Assembly (NCBI GenBank): GCA_950295325.1
Contig: OX485804.1
Location: forward strand, 63,144,533 to 63,208,532
DNA: 64,000 nt
From: Polytrichum commune
Lineage: Eukaryota; Streptophyta; Polytrichopsida; Polytrichales; Polytrichaceae
Reading direction: 5' to 3'
The notes under the pieces were generated by a model that was given only the letters and a program-made list of their open reading frames with translations, searched no databases and was not told the origin of the DNA. Positions 1-64,000 of this stretch are shown here, one piece after another. Both the position numbers and the translations under genes were made by a program. The stretch's first letter is position 1. Every line of letters begins with the position of its first letter.

Positions 1-75
1 TCACCTGCAATTGACAACCCACTTATGAGTTAGTACTTCAGAAGGCTATCAATCGAGTGGCCAAGTAACAGCTGT

Positions 76-410
76 TCATAAACTCTGTTGGTTCATAAAA
101 TCTGCCAGGTCCCCTTCATTTCCCAATTTGATCAATGCAGAGAATAACAATGCAAGAACATTAATTTTAAATACTTGACAAGAAATAGCTGGCACTGGAA
201 TTACAGAACTTTCAATTGTACTGTTCAACTGTAAGATATGTAGTTTCCTGATGTAATCAGTAAATTGTGTAAAAGTGTGTTCTATAAGGTTACAGGCATG
301 TCCAGGCTGAAGGGGTTTTGCAGTACACTTTATTCTAGTACCATAACTTGAGGTGCCAGCTGGAAGCCTGGAAATGTCATTTATACACACGCGTTTCAGT
401 CTCAGGGGCC
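76..410 (-). other. exon-like open frame, unknown
   Basis: The minus strand is open for about 105 codons and ends in a stop at 76. A possible splice acceptor (ttgattccag) lies just upstream near 410, but its pyrimidine tract is poor. The frame has no in-frame ATG at its 5' end, so if it is real it is the last exon of a gene that starts elsewhere. The peptide has ordinary composition with a leucine-rich helix-like tail (VLALLFSALIKLGNEGDLAD) and no motif I recognise. It may be chance; nothing around it supports a gene. Confidence 0.2.
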
Positions 411-1487
411 TGGAATCAAGTTTTTTTTCTTTTGGTTTTTTCTTTTATTAGGTTCCTACTCAGCAAAGCTATGGATGTGGCACTTTAATCTGCAAATGTA
501 CTATTTACTGGCAAAACGGATCTTTTCAGAATTGCAAAACCACATACACCATCTATAAATTAGAATCATTTAAAAGATAAGCAGCTGAGTTCCATTCAGA
601 AAAATTGAGAAAATATAAGTGACACCATTTTGTAGGAATCCATATTGATCACACTGGAAGGAAAATAAAATAAAATAAAATCATCAATATAACAATGTTC
701 AGGCATTTCAATCCTCATAACATTACTTGGCTGATGAACTGTGTTCAGGGGGCCTGCAGTAGATTCAAGAATGAAGCCTCCAGATGTGAGAATTCCAGTG
801 CTTCAAACTGAATCTGAAGTCAGGGCAGCTGAACACAGCTCATCAGCTGAGTAATGTTGTGTGGGGTCTAACAAAATGCTCAATACCGACTAAGTTACAT
901 CAAGATACAAACTTACAGGGCAGTATTCAGAGCTTGGTCACAACATCCTCATCCAGTTTACAAAATCCACTTTTAAATCCTACCCAAGACCATTTACAAC
1001 CCAATACTCATCAACGCAGAACAAAACAACCATATTCAACATGTAAAAAAAACAAAGATTCAAAATTTGATGTTACGCTAAGTATCGAACTTATTACGCC
1101 TTCTGACCCATTAGGGTGCTGTAAGGCCATCATTTTTTATGTGACCTCTGAAAGCTTCCTTTTGGCCACCTCTTCCTTTTTACGCACTTGGACCCTGCTG
1201 CGTTCTACTTTGTCACTTCGCTACCACCTCTACTAAGTATCTCGTCGATCGACAAACACGACCTTGGGTTCCTTTGCTTCTCTTTCCTTCTGCTGCTTGC
1301 CTACCATTAATTTGGCGCATAGTAGAGTTTTTTTTGTGGCCACCTTTTTCTACAACAACTACTGCCGAGTATGCACATGATGATGATGACGACATTCGCT
1401 ACTTATTGTTGGTGTGTCCGAGCAAGGAGGGCGGGCTCTATGTACAACAACACATGAAGTAAGCTTACAATTAGCTACTTGGTTTAC
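411..1487. other. intergenic / 3' flank of the HMA gene
   Basis: No supportable gene. The part next to 1,488 is expected to hold the 3' untranslated region of the minus-strand HMA gene. A TTTATT (AATAAA on the minus strand) lies near 444, far from the stop. The remaining open frames are short, lack conserved composition and overlap on both strands. Confidence 0.5.
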
Positions 1488-4442
1488 TTAGTAGTAGTAG
1501 TATCTAGTGTAGTCTTGACCAAGGACGAAAGTTACAGGGTAAGGGTCTTCTTGTGGTGGCTCAGGTTGCTGCTGTTGCTGCTTCTTAGGTGCCTCTTTCT
1601 TCTCCTCCTTCTTCGCCTCCTCTTTCTTCTCTTCTTTCTTCTCTTCCTTCTTCTCCTCCTTTGCCTCTTCCTTCTTTGCCTCCTCTTTCTTCTCACCTCC
1701 GCCGCCACCTCCACCTCCACCCCCACCTCCACCTTTACCTTTCTTCTTCTTCCCACCTCCACCTCCTCCACCACCTCCACCTCCGTTCTCAGCCTTTGCT
1801 TCCTGTTGCCATCAGAAAAACACCAGTCAGTCAAAGAGATAGAGAGAGAGCGCTCCAATGTTGCCATCGGCACGTTTATAGTGTTGCTTCATCTTTGAGT
1901 TCGTCTAACTCTATATGTAATCCCAAAATGGGCATCACGGAAATTAGAGGGCTTCCGAAGACTACAGCCTCCATTCAAGAATAAAAACCTCGAACAGGTA
2001 CAGCCAAGCCAGCCGGCTCCTCTCTCCCACGAGGCCAAGCCCCTAGGTTCCCACATGGTTGGTTGAAAATATCCGGTTGATTGGGTGGATCATAGGTGGC
2101 AGGGTGCAATGGTAATCAAGTGCTAGGCAGGTCACCCACCCAAGCACTATTCCGGCCTCGGAGTTCCCATGGAACCCGGTTTAAGGCCTCGGATTCCTTC
2201 CCAGCCACTCGAACATAAGTCAATAGTCCACAAAAAAAATGTGCGTATCCCAGACATTGCTATTAGCACAATGGATATTGCTTAGTTGCCATCATCAGCG
2301 CACCAGCCAGTCATAGCAAGTCGACAGTCCACAAAATGTGTACTTGCCAGACATTGGAATTCCACATATTGCAACTCATTCCTAATTGCAAACAAGAGTA
2401 GATACTATTGATGCCTATCTATTCCAATGTATGCTTGTGTATACCTGTTTGCCATGGTGAATGCTCGCTCTGGCTCCCAAAAGACATTTCAAGGCCAGCT
2501 CAGATAAATGACTAGTATCTAAGTGCAACTTTGTGGACATGTGTGAATTGAATTCATACTTCATACATTATGTAGATTTGAGTAGACTAGGGAGGTGAAC
2601 AAGATGTTTCAACAAATACTTTGGAAATGGACAATCGTAGGATTATTGCATACCGCTTTCTTGGGCTCCTCTTTCTTAGCCTCCTCCTTCTTTTCCTCTT
2701 TCTTCTCTTCCTTCTTCTCTTCTTTCTTTTCCTCTTTCTTTTCCTCTTTCTTGTCCTCCTTCTTCTCTTCCTTCTTCTCCTCTTTCTTCTCCTCTTTTTT
2801 CTCTTCCTTCTTGGGAGCTTCCTTCTTGGGCTCCTCAGGCACTAACTCGGCAAACTTGCCTGTCTTCATAATGCGTCTCAACACCTCTTCCCGTTTCACA
2901 TTTCCAACCACTGTAACCTTCTGTCCAGGGAAGTCCACCTGGTAACTGACAACCCCTGTGATCAACCAACCAAAACATTTTCATTCACCCCAATAATAAT
3001 ACTGCAAAATAGACATGTCTCATCAGAGATCAGAGATGCTCTATTTTGGAGTGACTATGACCATCGAAGGAGACGAAACTCATCACATTTTGCATGTTCA
3101 TAACTCCTTCAGATGTATGTAAACATTTCTATTCCACTTTCAGTCAATCATAAGTGAAGTGTTGGGCGTAATCAATCCAGACATGAAAAGTATGGCCATC
3201 TATCTCCTGGTTGCCACATTTGCCAGCAGAGACCAATTCTATCCTGAGGATGAGTGAGGTCAATGTCACAATTTCTTGAGAACGTGTCCCTGGATGCCTA
3301 AAAAAAAAACAGATATATGACAAATGGAGGATGTCCATAAGATGTCCATACCTGGGATGTTTTTGCAAGCTCTTTTCACGGTTCCTGCACAGCCCTCGCA
3401 GTGCATCGTTACCTTGAGGACCACCGTCTTCAGCTCCACGGTCTGCACCAATAACGAAGATCACAAAATAAATAAAATTAATGGATATCGAAGTATTGAT
3501 GAGACAGAGACTCAAGAGGAGATGTTGGCAAGCGTACCTCTTTTTTCCAGAATAATGTATAGAAATTAGAGACAAAAACAGAGAGATACATTAAATGGTA
3601 GCCATGAAGATGTGATGATTGACTCGTGGGTTGTATTAAACCGGTCTTCAATTCATTTTTGGTGCAAATCAAAGTAAGTTCTCCTCTGGTTACAAGAAGG
3701 GAGTCAGATCTATGCAGGATCCACACTGCTATGTTTGTAAGGATGTCAAGATTTTGGTTACAAACGTTGGCATGACTCAGATGAGTGGCACAAAACGAAA
3801 AAGGACAAAGGGAGAGAGACGCTTGGTAAGGGAAGAGAGCCTTTCATGTCATCGGTGCTTTTACAAGTCAAAAAAATAAAAGAAGAAAGTGAGTGGCTGG
3901 ATATTTCAAGTGGGTCATGAAGCAGGAAGCTACAAAAATGGAACAGATATCAATTTTCGCTTCTATTCTGAGCCTACATGGAAGCAAGCTTTTCGGCAGG
4001 TACACCATGGTCTAGATAGATAGACAGCAACCATCAACAACAACAAAACCAAACAATAGTTTGACTCGTACACTAGAGTCGGTGTAAGGGACAGATCAAA
4101 AACTAAAGTTCTAGCAAACCTCACCATCATGCATGTAACTGAAAACTAAACCCACTTCTCCAAATTTGTAGCAAGAACTCACCAGTACCCACCATTACCC
4201 ACCATTACCCACCGCACACCACAAAAGAACTCCCCAAAAGGCTAAGTCGGGCCATGGAAGAGCCTGACAGACTCAAAATGACATACTCAAAGGAACCAAA
4301 CAAACACATCGGATCTGTTAGGATGGACGGACGGACGGACAGGTTAGGTAGGAGTTCGATTGCACCTCCATCAAACGAGTCTATACAAAGTGTGACCGCA
4401 TGGAACAGAAAAAGTTAAGATGTGTCTGTGTACCTCTGGCAT
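1488..4442 (-). CDS. heavy-metal-associated (HMA) domain plant protein, HPP/HIPP-like
   Basis: Four exons on the minus strand: 4,442-4,434 (M-P-E), 3,442-3,352, 2,955-2,654 and 1,802-1,488. Introns are GT-AG, the phases fit, and the total is 717 nt, giving 238 residues. Residues 7-72 form an HMA fold (babbab) with the metal-binding loop MHCEGCAG (Cys18 and Cys21), then GVVSYQVDF, GQKVTVVGNV and the EEVLRRIMKTGK helix. Residues 73-134 are Lys/Glu repeats; 141-176 are Gly/Lys-rich; another Lys/Glu block, QQQQQ and a tail ending in four Tyr follow. Members of this plant family bind copper, zinc or cadmium ions or act as metallochaperones; this is known of the family and not shown here. The C-terminus has no CaaX box, so it fits the non-isoprenylated HPP type. 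The first coding exon is only nine bases, chosen because ATGCCAGAG is followed directly by a GTACAC donor. The Lys/Glu tract is encoded by a GAA/GAG-rich purine run prone to length change. Confidence 0.85.
2102..2190 (-). repeat. 5S rRNA-derived fragment (pseudogene or SINE3-like head)
   Basis: Read on the minus strand, this segment in intron 3 of the HMA gene carries 5S rRNA landmarks in the right order: ACCGG, GGAACTCCG, AGTGCTTGGG, TGGGTGACCT and a TTGCACCC 3' end. The bases usually found between GCTTGGG and TGGGTGACC (about 15 nt of loop E) are missing, and the 5' third is poorly conserved. It therefore cannot be a working 5S gene. It is either a decayed 5S copy or a 5S-derived SINE. The comparison is with the general plant 5S sequence as I know it. 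Confidence 0.5.
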
Positions 4443-4735
4443 CTTGACAAGTTGAAGAATTGCACCGCTGATTCACAAAGAAAGGAAAGGCTTCTGCCTC
4501 CTTCTCCAACCTCCGAGCTCTGGAAGGATCACAAAAGAAAAATGTCACCTGCTCACCACCGCCTTAGGTATGGGATGATCATTGGTAACCTTAAACCTTG
4601 GCAGCCCTCAAGAAGGGTAGGAAAGAACAGAAGAAAAGAAAAGTGGGACCAGCAATCACCCACAGGAAGCCTTCGCAAGAAACAAGCGAGAGCAGGGCAC
4701 AGCCGTGAAGTTTGCTGGTTGGGGGATTATGCTGA

Positions 4736-4757
4736 GCTAAGCTAAGCTAAGCTAAGC
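4736..4757. repeat. GCTAA pentanucleotide microsatellite
   Basis: Four perfect GCTAA units in tandem followed by GC, with further imperfect units (gtagctaagccaagctaag) to about 4,780. Confidence 0.9.
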
Positions 4758-4911
4758 AAAGGTAGCTAAGCCAAGCTAAGTTATCCTATCACTATGTATC
4801 CGAAGGTGGTGATGATGATGATGATGAGGAAAAGCCACAAGCAAACCGAAGGTCTGACTCTCCGAGCTTAAGAGCTTTTGGAGCAATCTTTGAAGGCCCT
4901 CGAATCAAGAA

Positions 4912-4946
4912 TCTTTCTCTCTCTCTCTCTGGCTCTCTCTCTCTCT
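4912..4946. repeat. CT/GA microsatellite
   Basis: Nearly continuous CT dinucleotides broken by one GG. On the minus strand this is a GA run upstream of the HMA gene, a context where plant GAGA-type leader elements occur; that role is only a guess. Confidence 0.9.
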
Positions 4947-5390
4947 AAATTTAGTCAGCTTGGGAATGGGTATGATGCATCATCTACAAAGCAGCAGCAA
5001 CAACACATGACGAGTCTCGATGACCCTGCACCGCCACAAAACACCGGAGACTTGCCCAATATCTGCATAACTATATTGTCCCCCCTTTTTCTAGCTGCAA
5101 TGCTACTATATGCGCTATGAAACTACGAAATGGAACTCAGACCTTGGGCCTAGCTCTGGAACCTTCAACGAACGTGGTAGGGAAAACCTCAGCTTTTGGT
5201 CTGCAGACGGACCGGAATTATTGGAGCGAGGAAAACAGCATCATCCCCGGTGGTCACTTGCATCGAGATATGGGTTGATATGGTCACTTTGCTCTTCAAG
5301 TCTTGACTTAAAAAGGAAAAGAAAAAAACCACCATGGCCCGAATCCCCGTGCCAGCGTTAGATGCGGTAAGCAGCTAGAAGGAAAACTTA

Positions 5391-5421
5391 GAAGAAGAAG
5401 AAGAAGAAGAAGAAGAAGAAG
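5391..5421. repeat. GAA trinucleotide microsatellite
   Basis: About ten perfect GAA units, with an interrupted unit after GCGC. Confidence 0.95.
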
Positions 5422-6150
5422 CGCAAGAAGGGGCGGATGAATATGTTATGGATGGCCCGCCTTGACCATGTCCACTTTTGATAGGTCCCACCAGCTACAA
5501 GAAGCCTTCTCAGACTTGAGTACAAAAACTGAACTTACAATTAACTACTAAGTTAGCAGCAACTTGAATGCCCGGCCACCTGCCTCCTGCGCACGGACAG
5601 GCAGACAGACAGACAGGAGCTCTGCAGGGGTGGAGCCCAGTAGGGATGACCTAGTCCAACTTACCTGACCCTAGCTTATCACCTTCACTATGTTAGTACG
5701 CACTCCATAGCCATCATACTTAGCAAGTGAAACTCCACAAATTTTACTCCATCCCCACAATATGCCAGAAACACAACTCACAAACTTTGAGACACAAAAC
5801 GAGGCTTACTCATCATATCGCTAAGTTTATACTGCGCACATCTATCCAAGTTATGATTATCAAGGCTGGTGAGTTCGTATTTGACTTCATCCCCAAAATG
5901 TGCCAGAAACAAACTGACCAACTTACAGGCACAAGTGGAGGCTTACTCGTGTCACTAAGTTTACAATGTGCACATCTATGTATGATCATTGATCATCAAG
6001 GCTGATGAGTTCAAAGCTGTTTGTCGTCCCATGAGGGTGAAAAATCTCTGTCAGCTTTGAAAAATGTGGAGTTTCAGTTGTCAGCAGAATGATGGAGGCA
6101 GATCAACCACTAACTTACAGATCAGGAAAGGAGAAGTTTTGATGCAAGAG

Positions 6151-6176
6151 AACCAACCAACCAACCAACCAACCAA
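6151..6176. repeat. CCAA tetranucleotide microsatellite
   Basis: Six tandem AACC units. Confidence 0.95.
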
Positions 6177-7801
6177 ACCTGGCCACTAAAAGTACTTAGA
6201 GATAAGTTATGTTATAGATCTATCGTCTTACTGACTCCAAATGATTTTTAATTTTTTTTTCACCTTGGTGGTGACCCGGTGAGCGGGTACTAATAAGTGC
6301 AGTAGTACAGGTTACAGGTAATAACAGGAGGGAGGGGGTTAAGAGAGCCTTAAAGCACTTGATTGAGATTCTCCTCAGTCCTGCTGTGTCATGCTTTTGT
6401 CGCCAGGTGATCTGTTGCCATTCTCTTATCATTTCCTCTACTTAACTTAGTCCCTGGCCCCCAAGTCACCAGGCTAACTTTTTCCCCGCTTTTTAAATTT
6501 ACTCTGGGTGCAAAGACCTGCGTGAAGGCGGAGGTGGGCCACTAGTTGCAGAACACTTGAAGGTCGAACGAAGGTTTTGATAATTGGCCTTCTGGAGGAA
6601 CGGCACAAAATTGAAACAAATCGAATGAACAAGCTACCAACCAACCTGGAACCAACTGACCCCACCAACTCAACTTTTAGGCTCACTGGCTCTCATATTT
6701 GTCACGATCTCTTTGAGGGGTGAATTTGCAACACAATGACTGACTCGGGCTCGACCCGGCTGCAGCAGATACGGGTGATAATAAGTCTAATTTCATCACC
6801 CCCTCACGCTGCGCGAAGCTTCCCCAGCCTCTTATTTAAAAGTCAGGGTCTCCCAAGGCAGACTTCTTTCTGATAAAGCTGTCCGTTGGCGAGACGCTGT
6901 GACGTGACATGACTTGACATGACTCGCACTGATATTGATGAAGATTGTGGGTTTGTATTTTTCTCGTTTTCCTCTTTTGAATCGAAGCCCAGCAGGCTTC
7001 CCCATGACAAAGGTTAAATGTTTACCCACCTATGATAGCCACCTGGCTTGCTAGCTTCCACGAGAAATGCTCCTCTTTCCGCAATTATCCCACGGATCCC
7101 ACATATATATATATACACACACACGTACAGGGAGCCCACCCAACACACATTTTTATCTGACCCATGACATGACAGCACCAAAATTGATGCAGATTTGTGG
7201 ATTAGACATATGCATTCTTCTCATTTTCCTCTTTTAAATCATCAAGTTACCCCGCGACAAAATTGTACACCCACCTATACGCTATACTAGCCGACTGGCT
7301 GGCTTATTAGCTCCCACGAGAAATGCTTCTCCTACAACAATTTTAACCCACAAACCCCGTGCACTTTAGGTACAGGAATTGTATCTGACTCGTGACATGA
7401 CAGCACTAGAATTGATGCAGATTTGTGGATTGTATGTAATATTCTTCTCATCTTCCTCTCTTGTATCATCGCATCACATTATTCAACTGAGTATGTACGT
7501 TGGGTGGGGCCGGCAATAAGCCAAATTCCATTCACAACTATATTGTGTTTATTCTCACAATAGAGCACTGCAATGAGAATTTAGGTTGAAAAAAATTGAG
7601 TGGAACAATGTACTGATATTATTAGAATGGAACGGCTGATAAGAACTGAATAATGTTATGCAAGTTCCCCACAACAGAAATATATAACGTATATCCACTT
7701 ATTGTAGGCTATAGTCGACAACTGTTTGGCTTAACTTATTAGCTAGCTCCCCCACAATGAACGGAGAGAACCGACTACTACACAGATTATCCCAATTAGT
7801 G

Positions 7802-7978
7802 GGTGTTACTGTTCGGAGTTACGCAATGTAATAACGTCTTACTCAGGAGTTCAGTTTTTACCAACAAAATCTCAAAAGATTGTTCGGACATTAAAGAACA
7901 TAAGTGACCGCTTCGCTTGGTAAAATATTACATTCTCATTAAATAGATATAGCATTGCGTAACTCCGAATAGTAACAC
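7802..7978. mobile_element. MITE, GTGTTACT-TIR family, copy 1
   Basis: About 177 bp with terminal inverted repeats: the left end starts GTGTTACTGTTCGGAGTTAC and the right end, reverse-complemented, starts GTGTTACTATTCGGAGTTAC, continuing GCAATG. The interior is AT-rich and non-coding. At least five related copies lie in this window (14,090; 23,229; 26,789; 56,944; 60,521). It closely matches the copy at 60,521 (shared cttactcaggagttca and ggtaaaatattacattctc). No target duplication is obvious, so the superfamily is unassigned. Confidence 0.8.
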
Positions 7979-9070
7979 ACAATAATGCGAATAATCAATG
8001 TAGATACAGATGAACCAGTCAAGTTTGAGAGACAACCGGTTGATGTTCAAGACTTCCAGAAAATTACCCATCGACGTAGACGAATCTGTATAGAATACAC
8101 CTCAAATCAATCACTCAAGAAAAACCGAAAGATCACAACACTAGGATTTCACCCCGAGTATGCCCAAAAATCTCTCCCACCCACGAGAAATGCTTCGCTG
8201 GCAACAAATTTATCCCACGAACTCCACGTACATGTACAGCCCGGGAGTCCACCTGACCAATTTTCATTTCTGCAGCTGGTACTCCCACCTGCTTAATTGC
8301 ATACGTTGAGGAAGCTGGGGAGCAATGTGAATGCCCATGCATCTTCTTCTTCATCATCATCATCATCTTCCTCATCTTCCTCATCATCTTCATCTTCATC
8401 ATCATCTTCATTTTCATCATCATCTTCATCTTCATCTTCATCTTCATCTTCTTCATCATCTTCATCATCAGCGGCAGCAGCTGAGCTATCCTGATCGATC
8501 CCTCGTCGAAACAAAACATCCCCGTCTGTCCAAGGCAGCAGCAACAGCAACAGCCTCACAGTCTTCGAGGAGGCTCGCGTGAGATGGGCAGTGATGGAGA
8601 TACTTCAACCGAGCCTCTCGTAACCATTAGTATACAATCTGCTCCAGCCAGGTACGTACGTACGTACTGCTGCAAAAAGCGAAAACTAAACTATGCACTG
8701 CTGCTGCTGCGGCAAATTTCTTTGCACAGCTTTGAGATCGCGGATGGATCTAATCGATGTCTGGTGTTCTGGCTGGGCGGGACAGGAATTGTGAGTTGTC
8801 TTCTTACTCAAGGTAAGTATTCTACCTAAAACCGTCAGAAGGAGCACATTCTCATCATTGAGATGGGCGAGTTTACGTGTCCTCGTGTTTCCCAAGCTCG
8901 GGAGTATTCCAACGCAGCAAAGACCACGTTGTTTGGACATTTGCATGCAAAAGTCATAAGAAGGGTTTGGAGTTTCATTCGCAGGCCACCTCAACCCAAC
9001 GCCTAGGTCGTATGTTTAGATGGTGTAAATCTTCATTAATCACAATGTTCTTATCGTTGTATATGATTTA
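7979..9070. other. no gene supported; acidic-repeat microsatellite region
   Basis: Open frames exist on both strands, but most are created by the trinucleotide repeat at 8,341-8,470. That repeat reads as poly-Ser on plus and as an Asp/Glu run on minus. The Asp/Glu frame (8,293-8,559, minus) has no ATG at its start and no conserved flanks. Confidence 0.5.
8341..8470. repeat. TCA/TCT trinucleotide repeat tract
   Basis: About 43 triplets, nearly all TCA or TCT, that would code for Asp/Glu on the minus strand or Ser on the plus strand. Confidence 0.95.
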
Positions 9071-11144
9071 AGGGTGTTGGATTTAGGTCGAGTTTTGGTG
9101 CTGGGTAGACTTATCTTGTCTTCCCGTTTTCATCATGCCATGGCAACTAAGTCATTTCAATATAATGTTATGTAGGAATAACGCCCACATTAGTTAACAT
9201 TTTTTTCGCTTTCGAAAAGTAGGTGTCATGGCCATCACTATGGGCCTAGTGAAGGCTACTCTGATGACATGGAAAATAAATTAAAGAGATAAATTTTTTT
9301 GAAAACCATTAAAATGTTTTTTGAAAGGCTAAATGAAAAGGCTTCGGTGAAATTTTTTTTAAGTGTGTCATGTGGCACCTCTAGGAAATTGTTGGGAAGG
9401 GCTATGTGGTTATATTTATTTTTTATGTGGTATGGGGTGGCTCCAAGCACTTATTGGACTTTGCAATATGGCCCCTTTCTTTTCAACGAAGAAACAAATG
9501 CTCGCTTTACATATGGAAGTAATAAAGCTAGTTGGCTTCAATTTGAATTTCTACAACAAAAAATAAGAATCCTACTCTCAAATTAAGTGTGCACATGAGC
9601 TACATTGTACAAACACAATATTGTTACATTGAAACAAAATGGGCAAAAAATAAGAGTTGCATCATTGGATGGTTTACTTAAAGGTCAAATTTGTGCAATT
9701 TTTATATGACTCAAAATTGTTCAATTCATACAAATATGAGGTTGAAGATTTGTCTCCATGGATTATTCATGTGTCATACATATTCACTTACTACACACCA
9801 TACCTCATATGCTCTGCAGAACCTATCCATATGTCAAAAGTGCTATCATGTAGAAAATCTTTCAAGGTAAAGAAGTTTTGAGAGTACATGCCTACTACTA
9901 AGGGCAGGTGCCCATCAAGGGAGTTATGGAGTTTGTTCTTCAAGAAGCCGAGCTAGAAAAACACCTCTCATCTTCTACACTCCCTGGGACATGGACAACA
10001 ATAATCTCTGCAAGCTTCACTTATTATGCAATAGAGTGGGTTCGGAGGCAACTAGCATTCACTATCCTTCACAAGCGAGTCAAAGGGTTCACATCAAAAG
10101 GTGACAACATTGTTGCCTTGCTATTACTTTTTGTGGCCATCTCAAGCTCCCCATGATCTAACAAAGGCATGAAGTGTTTCGTCCCATCCCCCACCATCCC
10201 TGACTTCACCTCACAATATAACCTCTTCAAGATATCAAGGTGTTTCCCAAAAGAGTGGGATGGCTAGAACCTCTAATGTAGACTTACGCCCCTCACCACA
10301 ACATGAACATTGCCATTGCCTTTTCCACGCGTTTGCAAGGACCATAAGCGCCCCCTAAAGCAAAACCAACCTTGTGAGCAATGTGAAGCTCGAATCCAAG
10401 CATGTTTATACCCAAAGTAAAGCAAGTCAACAAGGAAAGATACCCACAATCAAGTTGAGGCCGGATCTCACTTGCATCCAATGGTGCCATAGAAACTAGC
10501 CCCTCCATGCCATCCTCCATAGCATCCCCAAGGCGCTCCCTCATTAATACCGTTGCATCACTAGGAGACCCACCCCCCCCCCCCACCAAAAAATAAAAAA
10601 ATAAAAAAAAGCACAAACACAAACACAAACTTTGAGTTGCCATTGCCACTCAAATACAAAAGGAGGCCATTACAGCGACAAGGACAAAAGGATAGAGTGG
10701 AGGGAAGGTGACGGCAATGAAAGGATGGGAGGAAGTGTTGGCCTCAAAGGTCACTCAATGAGTCGCCTTTAGTAGCCCCATGTGCGGCTAGGATTAGAGC
10801 TCATGTGCCATCAACGGCCAAGATGGGAACAAATGTGGCTCTACCCTACAACTCTTGGCGGCAGGTGAAGACAGGGATCAAGCTCCGAGGCATGGAGCAG
10901 TTGGGTGACCCCAGCAAGCCAACTAGGTTGCTCAAGTTGGCCTCCCTAAACCCTCATGCCCTTGCCCATGTGTTGCTATGGGCCAGCCATTGCGGCGTTT
11001 AGGTTGTACGTAGCCTAAAAAATATAGGTTGGCACTACTGGTCATGTTGGTATGCTTACCTACTTATTTTGATAAAATTGAAGAATATCTAGTGGTGCCC
11101 TCATCAGCCAACAAAAATTTTAAGTAGTCACTAAATTAAATTGT
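9071..11144. other. gene-free region
   Basis: Nothing supportable as a gene. The longest minus frame (10,293-10,649) begins in a poly-C/poly-A simple tract near 10,568-10,610 and resembles no family I know. Confidence 0.5.
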
Positions 11145-11307
11145 AACACCATATTCGAAATTTTGGGAAAATTCCATAATTTGGGAAAATACAGTTTAGG
11201 TTGAGTCGACCTAAAATGTACCCACGGGGTACATTTTAGGTTGACTCCACCTAAACTGTCATCAAATTGGGAGACTGGAAATCTCCCAAAATTTCGAATA
11301 TGGTGTT
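11145..11307. repeat. long fold-back (inverted repeat) element
   Basis: Two arms of about 80 bp are near-perfect inverted copies. The outer ends AACACCATATTCGAAATTTT and the inner ends TTTAGGT..ACCTAAAATGTACCC match in both arms, with only the ACGG loop between them. A transcript across it would form a long hairpin. Confidence 0.9.
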
Positions 11308-11311
11308 TTGT

Positions 11312-11736
11312 GGTCAAACCACGGGTAGATCACTCCATTGTCAAGTTGAACACCACGTGCGACCAAAAAAAATCTCTTTTGGTACGTTGCACCACCAAAA
11401 TGGGTCAAAAAAAATTCAAATTTTTTCAATGAGTAGATATACACATTACCTATGACATAGTTAAAAGTAGTAACTAAATTTGATGATTTGTTTTTTTCAT
11501 AAAACATACCATTTCTAACTAGAATGACATAGAATTGAACTAAAAAAATTACTACAAAAAATAAAGATGACTAAAAATTTCAAAAAAGTATACAAAAGAT
11601 ACTATCAATGGTTATGTATATGTAGAAAAAATATCATAAATTTTAAAATTATATATGGCATGTAATATAGGGGTAGCAAACTTTGTCCGCACGTGGTGTC
11701 AACTTGACAATGAAGTGACCTCCCCGTGGGTCAAAC
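11312..11736. mobile_element. inverted-repeat (MITE-like) element
   Basis: The left segment (ggtcaaaccacgggtagatc..cattgtcaagttgaacaccacgtgc) recurs reverse-complemented at 11,687-11,736. This gives terminal inverted repeats of about 50 bp around an AT-rich, non-coding interior of about 325 bp. It abuts the fold-back at 11,145-11,307, so one may have inserted next to the other, or both may be parts of one larger element. No clear target duplication was found. Confidence 0.6.
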
Positions 11737-14089
11737 TGAGCTTTCATCCAAACCTTTCAACTAAACTCTATGAGCACGGGGGAGAGAATTTATCACATGT
11801 GAGCATACCCCTCATTTAGCTATGTATGCAACTTGTAGGTTATTGTTTTTAGTTGATTGGACACTGGAATTAGTTTTTTAAACCCCAAATTACTCTAGTC
11901 CCAATCATTTGGGATGATCAACAACAAACTTATAGAGGGTTTATGCTAGATGGATGAGAGGTGCGCTCGTATATTTTTTTGGCTACCTCAATTCTCCTAG
12001 GATATGGAATATGTGGGTTTGATCCCTCTTCGAGAAAACTAAAATCTATTTATTGCTCATTAGCTCGTTGTGTATGGGAGCCTATTTTGAAAGTTGGGTG
12101 AAACTTTTGGGATCTCCTCATTCCATGTCTCAAACTTTGAGAGAATTTTAGGATCTAAAATAGGGCACGTGCATGGGACCCGCTATCGTACATCTTAGAT
12201 CAGCCCATGCATGGCTAGCTTGACCCGCACATTCTAATAGGACAAGCTAGAAAGTTGGTTTTAATAACTTGACACCACTCTTTGTGTATGGTAAGAAAAT
12301 TTTGGTGACTTTGTGTTACTTCTCGTAAACTTTTAGGGTTAAGGACTAAACCCATGGTTTCATCTACTTTACTTTACGAATAACTCTATTGAACCTAGAA
12401 TGGTTATCATATTCTCAGCACATAGTCCAATCTCGCTTAAACACATGTCTTTTTGATATACGTTGTTGATACCACTCAAATATAGGTGCCCGGCTAAGAT
12501 GAGGAACCAAATTGGCACGTCTAACTTAAACTAAAGTGACTTGACCATCTCAAAGTAACAATACATCTTCATTAATAAGTACATTAAATAAAATATTTAG
12601 TGTTTGATTATATTTAGTGTTGTTACCACCTTACCTTGCTCAACACTAATTTCAGTTCCTTGATAATTAGTGTTAGACATAAATGTACCACTACCTCCCT
12701 ACTGCCACCTCCCTTATTATATCCTTTGTTTTCATACCCTTACTAACACTATATTCAAACATGTAACTTCCACATATTACCATAGTAGATATTTAGTGTT
12801 CAAGTTTACATTTAATGTCACTTACTTTCATGGGGTGATTGATATTTAGTGTATGTGTTCATATTTAGTGTATCAAACACTAAATATCCTATTTAGTGTA
12901 GTGTGTTTTTGCCTCGGTTATCCTCTAATAACTATGTAGGCCTCGCTTACGACCCTTGAATTGAATGCATAGCATGTGAAAGGAGCATTGCCGTAATAAT
13001 CAAAATGACTTTTTCTAGTAAGCTTGCTTGGTTTAGAGTTACAACGTGGTTACGAGAATTAGGGAGAGAGATCATAACTTTTTTTTTTAAATGCCTATTA
13101 ACAAGGCCCACATGGTTGGATGCGGTAAGTTCATTTATTTGCACTAGAATGACGGCCTGGAAAGCACCCACACAAAAAGCTAATCTAACAATCATACGAG
13201 TCCGGCTCATGGCATCATGTTGCATGTTGCACTTTGCTCTCGGTTGGAGACTTGAATGTTGTCAATGGGCACGTGAAACCAACCCCCACTCAACCACACA
13301 CCGATTGTCTTCCGTAAAAAAAATTCAACACGCCCGTTATAATTTCCCCACTCTCATTCTAACTTAACTTACATATATACAATGTCAATACTTAGGGTAA
13401 GTTTCCGTGTAGGCCGCTCGCCCGCTACCGTGGCTAAATATTGTATATAGTGTCACCAACTCTAATTGTCTTGCTCAATACTTATTATAAATTCCAGTGT
13501 AGTGTCACCAACACTAATTGTTAACCCAACATTCTTTGTCATTCGCTTGTAAGAAAAATTTGGGGGATTACACGTTTACATGTTGTGAATATTGTCACTT
13601 GCGAAGTGGTTTTCCATCCAAATGTCAATCATCCATGACAATATTTCATCACAACTTTGTTAGGATGCAAATTATACTAGACTTTGTTCCAATAATTGGC
13701 ATTTACATGATGAAAAGCAAGTTGGATGATAGCACTTGTAAACTTATTCATGAATAGTGTCACTAGAAGTATTACCACAATGACATAAAAAACACCATGT
13801 GAGATTAAATGCAATATTTAGTGTAGATTTTAGATGATAGTGGGTTGGAGGTGTTTGCATGTAGATAAGCACAAGCCGCCAGCCAACCACGTACTAGGGG
13901 CCTACTAGAATGTGGAGGGCCATGGACACGGGCTACTAGACGTCCATGCGCCCACTAAAGCATTATTTTTCTTAAACCTACAAGTGTCGGTCACCAAAGG
14001 ATTGAAGACCAGTTTTAGAAGGAGGAGGAGGTAAGTACATGAGCCTGGATTTGAGAAGATGAAAGTAACTGCACTAAGTATGATATTTA
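11737..14089. other. gene-free region with recurring TTTAGTGT motifs
   Basis: No gene seen. The 8-mer TTTAGTGT recurs many times between about 12,590 and 14,100 on both strands, including a palindromic pair (ATATTTAGTGTATCAAACAC followed by TAAATAT) near 12,870-12,895. This points to fragments of a dispersed inverted-repeat element. The stretch also holds dispersed repeat A (12,000-12,395). Confidence 0.5.
12000..12395 (+). repeat. dispersed repeat A, copy 1
   Basis: Shares long diverged blocks with 25,880-26,360 (same strand) and 59,035-59,450 (opposite strand), for example ctcaaactttgagagaattt, ggatctaaaatagg, gcatgggaccc and ggactaaacccatggtttca. No coding potential and no clear ends, so it is an old transposon fragment of unknown class. 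Confidence 0.8.
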
Positions 14090-14270
14090 GTGTCACTTAC
14101 TATTTGAAATTACACAACTCTATAATTGTTTATTGCACATCTCATTTTTTACCAACGAAGGTCAAATTGGTTGTTTGGACATTATAAAACATTAACATCT
14201 TTATTTGATTAGAATTTTACATTAATAATAAAAGATAAATAAATATGTAACTATGAATAATAAGTCACAC
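14090..14270. mobile_element. MITE, GTGTTACT-TIR family, copy 2
   Basis: Ends GTGTCACTTACTATTTGAAA and, reverse-complemented, GTGTGACTTATTATTCATAG. The interior blocks (tcaaattggttgtttggacattataaaacatta) are shared with the copy at 56,944. About 181 bp, non-coding. Confidence 0.75.
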
Positions 14271-14621
14271 TAACTATTATAGTTAGTGTAGTTGGCACAT
14301 ACGAACCCTACGCCACCAAATTCCATCTACATTTGGATGAGTTTGTCTGTATTCCCACCAGAATGTAGTGGGTGAGTGGCCTACATGAAAACTCACGTGT
14401 AGCATGTCGATATTTAAGAATAACCCTAAAAAAATCCGCTACTTGAAGTCTCATTTGGGAGGGGGGAGGGTTAAATCTTAGTTCACATAACCTTCAACTT
14501 CTAACCCCTTTAATCTCCTAGAATTTCACCTGCACTTGGGTTTTCTTCAAGACTGAGTAAACAAACACCTTTGTGAAAAAACATGGGCATAAAGAGCACA
14601 CACTTTGCGCACCAAATTACG

Positions 14622-14696
14622 CTAGTAGAAAACTATGCCCAAAAAAACCACAACCAGAAATCGGTTGTGGTTCTTTTGGGCATAGTTTTCAACTAG
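14622..14696. repeat. perfect-arm hairpin, transposon-end-like
   Basis: Arms of about 33 bp: CTAGTAGAAAACTATGCCCA on the left and its complement TGGGCATAGTTTTCAACTAG on the right. The inner arms are AACCACAACC and GGTTGTGGTT around a short AGAAATC loop. The outer CTAGTAGAAAA resembles ends of plant CACTA-type elements, so this could be a tail-to-tail remnant. A small-RNA-generating fold-back is the alternative. Confidence 0.8.
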
Positions 14697-17600
14697 TATT
14701 AGTAGCCAACCTGACTTATAGAGTCTACCCTCTCTAAGTGTTATTTTGCCATAAGTGTTACATTTTTCATATTCTTTTGAAAAATACACTATTAAGTGTT
14801 GTTTGTTACTCTATTATTAAAATTTTACTCCCCTCTTTGTTAATTTACATTGTGTAATTGTTATTTGCACCAAAATCCATGACACATACACTCTAATGAT
14901 GTGAATTTATGATCACTACTCTAAGTGATGATGTTGGAAGGTGGAGAGTGAGCCTCACCAATTTGATTATCCAAAATTATTCACAAGTAAGCCTTACATT
15001 AAAGTGGTGAGGAGTTCTATTGTTGAGTCTAAGAGTAAGTGGATACTTAAGAATTTGTTTGTTGAGTCATTGGTGAGTTTTATCAGTGTCTATTTCTTAC
15101 CTTAGTTTCTCTTCTAATGACTTTCGTTCTTGTGATTGCACATGCGTCAAGTGCCATTCACTTGGTTTGTTGTATACTCCAATCAAGTATTACAAGTGCA
15201 AGTTACAAATAGAATCTTATGTAGGCCTTGACTTTGTTGTGAGATCCAGAAGGTTGAGTGCCAATGTTTGTAAAGATACAAAAAGATCTTTATTTCTTTT
15301 TGTAAATGTAGATAGACTCTCTGAGTTATCCATTAGAGCTTGAGGGCAGCACTTCCCACTTTGTTTTTGTTAGAGTGCAATCGAATGAAGGCGCAATATA
15401 ATTGCATTGGTCCTAAAATTTAGAAAGGGCTTCGAAGTAAATTAACATCACCATAATTTGGTATTTGGTAAATGTATGATCTAGTACGATTTTTGTACTC
15501 CTTGTAAATGCCACAACTTTAAACTCCATTGTGTTTGGAAACACAACTTTAAATTCTTTTATGAATGATGTGACTTAAACTCTAAACTCATAAATGTATT
15601 GTTTTTTTGTATGGCCTCATGTTAAATGTGTGTTTTCCTTGCATGCTCACAATTTTGTGTATGCGCAGATTGATTGCATACTTTCCTAGTCATGTGTTTA
15701 TGCATGAATTCTACATAACATACTTGTATGCTATATTTATAATGAATATGACCTATAAATAATTAGTGTGAGGAGAAAATGTTAATGAAACATAGGACAC
15801 ATGGAATGAACATATTTTCGAAGTTTAGGTAAACATAGGCCTATAAAAATCAACAAATTCTACATACAAAGTCCCCCATGTAATTGGGCCTTGAAAGCAC
15901 GTGATCCTCAAAGACCCTATGTAGTACTCCCCCCGGGAATTAGACCAAGTGATTGTGAGTCTCTAATGACAATGAGTGCACAAGAATGTATGCATTTTGA
16001 AGTTGAGTTCCATGTAAATCATCATCATATTCCAATTAAAGAAGATATCTTGAATATACTTGGTGCATCAAAGGTATCTAAAATCATTGAGGATGATTCA
16101 AAAATAGGTGAAGTGGTAGTTCCTAATGTTTTAGTTTCTCAAGCACAAGAAGCAATGGCAACCCTATATACATTTCCAAAACAACAATAGAGCAATGTTA
16201 TTGAACTTAGGAAAAAACTTTTGTCTTTGGATAAATCCATCATTGTTTCCCATATTCAAGAGTCTTATCAAACAACAATAGACTCTTCTTTTGGTCACCA
16301 AGTAAGTGTAACCGTATTTTTTGTTAATATATGTGGCGATATTTTTAAAGTGTTACAAAAGTCTTTATTTTCACCACATAATTGTTACTCTCATAAATGT
16401 TAGTATTTTTTATTGCATATCCTCTCTAATTGGTATTATACTAGAATTACATAAGTATTACAAATTTATACTCCCGAGAGGAACACTTAGAGAGGATAGA
16501 ATGTATATGCTACCCAATCCAATCTTACAATCAATTATCTATTCAATCAACCCTAATACTACTTGCCATTAGTATTAGTATTGACACTTGGAGTAGATAA
16601 ACCCATTTCCGATTATTATCCCCTCCCCCCATCTTAATATATAGAGTCCCCTAAAGTCGTGAAGTTCCACACATGTAGCCATCATTTTCTAAAGTAGTGG
16701 AAAAAGATGTGGAAGTTTCACACGTGTTGCCTTCACATTTGGCATGATGGAAAAAAGTAAGTTGAAAGGGCACTAATTGTACTTAAGTTTTTGTCTCCCA
16801 GTTATTGGAAATAGGTCCACCTATGTTATGAATATGCGATGGTGGAGAATCTTGCCTTTGAAATTTTACTATGATTTCAAAACTTGGATTTTTTTTAGTT
16901 TCACTTATTTTATTTTCTAGTTGAATGTTGTGATATCAATTTCCAAACATGTGATAAATCATCCCAGTATCACACTTGTACTACACCTATGTGAAATTCC
17001 TTAAGTTAACAAAAATAGGTATATCTACTTTATATGTAATTTTAACTTGATGATTTCAAGCAAGATGCCATGTGCAATTATTTCACCCTTCCATGTCAAT
17101 TAGGCTTTATTACTCCTTTGGTAAGATGACTTCACATAAACGCAAACTCAATTTCAGGAAGGTTCCAAAGCTAGTTCATGAACCTTCCAACAAATGTTTC
17201 CAAAGTGTTCTACTAGTTTCAAAACCTTCAAACATAGTTTTTGTGAAAACGTCACATTCACATGCGATGATTTTTTTCTTTGAGAGGCCAACTCAATTTT
17301 AGTATTGTGGAGTGCACTTCAAACTTTGGAAAAAGTTGCATTTTGAAACTCTATTTTGTATGGGCACCTATGGTACAAGTGTAAGCCATTTTTTGGGCCA
17401 TAGCTTGGCCGAAGTAGGAATTTTTCAACTTTTGGTGGCTTTCATCTAGTGTGTGATAATTAGAATTTCATCCATAATAGGGTCAGAAGGCTATTGCCGT
17501 GATAAGTTGGTTATTGCATGTAACCACCCTCTCCTTCCTCATGAAAATAAGGAGAAGGTTGACCAAGGAAGAAGCATGTTATTTGCATATGTAGAAATCT

Positions 17601-20600
17601 AGCATAGTCTTGGTGCAAAAGCAATAGGCTTTTGTATCATTGAAATTCTCATAGTGAGTTCGGATGCATAGACATTAGGCTAGTCCCAAGTGAGATGCTT
17701 GAGGACATAAGAATCATGAAGACAGAGCGGAGTGATCCAAACTCTAAGACTTATTGGCAACTTTGATAATGAGAGTGAAAGGTAATTATCTTTAGGTGTT
17801 ATAAGTGGCATATTGATTGATGGTTGTGTGCATTTGGAGGTGTATAAGGGATGTTGTGTGTGAAAAAATAGTGGCTATGTGTATGGTTTGAGCAATCTTA
17901 TTATCAATAGTGAAAATAAGTTGACCAAAGGCTATAAATGCCATAGTTGGTGTAGTTGAGAAATGGCAATAGCCTTGTGTGAAGAGAATTGTTGAAAAAG
18001 AGGGTAAGTTTGATGAAGGTGTGACTGAGAAAAAGATCATGAGGAAGATAGCTTGAGCGTAATCAAACTGAAAGTAATATGGAAAGTGGAATTAAGAACG
18101 AGAGTAAGTGAGGAAACCTTGAGCAATAGACTAAGGAAGAAGGATGAGTGGAAGGTTGTAAGAACAAAGTCAATGAAGGTAGCATATTAATGGAGGTAAC
18201 CTAGGAGGAAGTTGCACGTCAATAAGGGAAAACAGTAATCAAGGTTGTGAGGAGTTGATCACACTGGCCAGTTTTGACTCCATCCGTTAGCATCTCTGGT
18301 TGTGACAATGTGAAAAGTTGGTGGGCCAACATCTATTTATAAAGATAATCCCCATGAATTTCACGGCTAGAACCAAACATAAATTTTGGTGTGAACAAGG
18401 CATGAGAGTCATAGTCCTACTTCAACAAGTGTCCTTGGTGATGGCCCAAGTAGGGAAAATGTGAGAGACATTGTAAGAGGCATGAATATTAAATAAAAGA
18501 AGAGAAAGTGTGTGTGAAGCTTCACTCAACCTATGAGAAGGAGGGAAGATTAATCGCCAGGTGAAAGGCCTTTGAGTTATGAAAGAGAAAATCAATCATT
18601 TGAATACGAAGAGTCAAAAGATTTTAAGAGAAGTCTTGACCTTATGAAGATTGGTGAATGGGTAGACCAATGGAAGGTCAATAAGGGGAAATTCCCATGT
18701 GAAGATAGAAGGAAAATAGCCTAATTGGAAGCAAGAAGACTTAAAGAGGAATGAGATGGGCATAGTCGATGTTAGTGAGAGTTGAAAGGCCATACCCAAG
18801 TCCTAAGTTGGGAGATAAGCCAAGTAAGAGTGAAAGGTATTGCCCTGGGTAGGTACAAAGAAAATAATATAGCATGGTAAGCCTATTCCATCTTGTTAGA
18901 GCATGCAATGAGTCTACATGTGGATATGATGAGGCATAAAGTTACTCTAAGCATACTATAGGCTACCAAACACATTGTTGTGGTAGAAAGAAGAACTTAC
19001 CCCACTAGAGTAAGTTTGTATCTAATGACATCTCTTTGAGCACACAAGACAACTTAAGTCATATGACAAAGGTTATAGCCTATCTTGTTGATGCGTTGTG
19101 AATGTATTAACATGTGTGCATGATTCTTGAGACAAGTTGCTAGGTCCACCAAAGATGAAGGTTGTGATTACAATTGTGAGAATTTGCATGATGGTTGCAA
19201 GTTGATTAAGAGAACTTAATTTTGAAATGATTGTAAGCACAATTCATGCCAATTAAAGAATGTGTACTTACCCAAAGACATTACCCCAAACATTGTCATG
19301 ACTGTGAACCATTGACTACTTGCCAAGCTTTTGAGCTTTCACGACTAACATAGAGGATGGAATTAAAGTGATAAGAGTCCACACACATAGGATAGAACCA
19401 CATGACTAAGAAAACACCAATGGACCATAAGAGTGTGAATTAATCTTTATTAGGAACGAAGAAGTAAAAGACATAGATTGTTGTTAGAAACCTTAATCTA
19501 ATGTGACATTAATCCTTATAAGCACTAGCTTAATCTTCCCTAAGACCTTGTAGCATGGGTTGTTTTCCTTGATTTAATTTAAGTGGTAGCAAAAACCTAA
19601 TTATAACAAGTTTATGGAGTAAAGAAGTAGTCTCTTTATATCATGAATGTTATGTTTTGATTGCTATCAAGAATGTTTGAAGTAACAATGAAGAAAATAA
19701 CATTTATTATATAAAAAGATTTCTTCTTTCAATATTACTTGCACATGCTACTAGCATTTGGTAAAGACATCCAAAATATAGTTGGCAAAAGTTGCTTCCA
19801 AAGACCAATTCAAGCGAGTATTCCTTGAATTTGAGAAAACAACAATTGTGGCATTTTTGCATGCCATGTGACATTTATTTTCTAAGGTAACACCTAATTG
19901 ACTAATAATGGTAAAGCCGAAGGCCCACCAATATCTAAGATTTCGAATCAAAACCTCATCTAGTTTAAATTGGCTCCACCCCCGATGTTTTATTCTAGGG
20001 GAGTCCAGATAGCTCCTACCATGTTTCATGGATTCTCTAATCCGACTTGACATGTGGGATACCTTAATTTCATGATAGTAGACTCTACCAACTTCATGAA
20101 TCTTTTTGCATTATGTGGTTTTCGTATTCTCAACTTCTCAACTTCTTGACTTCTTGACTCCTTGTTTTACATTCTTTGCCTTCTTGTTGTTCATTGGTTC
20201 CTCTTTGTTATGTGTTTACTTGGAAGCCTCTAGCCTTGACTTTGATTTTTCTTCGGTCTTTCATTACAATACCTCAAAGCCAAAAGCAAGTACTGCCGAT
20301 TGTTCTATGGTCTTTGATTACCGTACATCAAAGCAATCAACACAAACCCAATGTAGTTAGAGTACAGAATCTCATGGATTTGAGAGTGTGGTGTGGTGTA
20401 GTATTAGGTCACATTAACGATGGTGTACAATCAATCACTGTAGACATGGTCAAAGGTTGGATAAGAGAGGTCAGTTGCATCTTTGGTAGAGCTAGTCGTG
20501 GGGAGAAATCTTATACATGATGTAGCATTCTTTGTGAAATAAAGTTATAGAGGTTTTATGAAGTTCTGAATATGGGTACCAAATCATGAATTTGTTCAGA

Positions 20601-21212
20601 ACATGTAGCAAAATTGGTTGAAAGTTCAACGTAAATTGATTGTCTATTAGGTAAACTTGGTTCGTGATTCCAATGAAATTGGTAGAACCTTTTGCTAAAT
20701 TGGTTTAAAATCATGAAAGCGAGCTTGCACTTTTGTGAATTCGTCTTACCAAACGAGTAAGCTCTTGAAAGTTGACCCACTAGCCTCCAATGCACCTTGA
20801 ACTTTGTAGTAATTAAGTAAGGTTAAGTATTGTGCCCGCTCTATTCGTATGTAACTTCCCTCTTTCTTTTCCTAGGAAGGCGCCTACTTGTAAGAATTTA
20901 CCCCGAAACTTGTCCGCACTCAAAGGGGCCAATACAAGTGATGAGATATCATGGTCATGGCACTCTCGAGTAAGCAATGAGAAAAACCATAGAATTTGCT
21001 GAGCTAGGGACAACAAATAATACTATTATTAATATGAATATTAAAGTATATCACAAAAGTTGGTGAGGGGGCACAGCTGTTTATGCAGGAAAAAGGGGTT
21101 GTGTGAGCCAATGAGCATGATGGAATAGAGATCTAAGTTACTTGTTCACAGCGACATCATGTTGTTGTTGTTGTTGTTCAAAGTATATGCCACATATATA
21201 AGGTAGATGGGT
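14697..21212. other. long gene-free AT-rich region
   Basis: No gene can be supported in 6.5 kb. The longest frames (15,891-16,190 and 20,176-20,520, plus) lack in-frame upstream ATGs or recognisable motifs. Between about 17,450 and 19,450 the plus strand is clearly purine-rich (many gaaag, gagag and ggaag words), a strand asymmetry that could mark a decayed transposon body. Confidence 0.5.
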
Positions 21213-21220
21213 CTTAAGTG

Positions 21221-21898
21221 CAGGGCTAATTTTTCACAAAGTTTTTGTCCGTCCACGTCCAAAAGCCTTGAATTGAAAGGCAAAAAAAATTGCAACCCGT
21301 CCCAAAACCGGTAATTTCTAAACCAACATGTCCATGGAAAGGTTAAAGAAAAAACAACCCATCCCAAAACCGGTTTGAAAATGAAAATACCCGTCCCGCA
21401 AGAGGTATAAATAAGTCTCTTACAATGTTGGTAAAAAAAATAGAAAACAAAAAAAAACGAAAACCCGAAAGATGTCGACATGTGACTGGTTGCACTTGGA
21501 AACAATATGATCTTGACAAATTATGCCTTCAATGTTCGTCAGTTATCTGTGTTTTGATGTGGATTCTCATCTATCCAGTCCAGCCCATTCTAAATTTTGT
21601 GGTTGATGAATTAATGTATGCAGGTGAATCAAGCACTTCAAGATTGAAATTTTGATTGGGTATTAGTGGTTTGATTGCATTATGCTATATTCACATGTCA
21701 TATATGACATAATGTAACTGATATTTGTACCATTTTTTTTTGAAAAAAATGATCAAAAAATGATTATTTTTAGAACCTGTCCAAAGTGAATTTGACATGT
21801 CCAAAAATTGGTTCATTTTTTAAGAACCTGTCCACTGGATTTCTTTTTTATGAACATGTCCCTGAACATGTTAGGGACCTTGTGAAAAATCACCACTG
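21221..21898. mobile_element. non-autonomous hAT element with 8-bp target duplication
   Basis: 678 bp. The ends are CAGGGCTAATTTTTCACAAAG and, reverse-complemented on the right, CAGTGGTGATTTTTCACAAG. Both flanks carry the identical 8-mer CTTAAGTG (21,213-21,220 and 21,899-21,906), the target-duplication length of the hAT superfamily, whose ends typically start CAG. There is no transposase inside; the interior repeats ACCTGTCC/ACATGTCC and CCCGTCCCAAAACCGG words, typical of subterminal transposase-binding repeats. Confidence 0.9.
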
Positions 21899-21988
21899 CT
21901 TAAGTGGCTCGTTTCCTTAATCGGACCCCTAGATTTGATGGGTATGTGGTTCGGTGAGGATCCCAAGAGCAAACACCACAAACACATA

Positions 21989-22546
21989 CTCCCTCCGTTT
22001 CATATCAAAAGTTACGTTTGGACATAATTTGCGTTACGAAACAAAAGATACGTTTGGTGAAATTTCTTTCAAACTTCGTCAAACGAATTGGAATGTTGCT
22101 ATAAACAATGTAAATGTTGTTGCTGATGAACTACCAAGTCAATCAACTAACAATTTACACTTATTTAACAATTGATATTTGAACTCAACCTAAACCCAAA
22201 CATCAACACGATTTTATGTGTATCATTCGTCGTTTCATCATAAATGGACATCGCCATGCCGTTTCTTCTCAAAAACCCTAACCCTAAACACAAACCTTAA
22301 GGAGCATGAGTCTCAACCTCACTACTCATTAGCAAATGAGCTTCGGTGCCATCCGCCCAAAATGACGGGCTTCCAATGAAATTGGCGTAAAAAAAAATTT
22401 GGTTTTTTTTTTTGGACACCCCTAGCTCACCGGAAAGTGCTTAGTGAGAGCTATACAACGCACACAATTTCGTGCTAAAAATGTGAAAAATGACCTTAAT
22501 CCCACATATTTAGTGAAACCTAACTTTTGATATGAAACGGAGGGAG
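21989..22546. mobile_element. Stowaway-type (Tc1/Mariner) MITE 1
   Basis: 558 bp with inverted ends CTCCCTCCGTTTCATATCAA matching the right end TTGATATGAAACGGAGGGAG exactly over about 26 bp, flanked by TA on both sides. CTCCCTCCGT and a TA target duplication are the hallmark of Stowaway elements. A chance open frame on plus is carried inside. Confidence 0.92.
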
Positions 22547-23228
22547 TAAGTTTTAAAGAGATTAGACTATGTTTTCAGATATTAATAACTACTCTACACT
22601 CAATAATGAACATAATTGGGAGGACCTATGTATCCAGTTAAGAAACCAACAAACATACAATACCCATCACTGAATAAGGAGGAGGAGGTGTGATTTTCAA
22701 TCCAGTTTTTGCAAATATTTCAACGTAGATTTGCTACAAGTTTTGTTATGTAAATCTAATCGGTGGAAGTTGGAGAACATGAAAAATGAACCAAATAATA
22801 CCCACGTGCGTTACTATGAAGGAGGGACAGGGCTTCCTAGTATATAGGGAGACTCATCCATTTCGAAAGGTGAAAATCCAAAGAGTTATTCTATAGTTTT
22901 TCAATATTAGTAAAATGGTTTGAATCTAACATTCGCACTATAAACCCCAAACTTTGTTTGGTAGGGTTTGAATTGAAATGAATCAACCTTCAACCTTGTG
23001 AGGGATTGTGTTCACTAGAGCCCCTTGTATTTAGAGTGCATGAGTTTACCAAGACACCATGAAGCCCGAGCCAAGGAAAGCTTGTCATTACCGATGTAAG
23101 TTCATCCAAGCATAAGGTAAAAATAAATGAAACCCCGGAAATGACAATAACGACCTCGAGTCACAAAACTTGTTCCCTTTTTGGGTTCACTCATTTTGTT
23201 CAATCCCACCACACGGTTTACGGTTCTA

Positions 23229-23411
23229 GTGTCACTTACTATTCAGAGTTACGTAGTGCTATAGTTATTTATTAAGAATGTGATATTTTACCAAAAAAAG
23301 TCATTTTATGCTTTATAATGTTCATAAACTCGTATTCAACTTTCATCAGTAAAAATTGATCTCGTGAGTAAGAAGTTCTTACATCACATAATTCCACATA
23401 GTAAGTCACAC
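23229..23411. mobile_element. MITE, GTGTTACT-TIR family, copy 3
   Basis: Ends GTGTCACTTACTATTCAGAG and, reverse-complemented, GTGTGACTTACTATGTGGAA; 183 bp, AT-rich interior. A left-end-only relative (tattaccatttggagttacg) lies at about 23,982-24,060. Confidence 0.75.
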
Positions 23412-23524
23412 TAATTACCATAAACAATGTAGACATTTACATGATTTTTCCTAAGTTTGATCATCTTAAGATGCTATGGTATGTGAGACCCAATTGAGAT
23501 GAAACACTCTACCATGAACCTGTA

Positions 23525-23807
23525 CTCCCTCCATCCCAAAATGATTGCCCTACCTCCCAGATTTTTTGGTCCCAAATTGATCGTCCAATTTATCTGCATG
23601 GCTAGAAATTTGAGGCTCAAGTCAAATATTTCCGCGCCAAACTTTCACCATCAAGAAGTCTTTCGACACTCCAACTTCAAGGGGCGTTTCGGAGTAGTTG
23701 TTGTATTTTATTTTCAGAGTCATACTTACAACTACTTGGTCAATGGTGAGCGGGCCTTAATCTCGTCAAAGTTAGGAACACAAACAATCATTTTGAGACG
23801 GAGGGAG
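23525..23807. mobile_element. Stowaway-type MITE 2
   Basis: 283 bp; left end CTCCCTCCATCCCAAAATGA, right end reverse-complemented CTCCCTCCGTCTCAAAATGA, with TA flanks on both sides (23,523-23,524 and 23,808-23,809). The interior shows a short chance open frame only. Confidence 0.9.
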
Positions 23808-25050
23808 TAAGAGGCAATAGTTTAAACTACACTTCATTCATCAATGATGGGTAAGTAACTACTTGGTCATTGGGACATCAAGCCAAAGAAGGTTAGGACC
23901 TTCTTCTTCTTCTTCTTCTTCTATATAATAGTAATATCCATATTGTGACCGAACAATACACTAAATTTTCCTATTAGTTGTATATTACCATTTGGAGTTA
24001 CGCATTGCCATAACATTTTACTAAGAGGGTCAGTTCTTACCCAAATAACATAAGTACACTAGTTATGATGTGTAGTGTCACCGATCCTGATTGTCTCGCT
24101 CAATACTAATTGTAAACCACAGTGTAGTGTCCCCAACACTAAATGTTAACCCGACATTATTTGTCAATCCTTGTAAATATTAGGGGGGGGGGGGGTTATA
24201 GATTTACAGTGTTGTGATTATCGTCATTTACCAAGTGATTTTTCATCCAAGTTTCGATCATCCATGTTGCTGACAAGATAAGGTAAGGTTTTGGCCAACG
24301 GATGAACTCATCCATCATCCATGACCATATTCGTTCCATTATTCATAAGCAGTGTCATCCGAAAAGTTATCATGATGACATAAAATACATGATGACATAA
24401 AATACAATATGACATCAAATATCATACCATAAATGGTAAACAAAAAAAACGATCATGTCGGTAAAGATTTATAGCAACTAATATAAGACAATTTAATGCA
24501 GTGGTATGACCACGAGATCCTTTGCAAGGACTTGTGGAAAAAATAAATCCTAAAATTCAACATGTGACCCAATACTTGTAGTAGGGAATAAAGGAGCCGC
24601 CCCATTGTACTTTAACTACAGTCACCTCCGCCACACCTATATATATATATATATATAAATGCTAGGTTTACATAGTGGTAACTTGGTAACCACGGTTCAA
24701 TTTTGTATACACCGCAATTGGGGATCGGGCTCACAAGTTTTTAACTCTAAGTTTGTCTTGAACATTCCGCATGGCGAAGATCATGGTTTGGTCCACCATC
24801 CATTCGGGCTCTTGGTGAAGCTCCCATAGGCCTCCCTAAGTGAAAGTCGTTCCATGTGCCAATTTGAAAAGCATTTCAAGGACTTTTTGACCTCCGTTCC
24901 GTTCAAGTTCAATCATGATGTTCATTATACATCTTACACCTAGGAGGATGAGCGGGGCATGACTCGGTCAATTTTTGATTCTTTTCAAAATTACGGTAGA
25001 CCTGGATCACAAACCCTCAACATAATCCACCACCGACTCGAGTGAAAGGA

Positions 25051-25106
25051 GTTTAGGGTTTAGGGTTAGTAGGGTTTGAGGGTCCTAGTGACCCTAACCC
25101 TAACCT
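25051..25106. repeat. short interstitial telomere-like repeats, inverted
   Basis: Two TTTAGGG units and a third near-unit are followed within 30 bp by CCCTAACCCTAACC on the same strand. Facing telomere-type repeats can therefore fold back. Too short to be a telomere. Confidence 0.7.
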
Positions 25107-25879
25107 TTGCTTCGCAAAGGTTCAACGAATTTGCCTAGTGCCTATTTCTCTTGCCGACGTTGGAAGAACCACACCGACGGTCCACGTTCAATTACCACCA
25201 CCACTCCATACTAACTTAGGACCGCCACCGGCCAATGAGAAGGCTTGTTGAACCGGTCATGGGGCTCATTGCTTGGGGATTATGGACAATGCGACTCCTT
25301 GTTAGCCACCCCACGCTTAGCGATATTGGCATCTCCCAACTAATCGATCGAACCAAATTGGTCGAACCCTAGCCTTGCCCCCCGCCTCGTGGCCTTCGAA
25401 AAACGATCCCTTTTGGCTTGTGCGTGTGTGATAGTTATGCGGCTTGGAAGGCAAGTTTGTGGGGACATCCCTAGGTAATGTAAGTTAGGGTGCCTTGGGG
25501 GTAAGAGCAATAACAACCGTGAGCCTCAAGGAGTTGCAATGCAATACGCTATGGTAGAGTGGGGAAAAAATTGTTACTTTTCCCAAGGATATGAACAAAG
25601 TCGTTAGCAATGTCCCAAATTGAAGAGGAAAAAATCGTATGGAGATCTTGTACATTATCCAAGCGAAGATTCTCATGCTCACTAAGTGGTCATATAAGAC
25701 TCCCGAGTTATGTGAAGCATTGAGCTTATTGAACTAGTTATCAAATGTTGAGCATGTAGTTCAATCCCTTTTAAACACATATAGCTTGAGGTATCCGTTC
25801 TTGGAGCCACATCTAGCGACATGCACCCTCAAATATAAGCGTCCTAACTAGAAGAAGAAAAAAGCTGAATCCGGGATTA

Positions 25880-26360
25880 TGTACCTTACAAGGATCATGT
25901 GGTGTGACCATCGATTCTTTGCCACCTAATGCCATTCGAGTTCGCCATAAAGTTCTCAAAGAGGGACAAAACCGTGGGTTGGATCCTACTTTGAGAAAAC
26001 TTTTTACTAAGAGCTCCTTAGCTTGTTATGTTTGGAGCCTAATTTGGACGTTGGGTGAAGCTTTTGGGACCTCCTCTTTCCACCTCTCAAACTTTGAGAG
26101 AATTCGGGATCTAAAATAGGATATGCACATGGGACCCACCGTCTTAAATTCCAAATCAACCTATGCAAGGCTAGCATGGCCCACCTATCCTAGTAGAACA
26201 AGTTTAAAAACTGGTTTTTGATAGCCCCGGCACCATGTATATGATAATTTAAGCATCGTGAAAACTTGGATAACTTTGTGTTAATCATGTGAAACTCAAG
26301 GTTTGGTACTAAGCCCATGGTTTCATCTCCTTTACTCTATAAATAACTCTATTGAATTTA
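25880..26360 (+). repeat. dispersed repeat A, copy 2
   Basis: Diverged copy of the block at 12,000-12,395, and of the reverse complement of 59,035-59,450. Shared words include cctctcaaactttgagagaa, ggatctaaaatagg, catgggaccca and actaagcccatggtttcatc. Confidence 0.8.
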
Positions 26361-26788
26361 TAATTTAGGTACATCTTGATACCAACTAAAGTAGTTGAGT
26401 GGGAACCAATGATAATTCACCCCAAGACCCTTGTAAGACATGCAAGCCTAAACCCAACACCGATTGGAAAGTGGACAAGATCTTCTAATATGTAAATAAC
26501 ATATTGTGTAGCGCGTCTATTCATCTAAGAAGACAAATCTAGAAGAGTTGTACAATGGTATCCATAGTTTATTTATATTGAAAAGTATACATTCTAAGCT
26601 CACATACCTACCTTGGTAGTGGCACTCAAATGTTCACACTTTATGTCAACCTTAAAAAATTGTACTAGTCTTCTTAACGACTCAAGGGCCCATGCATGTC
26701 CGACCGGAACCCTAGCTAGTGGGGCTGGGGCACTTCCAAGACGTTATTTCGCTTGTTTTCTCAACTACACTATTTTGTCTAATTAGGG

Positions 26789-26961
26789 TGGGTTACCATT
26801 CGGAGTTATGTGTTGCTATAAATTTTTACCGGCATTGTTGTTTTTATCAACTAAGTTATATCATATTTTTCGGTGTTCATACTAAATTTTTTGGGTAAAA
26901 AAAATGATACTTTCAGTAGAAAAAAATTGTACCAACATGTAATTTTCAAACGATAACCCAC
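26789..26961. mobile_element. MITE, GTGTTACT-TIR family, copy 4 (diverged)
   Basis: Left end GGGTTACCATTCGGAGTTAT; the right end reads GTGGGTTATC when reverse-complemented. About 173 bp of AT-rich, non-coding sequence. More diverged than the other copies. Confidence 0.55.
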
Positions 26962-29474
26962 GTTAACTAGACAAAGTGGTGTATTCTAAAGGGTTGTCTA
27001 TTTTGACATAATTTTTTTTGTATATTTTGTCACATGTTAATTGTGCATCGGTTGAGACCTGCTTGAATCCCACGTGGAAACTACATTCCAACACTATAAA
27101 AGATGAAAGAGAGCACTTCTGTTGGTAGCTAAAGTCATGCCAATGCTAGCTAATCTAGTTTGGTCTTGCAAGGTTTTTTGGAAAATCTTTGGGTCCACCA
27201 GTGAACGGATTTTGTAATGGGGTTTTGGTCACAGAGAGAAAACCCTTGCATACGAGCGTATCTCTCATCTATCCAACTTAAAACCTTAATCTCCTGTATG
27301 TTTTTGGCCGATTCATTGCAACTAACTTGAACCAGACTAATTTAGGGTCTTTAAAACCTAATTCCAGTAACAAATCACTAAATACAATGACTTTCATGAT
27401 GCAAACCATTTCTAGTGAATGAGAGGTACACTCATGTTCAATAATTCCCTCTCTCCATTCTAGGACACAGAGGTTTTCCGTACACCTCACCACCAACATA
27501 TGAGTTATAAGCAGTTGCCATGGACTGGCGAGAGAAATATGTAAATCTATCATTTTGGTAGATTTGCATATTTTCCAATCACATAGGACAATTTCTCAAT
27601 GACAAATGTCAATTGGCCAAGACTCGTATGCTCGTAGTGCCTCCAAAATTCAAATTATGTTCGGGGGGCGGAACTTACAAAGTGCGATTGCCATTTGAGG
27701 AGGGTGAATGCATGTTTCACTCCATACGGATGGATAGATGGATGGATGTGGAATCGAAGGGTCCACAAGCATCTCATCAACAATGAATAGGGGCACTAGG
27801 TACTCAATGAAGCTACTTGATGGCTTGTCCTTTTTGCAAGGGATAGGAAATGGGCTATGGTTATAGGCCGGTAGGTTTTTGGCCAAACTTACCGATGATG
27901 ATGACCCGTCTTGGTTACACTTGGGATCATTTCGGTTATAATATTCACTCATGATGACATAATATACGCCACTCATCACCTTCTCACCATGTCGTATGTT
28001 ATGGCGTCACCCAGCCTCTTACCTATATGTTTATGAATACAAAATTGTCTTTAGGGTTTGGGAAGCCTTCGAGGCTACTAGGACAAATGTATAGGGTCTA
28101 GAAGGGTCTTAAACGGTTTATTACTTTCTTTCACTAGCCTAACCACTACTCCTAAAATATGAAACACACGACTACACTATTTATGGTACTTTGTGTCACA
28201 TGCATAGTAGTGTCACTTGCCCATGTTTTGAGGCGTGTGCTAGGTTACCCTACCGATCAACAACTTCACCATTAGTTTCACATTATCATGACATTTGGCG
28301 TTTAAGTGCGGCTTATTAATATCTTCGCATGAGTATGTTCAATAATGTTATGAGCTGTATGAATTTCCAAGGAGTCTCACCTAAGATAATAGTGACAAGG
28401 GGGTTGATGTTCCAGCCTTCCAGTTGGAGTTTTTGTATGAGGGGGTTGTTTTGTTGTGTTGGGCATGGTTGTTGTGGCGGGGACTCTCCCATGGCAGTAG
28501 GTGAATTTAGTGAGTTGGATGGTGATGGATGGGGAGGGAGTAATTGGGGGTTGTCATTTAGGGGGGGGGGCTCCGGTAACACTTAGGGTATCTGGTATGA
28601 GTTTGGCCATGCATGTGCACAGGGTGTGATAACATGTACAATGGAGTAGCCGTGTGGGATGGGTAATTGCCTAGGGTCAGTTGTTGTGGTTGCTTACATT
28701 GACCAAGATGTAGAAGCGAGTGTGTTTATTAGATTGTAGTGTGTGAACTAGTTGTTGGACCGCTTTGTTGTGTCGGGCTCGGTAGAGACCTTGGACATAT
28801 TGGTTTGAGCATGTGGATAGTAGGTGTGGCCATGTGTCTATTGTGCTATTTGAACATACCGAGTGCGTAGTTTGGGTTTGAGTTAACCGACGTCCAGAAG
28901 AGATTTCTTTGATGGTTTCCCATATATTGGGCGAAGCATAATCTTGATAACACCACATTATTGGTCGCAATAATCAAGATTTTCAATCTTTTTGGCATTT
29001 TGTGGACCTATAACGAGCCACCTTCACATCCGCCTATGTAGAACAAGCATCATTAACGGAGGACTCGACCTTGGGACTTCCGTGCTTGTAGGGGGGGGGG
29101 GGGGGGAATCAAGACAAAACGTACAATTTCCACAAACTCGTAGATCGGCACTTCGCTCCCTCCTAGAAAACATACATTCATGAAGGCGGACTTGGTATTA
29201 CACTTACCTACATGTTGGAGTCAACCCCTTTGGCCACCATCAATTCCGAATCGGTTCCATTGACAATGTACGAGCACGAGAGTTTTATTCCTGACCGGTC
29301 AATAAACTTTCGACCAGTGCTCGGGAAGTTTTTGGGCAGGCAAAGTCGGTCAAGATCCTAGTGATTCTAAATCCAGCCGGTTACATGTTGACATCTTCCG
29401 GTTTTGCATTCATTTATTTGGGGAATATTCTTGTATAGATTCATCTACAATGTTTGGTAATTCTTCTAAAGTCT

Positions 29475-29505
29475 CACTAGAAGGAATGGGGGTCCTTTCT
29501 AACAT
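29475..29505 (+). repeat. left terminal inverted repeat of the CACTA element
   Basis: 31 bases identical to the reverse complement of 55,738-55,768; begins CACTAG; preceded by the target duplication TCT. Confidence 0.88.
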
Positions 29506-30028
29506 ACCCCTTTGACACGGAGGGCCCCCCGTGTGGGATATTTCCACACCAAGGTCATAAAAAAGGCGTGAGCAGTTTTTTCGCGCCAAACCTAAAAAAA
29601 TTAACTGCAAGTTTGTGCACCTGTCGAAGTCATGTCATCCTAGGAGACTGCGTGTAGGAGGGCCGACCCATAGTCCGAAATTTCTGCAAGCTGTTTGAGT
29701 GTGCCATTCAATGAGTACCTTTTATATAAACATACTCCTAAAAAACTAGTTCAATGGAGATGTGTGACCACTCTTAAATTGAAACAAAACCAACATACAA
29801 TTGTGGCGCAGGCATAGTCGGATGTATTGGCTCTCCTATATAGGCCGATATCATAGATACTTTCCATTCACAACTTGTGTCAATCTTCGTGCACGTCATT
29901 CTCCTGTCCGATAAGTAATTCTTTATTGTTTCCCCCTCCTATCGTGCGTCCTCTACGCTAGAGTTTTACTACCCTGCTTTTGTAATATTTGTTCTAACTT
30001 CTTCATCTCTTTTAGGTGTGAAACTTGG

Positions 30029-30487
30029 CTAGGACCTTTTCCCCTTCGTGTCCGACAGTGTATCTCCATTGTGTTCCATCCCTTCCTCCTTTCTTGTGCA
30101 CATCTTCCCGCAACAGATGACACACACGCTTCGTGTCCCTGTCAATGTAGAAAATTGCACATGCACACTCGGGTTGTTCTGTAATGTCACACATGGTTTT
30201 CCACACACCTTCCTTTTTACTGCCACCTCATCCTCCTCCCCCCTCCGTGTCAGCTCTTTGCCAACAACAATATTGTTTTCATTTGATGCATCCCTCCTCT
30301 CTTCCTCCATTACTGTGAATACGTCCCGGTCCCCGCTGGAATCCTCTTGGCCAAGACAATGCTCCACCCCCGTAGAGCTTATTTGCCTTCCACTTGCCTC
30401 CTTCTTTACTACAACACTCCATCCAGGCCTCGCATTGTCAGCCACAAAAACTTCTACAATTGCATTGCAGGGTTTAGTTATTTGCAT
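30029..30487 (-). CDS. hypothetical open frame in the CACTA left arm
   Basis: 152 codons from an ATG at 30,487. The frame continues open upstream to 30,583, where a possible acceptor (ttttaattgttcag) lies near 30,510. The product is hydrophilic and highly charged in its middle (VMEEERRDASNENN, RRGEEDEVAVKRK) with a Cys cluster near the end (CVICCGKMC). No family recognised. Its place 0.5 kb inside the CACTA left end makes a transposon-encoded accessory protein possible; it may also be a chance frame. Confidence 0.25.
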   Translation of the reverse strand: MQITKPCNAIVEVFVADNARPGWSVVVKKEASGRQISSTGVEHCLGQEDSSGDRDVFTVMEEERRDASNENNIVVGKELTRRGEEDEVAVKRKVCGKPCVTLQNNPSVHVQFSTLTGTRSVCVICCGKMCTRKEEGMEHNGDTLSDTKGKRS

Positions 30488-30587
30488 GGTGTAGATGCAT
30501 GTCTCTAGCTGAACAATTAAAAACACACGTGATGACAATGTTATGGTATTTGTTGTGAGCGTCAAAATTGCCCCCAACGGCAATTTG

Positions 30588-31540
30588 GCTCACAATTGAG
30601 GTGCTTTGGCAAAATCATTAAATTAGTAATAGGGAAATTTAGCGAAAACCCATTTAGACTAAGGTAGGTTAGATAGGGGTATTTTATCCTTGGGGTAATA
30701 CTCTTGGGCAAGTAGAAATTATAAACCGAAGGGATAAAATGGAAATGTCTTTTACCCAAATCGGAAGTGTAAAAGTAATGGACTAGTAAATAGGTAAGTT
30801 AAATTAGGAACAACCAATTCAAGCAAGCAAAAGTCAAGCGGCGGCAAAAAACAAGAGTAATTCCGGAAGCGGCAAAAAAAAAAAAGGAAGTGACTACTAC
30901 GAGCGTAAGGGATCTTGCCAACTAGGGCAAGGGGGCCATGTTGCCAACCAAAAATGAAGTTCAAACGGAAATGAAAAAACCTTTGTAAGGATTTGAACAA
31001 GTGGGGTGCGACGTGACATCCTTCTCCTTTATTCACTTCCGAGGGCTTGGTTGTCACCGTTCAAGGAATGGGACCCCTCGGTGAACGGAAGGGAATAGGG
31101 GCCTAACCCTTCATTTAAAGGGTGATAAAACCCCCTCTTCCCCTTTCAATCCTCTCTGCAAATTTCATTTTTGCACGGCGAAGCCCTCTAGAATTGTAGT
31201 TAAAAAGAGAAAATCATTTTCATTCATTCAATATAGGCATAAGTTAGAATTCTTATAGTTAGACCTCTTGAGAGAATGTATAGTGTTTTTTAACACACCC
31301 CTAAGTAGCTATGTTACTTTCAAGCAATAGTAGTGGACACAAAAATTACAATTTAGCCTTTAAATTTTGAATGAATGTAGCCCTTCATGTTAGCTTTCCG
31401 AAAAGACTAATATTATTAAAATCAGAGTTAGGAAACAAACGTTATGAGTGTTTGAATGAAGGTGTCTCAGCTGCCTCTTAAATTACAAGCGCTGACTTTG
31501 CAAGCGTGTAACTCCCAGGGAGTGCACTGTTGAAGTACTG
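30588..31540 (+). mobile_element. older LTR-like block (left part, interrupted)
   Basis: Non-coding, with the look of a long plant LTR: a pyrimidine-rich leader (ccccctcttcccctttcaatcc) near 31,130, and then a unit (31,386-31,540: gttagctttccgaaaag..tcagctgcctcttaaat..gcgctgactttgcaagc) that recurs twice after the solo LTR at 33,786-34,160. The solo LTR at 31,541 therefore split an older element. Ends of the older element not found. Confidence 0.45.
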
Positions 31541-33253
31541 TGTGAGGCCAAACCCACCACCCTTAAGCGTCCTAGTCCGGATGATGGGTTTATGAATCAC
31601 ATGTGTAGTATCAAATCTCAATGATATAATAAACATCCTTCATCTCAGTGAACTTTCTAGTTCTAAAGTTCATGATGTTTTATTAATACTTGTTTCTTGA
31701 ACAGATGAGGCATTAGCCTTCTCAAAGGTCCATCCCGCGGCTTTGGCCACGCATCCTCGTAAAGACATTCCCCTAGCACCCTTAATCTTTACTTTTTTTT
31801 CCTTGCCATTGCTAGGATCAACCACATTTTCCATTCTTGAACAAGTAACTTATTTTGACCAAGAAGATGCAAGTGTTTAAAAACACTGTTCTTGATGATC
31901 CACCCCAATGACATTTACTAGCAAGCCACACCTCACACTAATTAGCCTAATAAATCTAACACTTACATATGTGCTAGAATAATCTAAAATGCCTAACTTG
32001 ACCTATGCTTAGTTTGAGTGATAGTACTCAATTTGAGCTAAGCTTTGGTCACCCAAGCATGCTCCCCACTACCCACTACTTCTTGAGACCCAACCATCCT
32101 CGGCTGCTCCAGCAACTAGCTAGGTTCAGGCCCTCGGCTGCCCAACAACTAACCCAGTTCAGCCCTCGGCTGCTCCAGCAACTAGCCCAGTTCAGGCCCT
32201 TCGGTTACTCCAGCAACTAGCCCAATTCAGGCCCTTCGGCTGTTCCAGCAACTAGCCCAGTTCAGGCCCTTCGGTTACTCCAGCAACTAGCCCAGTTCAG
32301 CCCTCGGCTGCTCCAGCAACTAGCCCAGTTCAGGCCCTTCGGTTACTCCAGCAACTAGCCCAGTTCAGCCCTCGGCTGCTCCAGCAACTAGCCCAGTTCA
32401 GGCCCTTCGGTTACTCCAGCAACTAGCCCAGTTCAGCCCTCGGCTGCTCCAGCAACTAGCCCAGTTCAGGCCCTTCGGTTACTCCAGCAACTAGCCCAAT
32501 TCAGGCCCTTCGGCTGTTCCAGCAACTAGCCCAGTTCCAGAAGTGCTTAGACAGAAGTCTAATGAATTCTACTACCATTCTCACTCCTAGTAATTAACTT
32601 AACATTCCTCTAATCTATCAACTCATAATTAACCTATCCTCCTACTAATTCATCAAGTTAACAACTAATCACACGTGTTTTTCTAATCATTCTAAGGGTT
32701 CCTTCCACATGAGAGAGATTGAGAGTGAGAGCTTAACTAATTAACTTCACTAAAACTAATAGCCCACACACGTGGCTCAAGCTCTTAAGAGCTTGCTCCC
32801 TTGAGAGCGCTTGATGGAGAGAGAGAGAAAATGAGAGAAAAAACACCTTAAGTAGCAAAGAGGGAGAGAGGGAGAGAGGGAGAGAGAGGTGAGGATAGGG
32901 TGAGAGGATTCACACCTCTAATCACAATCCCTTAACCTTCTCCTCCAAAGTAGGGACTAATCCCCATCCACCAAGCTTCCTTCTTCCTAAACTAACAAGG
33001 TGGATCCAAAAGTGGGCATTTAACCCGCGGAGCTCACCTTGCTTCACCTTACCCCCTACTCACATTATCAAGGCATACTCTTATTGAAATCAAACCTTGA
33101 AATAATCACACAACACCACCTAATGCCTAAAGTTAAATCCACACCACTCTTCACTCTTTTTATGTTTTGTGAATAATCATAACACATTAAAGTCAAACTA
33201 AATTTGGTTTCGAAGAGTTAATCACCACATGTGGGCACTATTTTGGGCTCACA
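31541..33253 (+). mobile_element. solo LTR with 5-bp target duplication
   Basis: 1,713 bp starting TGTGAGGCC and ending GGGCTCACA. This is TG..CA with short inverted ends, flanked on both sides by the identical 5-mer TACTG (31,536-31,540 and 33,254-33,258). There is no coding sequence, primer-binding site or second LTR, so it is the product of LTR-LTR recombination. The element strand is arbitrary. Related termini occur at 51,800 and at 53,473/54,245. Confidence 0.85.
32099..32538 (+). repeat. 33/35-bp tandem repeat inside the solo LTR
   Basis: About 12.6 units of CCAGCAACTAGCCCAGTTCA followed by either GCCCTCGGCTGCT (33-bp unit) or GGCCCTTCGGTTACT / GGCCCTTCGGCTGTT (35-bp unit). In the middle the two types alternate, making a 68-bp higher-order unit repeated about three and a half times. 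Outer units are more diverged. Confidence 0.95.
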
Positions 33254-35278
33254 TACTGTATTTATACACGTGGGTGAACAAAAAGGGTATTATTTAAAAC
33301 AAGCATGCACAAAATATATGTACAAGAGACATATTGCTATTAAGCAAGAAGTAGATATACATGAGGCTATAGAAAAATATATGTGAAGTACACATTTACG
33401 CGTTTACGCGTTCAAGTCAGACCTGGACAAAGAATCATGTGTTTTTTCATCCACTAAGTAACGACTTTATAACTAAAAATCCATGATTTGATATTATACA
33501 TATAATAGGGCCATATTTTTGCATTTCCAAACATTTGTACACATGTTATATACAATTTCTGTATTTGTTTTTGGACCCTTGTATACGTATGGAAATGTAT
33601 TTTGAAGCAATGAGATTTATAAGTATATTGCTTGATTTTAGCAAAAATAAAATGTATACAGGGGTATTTTAATAAGGGGCATGCACGCACGTGATGCTTG
33701 GTTTTAATGAATAGTGCACTCCCTGAGGTATAACTAAAAGATAATTTATTCAATTTCTTTGGTATTTAAGTTTGTTATAGGCCTTGTTGTTAGCTTTCTA
33801 AAAAGTATAAGTTTGTCACAATCAAATTTAAATAGTGAGAGTTATGAATATTTGAATGAGGTATCCTAGCTGCCTCTTAAAATATAAGAGCTCACTTTGT
33901 AAGCTAATACCCGCAAGAGGAATCATGCAGTTGTTTTGATATTTAGAGAATTTTAGATCTGATTTTAAGGTTTCTAGAAAGTCTAAGATTGCAAAAATCT
34001 AAGTTGATAAGAAAAAGTTATAGATTTTTCAACAAAGGTATCCCAGCCGCCTCTTGAATTCTGAGAGCTGACTTTGTAAGCTCATATCTTTAAGAAGATA
34101 CATGAAGTTTCATTTATAATTGGATAACTTATAGTTCTTGTTGTTAGCTTTCCAGATTACCATGAATTGTTCCAATTGAAAGTTGTGAGCAAAAGTTATG
34201 GCCGTTTAAGCAAAGGGGTGTTGCCTTACGAGAAGAGGTTCGTCCATCTAAGGTTGGCGGGTACGAGTTGGCGTTGTGGGCGGCTGAGCGTTGGAATAGG
34301 GGTTCCGCATCAACCATCGCCAAGCCAAGATGGGAGTCCATCGGTAAGCTTTTTAATCCTACAACCTTCAATCGGCACAGGGCCTTGTAGAGTTCGGGTT
34401 AGGGCGTGCACCAAACATGTAGGTGATGATACCATAAATTATGAACTTAGTAGCATAGGCTTTGTTCAATCAACCATAAACTAAGAATGAAGGTTGAAAA
34501 GATGAGACTTAATTAAGGTCCCTCCGTTTAGATAATTAAATATATAAGAAGTAAGGAATTAGAGGTGGCCCAAGGTAAAATGCAAGGTTATTTCATTCAT
34601 TAGGGTTAGGTTGCCTTGATCCCAAGGCTGGTGCGTCTGCGCATAGAATAGGATAAATTAGGCATTAGGTTAGGGAAGTTGATAATTATCTTAGGCACTT
34701 AAAATCTAGGCACAACCTATCGGAAGGATACGACACGATTATCAAATCCCTCCACCAAAACAAAACACCCGTTAAATATCATAACACCCGGGTTCGGCTT
34801 AGGCACCTGCCAAGGCAGGTCACCCTCACCGAAGGGCTTGTGCGGTATCGTTAGGCTCCCTCGGGGACGAAGCTAGTTTGCGTGCCTAGAATGGTGAGCA
34901 GTGAGCCTAGATTGGTGAATGGAGAGCATAGAGTAGAAAAAAGAATAAAGTAATCAACATTTATTGGGAGTTTACCAAAAATAGAAATAAAATATTCCCC
35001 CCAAATTTAGTAATTATTTGGACCTATTACCATTGAATAAGGGTGCTCCTATGACCGTGGGAATGAATTTTTTCATGCACTTTTGACCACTATTACTGTA
35101 GGATGGCAGCAAAATGTGAACAAAAATGTACATACATTTGAAATTTTCAATGTCAATGATGATTTAATGAGTAGTAAAAAATGTACAACAACAACGTCGT
35201 GGTGGCCCTTTTAGTCTCACCACTTTTCCATTCAATCAAAAAAATTGTACAATGTAACCTTCGGGTTCAATTGCATCT
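33254..35278 (+). mobile_element. older LTR-like block (right part) and spacer
   Basis: 33,786-34,160 holds two copies of the 185-bp unit also seen at 31,386-31,540 (words: tagctttctaaaaag, agctgcctcttaaaa, gagctcactttgtaagc). From 34,200 to 35,278 no gene is seen; cacctgccaaggcaggtcacc near 34,805 is an inverted-repeat word. The block ends before the MULE pseudogene. Confidence 0.45.
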
Positions 35279-38200
35279 CTAAGTTGCTGGTTGCTTTAGT
35301 AGCACCATCTGAATAACACGCTTAATTTCGTTGAAACTGAAACTAGGAGCGTGCATAAAAACATCTATCTGACTATCCAATCCACAAACTACGTGAAATA
35401 TGTAGTACAAATGCTTACAATTTGTCCATTGCCCACGCTTTCCCAAGGCTTTGCCCGACATATCTTTGAAGAAGGGGCATAAACAACTGGGAAACTGGCC
35501 AATCGTAAGTAAGTATTGCGAAATTTTGAGACCATTCCGGGACTCAAAGGTGATGATGCAACCCAAGGCAGGATTTGGTACCATAGAAACCTTCAGAATC
35601 TGCCCAATGACAGTAAGAGCAGATGCGTAGGAATTGGCGTGCTTCGTTGAAGGTGCGTTTGGATTCCGCCTGACGTTCTTCCCAAATTTGCGCTTCAATG
35701 GAAAGTCGTTAGAGAACTCCGGGGTAGGGTACTCTGACAGGTCCACCAATGATCCTTCTTTTCTAAACAGCTTCCTCGGAGAGAGCTCCAGACGTGGTGC
35801 CAATCAAAAACCAGCGTTCTCCAAGTCTAGTATCTCCTTCTGTGTGAGATTGGTGCCAATCTTAACAGGCCAAATTTCTGGAACTGCAGGGTTGGAAACC
35901 ACCCACTTACAACGAGTACCCTTCACGCACCTCTCAATGTCGTCGTTGCAGAAGAAAAACTGCATGTGCTCTTGCTTATTCTTCCTATAGTTGTGCATGA
36001 TGTCGTTGTAAGTTGGTGCAGCTGTATTCTTTCCATCCTGTACAATTCGTGCCACACATTTCTTCTTGGTGATGGCCTGTTGAGCGAAGCAAGCCTTTGC
36101 TGACATCTTTGGAAGTCGCGCGATGTGCCATTCATGTTCATTGCATGTTGTTTCTTGTACAGCCTTCACATGCTCCACGGCTGGATTTGTGGGAGGTGTC
36201 TCTAGTTGAACTGGATTGTCATGCAGGTTTTCAGTTGCTTCTTATTGTGCGTCACCCTGTGAAGTGAGATCATAAAATCTTGCACCTCTTGCTCGCGTTT
36301 GTACCCGAGGGCGATAGATGCTAATCTTGTTAGGTCTATGAGAGTCGAACTCCGACCCAGGAGGAAGATCTGGTTTGCGCTTAAGGGAGAGGAATACTTC
36401 CTTACCTTGAAGATGAGGCTCCTGAGTGCAAAAACCTTCAGCTCCGGGCATGTTTCGGAACACTTGATGAAGCGATTTTGGGTTGCCAGAACGTTGGGCG
36501 GTTCGTTGAGCGATTCGCAACAGCAATTCTTCTTTTCCAGGTCCAGTACCCGGTCTCTCACCATTCAAATACTGGTAGTAGGCAACCATTTGCATGAAAG
36601 CACGTACATAATCATCGACAGTTGCCACATACAAGTCATTACCTCGTTTACCGCTCTGTTGAAGCCACTTATTGTGTACAGTCTCCGCTAAATTGCATGA
36701 AGGCATTTCAGCAAGCTTAGCCTCGGAAAGAGCCTGTGATGTCAAATGAATGGTAATAGAATTTAGAATGAGGTTACAACTTCACAGGAAACTGAAAGCA
36801 AAAAGGCCCGGAGCAAAGTGTGAACCTACCAAATCCATAAAACCACCCCATTGGCGATAGCGGAAGTGCCAGAAAGCAAGCCATAGGTCAAGACGAACGA
36901 CCCTTCATCAGTCGTTGCCCCGGAGGAAAGCCACCATGACCTGATAGCAAGGTACCGCTCTTCAGCCTCTTCTAACGACTTGGCATTCTTGTATTGCATG
37001 CACAATTGACAATGTTGTGGTTGCAGGTCCGCCCGAATGTCAACCTTTGTATGTTTCTCCAATGACTGGGTCCAATGGAACAAACAAGTACGTTCTTGGT
37101 CCTCCATAGGAATTGACGCATCACTGCTACCATACACAATACGAATTGCATTCCAATTTGCTTGCGCACTGTCTGCCATGAAGCCCTTGAATTGTACGTT
37201 AGAAACGTTGTGTCTAGCCACAACAACATTCAAGTTATTCCAAAAAATGATTTGAGCGGCAACATCTTCCGACTGCATATCACACACTGCAATGGTCATT
37301 ACCCGACAATAGGTAGCATCATAAACATGGCATGCCATGGAAGTCCAGTCCTTCACACGCTTGACATGGTCGAACATGATCCATGCATTCTGTAAATCTC
37401 CACCCGGCTGCATTTTTGTCACGAGATCAACTCCACTTCCTGGCCCGACTTCAGACATCTTGAAAACAAAGACCTTGTCGGACTCGGACCCTTGGCCAGG
37501 GAATTTATTCTCTTGGACAAATGCCCAGTAGCTAGACCCTCTAAGTTTGGTGATGCTGTCCATGACTCCAAAACGTCGCAAGTACCGAGACGTTGTGACT
37601 TGATTCCGAATACTTGGAGAAGATAGGTGTTTGAACTTATCAAACACTGGTATGAGCTCATCAAGAGTAAGTTCCTCCTGCGTTGATCCATCCGCAAAAA
37701 GAAGCAACTCACCAAGGAATTCCTTGCTTGCTTCAAGGACAATGGCAGAATTAGTTGCTGTTGGAGTTTTCTCTACTTGTTCACAAATTAGGCTCTTTAT
37801 TTTCTCAACAACATCCCTGTATTTGCCAATTTTCACAGGATGACAATGGGTTCCAAGGTGCACACATGCATGAGTCATATTTCCATGGCCAAGAACAGAA
37901 TAAATCTTAGCCAAGCACACATCCAAGCATGATGGAGAAACCTTGCAGATTTTACACACGACAGTTGAGCCCTTTGGAGGGTTACATCCAACTCCAAAGG
38001 TGAACAAGGAGATTCCATCCCATTCGGTTTCGTTAGCTTGGGAGGACCGGTGCACACGAGATAAATAATCACAAGTTGTGTTGGTGCATTGCAAATGACC
38101 TAAGCACGAAGACATTCTAAATGTAAAACCCATGTCATTCTTGATATTGGAGGTGATGGTGCGAGTCCAAGCATGGCCATCATGGCGTTTGTCCATGTCA

Positions 38201-38954
38201 TAAAGGAGCTTTGCTTGTGACTGTGATGCATACTTCCTTGGCGGGGGTAACTCAAACATCACGTCGCGATCAAACCTAGGGGGAATGAATTCCACTCTCT
38301 CAATTTTTATTTTGGTAAAGTCTACCTTAGACAAGATAGACTTCGATCCTTTCCTTGTAGCTAATTTTTTGAGACAATCAACAATGCTCACATAGTCATC
38401 AATTCGTGGCGGAATCGGAGGCCTAGAAGTACTTGGACGACTGCCTTGTGATGAATTTGTGTCATGCGATGCGTGACATGTTACAGTAGGATTGGGGATT
38501 GAATATTGGAAGACGGCAATCTAGTGGGGAGCTCATCTTCATAATCATCACTCAAAAGATGGATGGTATGTTCGCAAGGCTCAATCTTAACCTTTTGGAG
38601 CATGGGTGTTTGTAGGGTGCATGTAGATGACACCTTAGGGGTGAGGATCTCAGTGGATGCACCTTGAAGAGGATCTTTCAACCCATACACTCGGTACGTC
38701 CCTGACTTCAGAATCCAACACTGACCTTCATCATTCATAGAGGACTCCTGACCTATAGTGTAAAGAAGTTCTCCTGAATCAACATCAAATATATCCTCAT
38801 CAACATGCATAGATCCTTCTAGAAATTGAAAACGAAGATGCAAATGAAGAGCACTGACTGTGCACTTTTCATCAGCTCCTACTTGAAAAGAAATAGGAAC
38901 TCTTTGTCCATCAACACGAATTATCACCATAGGAGAATTATGAGAATCGACCAT
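35279..38954 (-). pseudogene. MULE-type transposase with C-terminal SWIM finger (degraded)
   Basis: Minus strand, about 1,190 codons from ATG 38,954 to a stop at 35,279, with one 96-bp GT-AG intron (36,734-36,829). Visible in order: an N-terminal domain (starts MVDSHNSPMVIIRVDG); a Cys-rich block (SCLGHLQC..C..CKICK) near 37,940-38,110; a DDE-like core with YDATY near 37,320 and FMADSAQANW near 37,173; CLFHWTQSLEKH near 37,080; then a helical region. A SWIM finger CLC-x(n)-CKH follows at about 35,410-35,485. MULE transposases cut and paste DNA using this kind of core, and SWIM is usual at their C-terminus. Lesions: a one-base shift in the GGGG run at 38,494-38,497, a one-base shift at about 36,901-36,903, and in-frame stops at 36,242-36,244 (TAA) and 35,804-35,806 (TGA). 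Terminal inverted repeats of the element were not found. Confidence 0.75.
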
Positions 38955-39927
38955 TGCAATGGAGAAATGGAAGACACGGACAACATGGAAGTTGTGAGTA
39001 GATTTTAAGTCGAAGAGTTCTGCAGGTATATTTTGATGCAAGCGGTTATGCAAACATCACTGCATGAAGACATAGAAAACTAGAATTAATAAAGAGGGTG
39101 ATTCAAAGGCGCTCAAATTAGAAATAAACGCCGAGAGTCATGTATTGATGAAAATGACATATTTTAGAGAAGTTGCTGGCGCGTGTCAGATAAATGGGTT
39201 GCTTGGAACTCTGTAAGTCCAATAATAAAGGAGTTGGCGTTATGAAATAATTATACAATAGAATTGTGATTGAAGTCCAATCTATAGCATCAACATATGG
39301 TGGTTCAATTATACAAATTTGCCATTGTTAGATAATACCTGTTTGAAGAAAGTCCTTTCATCGGGGAACCACAATGAACCAAATGCAGATGTTAGTTTGA
39401 ATTACTTCTATTTATGATGGATTTCAAATTTACAAGGACAACAAACTGGCGGCGCTTGTAAGTGTAATAGGAACCCACTATTCTAGTGACGGCTAGAGTT
39501 AGATTGCTAGGATAGTTTTTCTATTTATGAAAGATATGACAATCTAAATAAAACAACCAATCTTGAAAAGTATAGACATTCAATTGAAGTATTCAAGTAG
39601 TCATAATTTATTTCATACTTGAAATAGAGTGTTGAATGAGCGTGAAGGAGGAGGTAGGAAATATAAAACTTACAGGGTTGTACCCACCAGCTGGCCATCG
39701 AAAGCATGAAAATGTAGAAAATGCCACTCAAGTGACTATTGAGATTCAATGTGTGTGATGATTAGCATTAATAACAAAGATTGATATATGGAGAAAGAGT
39801 CCGTAATTGAGTATTTCAAATTCAATTGCATGTTATTGAGAAACGTTTGTTTTAAGGGCATTGCCACATTCCTCGACTCAATAGAAGGCAGTATAGTGGA
39901 GATGTAAATGATGTTCTATTGAGCCAA
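38955..39927. other. divergent intergenic region
   Basis: 973 bp between the MULE pseudogene (minus) and the small plus-strand gene. AT-rich with no gene; it would hold both promoters if the two were a transposon gene pair. Confidence 0.5.
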
Positions 39928-40652
39928 ATGCAGAACGGAGATAGGAAGAAGAAGCGGAGGGGTGGGTTTCGTTATTCATCTAAAAAACAACTAGCCAAAT
40001 CTAGAATGGCAAGGCGACAACTTCAAAGTTCGGGCATAGACCTTACTAGTACAATTAAAACACTTTTGTATGACAGTGCTTTGCTGGAAGAAGTTGTTGT
40101 TGAGACTCATCCATTGGAAGGTGAGATATCAGGATTTGCGGTATCGCGAGACAATCAACCATTCATGTCTGAGTGCGAGCTCGAAGAAGAGTTGTCAAGT
40201 GATAAACAAATCAAAATAAGTATCTATTGGTTGAAGAATATCTTTGATGTCCTACAAAATAATGTGGTGTGTTGCGGATCATTCTTTAAGTTTTAAGCAT
40301 ATCAAAGTATAATATAAAGGTGGGTTATCATTGATATGTCCAATATCAAGTCATTGAGGTGTAGGATTTTGTTACTCGGAGATGACAATACTTAGATCAA
40401 TGTTTCAAAATGCGGCATTAGTGTCAGAGGATGCGCAAGTAGGGGAGGCAAGTGGAGAGCAGTTTCAAGAGACCGATCAAGACATGAATAATCATGACCA
40501 CGAACTATACCAGAACAAGCAAGACGATGAAGATCTGGACGATTGTGCACAAAACACACCCTCAAAGGCTTCAGATGCAGTAAGACACTCTATCATAGCA
40601 CTTTCATCTGTTTTTTTTTATCTTTCTATAGGCCTCAAAGTTCCTCTTCTAA
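39928..40652 (+). CDS. small spliced gene, basic/acidic protein of unknown function
   Basis: Three exons: 39,928-40,219, 40,365-40,579 and 40,632-40,652. Both introns are GT-AG (acceptors gaggtgtag and tttctatag) and phases fit; 528 nt give 175 residues. ATG 39,928 is the first in frame after an upstream stop. The N-terminus is strongly basic (DRKKKRRGG, KKQLAKSRMARRQ), like a nuclear localisation or DNA-binding segment. The C-terminal half is acidic and polar (ETDQDMNNHDHE, KQDDEDLDDC). No family recognised. It is head to head with the MULE pseudogene, so it could be a second, mudrB-like accessory gene of that element; this rests on position only. Confidence 0.5.
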
Positions 40653-42229
40653 AATTGAATGAATCACATAGTTAGAAGGGGCTTCACCTCCCATCCGCAA
40701 CATTGGAGAGCACATTAGGCAAATCTCCACAATAAAACTAGATTGTTTGGTTATGATAGCTCATTATTTGATTTTTTAGCCCCCACAACGAGGGTTCGGC
40801 GCCGAACCCTTGTTAGGACGGGCCTGATGCCATTTTCTTTTGAACTCTCATATTTCCACCTTGACGTTAGGTTATACATCTCACTTGCACTAAAGGGCTC
40901 AAATGGGCCCATAAATGGGGCTTCGGCGCCGGGGAAAGTTAGTATGCGAGCGGAGAGCGGAGAACTCCATTTGAGACATGAATTGAGAGGGGAAATGCAC
41001 CTATAACCGTGAGATTATGGATTTAGGGTAGAGCTATTTTTAGAAAATTTTATGAGTTAGGGTCTCTACTACCGTGGAAATAGAACAACATTTCCCCATT
41101 TGAAATGTTTACATATTTTTGAAACATATATATATTATAATAAAATACAAAATTAGGGCTTACATCACTATTACGTCATAAATACAATTACCAAACTTGT
41201 GTACTATAGTACATATCACTGTAAATCAAATAAAAATTACTATATGAAGGAAACACGAAGGAGGTATGTGAAAAGAATTCCCCACATATAGTCCACTCTA
41301 TTAATGTTACACCTATAAATGTTAACCCTTTGTAATTGTTAACTTTATTCTACTCCCCACATATTGCACACTTTTAAATTTGACTCTATATATGTTAACG
41401 AATGAAATGCAACCATAACTACTCTTTGGAAAGACTACGTTTGGCTACGTTTAGTTCTAGTGACGGAAGTGTAAGAATGAAGGCACATGAGAACTTCCAT
41501 TAGAAGGTACATGGAAACACGTTCATGTGGGTGTCCAAGTATGTGGGTTTGTTGGTGCAAATTGAGAAATATTTGCAAGTTGTGCATGCCCATGATTCAT
41601 ACTTCACCCATGATTTCTAAACTTCATATTGAATAAAGTTTTGATTGGGTTTGCAATTTTATGAATGGTATTCTCTCACAAGGACTCTTCAAAAATGCTT
41701 ATATTTATAAATGTTAAGATTAGTATATTGGTCGATAAAACAATTTTATAATTGGTAACTGTTAACACCTTAATAAATGTTAACTATGATCATTTCCCGA
41801 GGGTTAACATTTGAGGGTGAACATTATAGAAGGTGTTGTGTGGTGTGCAACTTAAGTATTATTGAGTATTTATGATTTAGTGAAACAAGGAGGAGGTGTG
41901 TGAGGCACCAACTTTATATTTGAATGGGTGGATGCTACATTAGCGGTTAAGATTGTGAGAGGCATACCCCTTTGAAGGGCAGGTGTTCATATCTATCTGA
42001 GAGGCATACCGTTTAGGGATACTTGAACTATACTTAAGGGCTAATCCACAAACTACAAATATTTACAATAATAATTGAAAAATGCAATGCGGATTGACAT
42101 TATGGGAATGAAATAAAAAAGAGCAAGTATGAGACTTGCGCCGGAAATCTAAAAGCCAAAAATAATACAATCCAATACAAAATGGAGTTCAAGGAATAAA
42201 CTCATCCTCACTCTCCGAAGCACTTTGAT
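40653..42229. other. spacer with satellite fragment; no gene
   Basis: Contains the satellite fragment at 40,775-40,935 and then AT-rich sequence with recurrent TGTTAAC/GTTAAC words (41,300-41,820), a pattern of decayed repeats. No gene supported. Confidence 0.5.
40775..40935 (+). repeat. 126-bp satellite fragment (left of methyltransferase cassette)
   Basis: About 1.3 units of the satellite also present at 47,426-47,705, same orientation: GGGCCTGATGCCATTTTCTT, CACCTTGACGTTAGGTT, AAAGGGCTCAAATGGGCCC and GGGGCTTCGGCGCCG. Starts with the perfect 20-nt palindrome AGGGTTCGGCGCCGAACCCT at 40,791-40,810. Confidence 0.85.
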
Positions 42230-43495
42230 CTATGTATCTAAGTACTCTTGGATCGTATCTCCACGTGGACTAGAAGAGGCACTAGAGCTATGGGAGGAGT
42301 ATTTGGCATAAGCTACTGCCATATCCTCAGCATAAGAAGGAAGTCGCATGGTAGGACTAGTCGGCGAGCCGAAGTATTGATCCATCAGACTGCACCAACA
42401 GAGGAGAAATTACGATTGTTAGAATACTTCCAATCAAATGCAACATACTCAACATTAAGTTTAAGATGACAACAAACTTACTCACATAGATTAACTGCAC
42501 CCTGTTGAGGGAGGGCATCGTCGTCGTCCTCGTCAAGGTCTACAACGTGAGTTGGATCGACCCCTAGAGACTCCGAGGCTGCGACCTGTATTGGGTGCAA
42601 AATTTCTTCGTACAATTCTTTGTCTCCCTCAAGTGCCACTATTGCCCTGTTAGTAGATTGTGCTGCAAGAACCGAGACACCTACAAAGAGCAAAACAAAT
42701 GAATTAGTAGAAGGTGATTGAATTGCCTAAGTCTAGAGGCATGGGAATGTTACACAAATTACTCATACCAGTTCCAGCAGTGAGGTCACATATAATCCCG
42801 CCTGGAGGGCTAAGGCCACTGATTAGAAGCTGGACCAGGGACACTGCCTTCTCTTTAGGGCCCCTCCAGAATGTGTCACCGTCGTTGCGCTTGAGTGCAG
42901 TATCAGAGGTGACAATGTTGAAAAGAACGTCATCATTTGCAAGGTCAACATCTTCAAATTTGTCACTGGAAGAAATAACAAACTCCTTGGGTGGCCTAAA
43001 CAAAGGTGTGGAGAAAGATCGAACCAACACGATTGCTTTGAATTTCAAAGTCTGGACATCAAACATAGGCCTCGAATTGTTAGCAATGTGATTGAAAGTA
43101 TGAATGACTTCGAACTTGAAGAGTGGGAAATGACTACAATTACTCACCCGCTTAGAGTTATGCATAGGGTGAGTGAGGTGTAGAGAATTAACGATGGTCC
43201 ATTCCTCCTTGACCTCCAAGTTGTTGTTGTAGAGAAAGCTCAAGACCTCCTTCTTGATTTGCACACTGTCAGGATAAAATAAGAGGAGTGCGCCATCGTC
43301 GTGAAGATAGCCCTGATAAAAACCAATGGTGAACTTGATAAAGTTCTGAACCTGCTTGTTCCAATTTGGAACTTGCCCCGGGAATTCAGAAACTCCTGGG
43401 ACAGGCAAACCATCAGGATACTCTGCAATGACGAGGTCCACCGCAGCCTTATGCAACACCTTGCCGGAGAAGAAGAATTCCCTGGATGCTCCAAC
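42230..43495 (-). CDS. beta-class DNA methyltransferase-like protein B (5' partial)
   Basis: Four minus-strand exons: 43,495-43,148, 43,051-42,769, 42,680-42,482 and 42,389-42,230. All introns are GT-AG and the frame is open throughout; 329 codons then TAG. Motif order is that of beta-class amino-methyltransferases: a motif-IV-like strand (DLVIAEYPDG, residues 20-29), motif X with WRGPKEKA (178-185) and LVQLLISGLSPPGG, then motif I CDLTAGTGVS (about 204-213) and the acidic end of strand 2 (IVALEGD, 224-230). The AdoMet-binding AGTG is kept, but the catalytic (D/N/S)PP(Y/W) is replaced by AEYP, so catalysis is doubtful. Three introns have counterparts in gene A at 45,038-47,443, showing a duplication. 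The exons matching A's N-terminal domain are missing; a short upstream exon with an ATG near 43,580 is possible but weak. Confidence 0.65.
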
Positions 43496-43982
43496 CTAAA
43501 AAGAAAAAACCTGTGAACGGCATATCTCGAGAGGGTGCCGTTAACGAAAAAATTGATTTTTATTACCATATCAAGCATCCTAATATGACCATTAACCAAG
43601 AATTAAATGAACGTAGCGGGTCCACCTTTATGACCAATCTGGTTATAATTGGGGAGATCAATTCTAGAAATGGAGTGAAGTAAAGATAATAACACCTATT
43701 ACCGTGGACAACTCTAAGAATATAAAATGGAAAAACTATAATAAAATCCCGATGGTCGTTTTTAAAGTTCGTGTACAATAATGGTACTGCTGAAACCAAG
43801 ATTTATTCCATGACAAAGTGCTTGTCTTCATCGAAGATTTCTCCGTCGTTGAATAAGAGCACTGTCAGCTCTGCTGTCAAGGAACAATCTATATAAATCT
43901 TATTAACATTCCTTCGACTCGTATGAGCTTATCGATTTCTTTAGAATTTAACCTTGTACTTGTTAACCAGTGTTTAGAGAGA
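43496..43982. other. divergent spacer between gene B and ORF D
   Basis: About 490 bp with no gene seen. It may hold the missing 5' end of gene B and the promoter of the plus-strand frame at 43,983. Confidence 0.4.
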
Positions 43983-44495
43983 ATGGGCGATTCCTTTGAG
44001 GTCATTGCTTGTGAAACGGTTCTACAGGATTTGCTTTAGCGGATTGCGGATGGGCCTGACCCCTGGGATCATATAGGTAGCAATACAACACAGTGTTGGA
44101 CTCCTCCATCGGTAATCACGTTTGAAGACGTCGAGAATGCTCGTGCTGTGTCGAAGCTTTGGAAACGTGAGATTGACAGCAGTCCTGAATACGCATGCCT
44201 CCGGCTAGCGAAGTGGGATTACATTTCGTACTCGGGTCACCATTGGACTCCAAAGGACGAATATGAAGCTTACCGATTCAACTTGAACTGGAACGTCTTT
44301 AGGACTTCTTGGTCACTAGCAAATTCAATTAACAATAACAGGTTAGAAACAACGTCCCTTGGCGAACTTAGTTGCCCTGAGTTAGATCAGTTGAGGTCAT
44401 TGCTAAGGGACAATGGAAACCAGTCTTTGGATGTGCAGCCAGGAGAGAAAATTTCTCCAAGACCTGGTATCTGGGTCTCTCCCAAGAATAGATGA
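43983..44495 (+). pseudogene. ORF D, unknown protein, one in-frame amber
   Basis: From ATG 43,983 (MGDSFEVIACETVLQDLL) the frame is open for 171 codons including the stop, except for one TAG at 44,037-44,039. The part after the stop reads as genuine protein: GPDPWDHIG, TFEDVENARAVSKLWK, YISYSGHHWTPKDEYEAYRF, then a Gly/Pro-containing tail ending PGIWVSPKNR. Trp- and Tyr-rich. No family recognised. It sits on the opposite strand between the two methyltransferase-like genes. Either a decayed gene or one with a read-through or sequencing-error stop. Confidence 0.4.
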
Positions 44496-45037
44496 GATGG
44501 GTTTAGGGATGAGAAAGGCTATTGACCTTTAGAAAAAGTTATTATAGTTTTGTATATTTTTTGAACATATAATTGTTATCTATTGCAATGATATGTCCAC
44601 ATTATTGTTTTTGGTTTCATTGCTATTATTATCTAAAAGAACCAACTTTTTGACTAATGTGGTTTTCACTTTTTTAGGCTCCAGTAGTCTGTAAATATTT
44701 TATCAGGAATTTCAGAATCACTTTGGCACATGATATGTATTTCCTTCATGAGGCCATGAACATTAAATTAAATAGTTAAAAAAAATAAAAATATGACACA
44801 TGTTTATGATCTTGTATAAAGAACAAATAAGAATTGACAGCAAAAAAGTCCCACAACTGGACATACATGAATATCAAATGGAAAAATTATAAAAAAAACC
44901 CGATGGTCGCGTACAAAAATGCAAGATGTGTGCGAAAGACACCTTAGAGGAAAATGTAATTAAATCCAGTCAAATCAAATCAAATCAAATGAAAACAACA
45001 AAAGACCGAAACGTCCTTCCAAAACTCATGATATGCT
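44496..45037. other. AT-rich spacer
   Basis: No gene seen; AT-rich with a short AAATC repeat (aatcaaatcaaatcaaatg) near 44,973-44,991. Confidence 0.5.
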
Positions 45038-47443
45038 CTAATTGCTACTTCCACTATCTGATCTTGAGGACTCTGAATCTCCTTCTACAGCCTCTGTATC
45101 CATAAATACAAGGGCCTTAGGATCACAAGTAGTAGCTCGACTAGGAACATATCTAACGGCACCGGATTGAAGCGCTTGTGCTAAGTCCTCAGCATACTCT
45201 GGAAGAATATAAGGCTGTATCGGACTAGAGTTCACACGCCACGATGGAATGGGTATGGGTCTTGGCATAGGTTGCGGTGTTGATGCAAGTACTCTGCAAT
45301 AGAAACCGGATAGTGGTTAGAATGAGTACGTGGAGATGCAAACAAAAGCAAAGCTAAGATAAATCGACTAGAAGTAAAAAATGTAAAGTAAGACTTACTT
45401 ACAAGCCCATTTATTGCGTCTTTGTTTTTTGGGGCGCGATTCATCAGCAGATACAGGTCTGGGATGTTTAGGAGGGCCCATGACAAGTCTTGAAGCGATA
45501 TATGGACGGAAAATGGCGTTGAAGATGGGTTCGTCATCCTCAAACGCCACAACATGACGACCAATCTCTTGGCAAGCCTTAATGGTAGCCCCTGAATTCA
45601 AAGCATCGCAAAGATGTGAGACTCTGTTGAGAATATGAGAGGAATGGAAACTCAAAACTAATTAATGAATGGTTACAAGTTTCTGCCTTCCAGTCGAGGA
45701 CTATGTCGCCGGGCTTGGTCAGCTGCTCAATGAGGGCCTGCATGAACAAAGGGGCTTTCTCCCTTGGTCCTCTCCATGGGATGTTTCCATTCATGAGCTG
45801 AGTCTTCGCAGTGATGAGGTTGAACAGGGCATCACTCTTGGTTATATTAACGTCGTCATGTATCACCTCGGATTTCTTCGTCTGGAATGAGAAATTAGAT
45901 ATCACGTCGCCACCACGAATAAAGACGTGAATCCAGAACCGAATAGACTCCAGTCAACCAAAACATGTGAGAGTAAATAAAATAAAAAATTATCACTAAA
46001 CATAAACAAAGAATGATTACGGTGTAAATACCTTGGAGTCGGGGTCCGTAGGAGAAGCCAACTCGAGGTCATTGATGCCCCACCAGTCCTTGTGCATCAC
46101 AAAGTCGTAAGTCTCAGCCTGATCGAAAATGTCCGCAGTGAGCTTTCGATCATTGTTGTGGATGAGGTCGAGAGCACCATCGTTTTGCAAGTAATGACTT
46201 GCAAATTCGAAGATGGACACCACATATTCGGGATCCCGGGAGTTCCAAGGTGGAACGACTGATGGAGGATTGGATATGGAAGGGACGAGTAGATTCTCAG
46301 AGATGTCGGCAATGATCAAGTCAATCCCAAAGTGCTTCTCATTTTCACATCGTTCTGGAACTTGGGTTTGGCGGCCTTCTCCCATCTTGAAGAAACCAGG
46401 AAGGAAAGTTAGACTTTATAATATCTAAAAAAAACCTGATGCATCCAAAACGAGTCGAAGCAACGGATTGTACCTTGCGAATGAAATCTAGAATCTGAAC
46501 CCATCTTGGATCGCCACCGTTGTCAGACAACTTCGTATGTGAAGTCATCAATGTCTCCACAGATATGCTGGAGACAAAAACATGGGCGGAATGTGGAATT
46601 CCACTGGAAGAGGTGCTCGTGGGAAATAGTTTTGCCTTCCTCTGCTCAATGAGACCTCTCGTCATCTCCAATGCACTGACCGAGGAAGGCACGGTCGTAG
46701 AAGAGGGAGCAGTCTCGAGAACGACTTTAGATTGAGAAGCAAGGAATGCCTGCGACAAGGGAGCGGATGACTCCGTCTGCCCTAGCTCTGATGCTTGTGA
46801 TTCCGAACCCAAGGAGACAATGTCCGTCCCTCGACGCAAACGACGCCCTCTCTTGGGCTTCGGTGGTGGTGCAGAGGATTGATCCTGGTGCCCTTCAGTA
46901 ACTCGCGTGGTATCTTCTTCCACCTCCACTCCGCCATCATGTAAGGTCTTCACCTCCGCCTCTAAATCAAAGACAAAACCACGAACACAGTCGAAATACC
47001 AACATCCTGCATGCAAGTGTGGTTGTTTGTACATTTTTAACTGTTGGGCAGTATAGATACACTGGTCTGAACCTTTATAAATCCATGCAGCAAAGTACTT
47101 TGGGAGTGCTTGAACATCGATGGCACCTTTAGGAACTAGCTCACTCTTGAAGTACCTAAAAAATGACAAATACAATATGTTATAGGATTCATTAACGATA
47201 TAAAGAGAAATGAACTTGATTGATATAGCAAGGGATGTTGAATTTATATTCATACCGGTATGTAACCCGCCTGACAACCTCTGTTGTTCCCGGGAATTTG
47301 GTGAAATTGGATTTCTTATCGAAAACCTTCTCAGTCCGGGAACCTAGGAATGTAGGGAATGCCTTCTCCCATAATAGAATACGCCAACAGTCCACATATG
47401 CGTCCGGTCGCAGAACATCTCTTTGGGGTAGGCCCGATGTCAT
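45038..47443 (-). CDS. beta-class DNA methyltransferase-like protein A
   Basis: Six minus-strand exons: 47,443-47,256, 47,155-46,474, 46,385-46,032, 45,881-45,677, 45,591-45,399 and 45,293-45,038. All introns are GT-AG, phases fit, 1,878 nt, 625 residues with no internal stop. Residues 1-290 form an unrecognised N-terminal domain (RPDAYVDCWRILLWEKAFPT, YRYFKSELVPKG, CWYFDCVRG) with a basic stretch KPKRGRRLRRG near 162-172 that may be a nuclear signal, then a Ser/Thr-rich linker. Residues 291-540 follow the beta-class methyltransferase order: DLIIADISEN (312-321, motif IV position), DGAL, WRGPREKA (444-451, motif X), PGDIVLDWKAETW (465-477, motif I position) and HVVAFEDD. The catalytic DPPY is absent and the AGTG loop reads AETW, so it is probably catalytically dead. 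The C-terminus LPEYAEDLA is shared with gene B. The ATG used lies inside the 126-bp satellite, so the true 5' end may be lost. Confidence 0.65.
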
Positions 47444-47705
47444 TTTGCTTTGAACTTTTGTATCTCCCCCTTGACGTTAGGTTGCACCCACTAGATGTGG
47501 GAGAAGGTTCAATTAAACCCCACAATGAGGCTTCGGTGCAGAACCCTCTATGAGGCGGACCCGATACCATCATCTTTCGAACTTTCGTCTTTCCACCTTG
47601 ACGTTAGGTTGTACCCCCAATTGCACGAAAGGGCTCAAATGGGCCCCCTAAATGAGGCTTCGGCACCGAACCCTTATTTGGGTGGGCCCGTTGCCATCTT
47701 GTTTC
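47426..47705 (+). repeat. 126-bp satellite, about 2.2 units (right of cassette)
   Basis: Units start at 47,431 (GGCCCGATGTCATTTTG), 47,557 (GGACCCGATACCATC) and 47,684 (GGGCCCGTTGCCATC), giving a period of 126-127 bp. Core words CCTTGACGTTAGGTTG and GAGGCTTCGG..GAACCC are shared with 40,775-40,935. The first unit overlaps the 5' end of gene A. Confidence 0.92.
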
Positions 47706-47989
47706 CTATAGGCCATGGTATATTCATTTTATATGAAAAAATATTTCAAAATTGCTCATTTATTTGTGCTCACTGCTCACCGCTTACCGCTCTAGGCTTA
47801 CATAATAGCAATCCCCGCTCCCTCCGAGGGGGGTGCCCAAAAACACCACAATTCCCAATTGTATATTTTCCACGTAATATCATAGCTGCGTAGCTATAGG
47901 CGGCCTTGTGACATGGAATCAGTTATGAAGTGGTTTTGATGGTTAGAATACGTGGAGGCCATGAAATTTTGGATTTTAGGAATAGATTG

Positions 47990-49020
47990 TCGGCGGGGAA
48001 GGTGTGTTGAATATCTCCAACTCACGGAAACTATGGACAGAGGGCATAATATGCTGTGATGGAACACATTGGCGAGGGGAGGCAAGATTTACACTTCGAG
48101 CAATGCTAATCTGGTGTGTACACGACTTACCAATGTACGCCATGTTGGTTGGCACAACAAACAAAGGGTATTGTGCGTGTCCCGTGTGCAGGCCGAATAC
48201 TCCATCGCGATATTAGGAGTTCCTGTCAAAAGTTGTGTACGGCGGGAGGCTCCGGAGGTGGTTGCCTCCAAACCACCAATTTCATTTAGAAATAAGTGTG
48301 CTTCTAACGGACGAGGTGGAAGGTGCACCCCCAATAGATGCGGCAAGCCTCATCCGGTAGGCATTCATGCATGCAGAGTATGCACGGTTTAGAGACGGAT
48401 TGGAGTGGGAGGTGACTCAATGCTCAGAATCCTGGAATATTTTAGAGTTTGTACTGAGGTTTTTGTTTGGCGAAAAAAATACTGCGGAGTGCAATCCGCA
48501 CACCCACAGGATATGAGAATGCGTTGGGCAAATATTTAAAGAAATCACAGTGTATTGGTCTCAAGTCCCACAATTACCATTGTTTAGTGCAACAAATAAT
48601 ATCGACGGGTATCAAAACATTGCTGCAACATTTACAAAGAACTGCCTTGATGAGGTTAAGGAAGAATTCACCAGAATTTATGCTAGAGTTGTGGACAAGA
48701 CCGAACTAGGAACGCTACGAGTGTAAGTTGTAAAGATAATTTGTATTTTGAAAGCATGTTTCCCGCCTGCCTTCTTTGCGATTATGCAGCACATCTTCAT
48801 CCATTTGGTGGATGAGTTGGAGATGTACAGCCCGGTGGGTGGCTGTGGATGTATCCATGCGAGAGGTACATGAGAACTTTGAAATCTTATGTGAGAAGTA
48901 AGGCGCATCCAGAAGCATCAATGACCAATGGATATGCGGCAGAGGGATGCTCGGTTCTTACACGGAGTACCTAGACTTGCAGACCCACACCAAACAACAT
49001 GTTTGGTAAACATTGAAAGA
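47990..49020 (+). pseudogene. TNP2-type CACTA transposase, C-terminal remnant
   Basis: The plus strand reads, with several frame changes, as the family named transposase-21/TNP2: LRAMLIWCVHDLPMYAMLVG, TTNKGYCACPVC, FRDGLEWEVTQCSESWNIL, GLKSHNYHCLVQQII, LQRTALMRL and, near 48,840-48,900, WMYPCERYMRTLKSYVRSKA read across a frameshift. These are the conserved blocks of the transposase that cuts CACTA ends. Only about 340 codons remain of a protein usually 700-1,000 long; the 5' half is missing, where gene A and the satellite now lie. Not functional as it stands. Confidence 0.8.
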
Positions 49021-51799
49021 GCAATAGATAAGGGGATCGGTCGTGGCAAAGCGGAATGGGAGGCGGGGACGGGTATCCAACGAGTTGTTCATAAAAAATC
49101 ATTTCAAAGAAGTTTCAAACCTAGAGTATTACCCATTTTCATAGATTTTATGGGGAATAACTTTGTACCTCCTTCAGCGCAAATCTTATGCTTTGAAAAA
49201 CTATATATTTTTAATTTGAAGTTCAAAAATCATGTTTATTGTTGCATCTTATAAGAGGGTGGATGGCTAATATTTAAAGATTAATTATTGGGGCCATTAT
49301 TTGCTCTTATTCTTATTATTTATTGTTTGTAAAAGCAATATCAATGTAGGGTCATTAGTAAGTACGCCTCAATTTTGTAGAATACTTTGTCGTATATTAG
49401 AAAGTTATGTTTCATGGATTCCAAGATGTTGGATAAAATTGGCTTTAACTATACAACTATATTTGAATAATGTGTTGGTTGCTCATGAATGCAAATAATA
49501 GCGGACACAATAAGACACAAAAAATACATATGCTTCGAATAGACGAAATTAGATTACGTTGTAGTGATGTAGGCAACTACTAGTTAGAACTTGGGCAATT
49601 TTATATGTTATTATTATTTTTAAATAAAGATCAATATGATGATCTAAGTTAGTTGTTTAAGTTGAGAACCGGTCTTAAGTTCAAGACCGGGTGATTTGGT
49701 AGATGGATGTAGTAGGTAGGATTTGGGAAGAATAGGATTTACCAGCGGGTCGTTACCTAACCACTTAGAGGTTCTAGAAGGCTTAACCTTAAAGTTTCCT
49801 GTTGGTTAAGGGTTCTAGAAGCTTTTTATCCAAATTTTCTTATTGGCTTACCGGATAAGTCTTTAACCCAAATATTTCATATTTCTAGGGGAATAAAGGT
49901 TCTGAAAGTCTTTAATCCAAAGGTCTCATATTAGTTAGCCGCTTAAGGGTTCTAGAAGTCCTTACTCCAAAGGTATCATATTCGCCGAAATGGCAAGGTG
50001 GAAGAATATTTAAGGGGTGTTAGAAGGGTGTTGAGGGAGGAAATTAGCATTTGGAGTTGGTACTTGTGTAGATTTGGAGGAACTTTGAGTATTTTGAGAT
50101 ATATAAGTGTTTAGTAAGCATTACTATACTTGAGGGTGTAGGAGTGAGATTTTTAGAATGAATAGGTTACACTAAGTGCACTATTTGTATTGTTTTATTG
50201 GTTATTAAGTGAGCATAACTTTTGAATGAAGGATTTTGTAAATTGTGAATAATTGTCGTGTTCGATTGATATAAAAATTTGAGGAAATGTTTTTTGTAAG
50301 ATATAAGTGTTGAGGTAAAAATTTGAAAGCTTCAGTCATTTGCAAGAAAAAGTTGTAAGGAGTTGAAGTGAAGGGTGTCTAGAAGCAAAGGCCATTAAGA
50401 GGACCAGATTAGAAAATATGGATCTTTTTGAATTTTGTAGCTATGGCTACAAAATTTTGATACTACCTTCTGATTTTACATATCTATTTCTGTGTAAAAA
50501 TTTGAGGTTGATTGGACTTAAAGGTTAGAAATTATGAGAGTTTTAGTAACCGGATGTTATAATACAACATTTATGCTAAGAATGTAGAGTTAATAAATTA
50601 TGTATGACTTTTTTGTTTAAGCTTTGTTTGTGCTAAATTTTAATGTGTGATCTTTTAGTAAGGTACTCAATAAATGGATCAAATTTCACTTGAAAGGAAT
50701 GAGTTAATTGAGAGTTATACTATTCTGAAGTATGGTAGGACAACATTAAGAAGAATTTACAACAAGGGTGTAGGAAAAGGGAAAGGTACTAAAATGATTT
50801 TAAACACTACCATAAAAAGAAGTCCCGTGGTTACCGTATAATGCACAATCTTTTTGACGATGTATTGAGTATTAAAAACACAATACTAAAGGTAAAATTT
50901 GGACAAATGAGCCAAGATATGGAAGATAGAGAGGAGCTCTTAGAACCATTGCTCCAGTACTCCATCCTTTTACACGAAGGTGAGAAGTGCACAGTCTAGT
51001 GCAAAAGAACTTGACAAGGAATTTATATTGAAGCTATGTGAATGGTACATCGTAGTGCTTTATGCAGGAAAAAGTACCCGGAAGGCATGCAAGAATCACC
51101 TCCAACCGTGCCTTCCAATTGACACTTGCCACAATACCATATGCGAGAGCCTGACCTTTGTTGTGCACTATGCCGAAGACCGAGGCTTCACATTCTCGTC
51201 TTCTACAGCATACCACAACTAGGGAATTACCCTCTATACTTGATAATGACAAAGACAATTACAAAAAACATTCCTTAATCAATTAATTCATTTAGTTTGT
51301 AGAATTGCATACCTGAAGCAATTCGCTCTCCCCCTGCAAGTCAACACTTCCCCTCGACCGTGATTTAACCTTGACGCAACTACCTAACAATTGTCTAACC
51401 AAACATATTCTAACTCTAAAAGCATTGACTCCCCAAGACCACAACTTGGAAACTCACCCCGAGGTGATTGTCAAAGTTGACTCTTCCTAAAATTAATTAT
51501 CCCTCTCGGATTTAATGAACTAATAGTCGTCTTATTAATGTAATATCCTTATGTCATTCCAAGAAGATTTAGGACATCATCTCAAGCTGCTCTCCTTCCT
51601 CAAAGACAAAATGCATAAATGAAATTGCGATTCATTCCAAGGAAAAGAAATGAAATTCAACTACCCCAGCCAATAACAAAAAATCAAAACCCACTTGAAG
51701 TACTCACCTCGCACCAAGTGTTCCTTCCTCACCCTCAAGTTTGTGCCTCCAAGCCTCAATCTCCTAATCCCGTTTCATTCCTAGTGGACGCACCATTTA
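49021..51799. mobile_element. LTR-like non-coding block with degenerate 50-bp repeats
   Basis: 49,757-49,985 holds about five diverged units of GGTTCTAGAAG..CTTAA/TTTATCCAAA..TCTCATATT. A TATA-like word (gatatataagtg) follows near 50,097, then sequence typical of long plant LTRs (gagcataacttttgaatgaa). No reverse transcriptase, integrase or complete gene seen. Frames at 50,980-51,222 (plus) and 51,034-51,258 (minus) overlap and are unassigned. Boundaries not determined. Confidence 0.35.
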
Positions 51800-54245
51800 T
51801 ATGAGCCCTAAACCCCCACCCTTATGCGTCCTAGTCCGGGACTAGGGTCCACAGAAGTCGAGCAACCTCTCCTTGCCACTAAAGCTTAGCACCATCATCC
51901 CACCAGTATAATGTAGCCTGCAGAATTTTATTAAAAAGAACATGAAAACAAATGCTTAGAACCACTCCTTCAAACCGCCATTTAAATAGAAGGTATGTAT
52001 CACCACCTACATGTTGCAAAACCCCCTACAACCCTTCCCAACTTAAGATTAATCCACACATTAGTCTCACCCACACCTAATCCTACCCCCTTCTCCTAAT
52101 ACTAAGTGCCCAGTAAGTAGCCAATCAATGCCTCATGAGCCAAAGTGAACCACCACAGTTGCTGGATCTCGATCCTTGCTGGAATTTTGTTTTGCCCGTC
52201 CCTGCTCCTCGCTGCCCGTCATTCCCCGTCACCTGCCACCTGGAACATAGTATGGCCATTGGGGTCCCAGCTCCCTCTTCCCGTGCTAGTTTCCGTCCCT
52301 GCCTGTAAACCTCCCTTCCCTTCCTCCACTGATATGGCTCCTGAGTGCGGCCAACATCCCTTGAATCCCGACGAATCTCCCACATTTACCACCCACACCT
52401 CAACCTTGAATGGGATTCTGCTGGCCTTCCCAGGCCATGATCCCTGGTCCCTGGGAGAGAACCCAACATAAAACACTAGCTTCCCAACAACCGCATGGGT
52501 TACTCACATTCTTTGAATTTCACACTTGGCTGCATTTGCCCACAACTCCACACTTTCCACTCACCGAGATGCGGTGGCCCCACAGCCACAACCTCGAGAG
52601 CACCGGAATGCAGCCCGAGATGGAATCCGATTCAAATCCGTTATGTTGGCAGCGCGCAGTGAATTTCTAGCACGTTCTTCAAGATCTTTCCTTTTAGTTC
52701 GCATAAGCCACTCCTGCTTGGTGCGGTGCGCCAACTAGCACTGTGCCTCTTCACTACTCACGATCCTTACCAGCCCCTGACCTTCGAATGTGGGTCATGA
52801 AATTGTCGGCGCTCCAGCGGCTACCAGTTGCTGCTCAAACGCCGATCCTCAAAATCTAGATGGCCTCGCCCTTCTTCGATTCCCCCTTCCTTGAATTTGT
52901 GCCTAGATCCCAGTAGGTTCAGCCCAAAATGACAATCAACCGGGCAGCACCCAGGCCCCCCAACCTTGCAACCCAGCCTCCTAGTGGTTGCTGTAGCAAC
53001 CTCGTTGCAATCAAAATCTTTCTCCCTAAACCCAATGTGGTTTGGTCCTCTCTGGATCTGCTCTCCCATGCCGGGAGTTGATAGATAGCGATAGAAATCG
53101 AGCACACCCCCTGTTCCTTCTGGGGACCAGACTAAACCCGGAAATCCCGCTCTGATCCAACCTTCTTAGGTCCCCCCCCCCCCACCCTTAAGCCAACAAT
53201 GATCTAGCCTTAACCAAACAATTTACTTGCCTCATGCCGCTTGAGCCCATCATAAATCACCCTATAACTAAACTACTTAACTTGTTTTCTTTTATTTTAA
53301 ATTCTAATGACTCAATCCAATTGCCTATCTCAACTAAAGCTAAACCAATTAAAATCATATCTAAACTCTAATGCCTCACACTTGTTGTCACACTGCCACT
53401 TCAAGTTAACACAAACAATAGGGTCTTTCGTAATATTAGTGTTAAGTTGGTATGTGGGCATATTGGGCTCACACTTTCCCAGCTCTCTTCTGACTTATCT
53501 AGCTGCTCGTGTTGTCTCCCTCCTCATTGCACCTCCGCCTCGCCTACTCCTCAGTCTTCCCAATGCTACAGATCTATGTTCATTTTTTCTTTTCTCATTT
53601 TTGTGTTCGACCTACTCAATGCACATACAAAAGTTCGAGGTGGAGGCAACGCTTCCGCCTCCTTCCTCTTCTCTCTCTCTCTCCACATGCATTCCTCCTT
53701 AATGAGGCAGGGCTTCGCCTCCTCTTCTCCCTCTCTATCTCTTCTACCCCCTCCACATGCATAATGAGCCCTCTACCTCCTACCTCCCGAGACCCCTCCA
53801 AGCCTCTCCTTTTTTTCTCGCGTTGCCCGGCATCTTTTGGGCCGCCCGGAAAGAAAAACGGGTTTAGGCCTCTTTCCTTGGCTTTCCCCTTCCAAAGCTC
53901 CACTTCCCCACTCTCTTAGTTGTGTTCACCTCCTTGTCTTTTAGTTTTTCACCTCTGAAGGTGGAGGTTGATTTTATCACTCTACTTCCCGCCCTACCCT
54001 ATTTATTTTATGTTTACACCCATGTCAGACCATCCCTAGGCTCACACCTAACTAACTTGGTCCACAATTAATTCTTCTCGGCCTCTTGCCCTAAACAACT
54101 CCTAACTCACCACTTAACTCAATTCAACCTAGACTTCAACGCCTCACTCCTTTTTATCTTTTTGACTACTCAAGTTAACACAAATTCTAAGGTTTTAATC
54201 ATTTTTATGTTTAAGTTGACATGTGGGCATAATATTGGGCTCACA
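51800..54245 (+). mobile_element. LTR-family relatives of the solo LTR, compound
   Basis: The start (tatgagccctaaacccccacccttatgcgtcctagtccggg) parallels the solo LTR start at 31,541 (tgtgaggccaaacccaccacccttaagcgtcctagtccgg). Two end-like segments follow: 53,407-53,473 and 54,172-54,245, both running from caagttaacacaaa to ATTGGGCTCACA. The interior is different and very pyrimidine-rich (Ser/Pro-coding by chance). No target duplication could be matched, so this is a damaged or recombined compound of two related elements. Confidence 0.5.
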
Positions 54246-54249
54246 GGTG

Positions 54250-54940
54250 GAGTTGATCGTGCACAAATGATGTTAGACGAATTGGCAGGCCATGGGAATT
54301 TGAATCTTAATGTATCGCCCGAGAAGCTTGACGGAACCGACGCCATGCACGATTGGTGGAGGAATACATCACCGGCTGGAAGGGGGGCGGGAAGCCGAGG
54401 TGGTGGTCGAGGATGAGGACGAGGCACGGGGTGTGTGAAACGGCCTCCAATGCTTCATCCACAGTATAGATCCACGGCAAGTATTTTAACCATGAGACCC
54501 TTCCATTTTCCCGATGCTTATTATTATGTTTTCATGCATGCGAGTGGACGGGCTTGGAGGGCAGTTGTTTCAGTGTGTAAAACAAGAACAATGGCGACAA
54601 TGGTCGCAGGATCTTGTCCGAACCAAAGCGATGTGTTGGGTGTTGCATCCTGGCAATGGAGTAAGACCGGTGGTGGAGGGAATTGCCGGCAACACGCCAC
54701 GTCCGAGGAGCACAGAAGAGGGAATTGGTTGAAGCTTGTTGATGGAACTATGCGAGGATGGGTAGCAGTTGGTGAAGGTCACCAAGATGCATAAGAAGAA
54801 CACCGAGTTAATGTTTCCGGAGGAGAATGCAGGCTCCAAGTACCTCGACGACTACGTCTCCCCCCCCCCCCTGGCGCACGCCAACACATTTGTCACGTGG
54901 TCCACACGGTATTTGGCAGAGAAGGAGGAGGAGGCTTGAT
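54250..54940 (+). pseudogene. decayed coding remnant, unknown protein
   Basis: Patches in two plus frames look like real protein: LDELAGHGNLNLNVSPEKLD (54,270-54,330), then after a frame change QWRQWSQDLVRT and HPGNGVRPVVEGIAGNTPRP, and after two stops KVTKMHKKNTELMFPEENAG and KYLDDYVSPP, interrupted by a poly-C run at 54,860. No family recognised. Its place near the CACTA right end suggests a transposon gene, but another source is possible. Confidence 0.35.
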
Positions 54941-55737
54941 TATCAACACAAGGGCGCCAAGCATGCGTTTTTTTGGGTGTAGAGGTAGAGGGAGGGTGCG
55001 GCGATACGAAGCCTTGCAGGACAACGATTTTTCCCAAATATCATAATTGTTAATTGAGGTGATGAATGTAGATGCGTCACTTTTAGTGCAATGCCAACCT
55101 TCGTGTGAAGGGAACCGTTTTCCACGCACACACCCACAACCGCAAACAATGTTGCAAGAGATTGTAATTTTTTATCTATGAATACATTGTTTCCACTATG
55201 CAGGAACACAAAATTCAGTTGATGGTCCTGAATGGTCCGATACAATCAGAATAATAATCGCATACGGTATTATTGTTTAATTGCCAAAAACATTAATTTT
55301 GGCCTTAAGAAGAGGCCAATACGTAAACGGACAAATACTTCATAGTACTGTTGCACCTAAAATACGAACGAGAAGTGTAGAAAACACAAGACATGGAAGC
55401 AAACAACCAAAATACTCAATACGGTCACCCATCCCAATACGGAAGGTGTGGCTACCAATGTGGGCGACTCCGTATACCTATGTGCTCCCGCAAACGTGCA
55501 CGCTCATAAATGCCTCATGTACGCATTAATTACTTGTAATTAATGTTTGAGGTCAAGGTTGTTTGAAAAATACATGACACACTTTCCACACAGTAAAGGT
55601 AAAAAAGGTAGACACTGAAGTTTCACCAAAAATAGGATTGGTCCAGGATGACACTGGATCCACGCTGGCGTGGATCACCGCCCGAGACCCTGACACATGT
55701 GGTGGTCGCAAAACAATGTCATTTATGTGTCATTTTG
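54941..55737. other. CACTA right subterminal region
   Basis: No gene. Contains TGACAC at 55,575, 55,649 and 55,691, its inverse at 55,727, and the 20-nt palindrome GATCCACGCTGGCGTGGATC at 55,657-55,676. This fits the subterminal repeat region of a CACTA element. Confidence 0.5.
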
Positions 55738-55768
55738 ATGTTAGAAAGGACCCCCATTCCTTCTAGTG
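55738..55768 (-). repeat. right terminal inverted repeat of the CACTA element
   Basis: 31 bases, exact reverse complement of 29,475-29,505, ending CTAGTG and followed by the target duplication TCT. Confidence 0.88.
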
Positions 55769-56943
55769 TCTCCAACTCCAACCGGTTATTTTTTCCTGTA
55801 ACTAATTAACCGCCGGTTCTCCCCGGACATTGCTTCTGACATATATAATAGAGTTGATAAATGTGAAGAGTTGGTTCAAATCATCTACACCAATATGTGC
55901 GATGGGGTCATCAGCTAGCCCGGCGCTCATTCAATCAACATTCCACATTGTTTTGAATACTTATTTACCGCATTGACAAAATATGGTTTTAATTTTTTTG
56001 ATTATATTTGTTATACAGATGAATAAAAAAAAGTTGTAAGTTTTGGTAACATGGTTTTTGACTCACAACCATTTGCATAGGTAAAGAGGCAAGCTATTCA
56101 CGAAGGCAAACGAATTACACATATCAATGCAAACTTCAACAAATCAATCGTAACTTTAGGGATGGCATTATGGTAATTCTATACAATTCACATGTGTCAT
56201 ATGGTCTATGGATATTGTTTTAGGCCAATATAGTAATTAAATCGAGGGCATACATACGTATTGCATATACACTTGGGAGAGAGAGAAAGAGAGAGAGAGA
56301 GAGATTCAACACTTACATTTCAAACTTGAAGATGTACCTACATGTATGTTATAACAGGTTCCAAGTCATTGTCCAACTTAGGCACGGCTAGGGTTTCATG
56401 GTGTCTAATAAACTCATCCATTGTGGAGGTGAAAAAGCAGTGAGTTATATCCTAGCATAAAAATGACCATTTAAAGACAAATTGACCCCAAATTAGTGTC
56501 TTGGAGTCTAGTTGGAATGAAACGGCATTCATTCTTATAGGGGACTTGATTTTACTAAAATACCTTGATCCATGATGAATGAGTTTACAAAGACACCACA
56601 AATCCCATGACAGCTCAGGGGAGTTATCGTACATGAGCATACGTCTCATTCAACCAACATGAAAGTCATGGAAATAGTATGCAACCCGGAATTTACTTCT
56701 CAAGAAGTTGATTGACATCGAAATTAGCCTTAAAGACCTTGAATTAGTGAACTTAAGTTCATTTAAGAAATCCCAATCTTCCGAATCCCAAGCTACCTTT
56801 AAATTAAATGAATGTAATGTGAAACCTAGTACCTTTCACAACATGCAACTTCCAAAACCAGGTCTTCAAATAAGATTTTACAACAATTCTTTGTTTGTGG
56901 TGCCCCGGCCACCCCCAAAACTACACTAAATATGATAATCAAT

Positions 56944-57107
56944 GTCACTTACTATTTGAAATTATGCAATGCTATATCTATTTATTGTATATCTCACATT
57001 TTACTAGCAAATGTCAAATTGGTTGTTTAGACATTATAAAACATTAGCAACTTCACTCGATAAAAAGATTACATCAATAGTTGGATAATTCCAAATAGTA
57101 AGTGACA
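56944..57107. mobile_element. MITE, GTGTTACT-TIR family, copy 5
   Basis: Ends GTCACTTACTATTTGAAATT and, reverse-complemented, GTCACTTACTATTTGGAATT; 164 bp; interior shares tcaaattggttgttt.gacattataaaacatta with the copy at 14,090. Confidence 0.82.
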
Positions 57108-59034
57108 GTAAATATCATTTTGTTAAAAATTATCGACTTCTCTTACATATCGTGGGAATCAGTTTTAATACTGACATGAGGACGTTCAGCGTTTATTTCT
57201 TTGTACTTATGGATGAAGTCGACATGCTCTTCCCCAAAATTCATCCAAACTTTGGTGAACATGGGTGTATCATGACATTCAACACAAAATAATAATAATA
57301 ATAATTTACCTTGAAGTAATGGAATCCCGGAAAATTCCCAAGGTAAGATTCTTTCCAACCCATATTCACAACACATGTTGACCTATTTGCAATGATTGGT
57401 AGCCGAAAACTTTAAGTACAACCAATTCCTTTTTCGACCTGAACCCAAATCCGTGCCGTTTCAACCTACTTTTTCCATCACGTTGAGCTCCTCAACAATT
57501 ATGACTCCCCTCTCTCACTTGGTTCACTTCCTATTTCCCTACATTTTAAATCAGAGAATGAGTGCTACATGTGTGGAACCTCATGGCTGTAGGGGATTCT
57601 ATGTATTGAGATTGGAGTAAATACTGGAAGTCTACCATATATACATGTAAACACCCACCTCATGGTAGGTTCCATGAAACTAACTCACAATGGGAAGGGG
57701 AGAGGGTGAACTTCAAGAGTTGAGGTTTAAATTGAAAATATAGCATGCTTGTATTGGCCCAAGTCAATTTATACAAACCTCAAACCCTTACCCCCCCCCC
57801 CCACCCAAAGGGAATAGATATGATTGTAAAGTTGGAGATATGTAGATATGTATCTATGTGTCTATGTTTGATGAATCTAATTAATTTTTTTTTTTCTAGA
57901 TAAAGAGGTTCATAACATTACTCACCACTGTGCTTATGTTATTTGGACCTTTGGAATCTAGCCATGGGATGACTCAGATTCAGACTGAATGTCTAGTATC
58001 TTATGGTTATATTTCCAAGGCCCACAGAATGAACACACAACGCTAAGTAATGCTATCCTTGTCCTAACTTTGAGCAAGAGTTGGGGTGCCTATGGCATCA
58101 TGCATAAGAGAAAGTTAGAAAAAATAGTGACATGATCCCCACACCCTCCTACAAATGATTGGTTGTGTGCAAGTGCAATCAATTAGTTAGAGTCTTGGAT
58201 TTGAACAAGTTGGATGAGATGATTTTACATTTGGTGCATCCAATTGTGTTATTAGAGAGTTGGTTGGCTCTTTGCCATTGTGGATTGGGCCTTCAATTCG
58301 TGTTAAAATAGCAGTGCTTAAAAGTAACACCACCCTTTTGACGACACCTACCTTTCATCCTTGAAATTGTCAACAAGTGAGTGCAACGGTGCTATTAAGT
58401 AAGCCTATGTTAAAACAACTAATCGTGTGCAACATTAAGCACCAATTTGACAAATCATAGTGGTGAGTCTAAGAAGGATGTAAAAACGCTTCAAGGAGAA
58501 GTACACCAACTTTGGCCATTCATATTGGCTATCTAGGATCTATCTACTCAACAAGGATGTGTAAGAAGTGTCTCACAAAAGGGGAACAACACCTTCATCT
58601 AATAGAAGACTCTCACCCGCACTAAGACTCATTTTTTAACGATTCTCATCTAACCATTCAATATTTATGAACTCTCTTAGTGGACAGTAAAAGGCTCTCT
58701 TTTTAGAAACAAACTTTGAGCAATTGTATAGGTTGCATTTGAATTTTTTTATTTTTTAAAATTTGTTTTTGTGAACTCTTTATAGTTTTTGCACATGTAC
58801 ACAATTGGTTTGAGAAAAAAAATTCAAAGGTATTTAACATGCCTGAAAGTGCAAATATTTCTAGAAATGCCGCTTTTAGGCTCGGTTTTACCTTACTTAC
58901 TTTGTTGTGGTTTGATTATGTGATGTGAGCATGACATTGTGTAACTTAAATTAGTGTGATCATTGTCTTAGGTCTTCTTCTTGTTGCTCTCTCAAACCTA
59001 GATTGAGGTCAATAGCACTATCAAGAAACTAAAG

Positions 59035-59450
59035 CATATGAAACCACGGGTTTAGTCCCAAATCCAAATTCATGAGAATTAACACACGTCTACCAAGTTT
59101 TCTTAATGCTTAAATTACCATACACAAAGAGTGGTGTTGAGATAATAAATAACAACTTTCTAGCTTGTCTTATTAGGATGGTTGGACCAAACTAGCCTTG
59201 CATAAGCTGATCCGGAATTTAGGACAACATATTTCATGTGCATACCCTATTTTAGATCCTAAGATCCTCTCAAAGTTCGAGAGGTGAAAAAAGGATGTCC
59301 CAAAAGTTTCACCCATTTTTCAATATAGGCTCCCAATACACAACGAGCTAACGTGCTCTTGATAGAAATTGTCTTCAAATAGGGATCAAAGCCACACTTT
59401 CGACCTTCTCTGAGGGACTTCACATGCAACTCTATAGTAAAGGCGCCTAT
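59035..59450 (-). repeat. dispersed repeat A, copy 3 (inverted)
   Basis: Reverse complement of the block at 12,000-12,395 and 25,880-26,360; shared words on the minus strand include ggatctaaaatagggtatgc, gtgaaacttttgggac and ctttgatccctatttgaaga. Confidence 0.8.
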
Positions 59451-59861
59451 TCCCAATCAAGGTACCCCATCGACAATCTATAAGGTACTGGAATTTCAAC
59501 CTGGTTGGGATTGAGTTTCGATTTGGCTGGTACCAATAGTACCATGACACATGTCATGGTTTTGACTGCTAAAGTGAGGAGGAGTAAGCGGTAATGACAT
59601 ACTTTCGGCATCGGTAATATGTTTGGACCCACTTTTGACTTCAAATCACATTAATTTCAATTTAAGGAATGAAATTACCGAAAATTTTGCAGTCCTCGTG
59701 ATTTCTACCTTCCTACATGGGGAAACTTCTACACCTCCTTATACTTCTCCATATCTGGCATAGAATCTATTGAGTGATTGGTTATGGGTACCCCTACTCC
59801 AATGAGTTGCCTTCCTCGTGACCTTATTAACTTAATTAAGTTATGTCAGCTAGCTTTTGCA

Positions 59862-59940
59862 GCCTCGGGGTTCGAACCCGTGACCGGTCACCATCCTTGG
59901 GGGAAATCACATCTCTCCTCCCAACTCTCCGCCATAAAAT
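59862..59940 (-). repeat. tRNA-derived SINE-like fragment
   Basis: On the minus strand an A-box-like word TGGCGGAGAGTTGGG (59,934-59,920) is followed 56 bp on by a perfect B box, GGTTCGAACCC in GGGTTCGAACCCCGA (59,879-59,867). Such spacing marks an RNA polymerase III promoter of tRNA type. No cloverleaf can be folded, so a SINE head or an old tRNA pseudogene is more likely than a tRNA gene. Confidence 0.4.
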
Positions 59941-60520
59941 CGGGTCCATCGATCCCTTGGGGTTGAAGTTCGTGTGTTTGCCCCCAAAGGCTCTTCAATG
60001 CACTAGGAGACCATGATGTAAATTTAGTTATACACGGGCCGGGGTGGACCCAAAATGTGTCATTTAGAGTGGCTAAGGTATTGACTATGGCATTTGAACC
60101 TCCAATAAGCTCGCTCTTAATAATCAAGGGAAGTATGTGAGTTTCAAAGACACCGAAGACGGATGATAAAGTGGTCAATTTTTGGGTTAAACATATCACG
60201 TATCTTCATTTCAAGAGCACAAATGTAAGAGTGTTGTAATTATATTAGTATCCATTTAAGAAAAGCATTTCGTCAAGTCAAAGTCCGGATGATTTCACCC
60301 TTAAGATAATCGAAGTAGTTGTGGGTCAAAGCATTGTTAGTGTGTTCAAAAGGTTACCTCACATCATCATCGTCATTATTGAACATTAGTTTGGGATGCA
60401 ATGCAATCTTAAGTCTCAAGCGCTAAGTTCAAGCTACATCTTTCTAGTGTAAGTCATTTTGTTATTCGACTACGGGGTTTTTTAAAGTTCTTTATCATTA
60501 CATTGATTATCTCAATTAGT

Positions 60521-60692
60521 GTGTTACTATACAGGGTATGCAGCGCAATAGCATCTTACTCAGGAGTTCAATTTTTACTAATGAAAGTTCAATAGGTTGT
60601 TCAGATATTATAGAAGCATGATAACTTTGTTTGGTAAAATATTACATTCTCGTTAAATAATTATAGCATTGCGTAACTCTGAATAGTAACAC
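60521..60692. mobile_element. MITE, GTGTTACT-TIR family, copy 6
   Basis: 172 bp; left end GTGTTACTATACAGGGTATG, right end reverse-complemented GTGTTACTATTCAGAGTTAC. Interior close to the copy at 7,802 (cttactcaggagttcaattt, ggtaaaatattacattctcg). Confidence 0.82.
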
Positions 60693-63600
60693 GCACTGAG
60701 GTTGAGGCATCCATAGTTGAGCATGTCCATTTAATCGCTCACTAGGGTCATGTAATGCCGACATGAATGAGATCTATGTTGTTTAACGGAATGGAGTTAA
60801 GGTTTATGTGGTAGCGGCTTGTGATTGATTACCCTCATAAGAGTTTTGACAATTGTCGTAGCCAAGCATTGGAATCTAGATTAGCGGTTACAGGTTAACC
60901 TATAGATTGACTATGTGTTACCCTAACTTTACCGCTTTGAAATTAGAAGCAATTTCCATATTCATGATTTTATTTTTTATTTTTTTGCATTCTCCTAATA
61001 ATTTTTTTCTCCTCTTTGCAAGAAAAATATTTCCCTGTTACTACTCCTCTTAAAAGATGCAAACTCTCTTATTTTATCGGTTATAAATGCCTCAACCGAG
61101 TGATAAATGGGTATATTCAATGTAGTTCTTTTTCACCGGATGGTTTTACAATCTAGTACAACAAAAGCTCTCCAATCCATATTCATAGACGCTCAAATTC
61201 TTGTAATGAATGAGAACCAATGGTAAGGAATGGCAATTCCCATAGTTATTGAAATTAACAAGTATAGAACTAAGGGCCACTTCACACACGAGCCAAGAGC
61301 CGTGACCATGAAATTGTGAGAGCCCAAAAGAAAATGTCCAAAGGCCGTTCCCAAACACCTCCAAAATCATGTAGTGTGGTCACGGACCCTCAAGTGTAGT
61401 GTGAAGTTATATGTGACCAGGCCCTCAACCAAATGCTAATTCAATGAACTTCTATTCATGAGGGTCCTCACACATGATAAAATAGAATAAATCAATAATT
61501 GCAAGCATTCGGAGTGCCATCCTCTCCCAATGGTTTGGTGTTAGGCCTACTCCAAGAGACGGTTTTTGAAAATAATCCAAGTGACCATGAAACATGATCC
61601 ATTCAATGCCATGTAGAGACTCCATGTAGACCTTACATCCATCTTGCATTCACTTATATACTCCGTTGGTCCCTCAAGCGTAGTGTGAAGTAGCGAACTT
61701 GGACCGGCTCCGCCTTTTCCACCAATGAGAGTGCTTGAAGTGCAATGGTCACGGGCTCTCAGCCTTGTGTGTGAAGCGGCCTGAACCCAAGTGAGAAAAA
61801 TGTTTAATCCTCCCACTCTTAGGAGATCGATTAAATCTAACATCACCTATATGCTAAAATCTATCTCTCGAGTGTTGTTTTAAAATTAATAGTGGACCAC
61901 TTACTAAACCCGACACGGTGTAGAAGGTTCATGCAATGCTTCACATGCACGACTTGGCTTACTTATTAGACTCTTTTTGTGCACAATTATTAGTAGTGTA
62001 GTAGGCGGCACGCAAGAGGGGTGTCAGTTTTTTGGTGCTTGCAAAGTCATCCTAGTTCAATGTGCTTAAATTAACTTACTTACACCTAAGAATTCCCGTA
62101 AGCGGCCGTGTCTGGGGAGATTTTAGGGCATCATCGGTCAAAATCCAAGTGTTTCCAAAGTCCAACACATTGACATCTTTCGGCTTGTTTTTAGAATTCG
62201 AGGTACATTCCATATATTCTTAAGGTCCGAGATGACCCTAAACTACTAGATGACAGTGGAGAGGCGCCCAAATCCAAATGGAGTAGTTGGCGGTTCAATT
62301 CCCAACTCTGAAATCTCCTCTCTACTTGGCGGGAAAACTAGTCATGTGGTCAAGCGTCACATGTGTTTTCTTGATGATGTATAAAAAAAACATATATTCT
62401 TTTGAAGTGATGGGTAAGTATCCTGAAGTCTTGAAGTAACTGGTTATTTCTCAATCAACCACTTCACCTATAACTAGCGACATATTTTGTGCAAGTCACT
62501 TGATCATTTTGCTGGCAATTGACACGAATCACTAGAAACTTGTCTTATGTCATTGGAAAATATGCAAATCTACCACCAAAGTGGTAGTTTGTATGGTTGT
62601 TCATTGACGTAAGACAATTGCTTGGGACTTGTATGTTAGTAGAGCAAGTTGGTGAAAGTCCAACAAGTATGTTTTTTTCTTTTCTTTTCCCCCTTAAGAT
62701 CTAATTTGGAGGTTATCTTGTTAGCATCAAAGCTTTATCGATGCAAGATGTTGTATATCACATGTAATTTTTTTTAATTTTTTTTTTAAACAACGACAAC
62801 GACAACAACAACAACAAATATATTGGATGCATTCAACAATGTCAAAGTTTGTGTCGATCATAATTGCTAAAAAAACGATTTGGCGATCCAAGCGAAACTC
62901 ATAGTTTACAAGATTAAGTAAATTGGTTATCCAAATATGTATATATATTTTTTCATTATTTTTATACGAAGTTCCAAAGTGGGGATAATGCAAGTAAAGT
63001 GCTTTAAGGTTTGGATATTTGACAATGGAGTACATAATATTATTTAGATTCATAACAATGTTTTGTGGGAATGACATTATTATGTTGTCCCACAGAACAC
63101 TATTATGGATATGAGCAATATTATGTTAGGATTCTTGTTCTGTATAACATATTTTATTTCATTTCCCAAAGATTGGGGAAACGAGTACTCTAGTGAAGCA
63201 TATATATTTTTTCCTTCTCACCCATGAGATAGAAGGTTTGCATTTTTTTTTTGAAGTCCAACATGAATGGGATGGAATTAATTGTGACAACCAAATTTAT
63301 TTACTTATTTATTCACTCACTACCGTAGCAAGAAGCACGATATGGTAATGGGCTCTTATGTCAAGACCAAATTGTAAGCGCCTAGTTATAATGTTGAATA
63401 TAGTCCTAACAAACATCACCATATTGTAAACGTGAAGATCTAAACTTTGCATGAACTTTGATAGCCATTCCACTTAGAGAAAAGAACCTTGCACGTTCCA
63501 ATGAATGATGTGCACTAGGATACAAGTCTCTAGTAGTTTGTAAGAAGCCACGTGCCGGCGGCGCACTTGGGATCCTAAACTCCAAGATGGAAGGACAAGT

Positions 63601-64000
63601 CGGTCACATATACTTAAAGAACTTGTTGAATTGAGTCGATTCATCCGTGTTGTTGTTTGCATGATACGCATCATACGTAGGAGCTTGTACGCACTTTGCC
63701 ACCATTTTGTACCTTCTCATGGGTCTTATAGCTTCTTCAACTTAGATTATAAGATGTCAAACAATGTGTGGGGTGACTCAAGAGGCACTTTGGTTTACGT
63801 TTGCTTTTTGAGGAAGTTGGTGTTTATATATACAAACTAGGTTGTGGGCTAGGGTTAGAGCTCATGCCGTTTGGGCAGGTCCTAGCCGGCCGAGCCATGA
63901 CCCTATCATGGAGAAAAGGGGGTGTTAGGGCCATATCCTGTGATCCGGCACCCTCAAGTAGTCCCAGTGAAAAAATTAATTTGTATTTGATCTCGACCAA

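Follow-up and report, generated by a model that had tools for sequence, protein, structure and literature searches.

What makes a transposon measure more than 26 kb from end to end: material of its own, captured genes, or other elements lodged inside it? The question is posed by a stretch of the Polytrichum commune genome (407.8 Mb searched) that lies within the 64,000-nucleotide segment analysed here (the window, on contig C2) and is bounded by inverted CACTA ends. An initial annotation had taken it for an unusually large and young CACTA element carrying many foreign genes. The answer proposed here retains the element and revises its contents: this is very probably a CACTA (En/Spm) insertion in a dispersed repeat, with a decayed TNP2 gene and a core swollen to 26.3 kb by nested elements. 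The layers are laid out in Table 1.

Table 1. The inserted unit, its flanks and its nested layers (window positions; TSD, target-site duplication)
Feature	Position	Strand	Remarks
Dispersed host repeat, target of insertion, left part	29315..29474	+	resumes at 55772
TCT target duplication, left copy	29472..29474	.	TCT also in 17/20 empty paralogues
Left terminal inverted repeat, CACTA end	29475..29505	+	31/31 bp, perfect
CACTA left terminal module	29475..30552	+	over 29475-30315, 70-83% to stretches of the C2:44028704 element; stops at start of T
Dispersed repeat T, ends TTGTGAGC...CACCACAA, later insertions inside	30553..~47851	+	shared left edge in other copies
Apparent solo LTR, TG...CA, 1713 bp, within T	31541..33253	+	TSD TACTG at 31536-31540 and 33254-33258
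DNA transposon S, nested within T, imperfect inverted ends starting GGGGA	34863..47816	-	8-bp TSD
Broken frames, S protein family	35279..39056	-	77 matches scored across the genome, the window's own copy among them, from 2138 candidates
Young insert B within S, 6.5 kb	40931..47420	-	ends abruptly at 47420; 96.7% to C1:37737824
TNP2 transposase remnant	48013..49087	+	tblastn E down to 1.3e-23, queries TNP2 frames of the same genome
Dispersed repeat D	49556..50858	.	at least 35 other places, some partial (40 of 1551 candidates scored)
Probable LTR-retrotransposon fragment	51091..54245	+	LTR-like start near 51801; ends ...GGGCTCACA at 54245
CACTA right terminal module	54246..55768	+	91% C6:14488904; 88-91% C6:10069656; 75-81% C4:21142524
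Right terminal inverted repeat	55738..55768	-	perfect inverted match to left one
TCT target duplication, right copy	55769..55771	.	equals left flank

The ends and the empty target

The 31-bp end, CACTAGAAGGAATGGGGGTCCTTTCTAACAT, recurs base for base as an exact inverted copy at the other extremity, identity ending past base 31, and the unit spans 26,294 bp (29475-55768); TCT is read on both flanks. In these particulars the initial annotation was accurate. At up to 3 mismatches the 20-bp end finds two matches in the window (shuffle mean, 0.01). CACTA...TAGTG termini, short terminal inverted repeats and a 3-bp TSD are the hallmarks of CACTA/En-Spm elements, and the superfamily assignment made at the outset is strengthened by the family at large, in which equal trinucleotides flank 20 of 24 facing pairs of ends (10,000 partner shuffles: mean 1.34, maximum 7). 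(A technical note: the 24 pairs were chosen, non-exhaustively, from facing ends. L018, which has a second possible partner at C5:43892418, is among the four pairs that have no TSD, the others being L010, L051 and C3:1200035; L047, at C2:15676906, was left out of the pairs on account of its damaged partner end.) Subterminal repeats are typical of CACTA elements; a search for them among exact 8-mers in this one yielded none repeated more than shuffles reach. Per 300 bp, GACAC has five occurrences at the right end, one at the left and 0.3 inside.

That these two ends bound one insertion is established by empty paralogous sites. With the joined flanks as query (300 + 300 bp around a single TCT; 40 of 2938 candidates scored), 48 of the 53 other rows listed, the two window halves excluded, continue past the join for 20 bp or more. 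Of these other places the 20 with the best scores were fetched: all of them cross the junction, and all are ungapped within 10 bp of it, in a ranking by the joined query that favours spanning copies. The match extends 54-76 bp beyond the join in nine of these paralogues and 20-24 bp in eleven, and TCT stands at the site in 17, the remaining three having TCC, TCC and GCT. Since all 20 cross the junction, the target was one copy of a repeat dispersed in the genome, to which everything between 29475 and 55768 is foreign: the stretch is one inserted CACTA unit, as had been claimed. The empty site with a single TCT that had been proposed as proof is supplied by paralogues in one genome, not by alleles of related accessions.

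Could two unrelated solo CACTA ends merely face each other here by chance? Partnerless ends do exist (9 of the 26 exact copies discussed below), and the left and right modules of the element are shared with different relatives. Set against this are the equal TCT flanks and a target repeat that reads through the junction in every one of the 20 paralogues fetched; the empty paralogues rule chance pairing out as a working explanation, and such probability as it retains is minute.

The family of ends

Genome-wide, the 20-bp end has 26 exact copies (reversed-pattern control, 0), 78 copies at up to 2 mismatches (control, 2) and 96 with a looser pattern (control, 7). Sixteen of the exact ends belong to TSD-matched pairs, one (L047) has the damaged partner, and for nine no partner was found. 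An abundance of solo ends had been named in advance as an argument against the unit: such ends are real, but the majority are paired and flanked by TSDs. The 20 TSD pairs span 1.16 to 29.4 kb. The window element is second in length, and because two paired-end relatives with TSDs, 20.3 and 29.4 kb long, reside in the same genome, its length alone is unexceptional there.

Identity of the two ends had also been read as a token of youth. That reading fails: the window's 31 bp recurs at C1:47164845, C7:37920445, C6:14488904 and C6:12357902, and since it is common to other copies, including one (C6:14488904) that differs from the window by K2P 0.080 in the DNA just inside the end, identical ends are no sign of a recent arrival.

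The 29.4-kb paired-end element has contents worth recording separately. A frame in its segment L036 (184-963) matches NIF-like phosphatases (PF03031, E 4.4e-13) and may be a host gene that was captured; its segment L035 (C5:47.09-47.10 Mb) holds retrotransposon frames in Gypsy domain order, one matching C5 cytosine methylases (PF00145, E 1.8e-11) and, weakly, aspartyl proteases, the other with a PHD-finger match slightly below cut-off.

What remains of the CACTA element

A TNP2 remnant had been noticed inside the element, and tblastn bears this out at the position given in Table 1. The remnant is broken in all three forward frames (8, 16 and 13 stops) and is 68-70% identical in DNA to the TNP2 of the 20.3-kb relative, E1. 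Two frames from this stretch were scanned against Pfam and matched nothing, and PF02992, with at least 150 matches genome-wide (150 of 643 candidates scored), has none in the window among those listed.

Subtracting T with its contents, D and the probable LTR fragment leaves 29475-30552, 47852-49555, 50859-51090 and 54246-55768, a CACTA remainder of about 4.5 kb, or about 6.9 kb at most if 51841-54245, the least certain part of the fragment, is counted as CACTA. The left-module relative at C2:44028704 is a 2.15-kb element and belongs to the four pairs lacking a TSD. Three right-module relatives run on leftwards beyond 54246 into sequence not present in the window; the element has accordingly lost some of its CACTA interior, and the core is a remainder rather than the original size. 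On these assignments the other repeats and transposons make up some 74-83% of the element's length.

The nested layers

Copy counts in what follows are lower bounds, because the genome searches score the best candidates alone (40 each for T, D, the solo LTR, B and the joined flanks).

Repeat T has a shared left edge: with 40 of 143 candidates scored, each of the 39 other copies listed begins at a position corresponding to 30543-30558 of the window. None of these 39 exceeds 85% identity, no clear TSD was seen at the T edges, and 33259-33729 is a part of the T span that carries no assignment. T is unevenly distributed: 24 of the 39 listed copies are on C4 (59 of 408 Mb), 23 of them past 41 Mb, an excess that may reflect a young, non-recombining or heterochromatic region. 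The apparent solo LTR within T has near full-length copies elsewhere and many partial ones among the best 40 scored. In the probable LTR fragment farther right, the segment 51091-51840 has 4 other copies among the matches listed; for 51841-54245 the designation as LTR-element sequence is likewise only probable and is based on the end sequences.

S, spanning 13 kb, is flanked by an 8-bp TSD, GCTCCCTC, at 34855-34862 and 47817-47824. L056, a C4 copy of T, bridges the S site with no S in it (90.7% over 389 bp, 29 bp of this to the right of the join). A scan of L056 and of C5:33.10-33.12 Mb for CACTA ends (up to 3 mismatches) gave one poor 3-mismatch match in each, taken as chance. Longer frames of the S protein family survive elsewhere (890 aa in L002, 497 aa in L023). 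By eye the family has a SWIM-like motif; together with the 8-bp TSD, read in one copy, this could make S a MULE-like or Zisupton-like candidate; the family matches no Pfam model up to E 1. A 564-aa S frame found a single match in a PDB sequence search (E 0.8), and its AlphaFold model, computed without an alignment, has a mean pLDDT of 33.9.

B lies within S. The paralogue L028 is without it: just 6 bp separate the equivalents of 40929 and 47419 there. At the abrupt end of B, three other copies extend beyond 47420 with sequence missing from the window; no TSD was found for B in the window, nor one of 8-10 bp around the copy in L024. The two parts of B differ from other copies to different degrees (K2P 0.013-0.018 for 40931-43641, 0.036-0.037 for 43638-47420), and the first part is found alone at many other places: judged by these comparisons, B may be a composite. 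One frame in B looked by eye like N4/N6 methyltransferases, a likeness that found no support from Pfam and NCBIfam models and was dropped.

Target duplications show the nesting of the solo LTR and of S, and paralogues without them show that of S and B.

Is the element, then, a large CACTA transposon filled with captured host genes (transduplication)? CACTA gene capture is documented (PMC8978399), and frames of foreign origin do lie inside this element. The foreign stretches, however, are mostly multi-copy repeats with shared edges, and E 0.01 in Pfam is reached by none of the 20 element frames scanned (from 36 frames of at least 100 aa), the best score being DUF5352 at E 0.08, far below its cut-off; NCBIfam gave just two weak matches, far below cut-off, for five nested frames. 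A giant gene-capturing CACTA element was rejected on the ground that the interior consists mostly of repeats that recur elsewhere and have their own edges, and we consider it very improbable. What the initial annotation took for many foreign genes is in the main other repeats or transposons, two of them (the apparent solo LTR and S) with their own TSDs. Because repeats and mobile elements lodged inside account for most of the 26 kb, the element is an ordinary nested transposon, not a giant carrier of genes.

Order of events

If nesting accounts for the length, how would the layers have been assembled? Cut-and-paste is the established mechanism of transposition for the CACTA superfamily. A CACTA element inserted, presumably in this way, into a copy of the dispersed repeat, duplicating TCT; its TNP2 gene decayed; and other elements came to be inside (T, the apparent solo LTR in T, S in T, B in S, D and the probable LTR fragment), stretching the core to its present 26.3 kb. 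That the nests arrived after the CACTA element had landed at this site we infer. As it stands, the element can probably no longer move without transposase provided in trans by a relative.

Relative ages were gauged from the private branch of the window copy, the smallest over relative pairs, which gives upper bounds on the time since insertion: 0.008 for B (mean over pairs, 0.009), 0.024 for the solo LTR (bootstrap 0.017-0.034; mean 0.053), 0.048 for the CACTA right module (0.035-0.056; mean 0.053), 0.071 for T (0.054-0.085; mean 0.102) and 0.083 for D (0.064-0.101; mean 0.086). S can be set against distant subfamilies (0.235), which is uninformative as an age; its module 39797-40929 stands at 0.077 from L028. 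These upper-bound divergences yield a rough relative order of insertion for B, the solo LTR and the CACTA element.

T and D have larger values than the CACTA right module. Though all are upper bounds, this is a poor fit to simple later nesting, and either of the two may already have lain inside when the CACTA element last moved. At its fullest this becomes a true composite, in which the CACTA ends moved as a unit of at least 20 kb with T, D and perhaps S already aboard; further points in its favour are the TSD-flanked pairs of ends that span 20.3 and 29.4 kb. But the excess of T and D does not refute later nesting, because their nearest relatives may be lost; no second CACTA copy with the same T was seen among the 39 T copies listed, although cut-and-paste need not leave one; and B, all branch values being upper bounds, postdates the divergence of the CACTA copies. 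A composite is, on balance, unlikely. If it were true, this CACTA family would be a mover of nested transposon blocks, and the 20.3- and 29.4-kb relatives might be likewise. The insertion is real and its size mostly that of its lodgers: end-to-end length is not transposon size, and the controls that tell the two apart come from the same genome.

Comparison with known elements

Large CACTA elements are not new. Sorghum Candystripe1 is a 23-kb element. The soybean element Tgmt*, 20.5 kb long with a 3-bp duplication, had likewise placed a CACTA element of 20 kb on record (PMC2613891). Tgmt* and the window element are alike in CACTA termini, 3-bp TSD, TNP2-type transposase and large size, and differ in the terminal inverted repeat, which is an imperfect 13 bp in Tgmt* and a perfect 31 bp here; unlike Tgmt* as described in that source, the window element has a broken TNP2, no subterminal repeats detected among exact 8-mers and a length due mainly to nested elements (PMC2613891). 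The warning given in PMC8978399, that nested elements can pass for a new element, names a risk that applies equally to the window element. What we have is a degraded, heavily nested CACTA element: of an ordinary kind, though well resolved.

The closest comparisons are within the same genome. E1 (C5:41087627-41107953) has a very similar end (2 mismatches in 20) and a TSD, TTC; unlike the window element, it retains long open frames for TNP2 (PF02992, E 7.3e-61) and DUF4218 (PF13960, E 1.5e-31). At the other extreme are nine short non-autonomous derivatives of 1.5 kb (L038-L046), whose ends are the same as those of the window element or nearly so and which have 3-bp TSDs in nine cases out of nine. 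At a mean K2P of 0.0105 among themselves they look like the product of a recent burst, and it is a CACTA family with such a recent-looking burst that the window element has brought to light.
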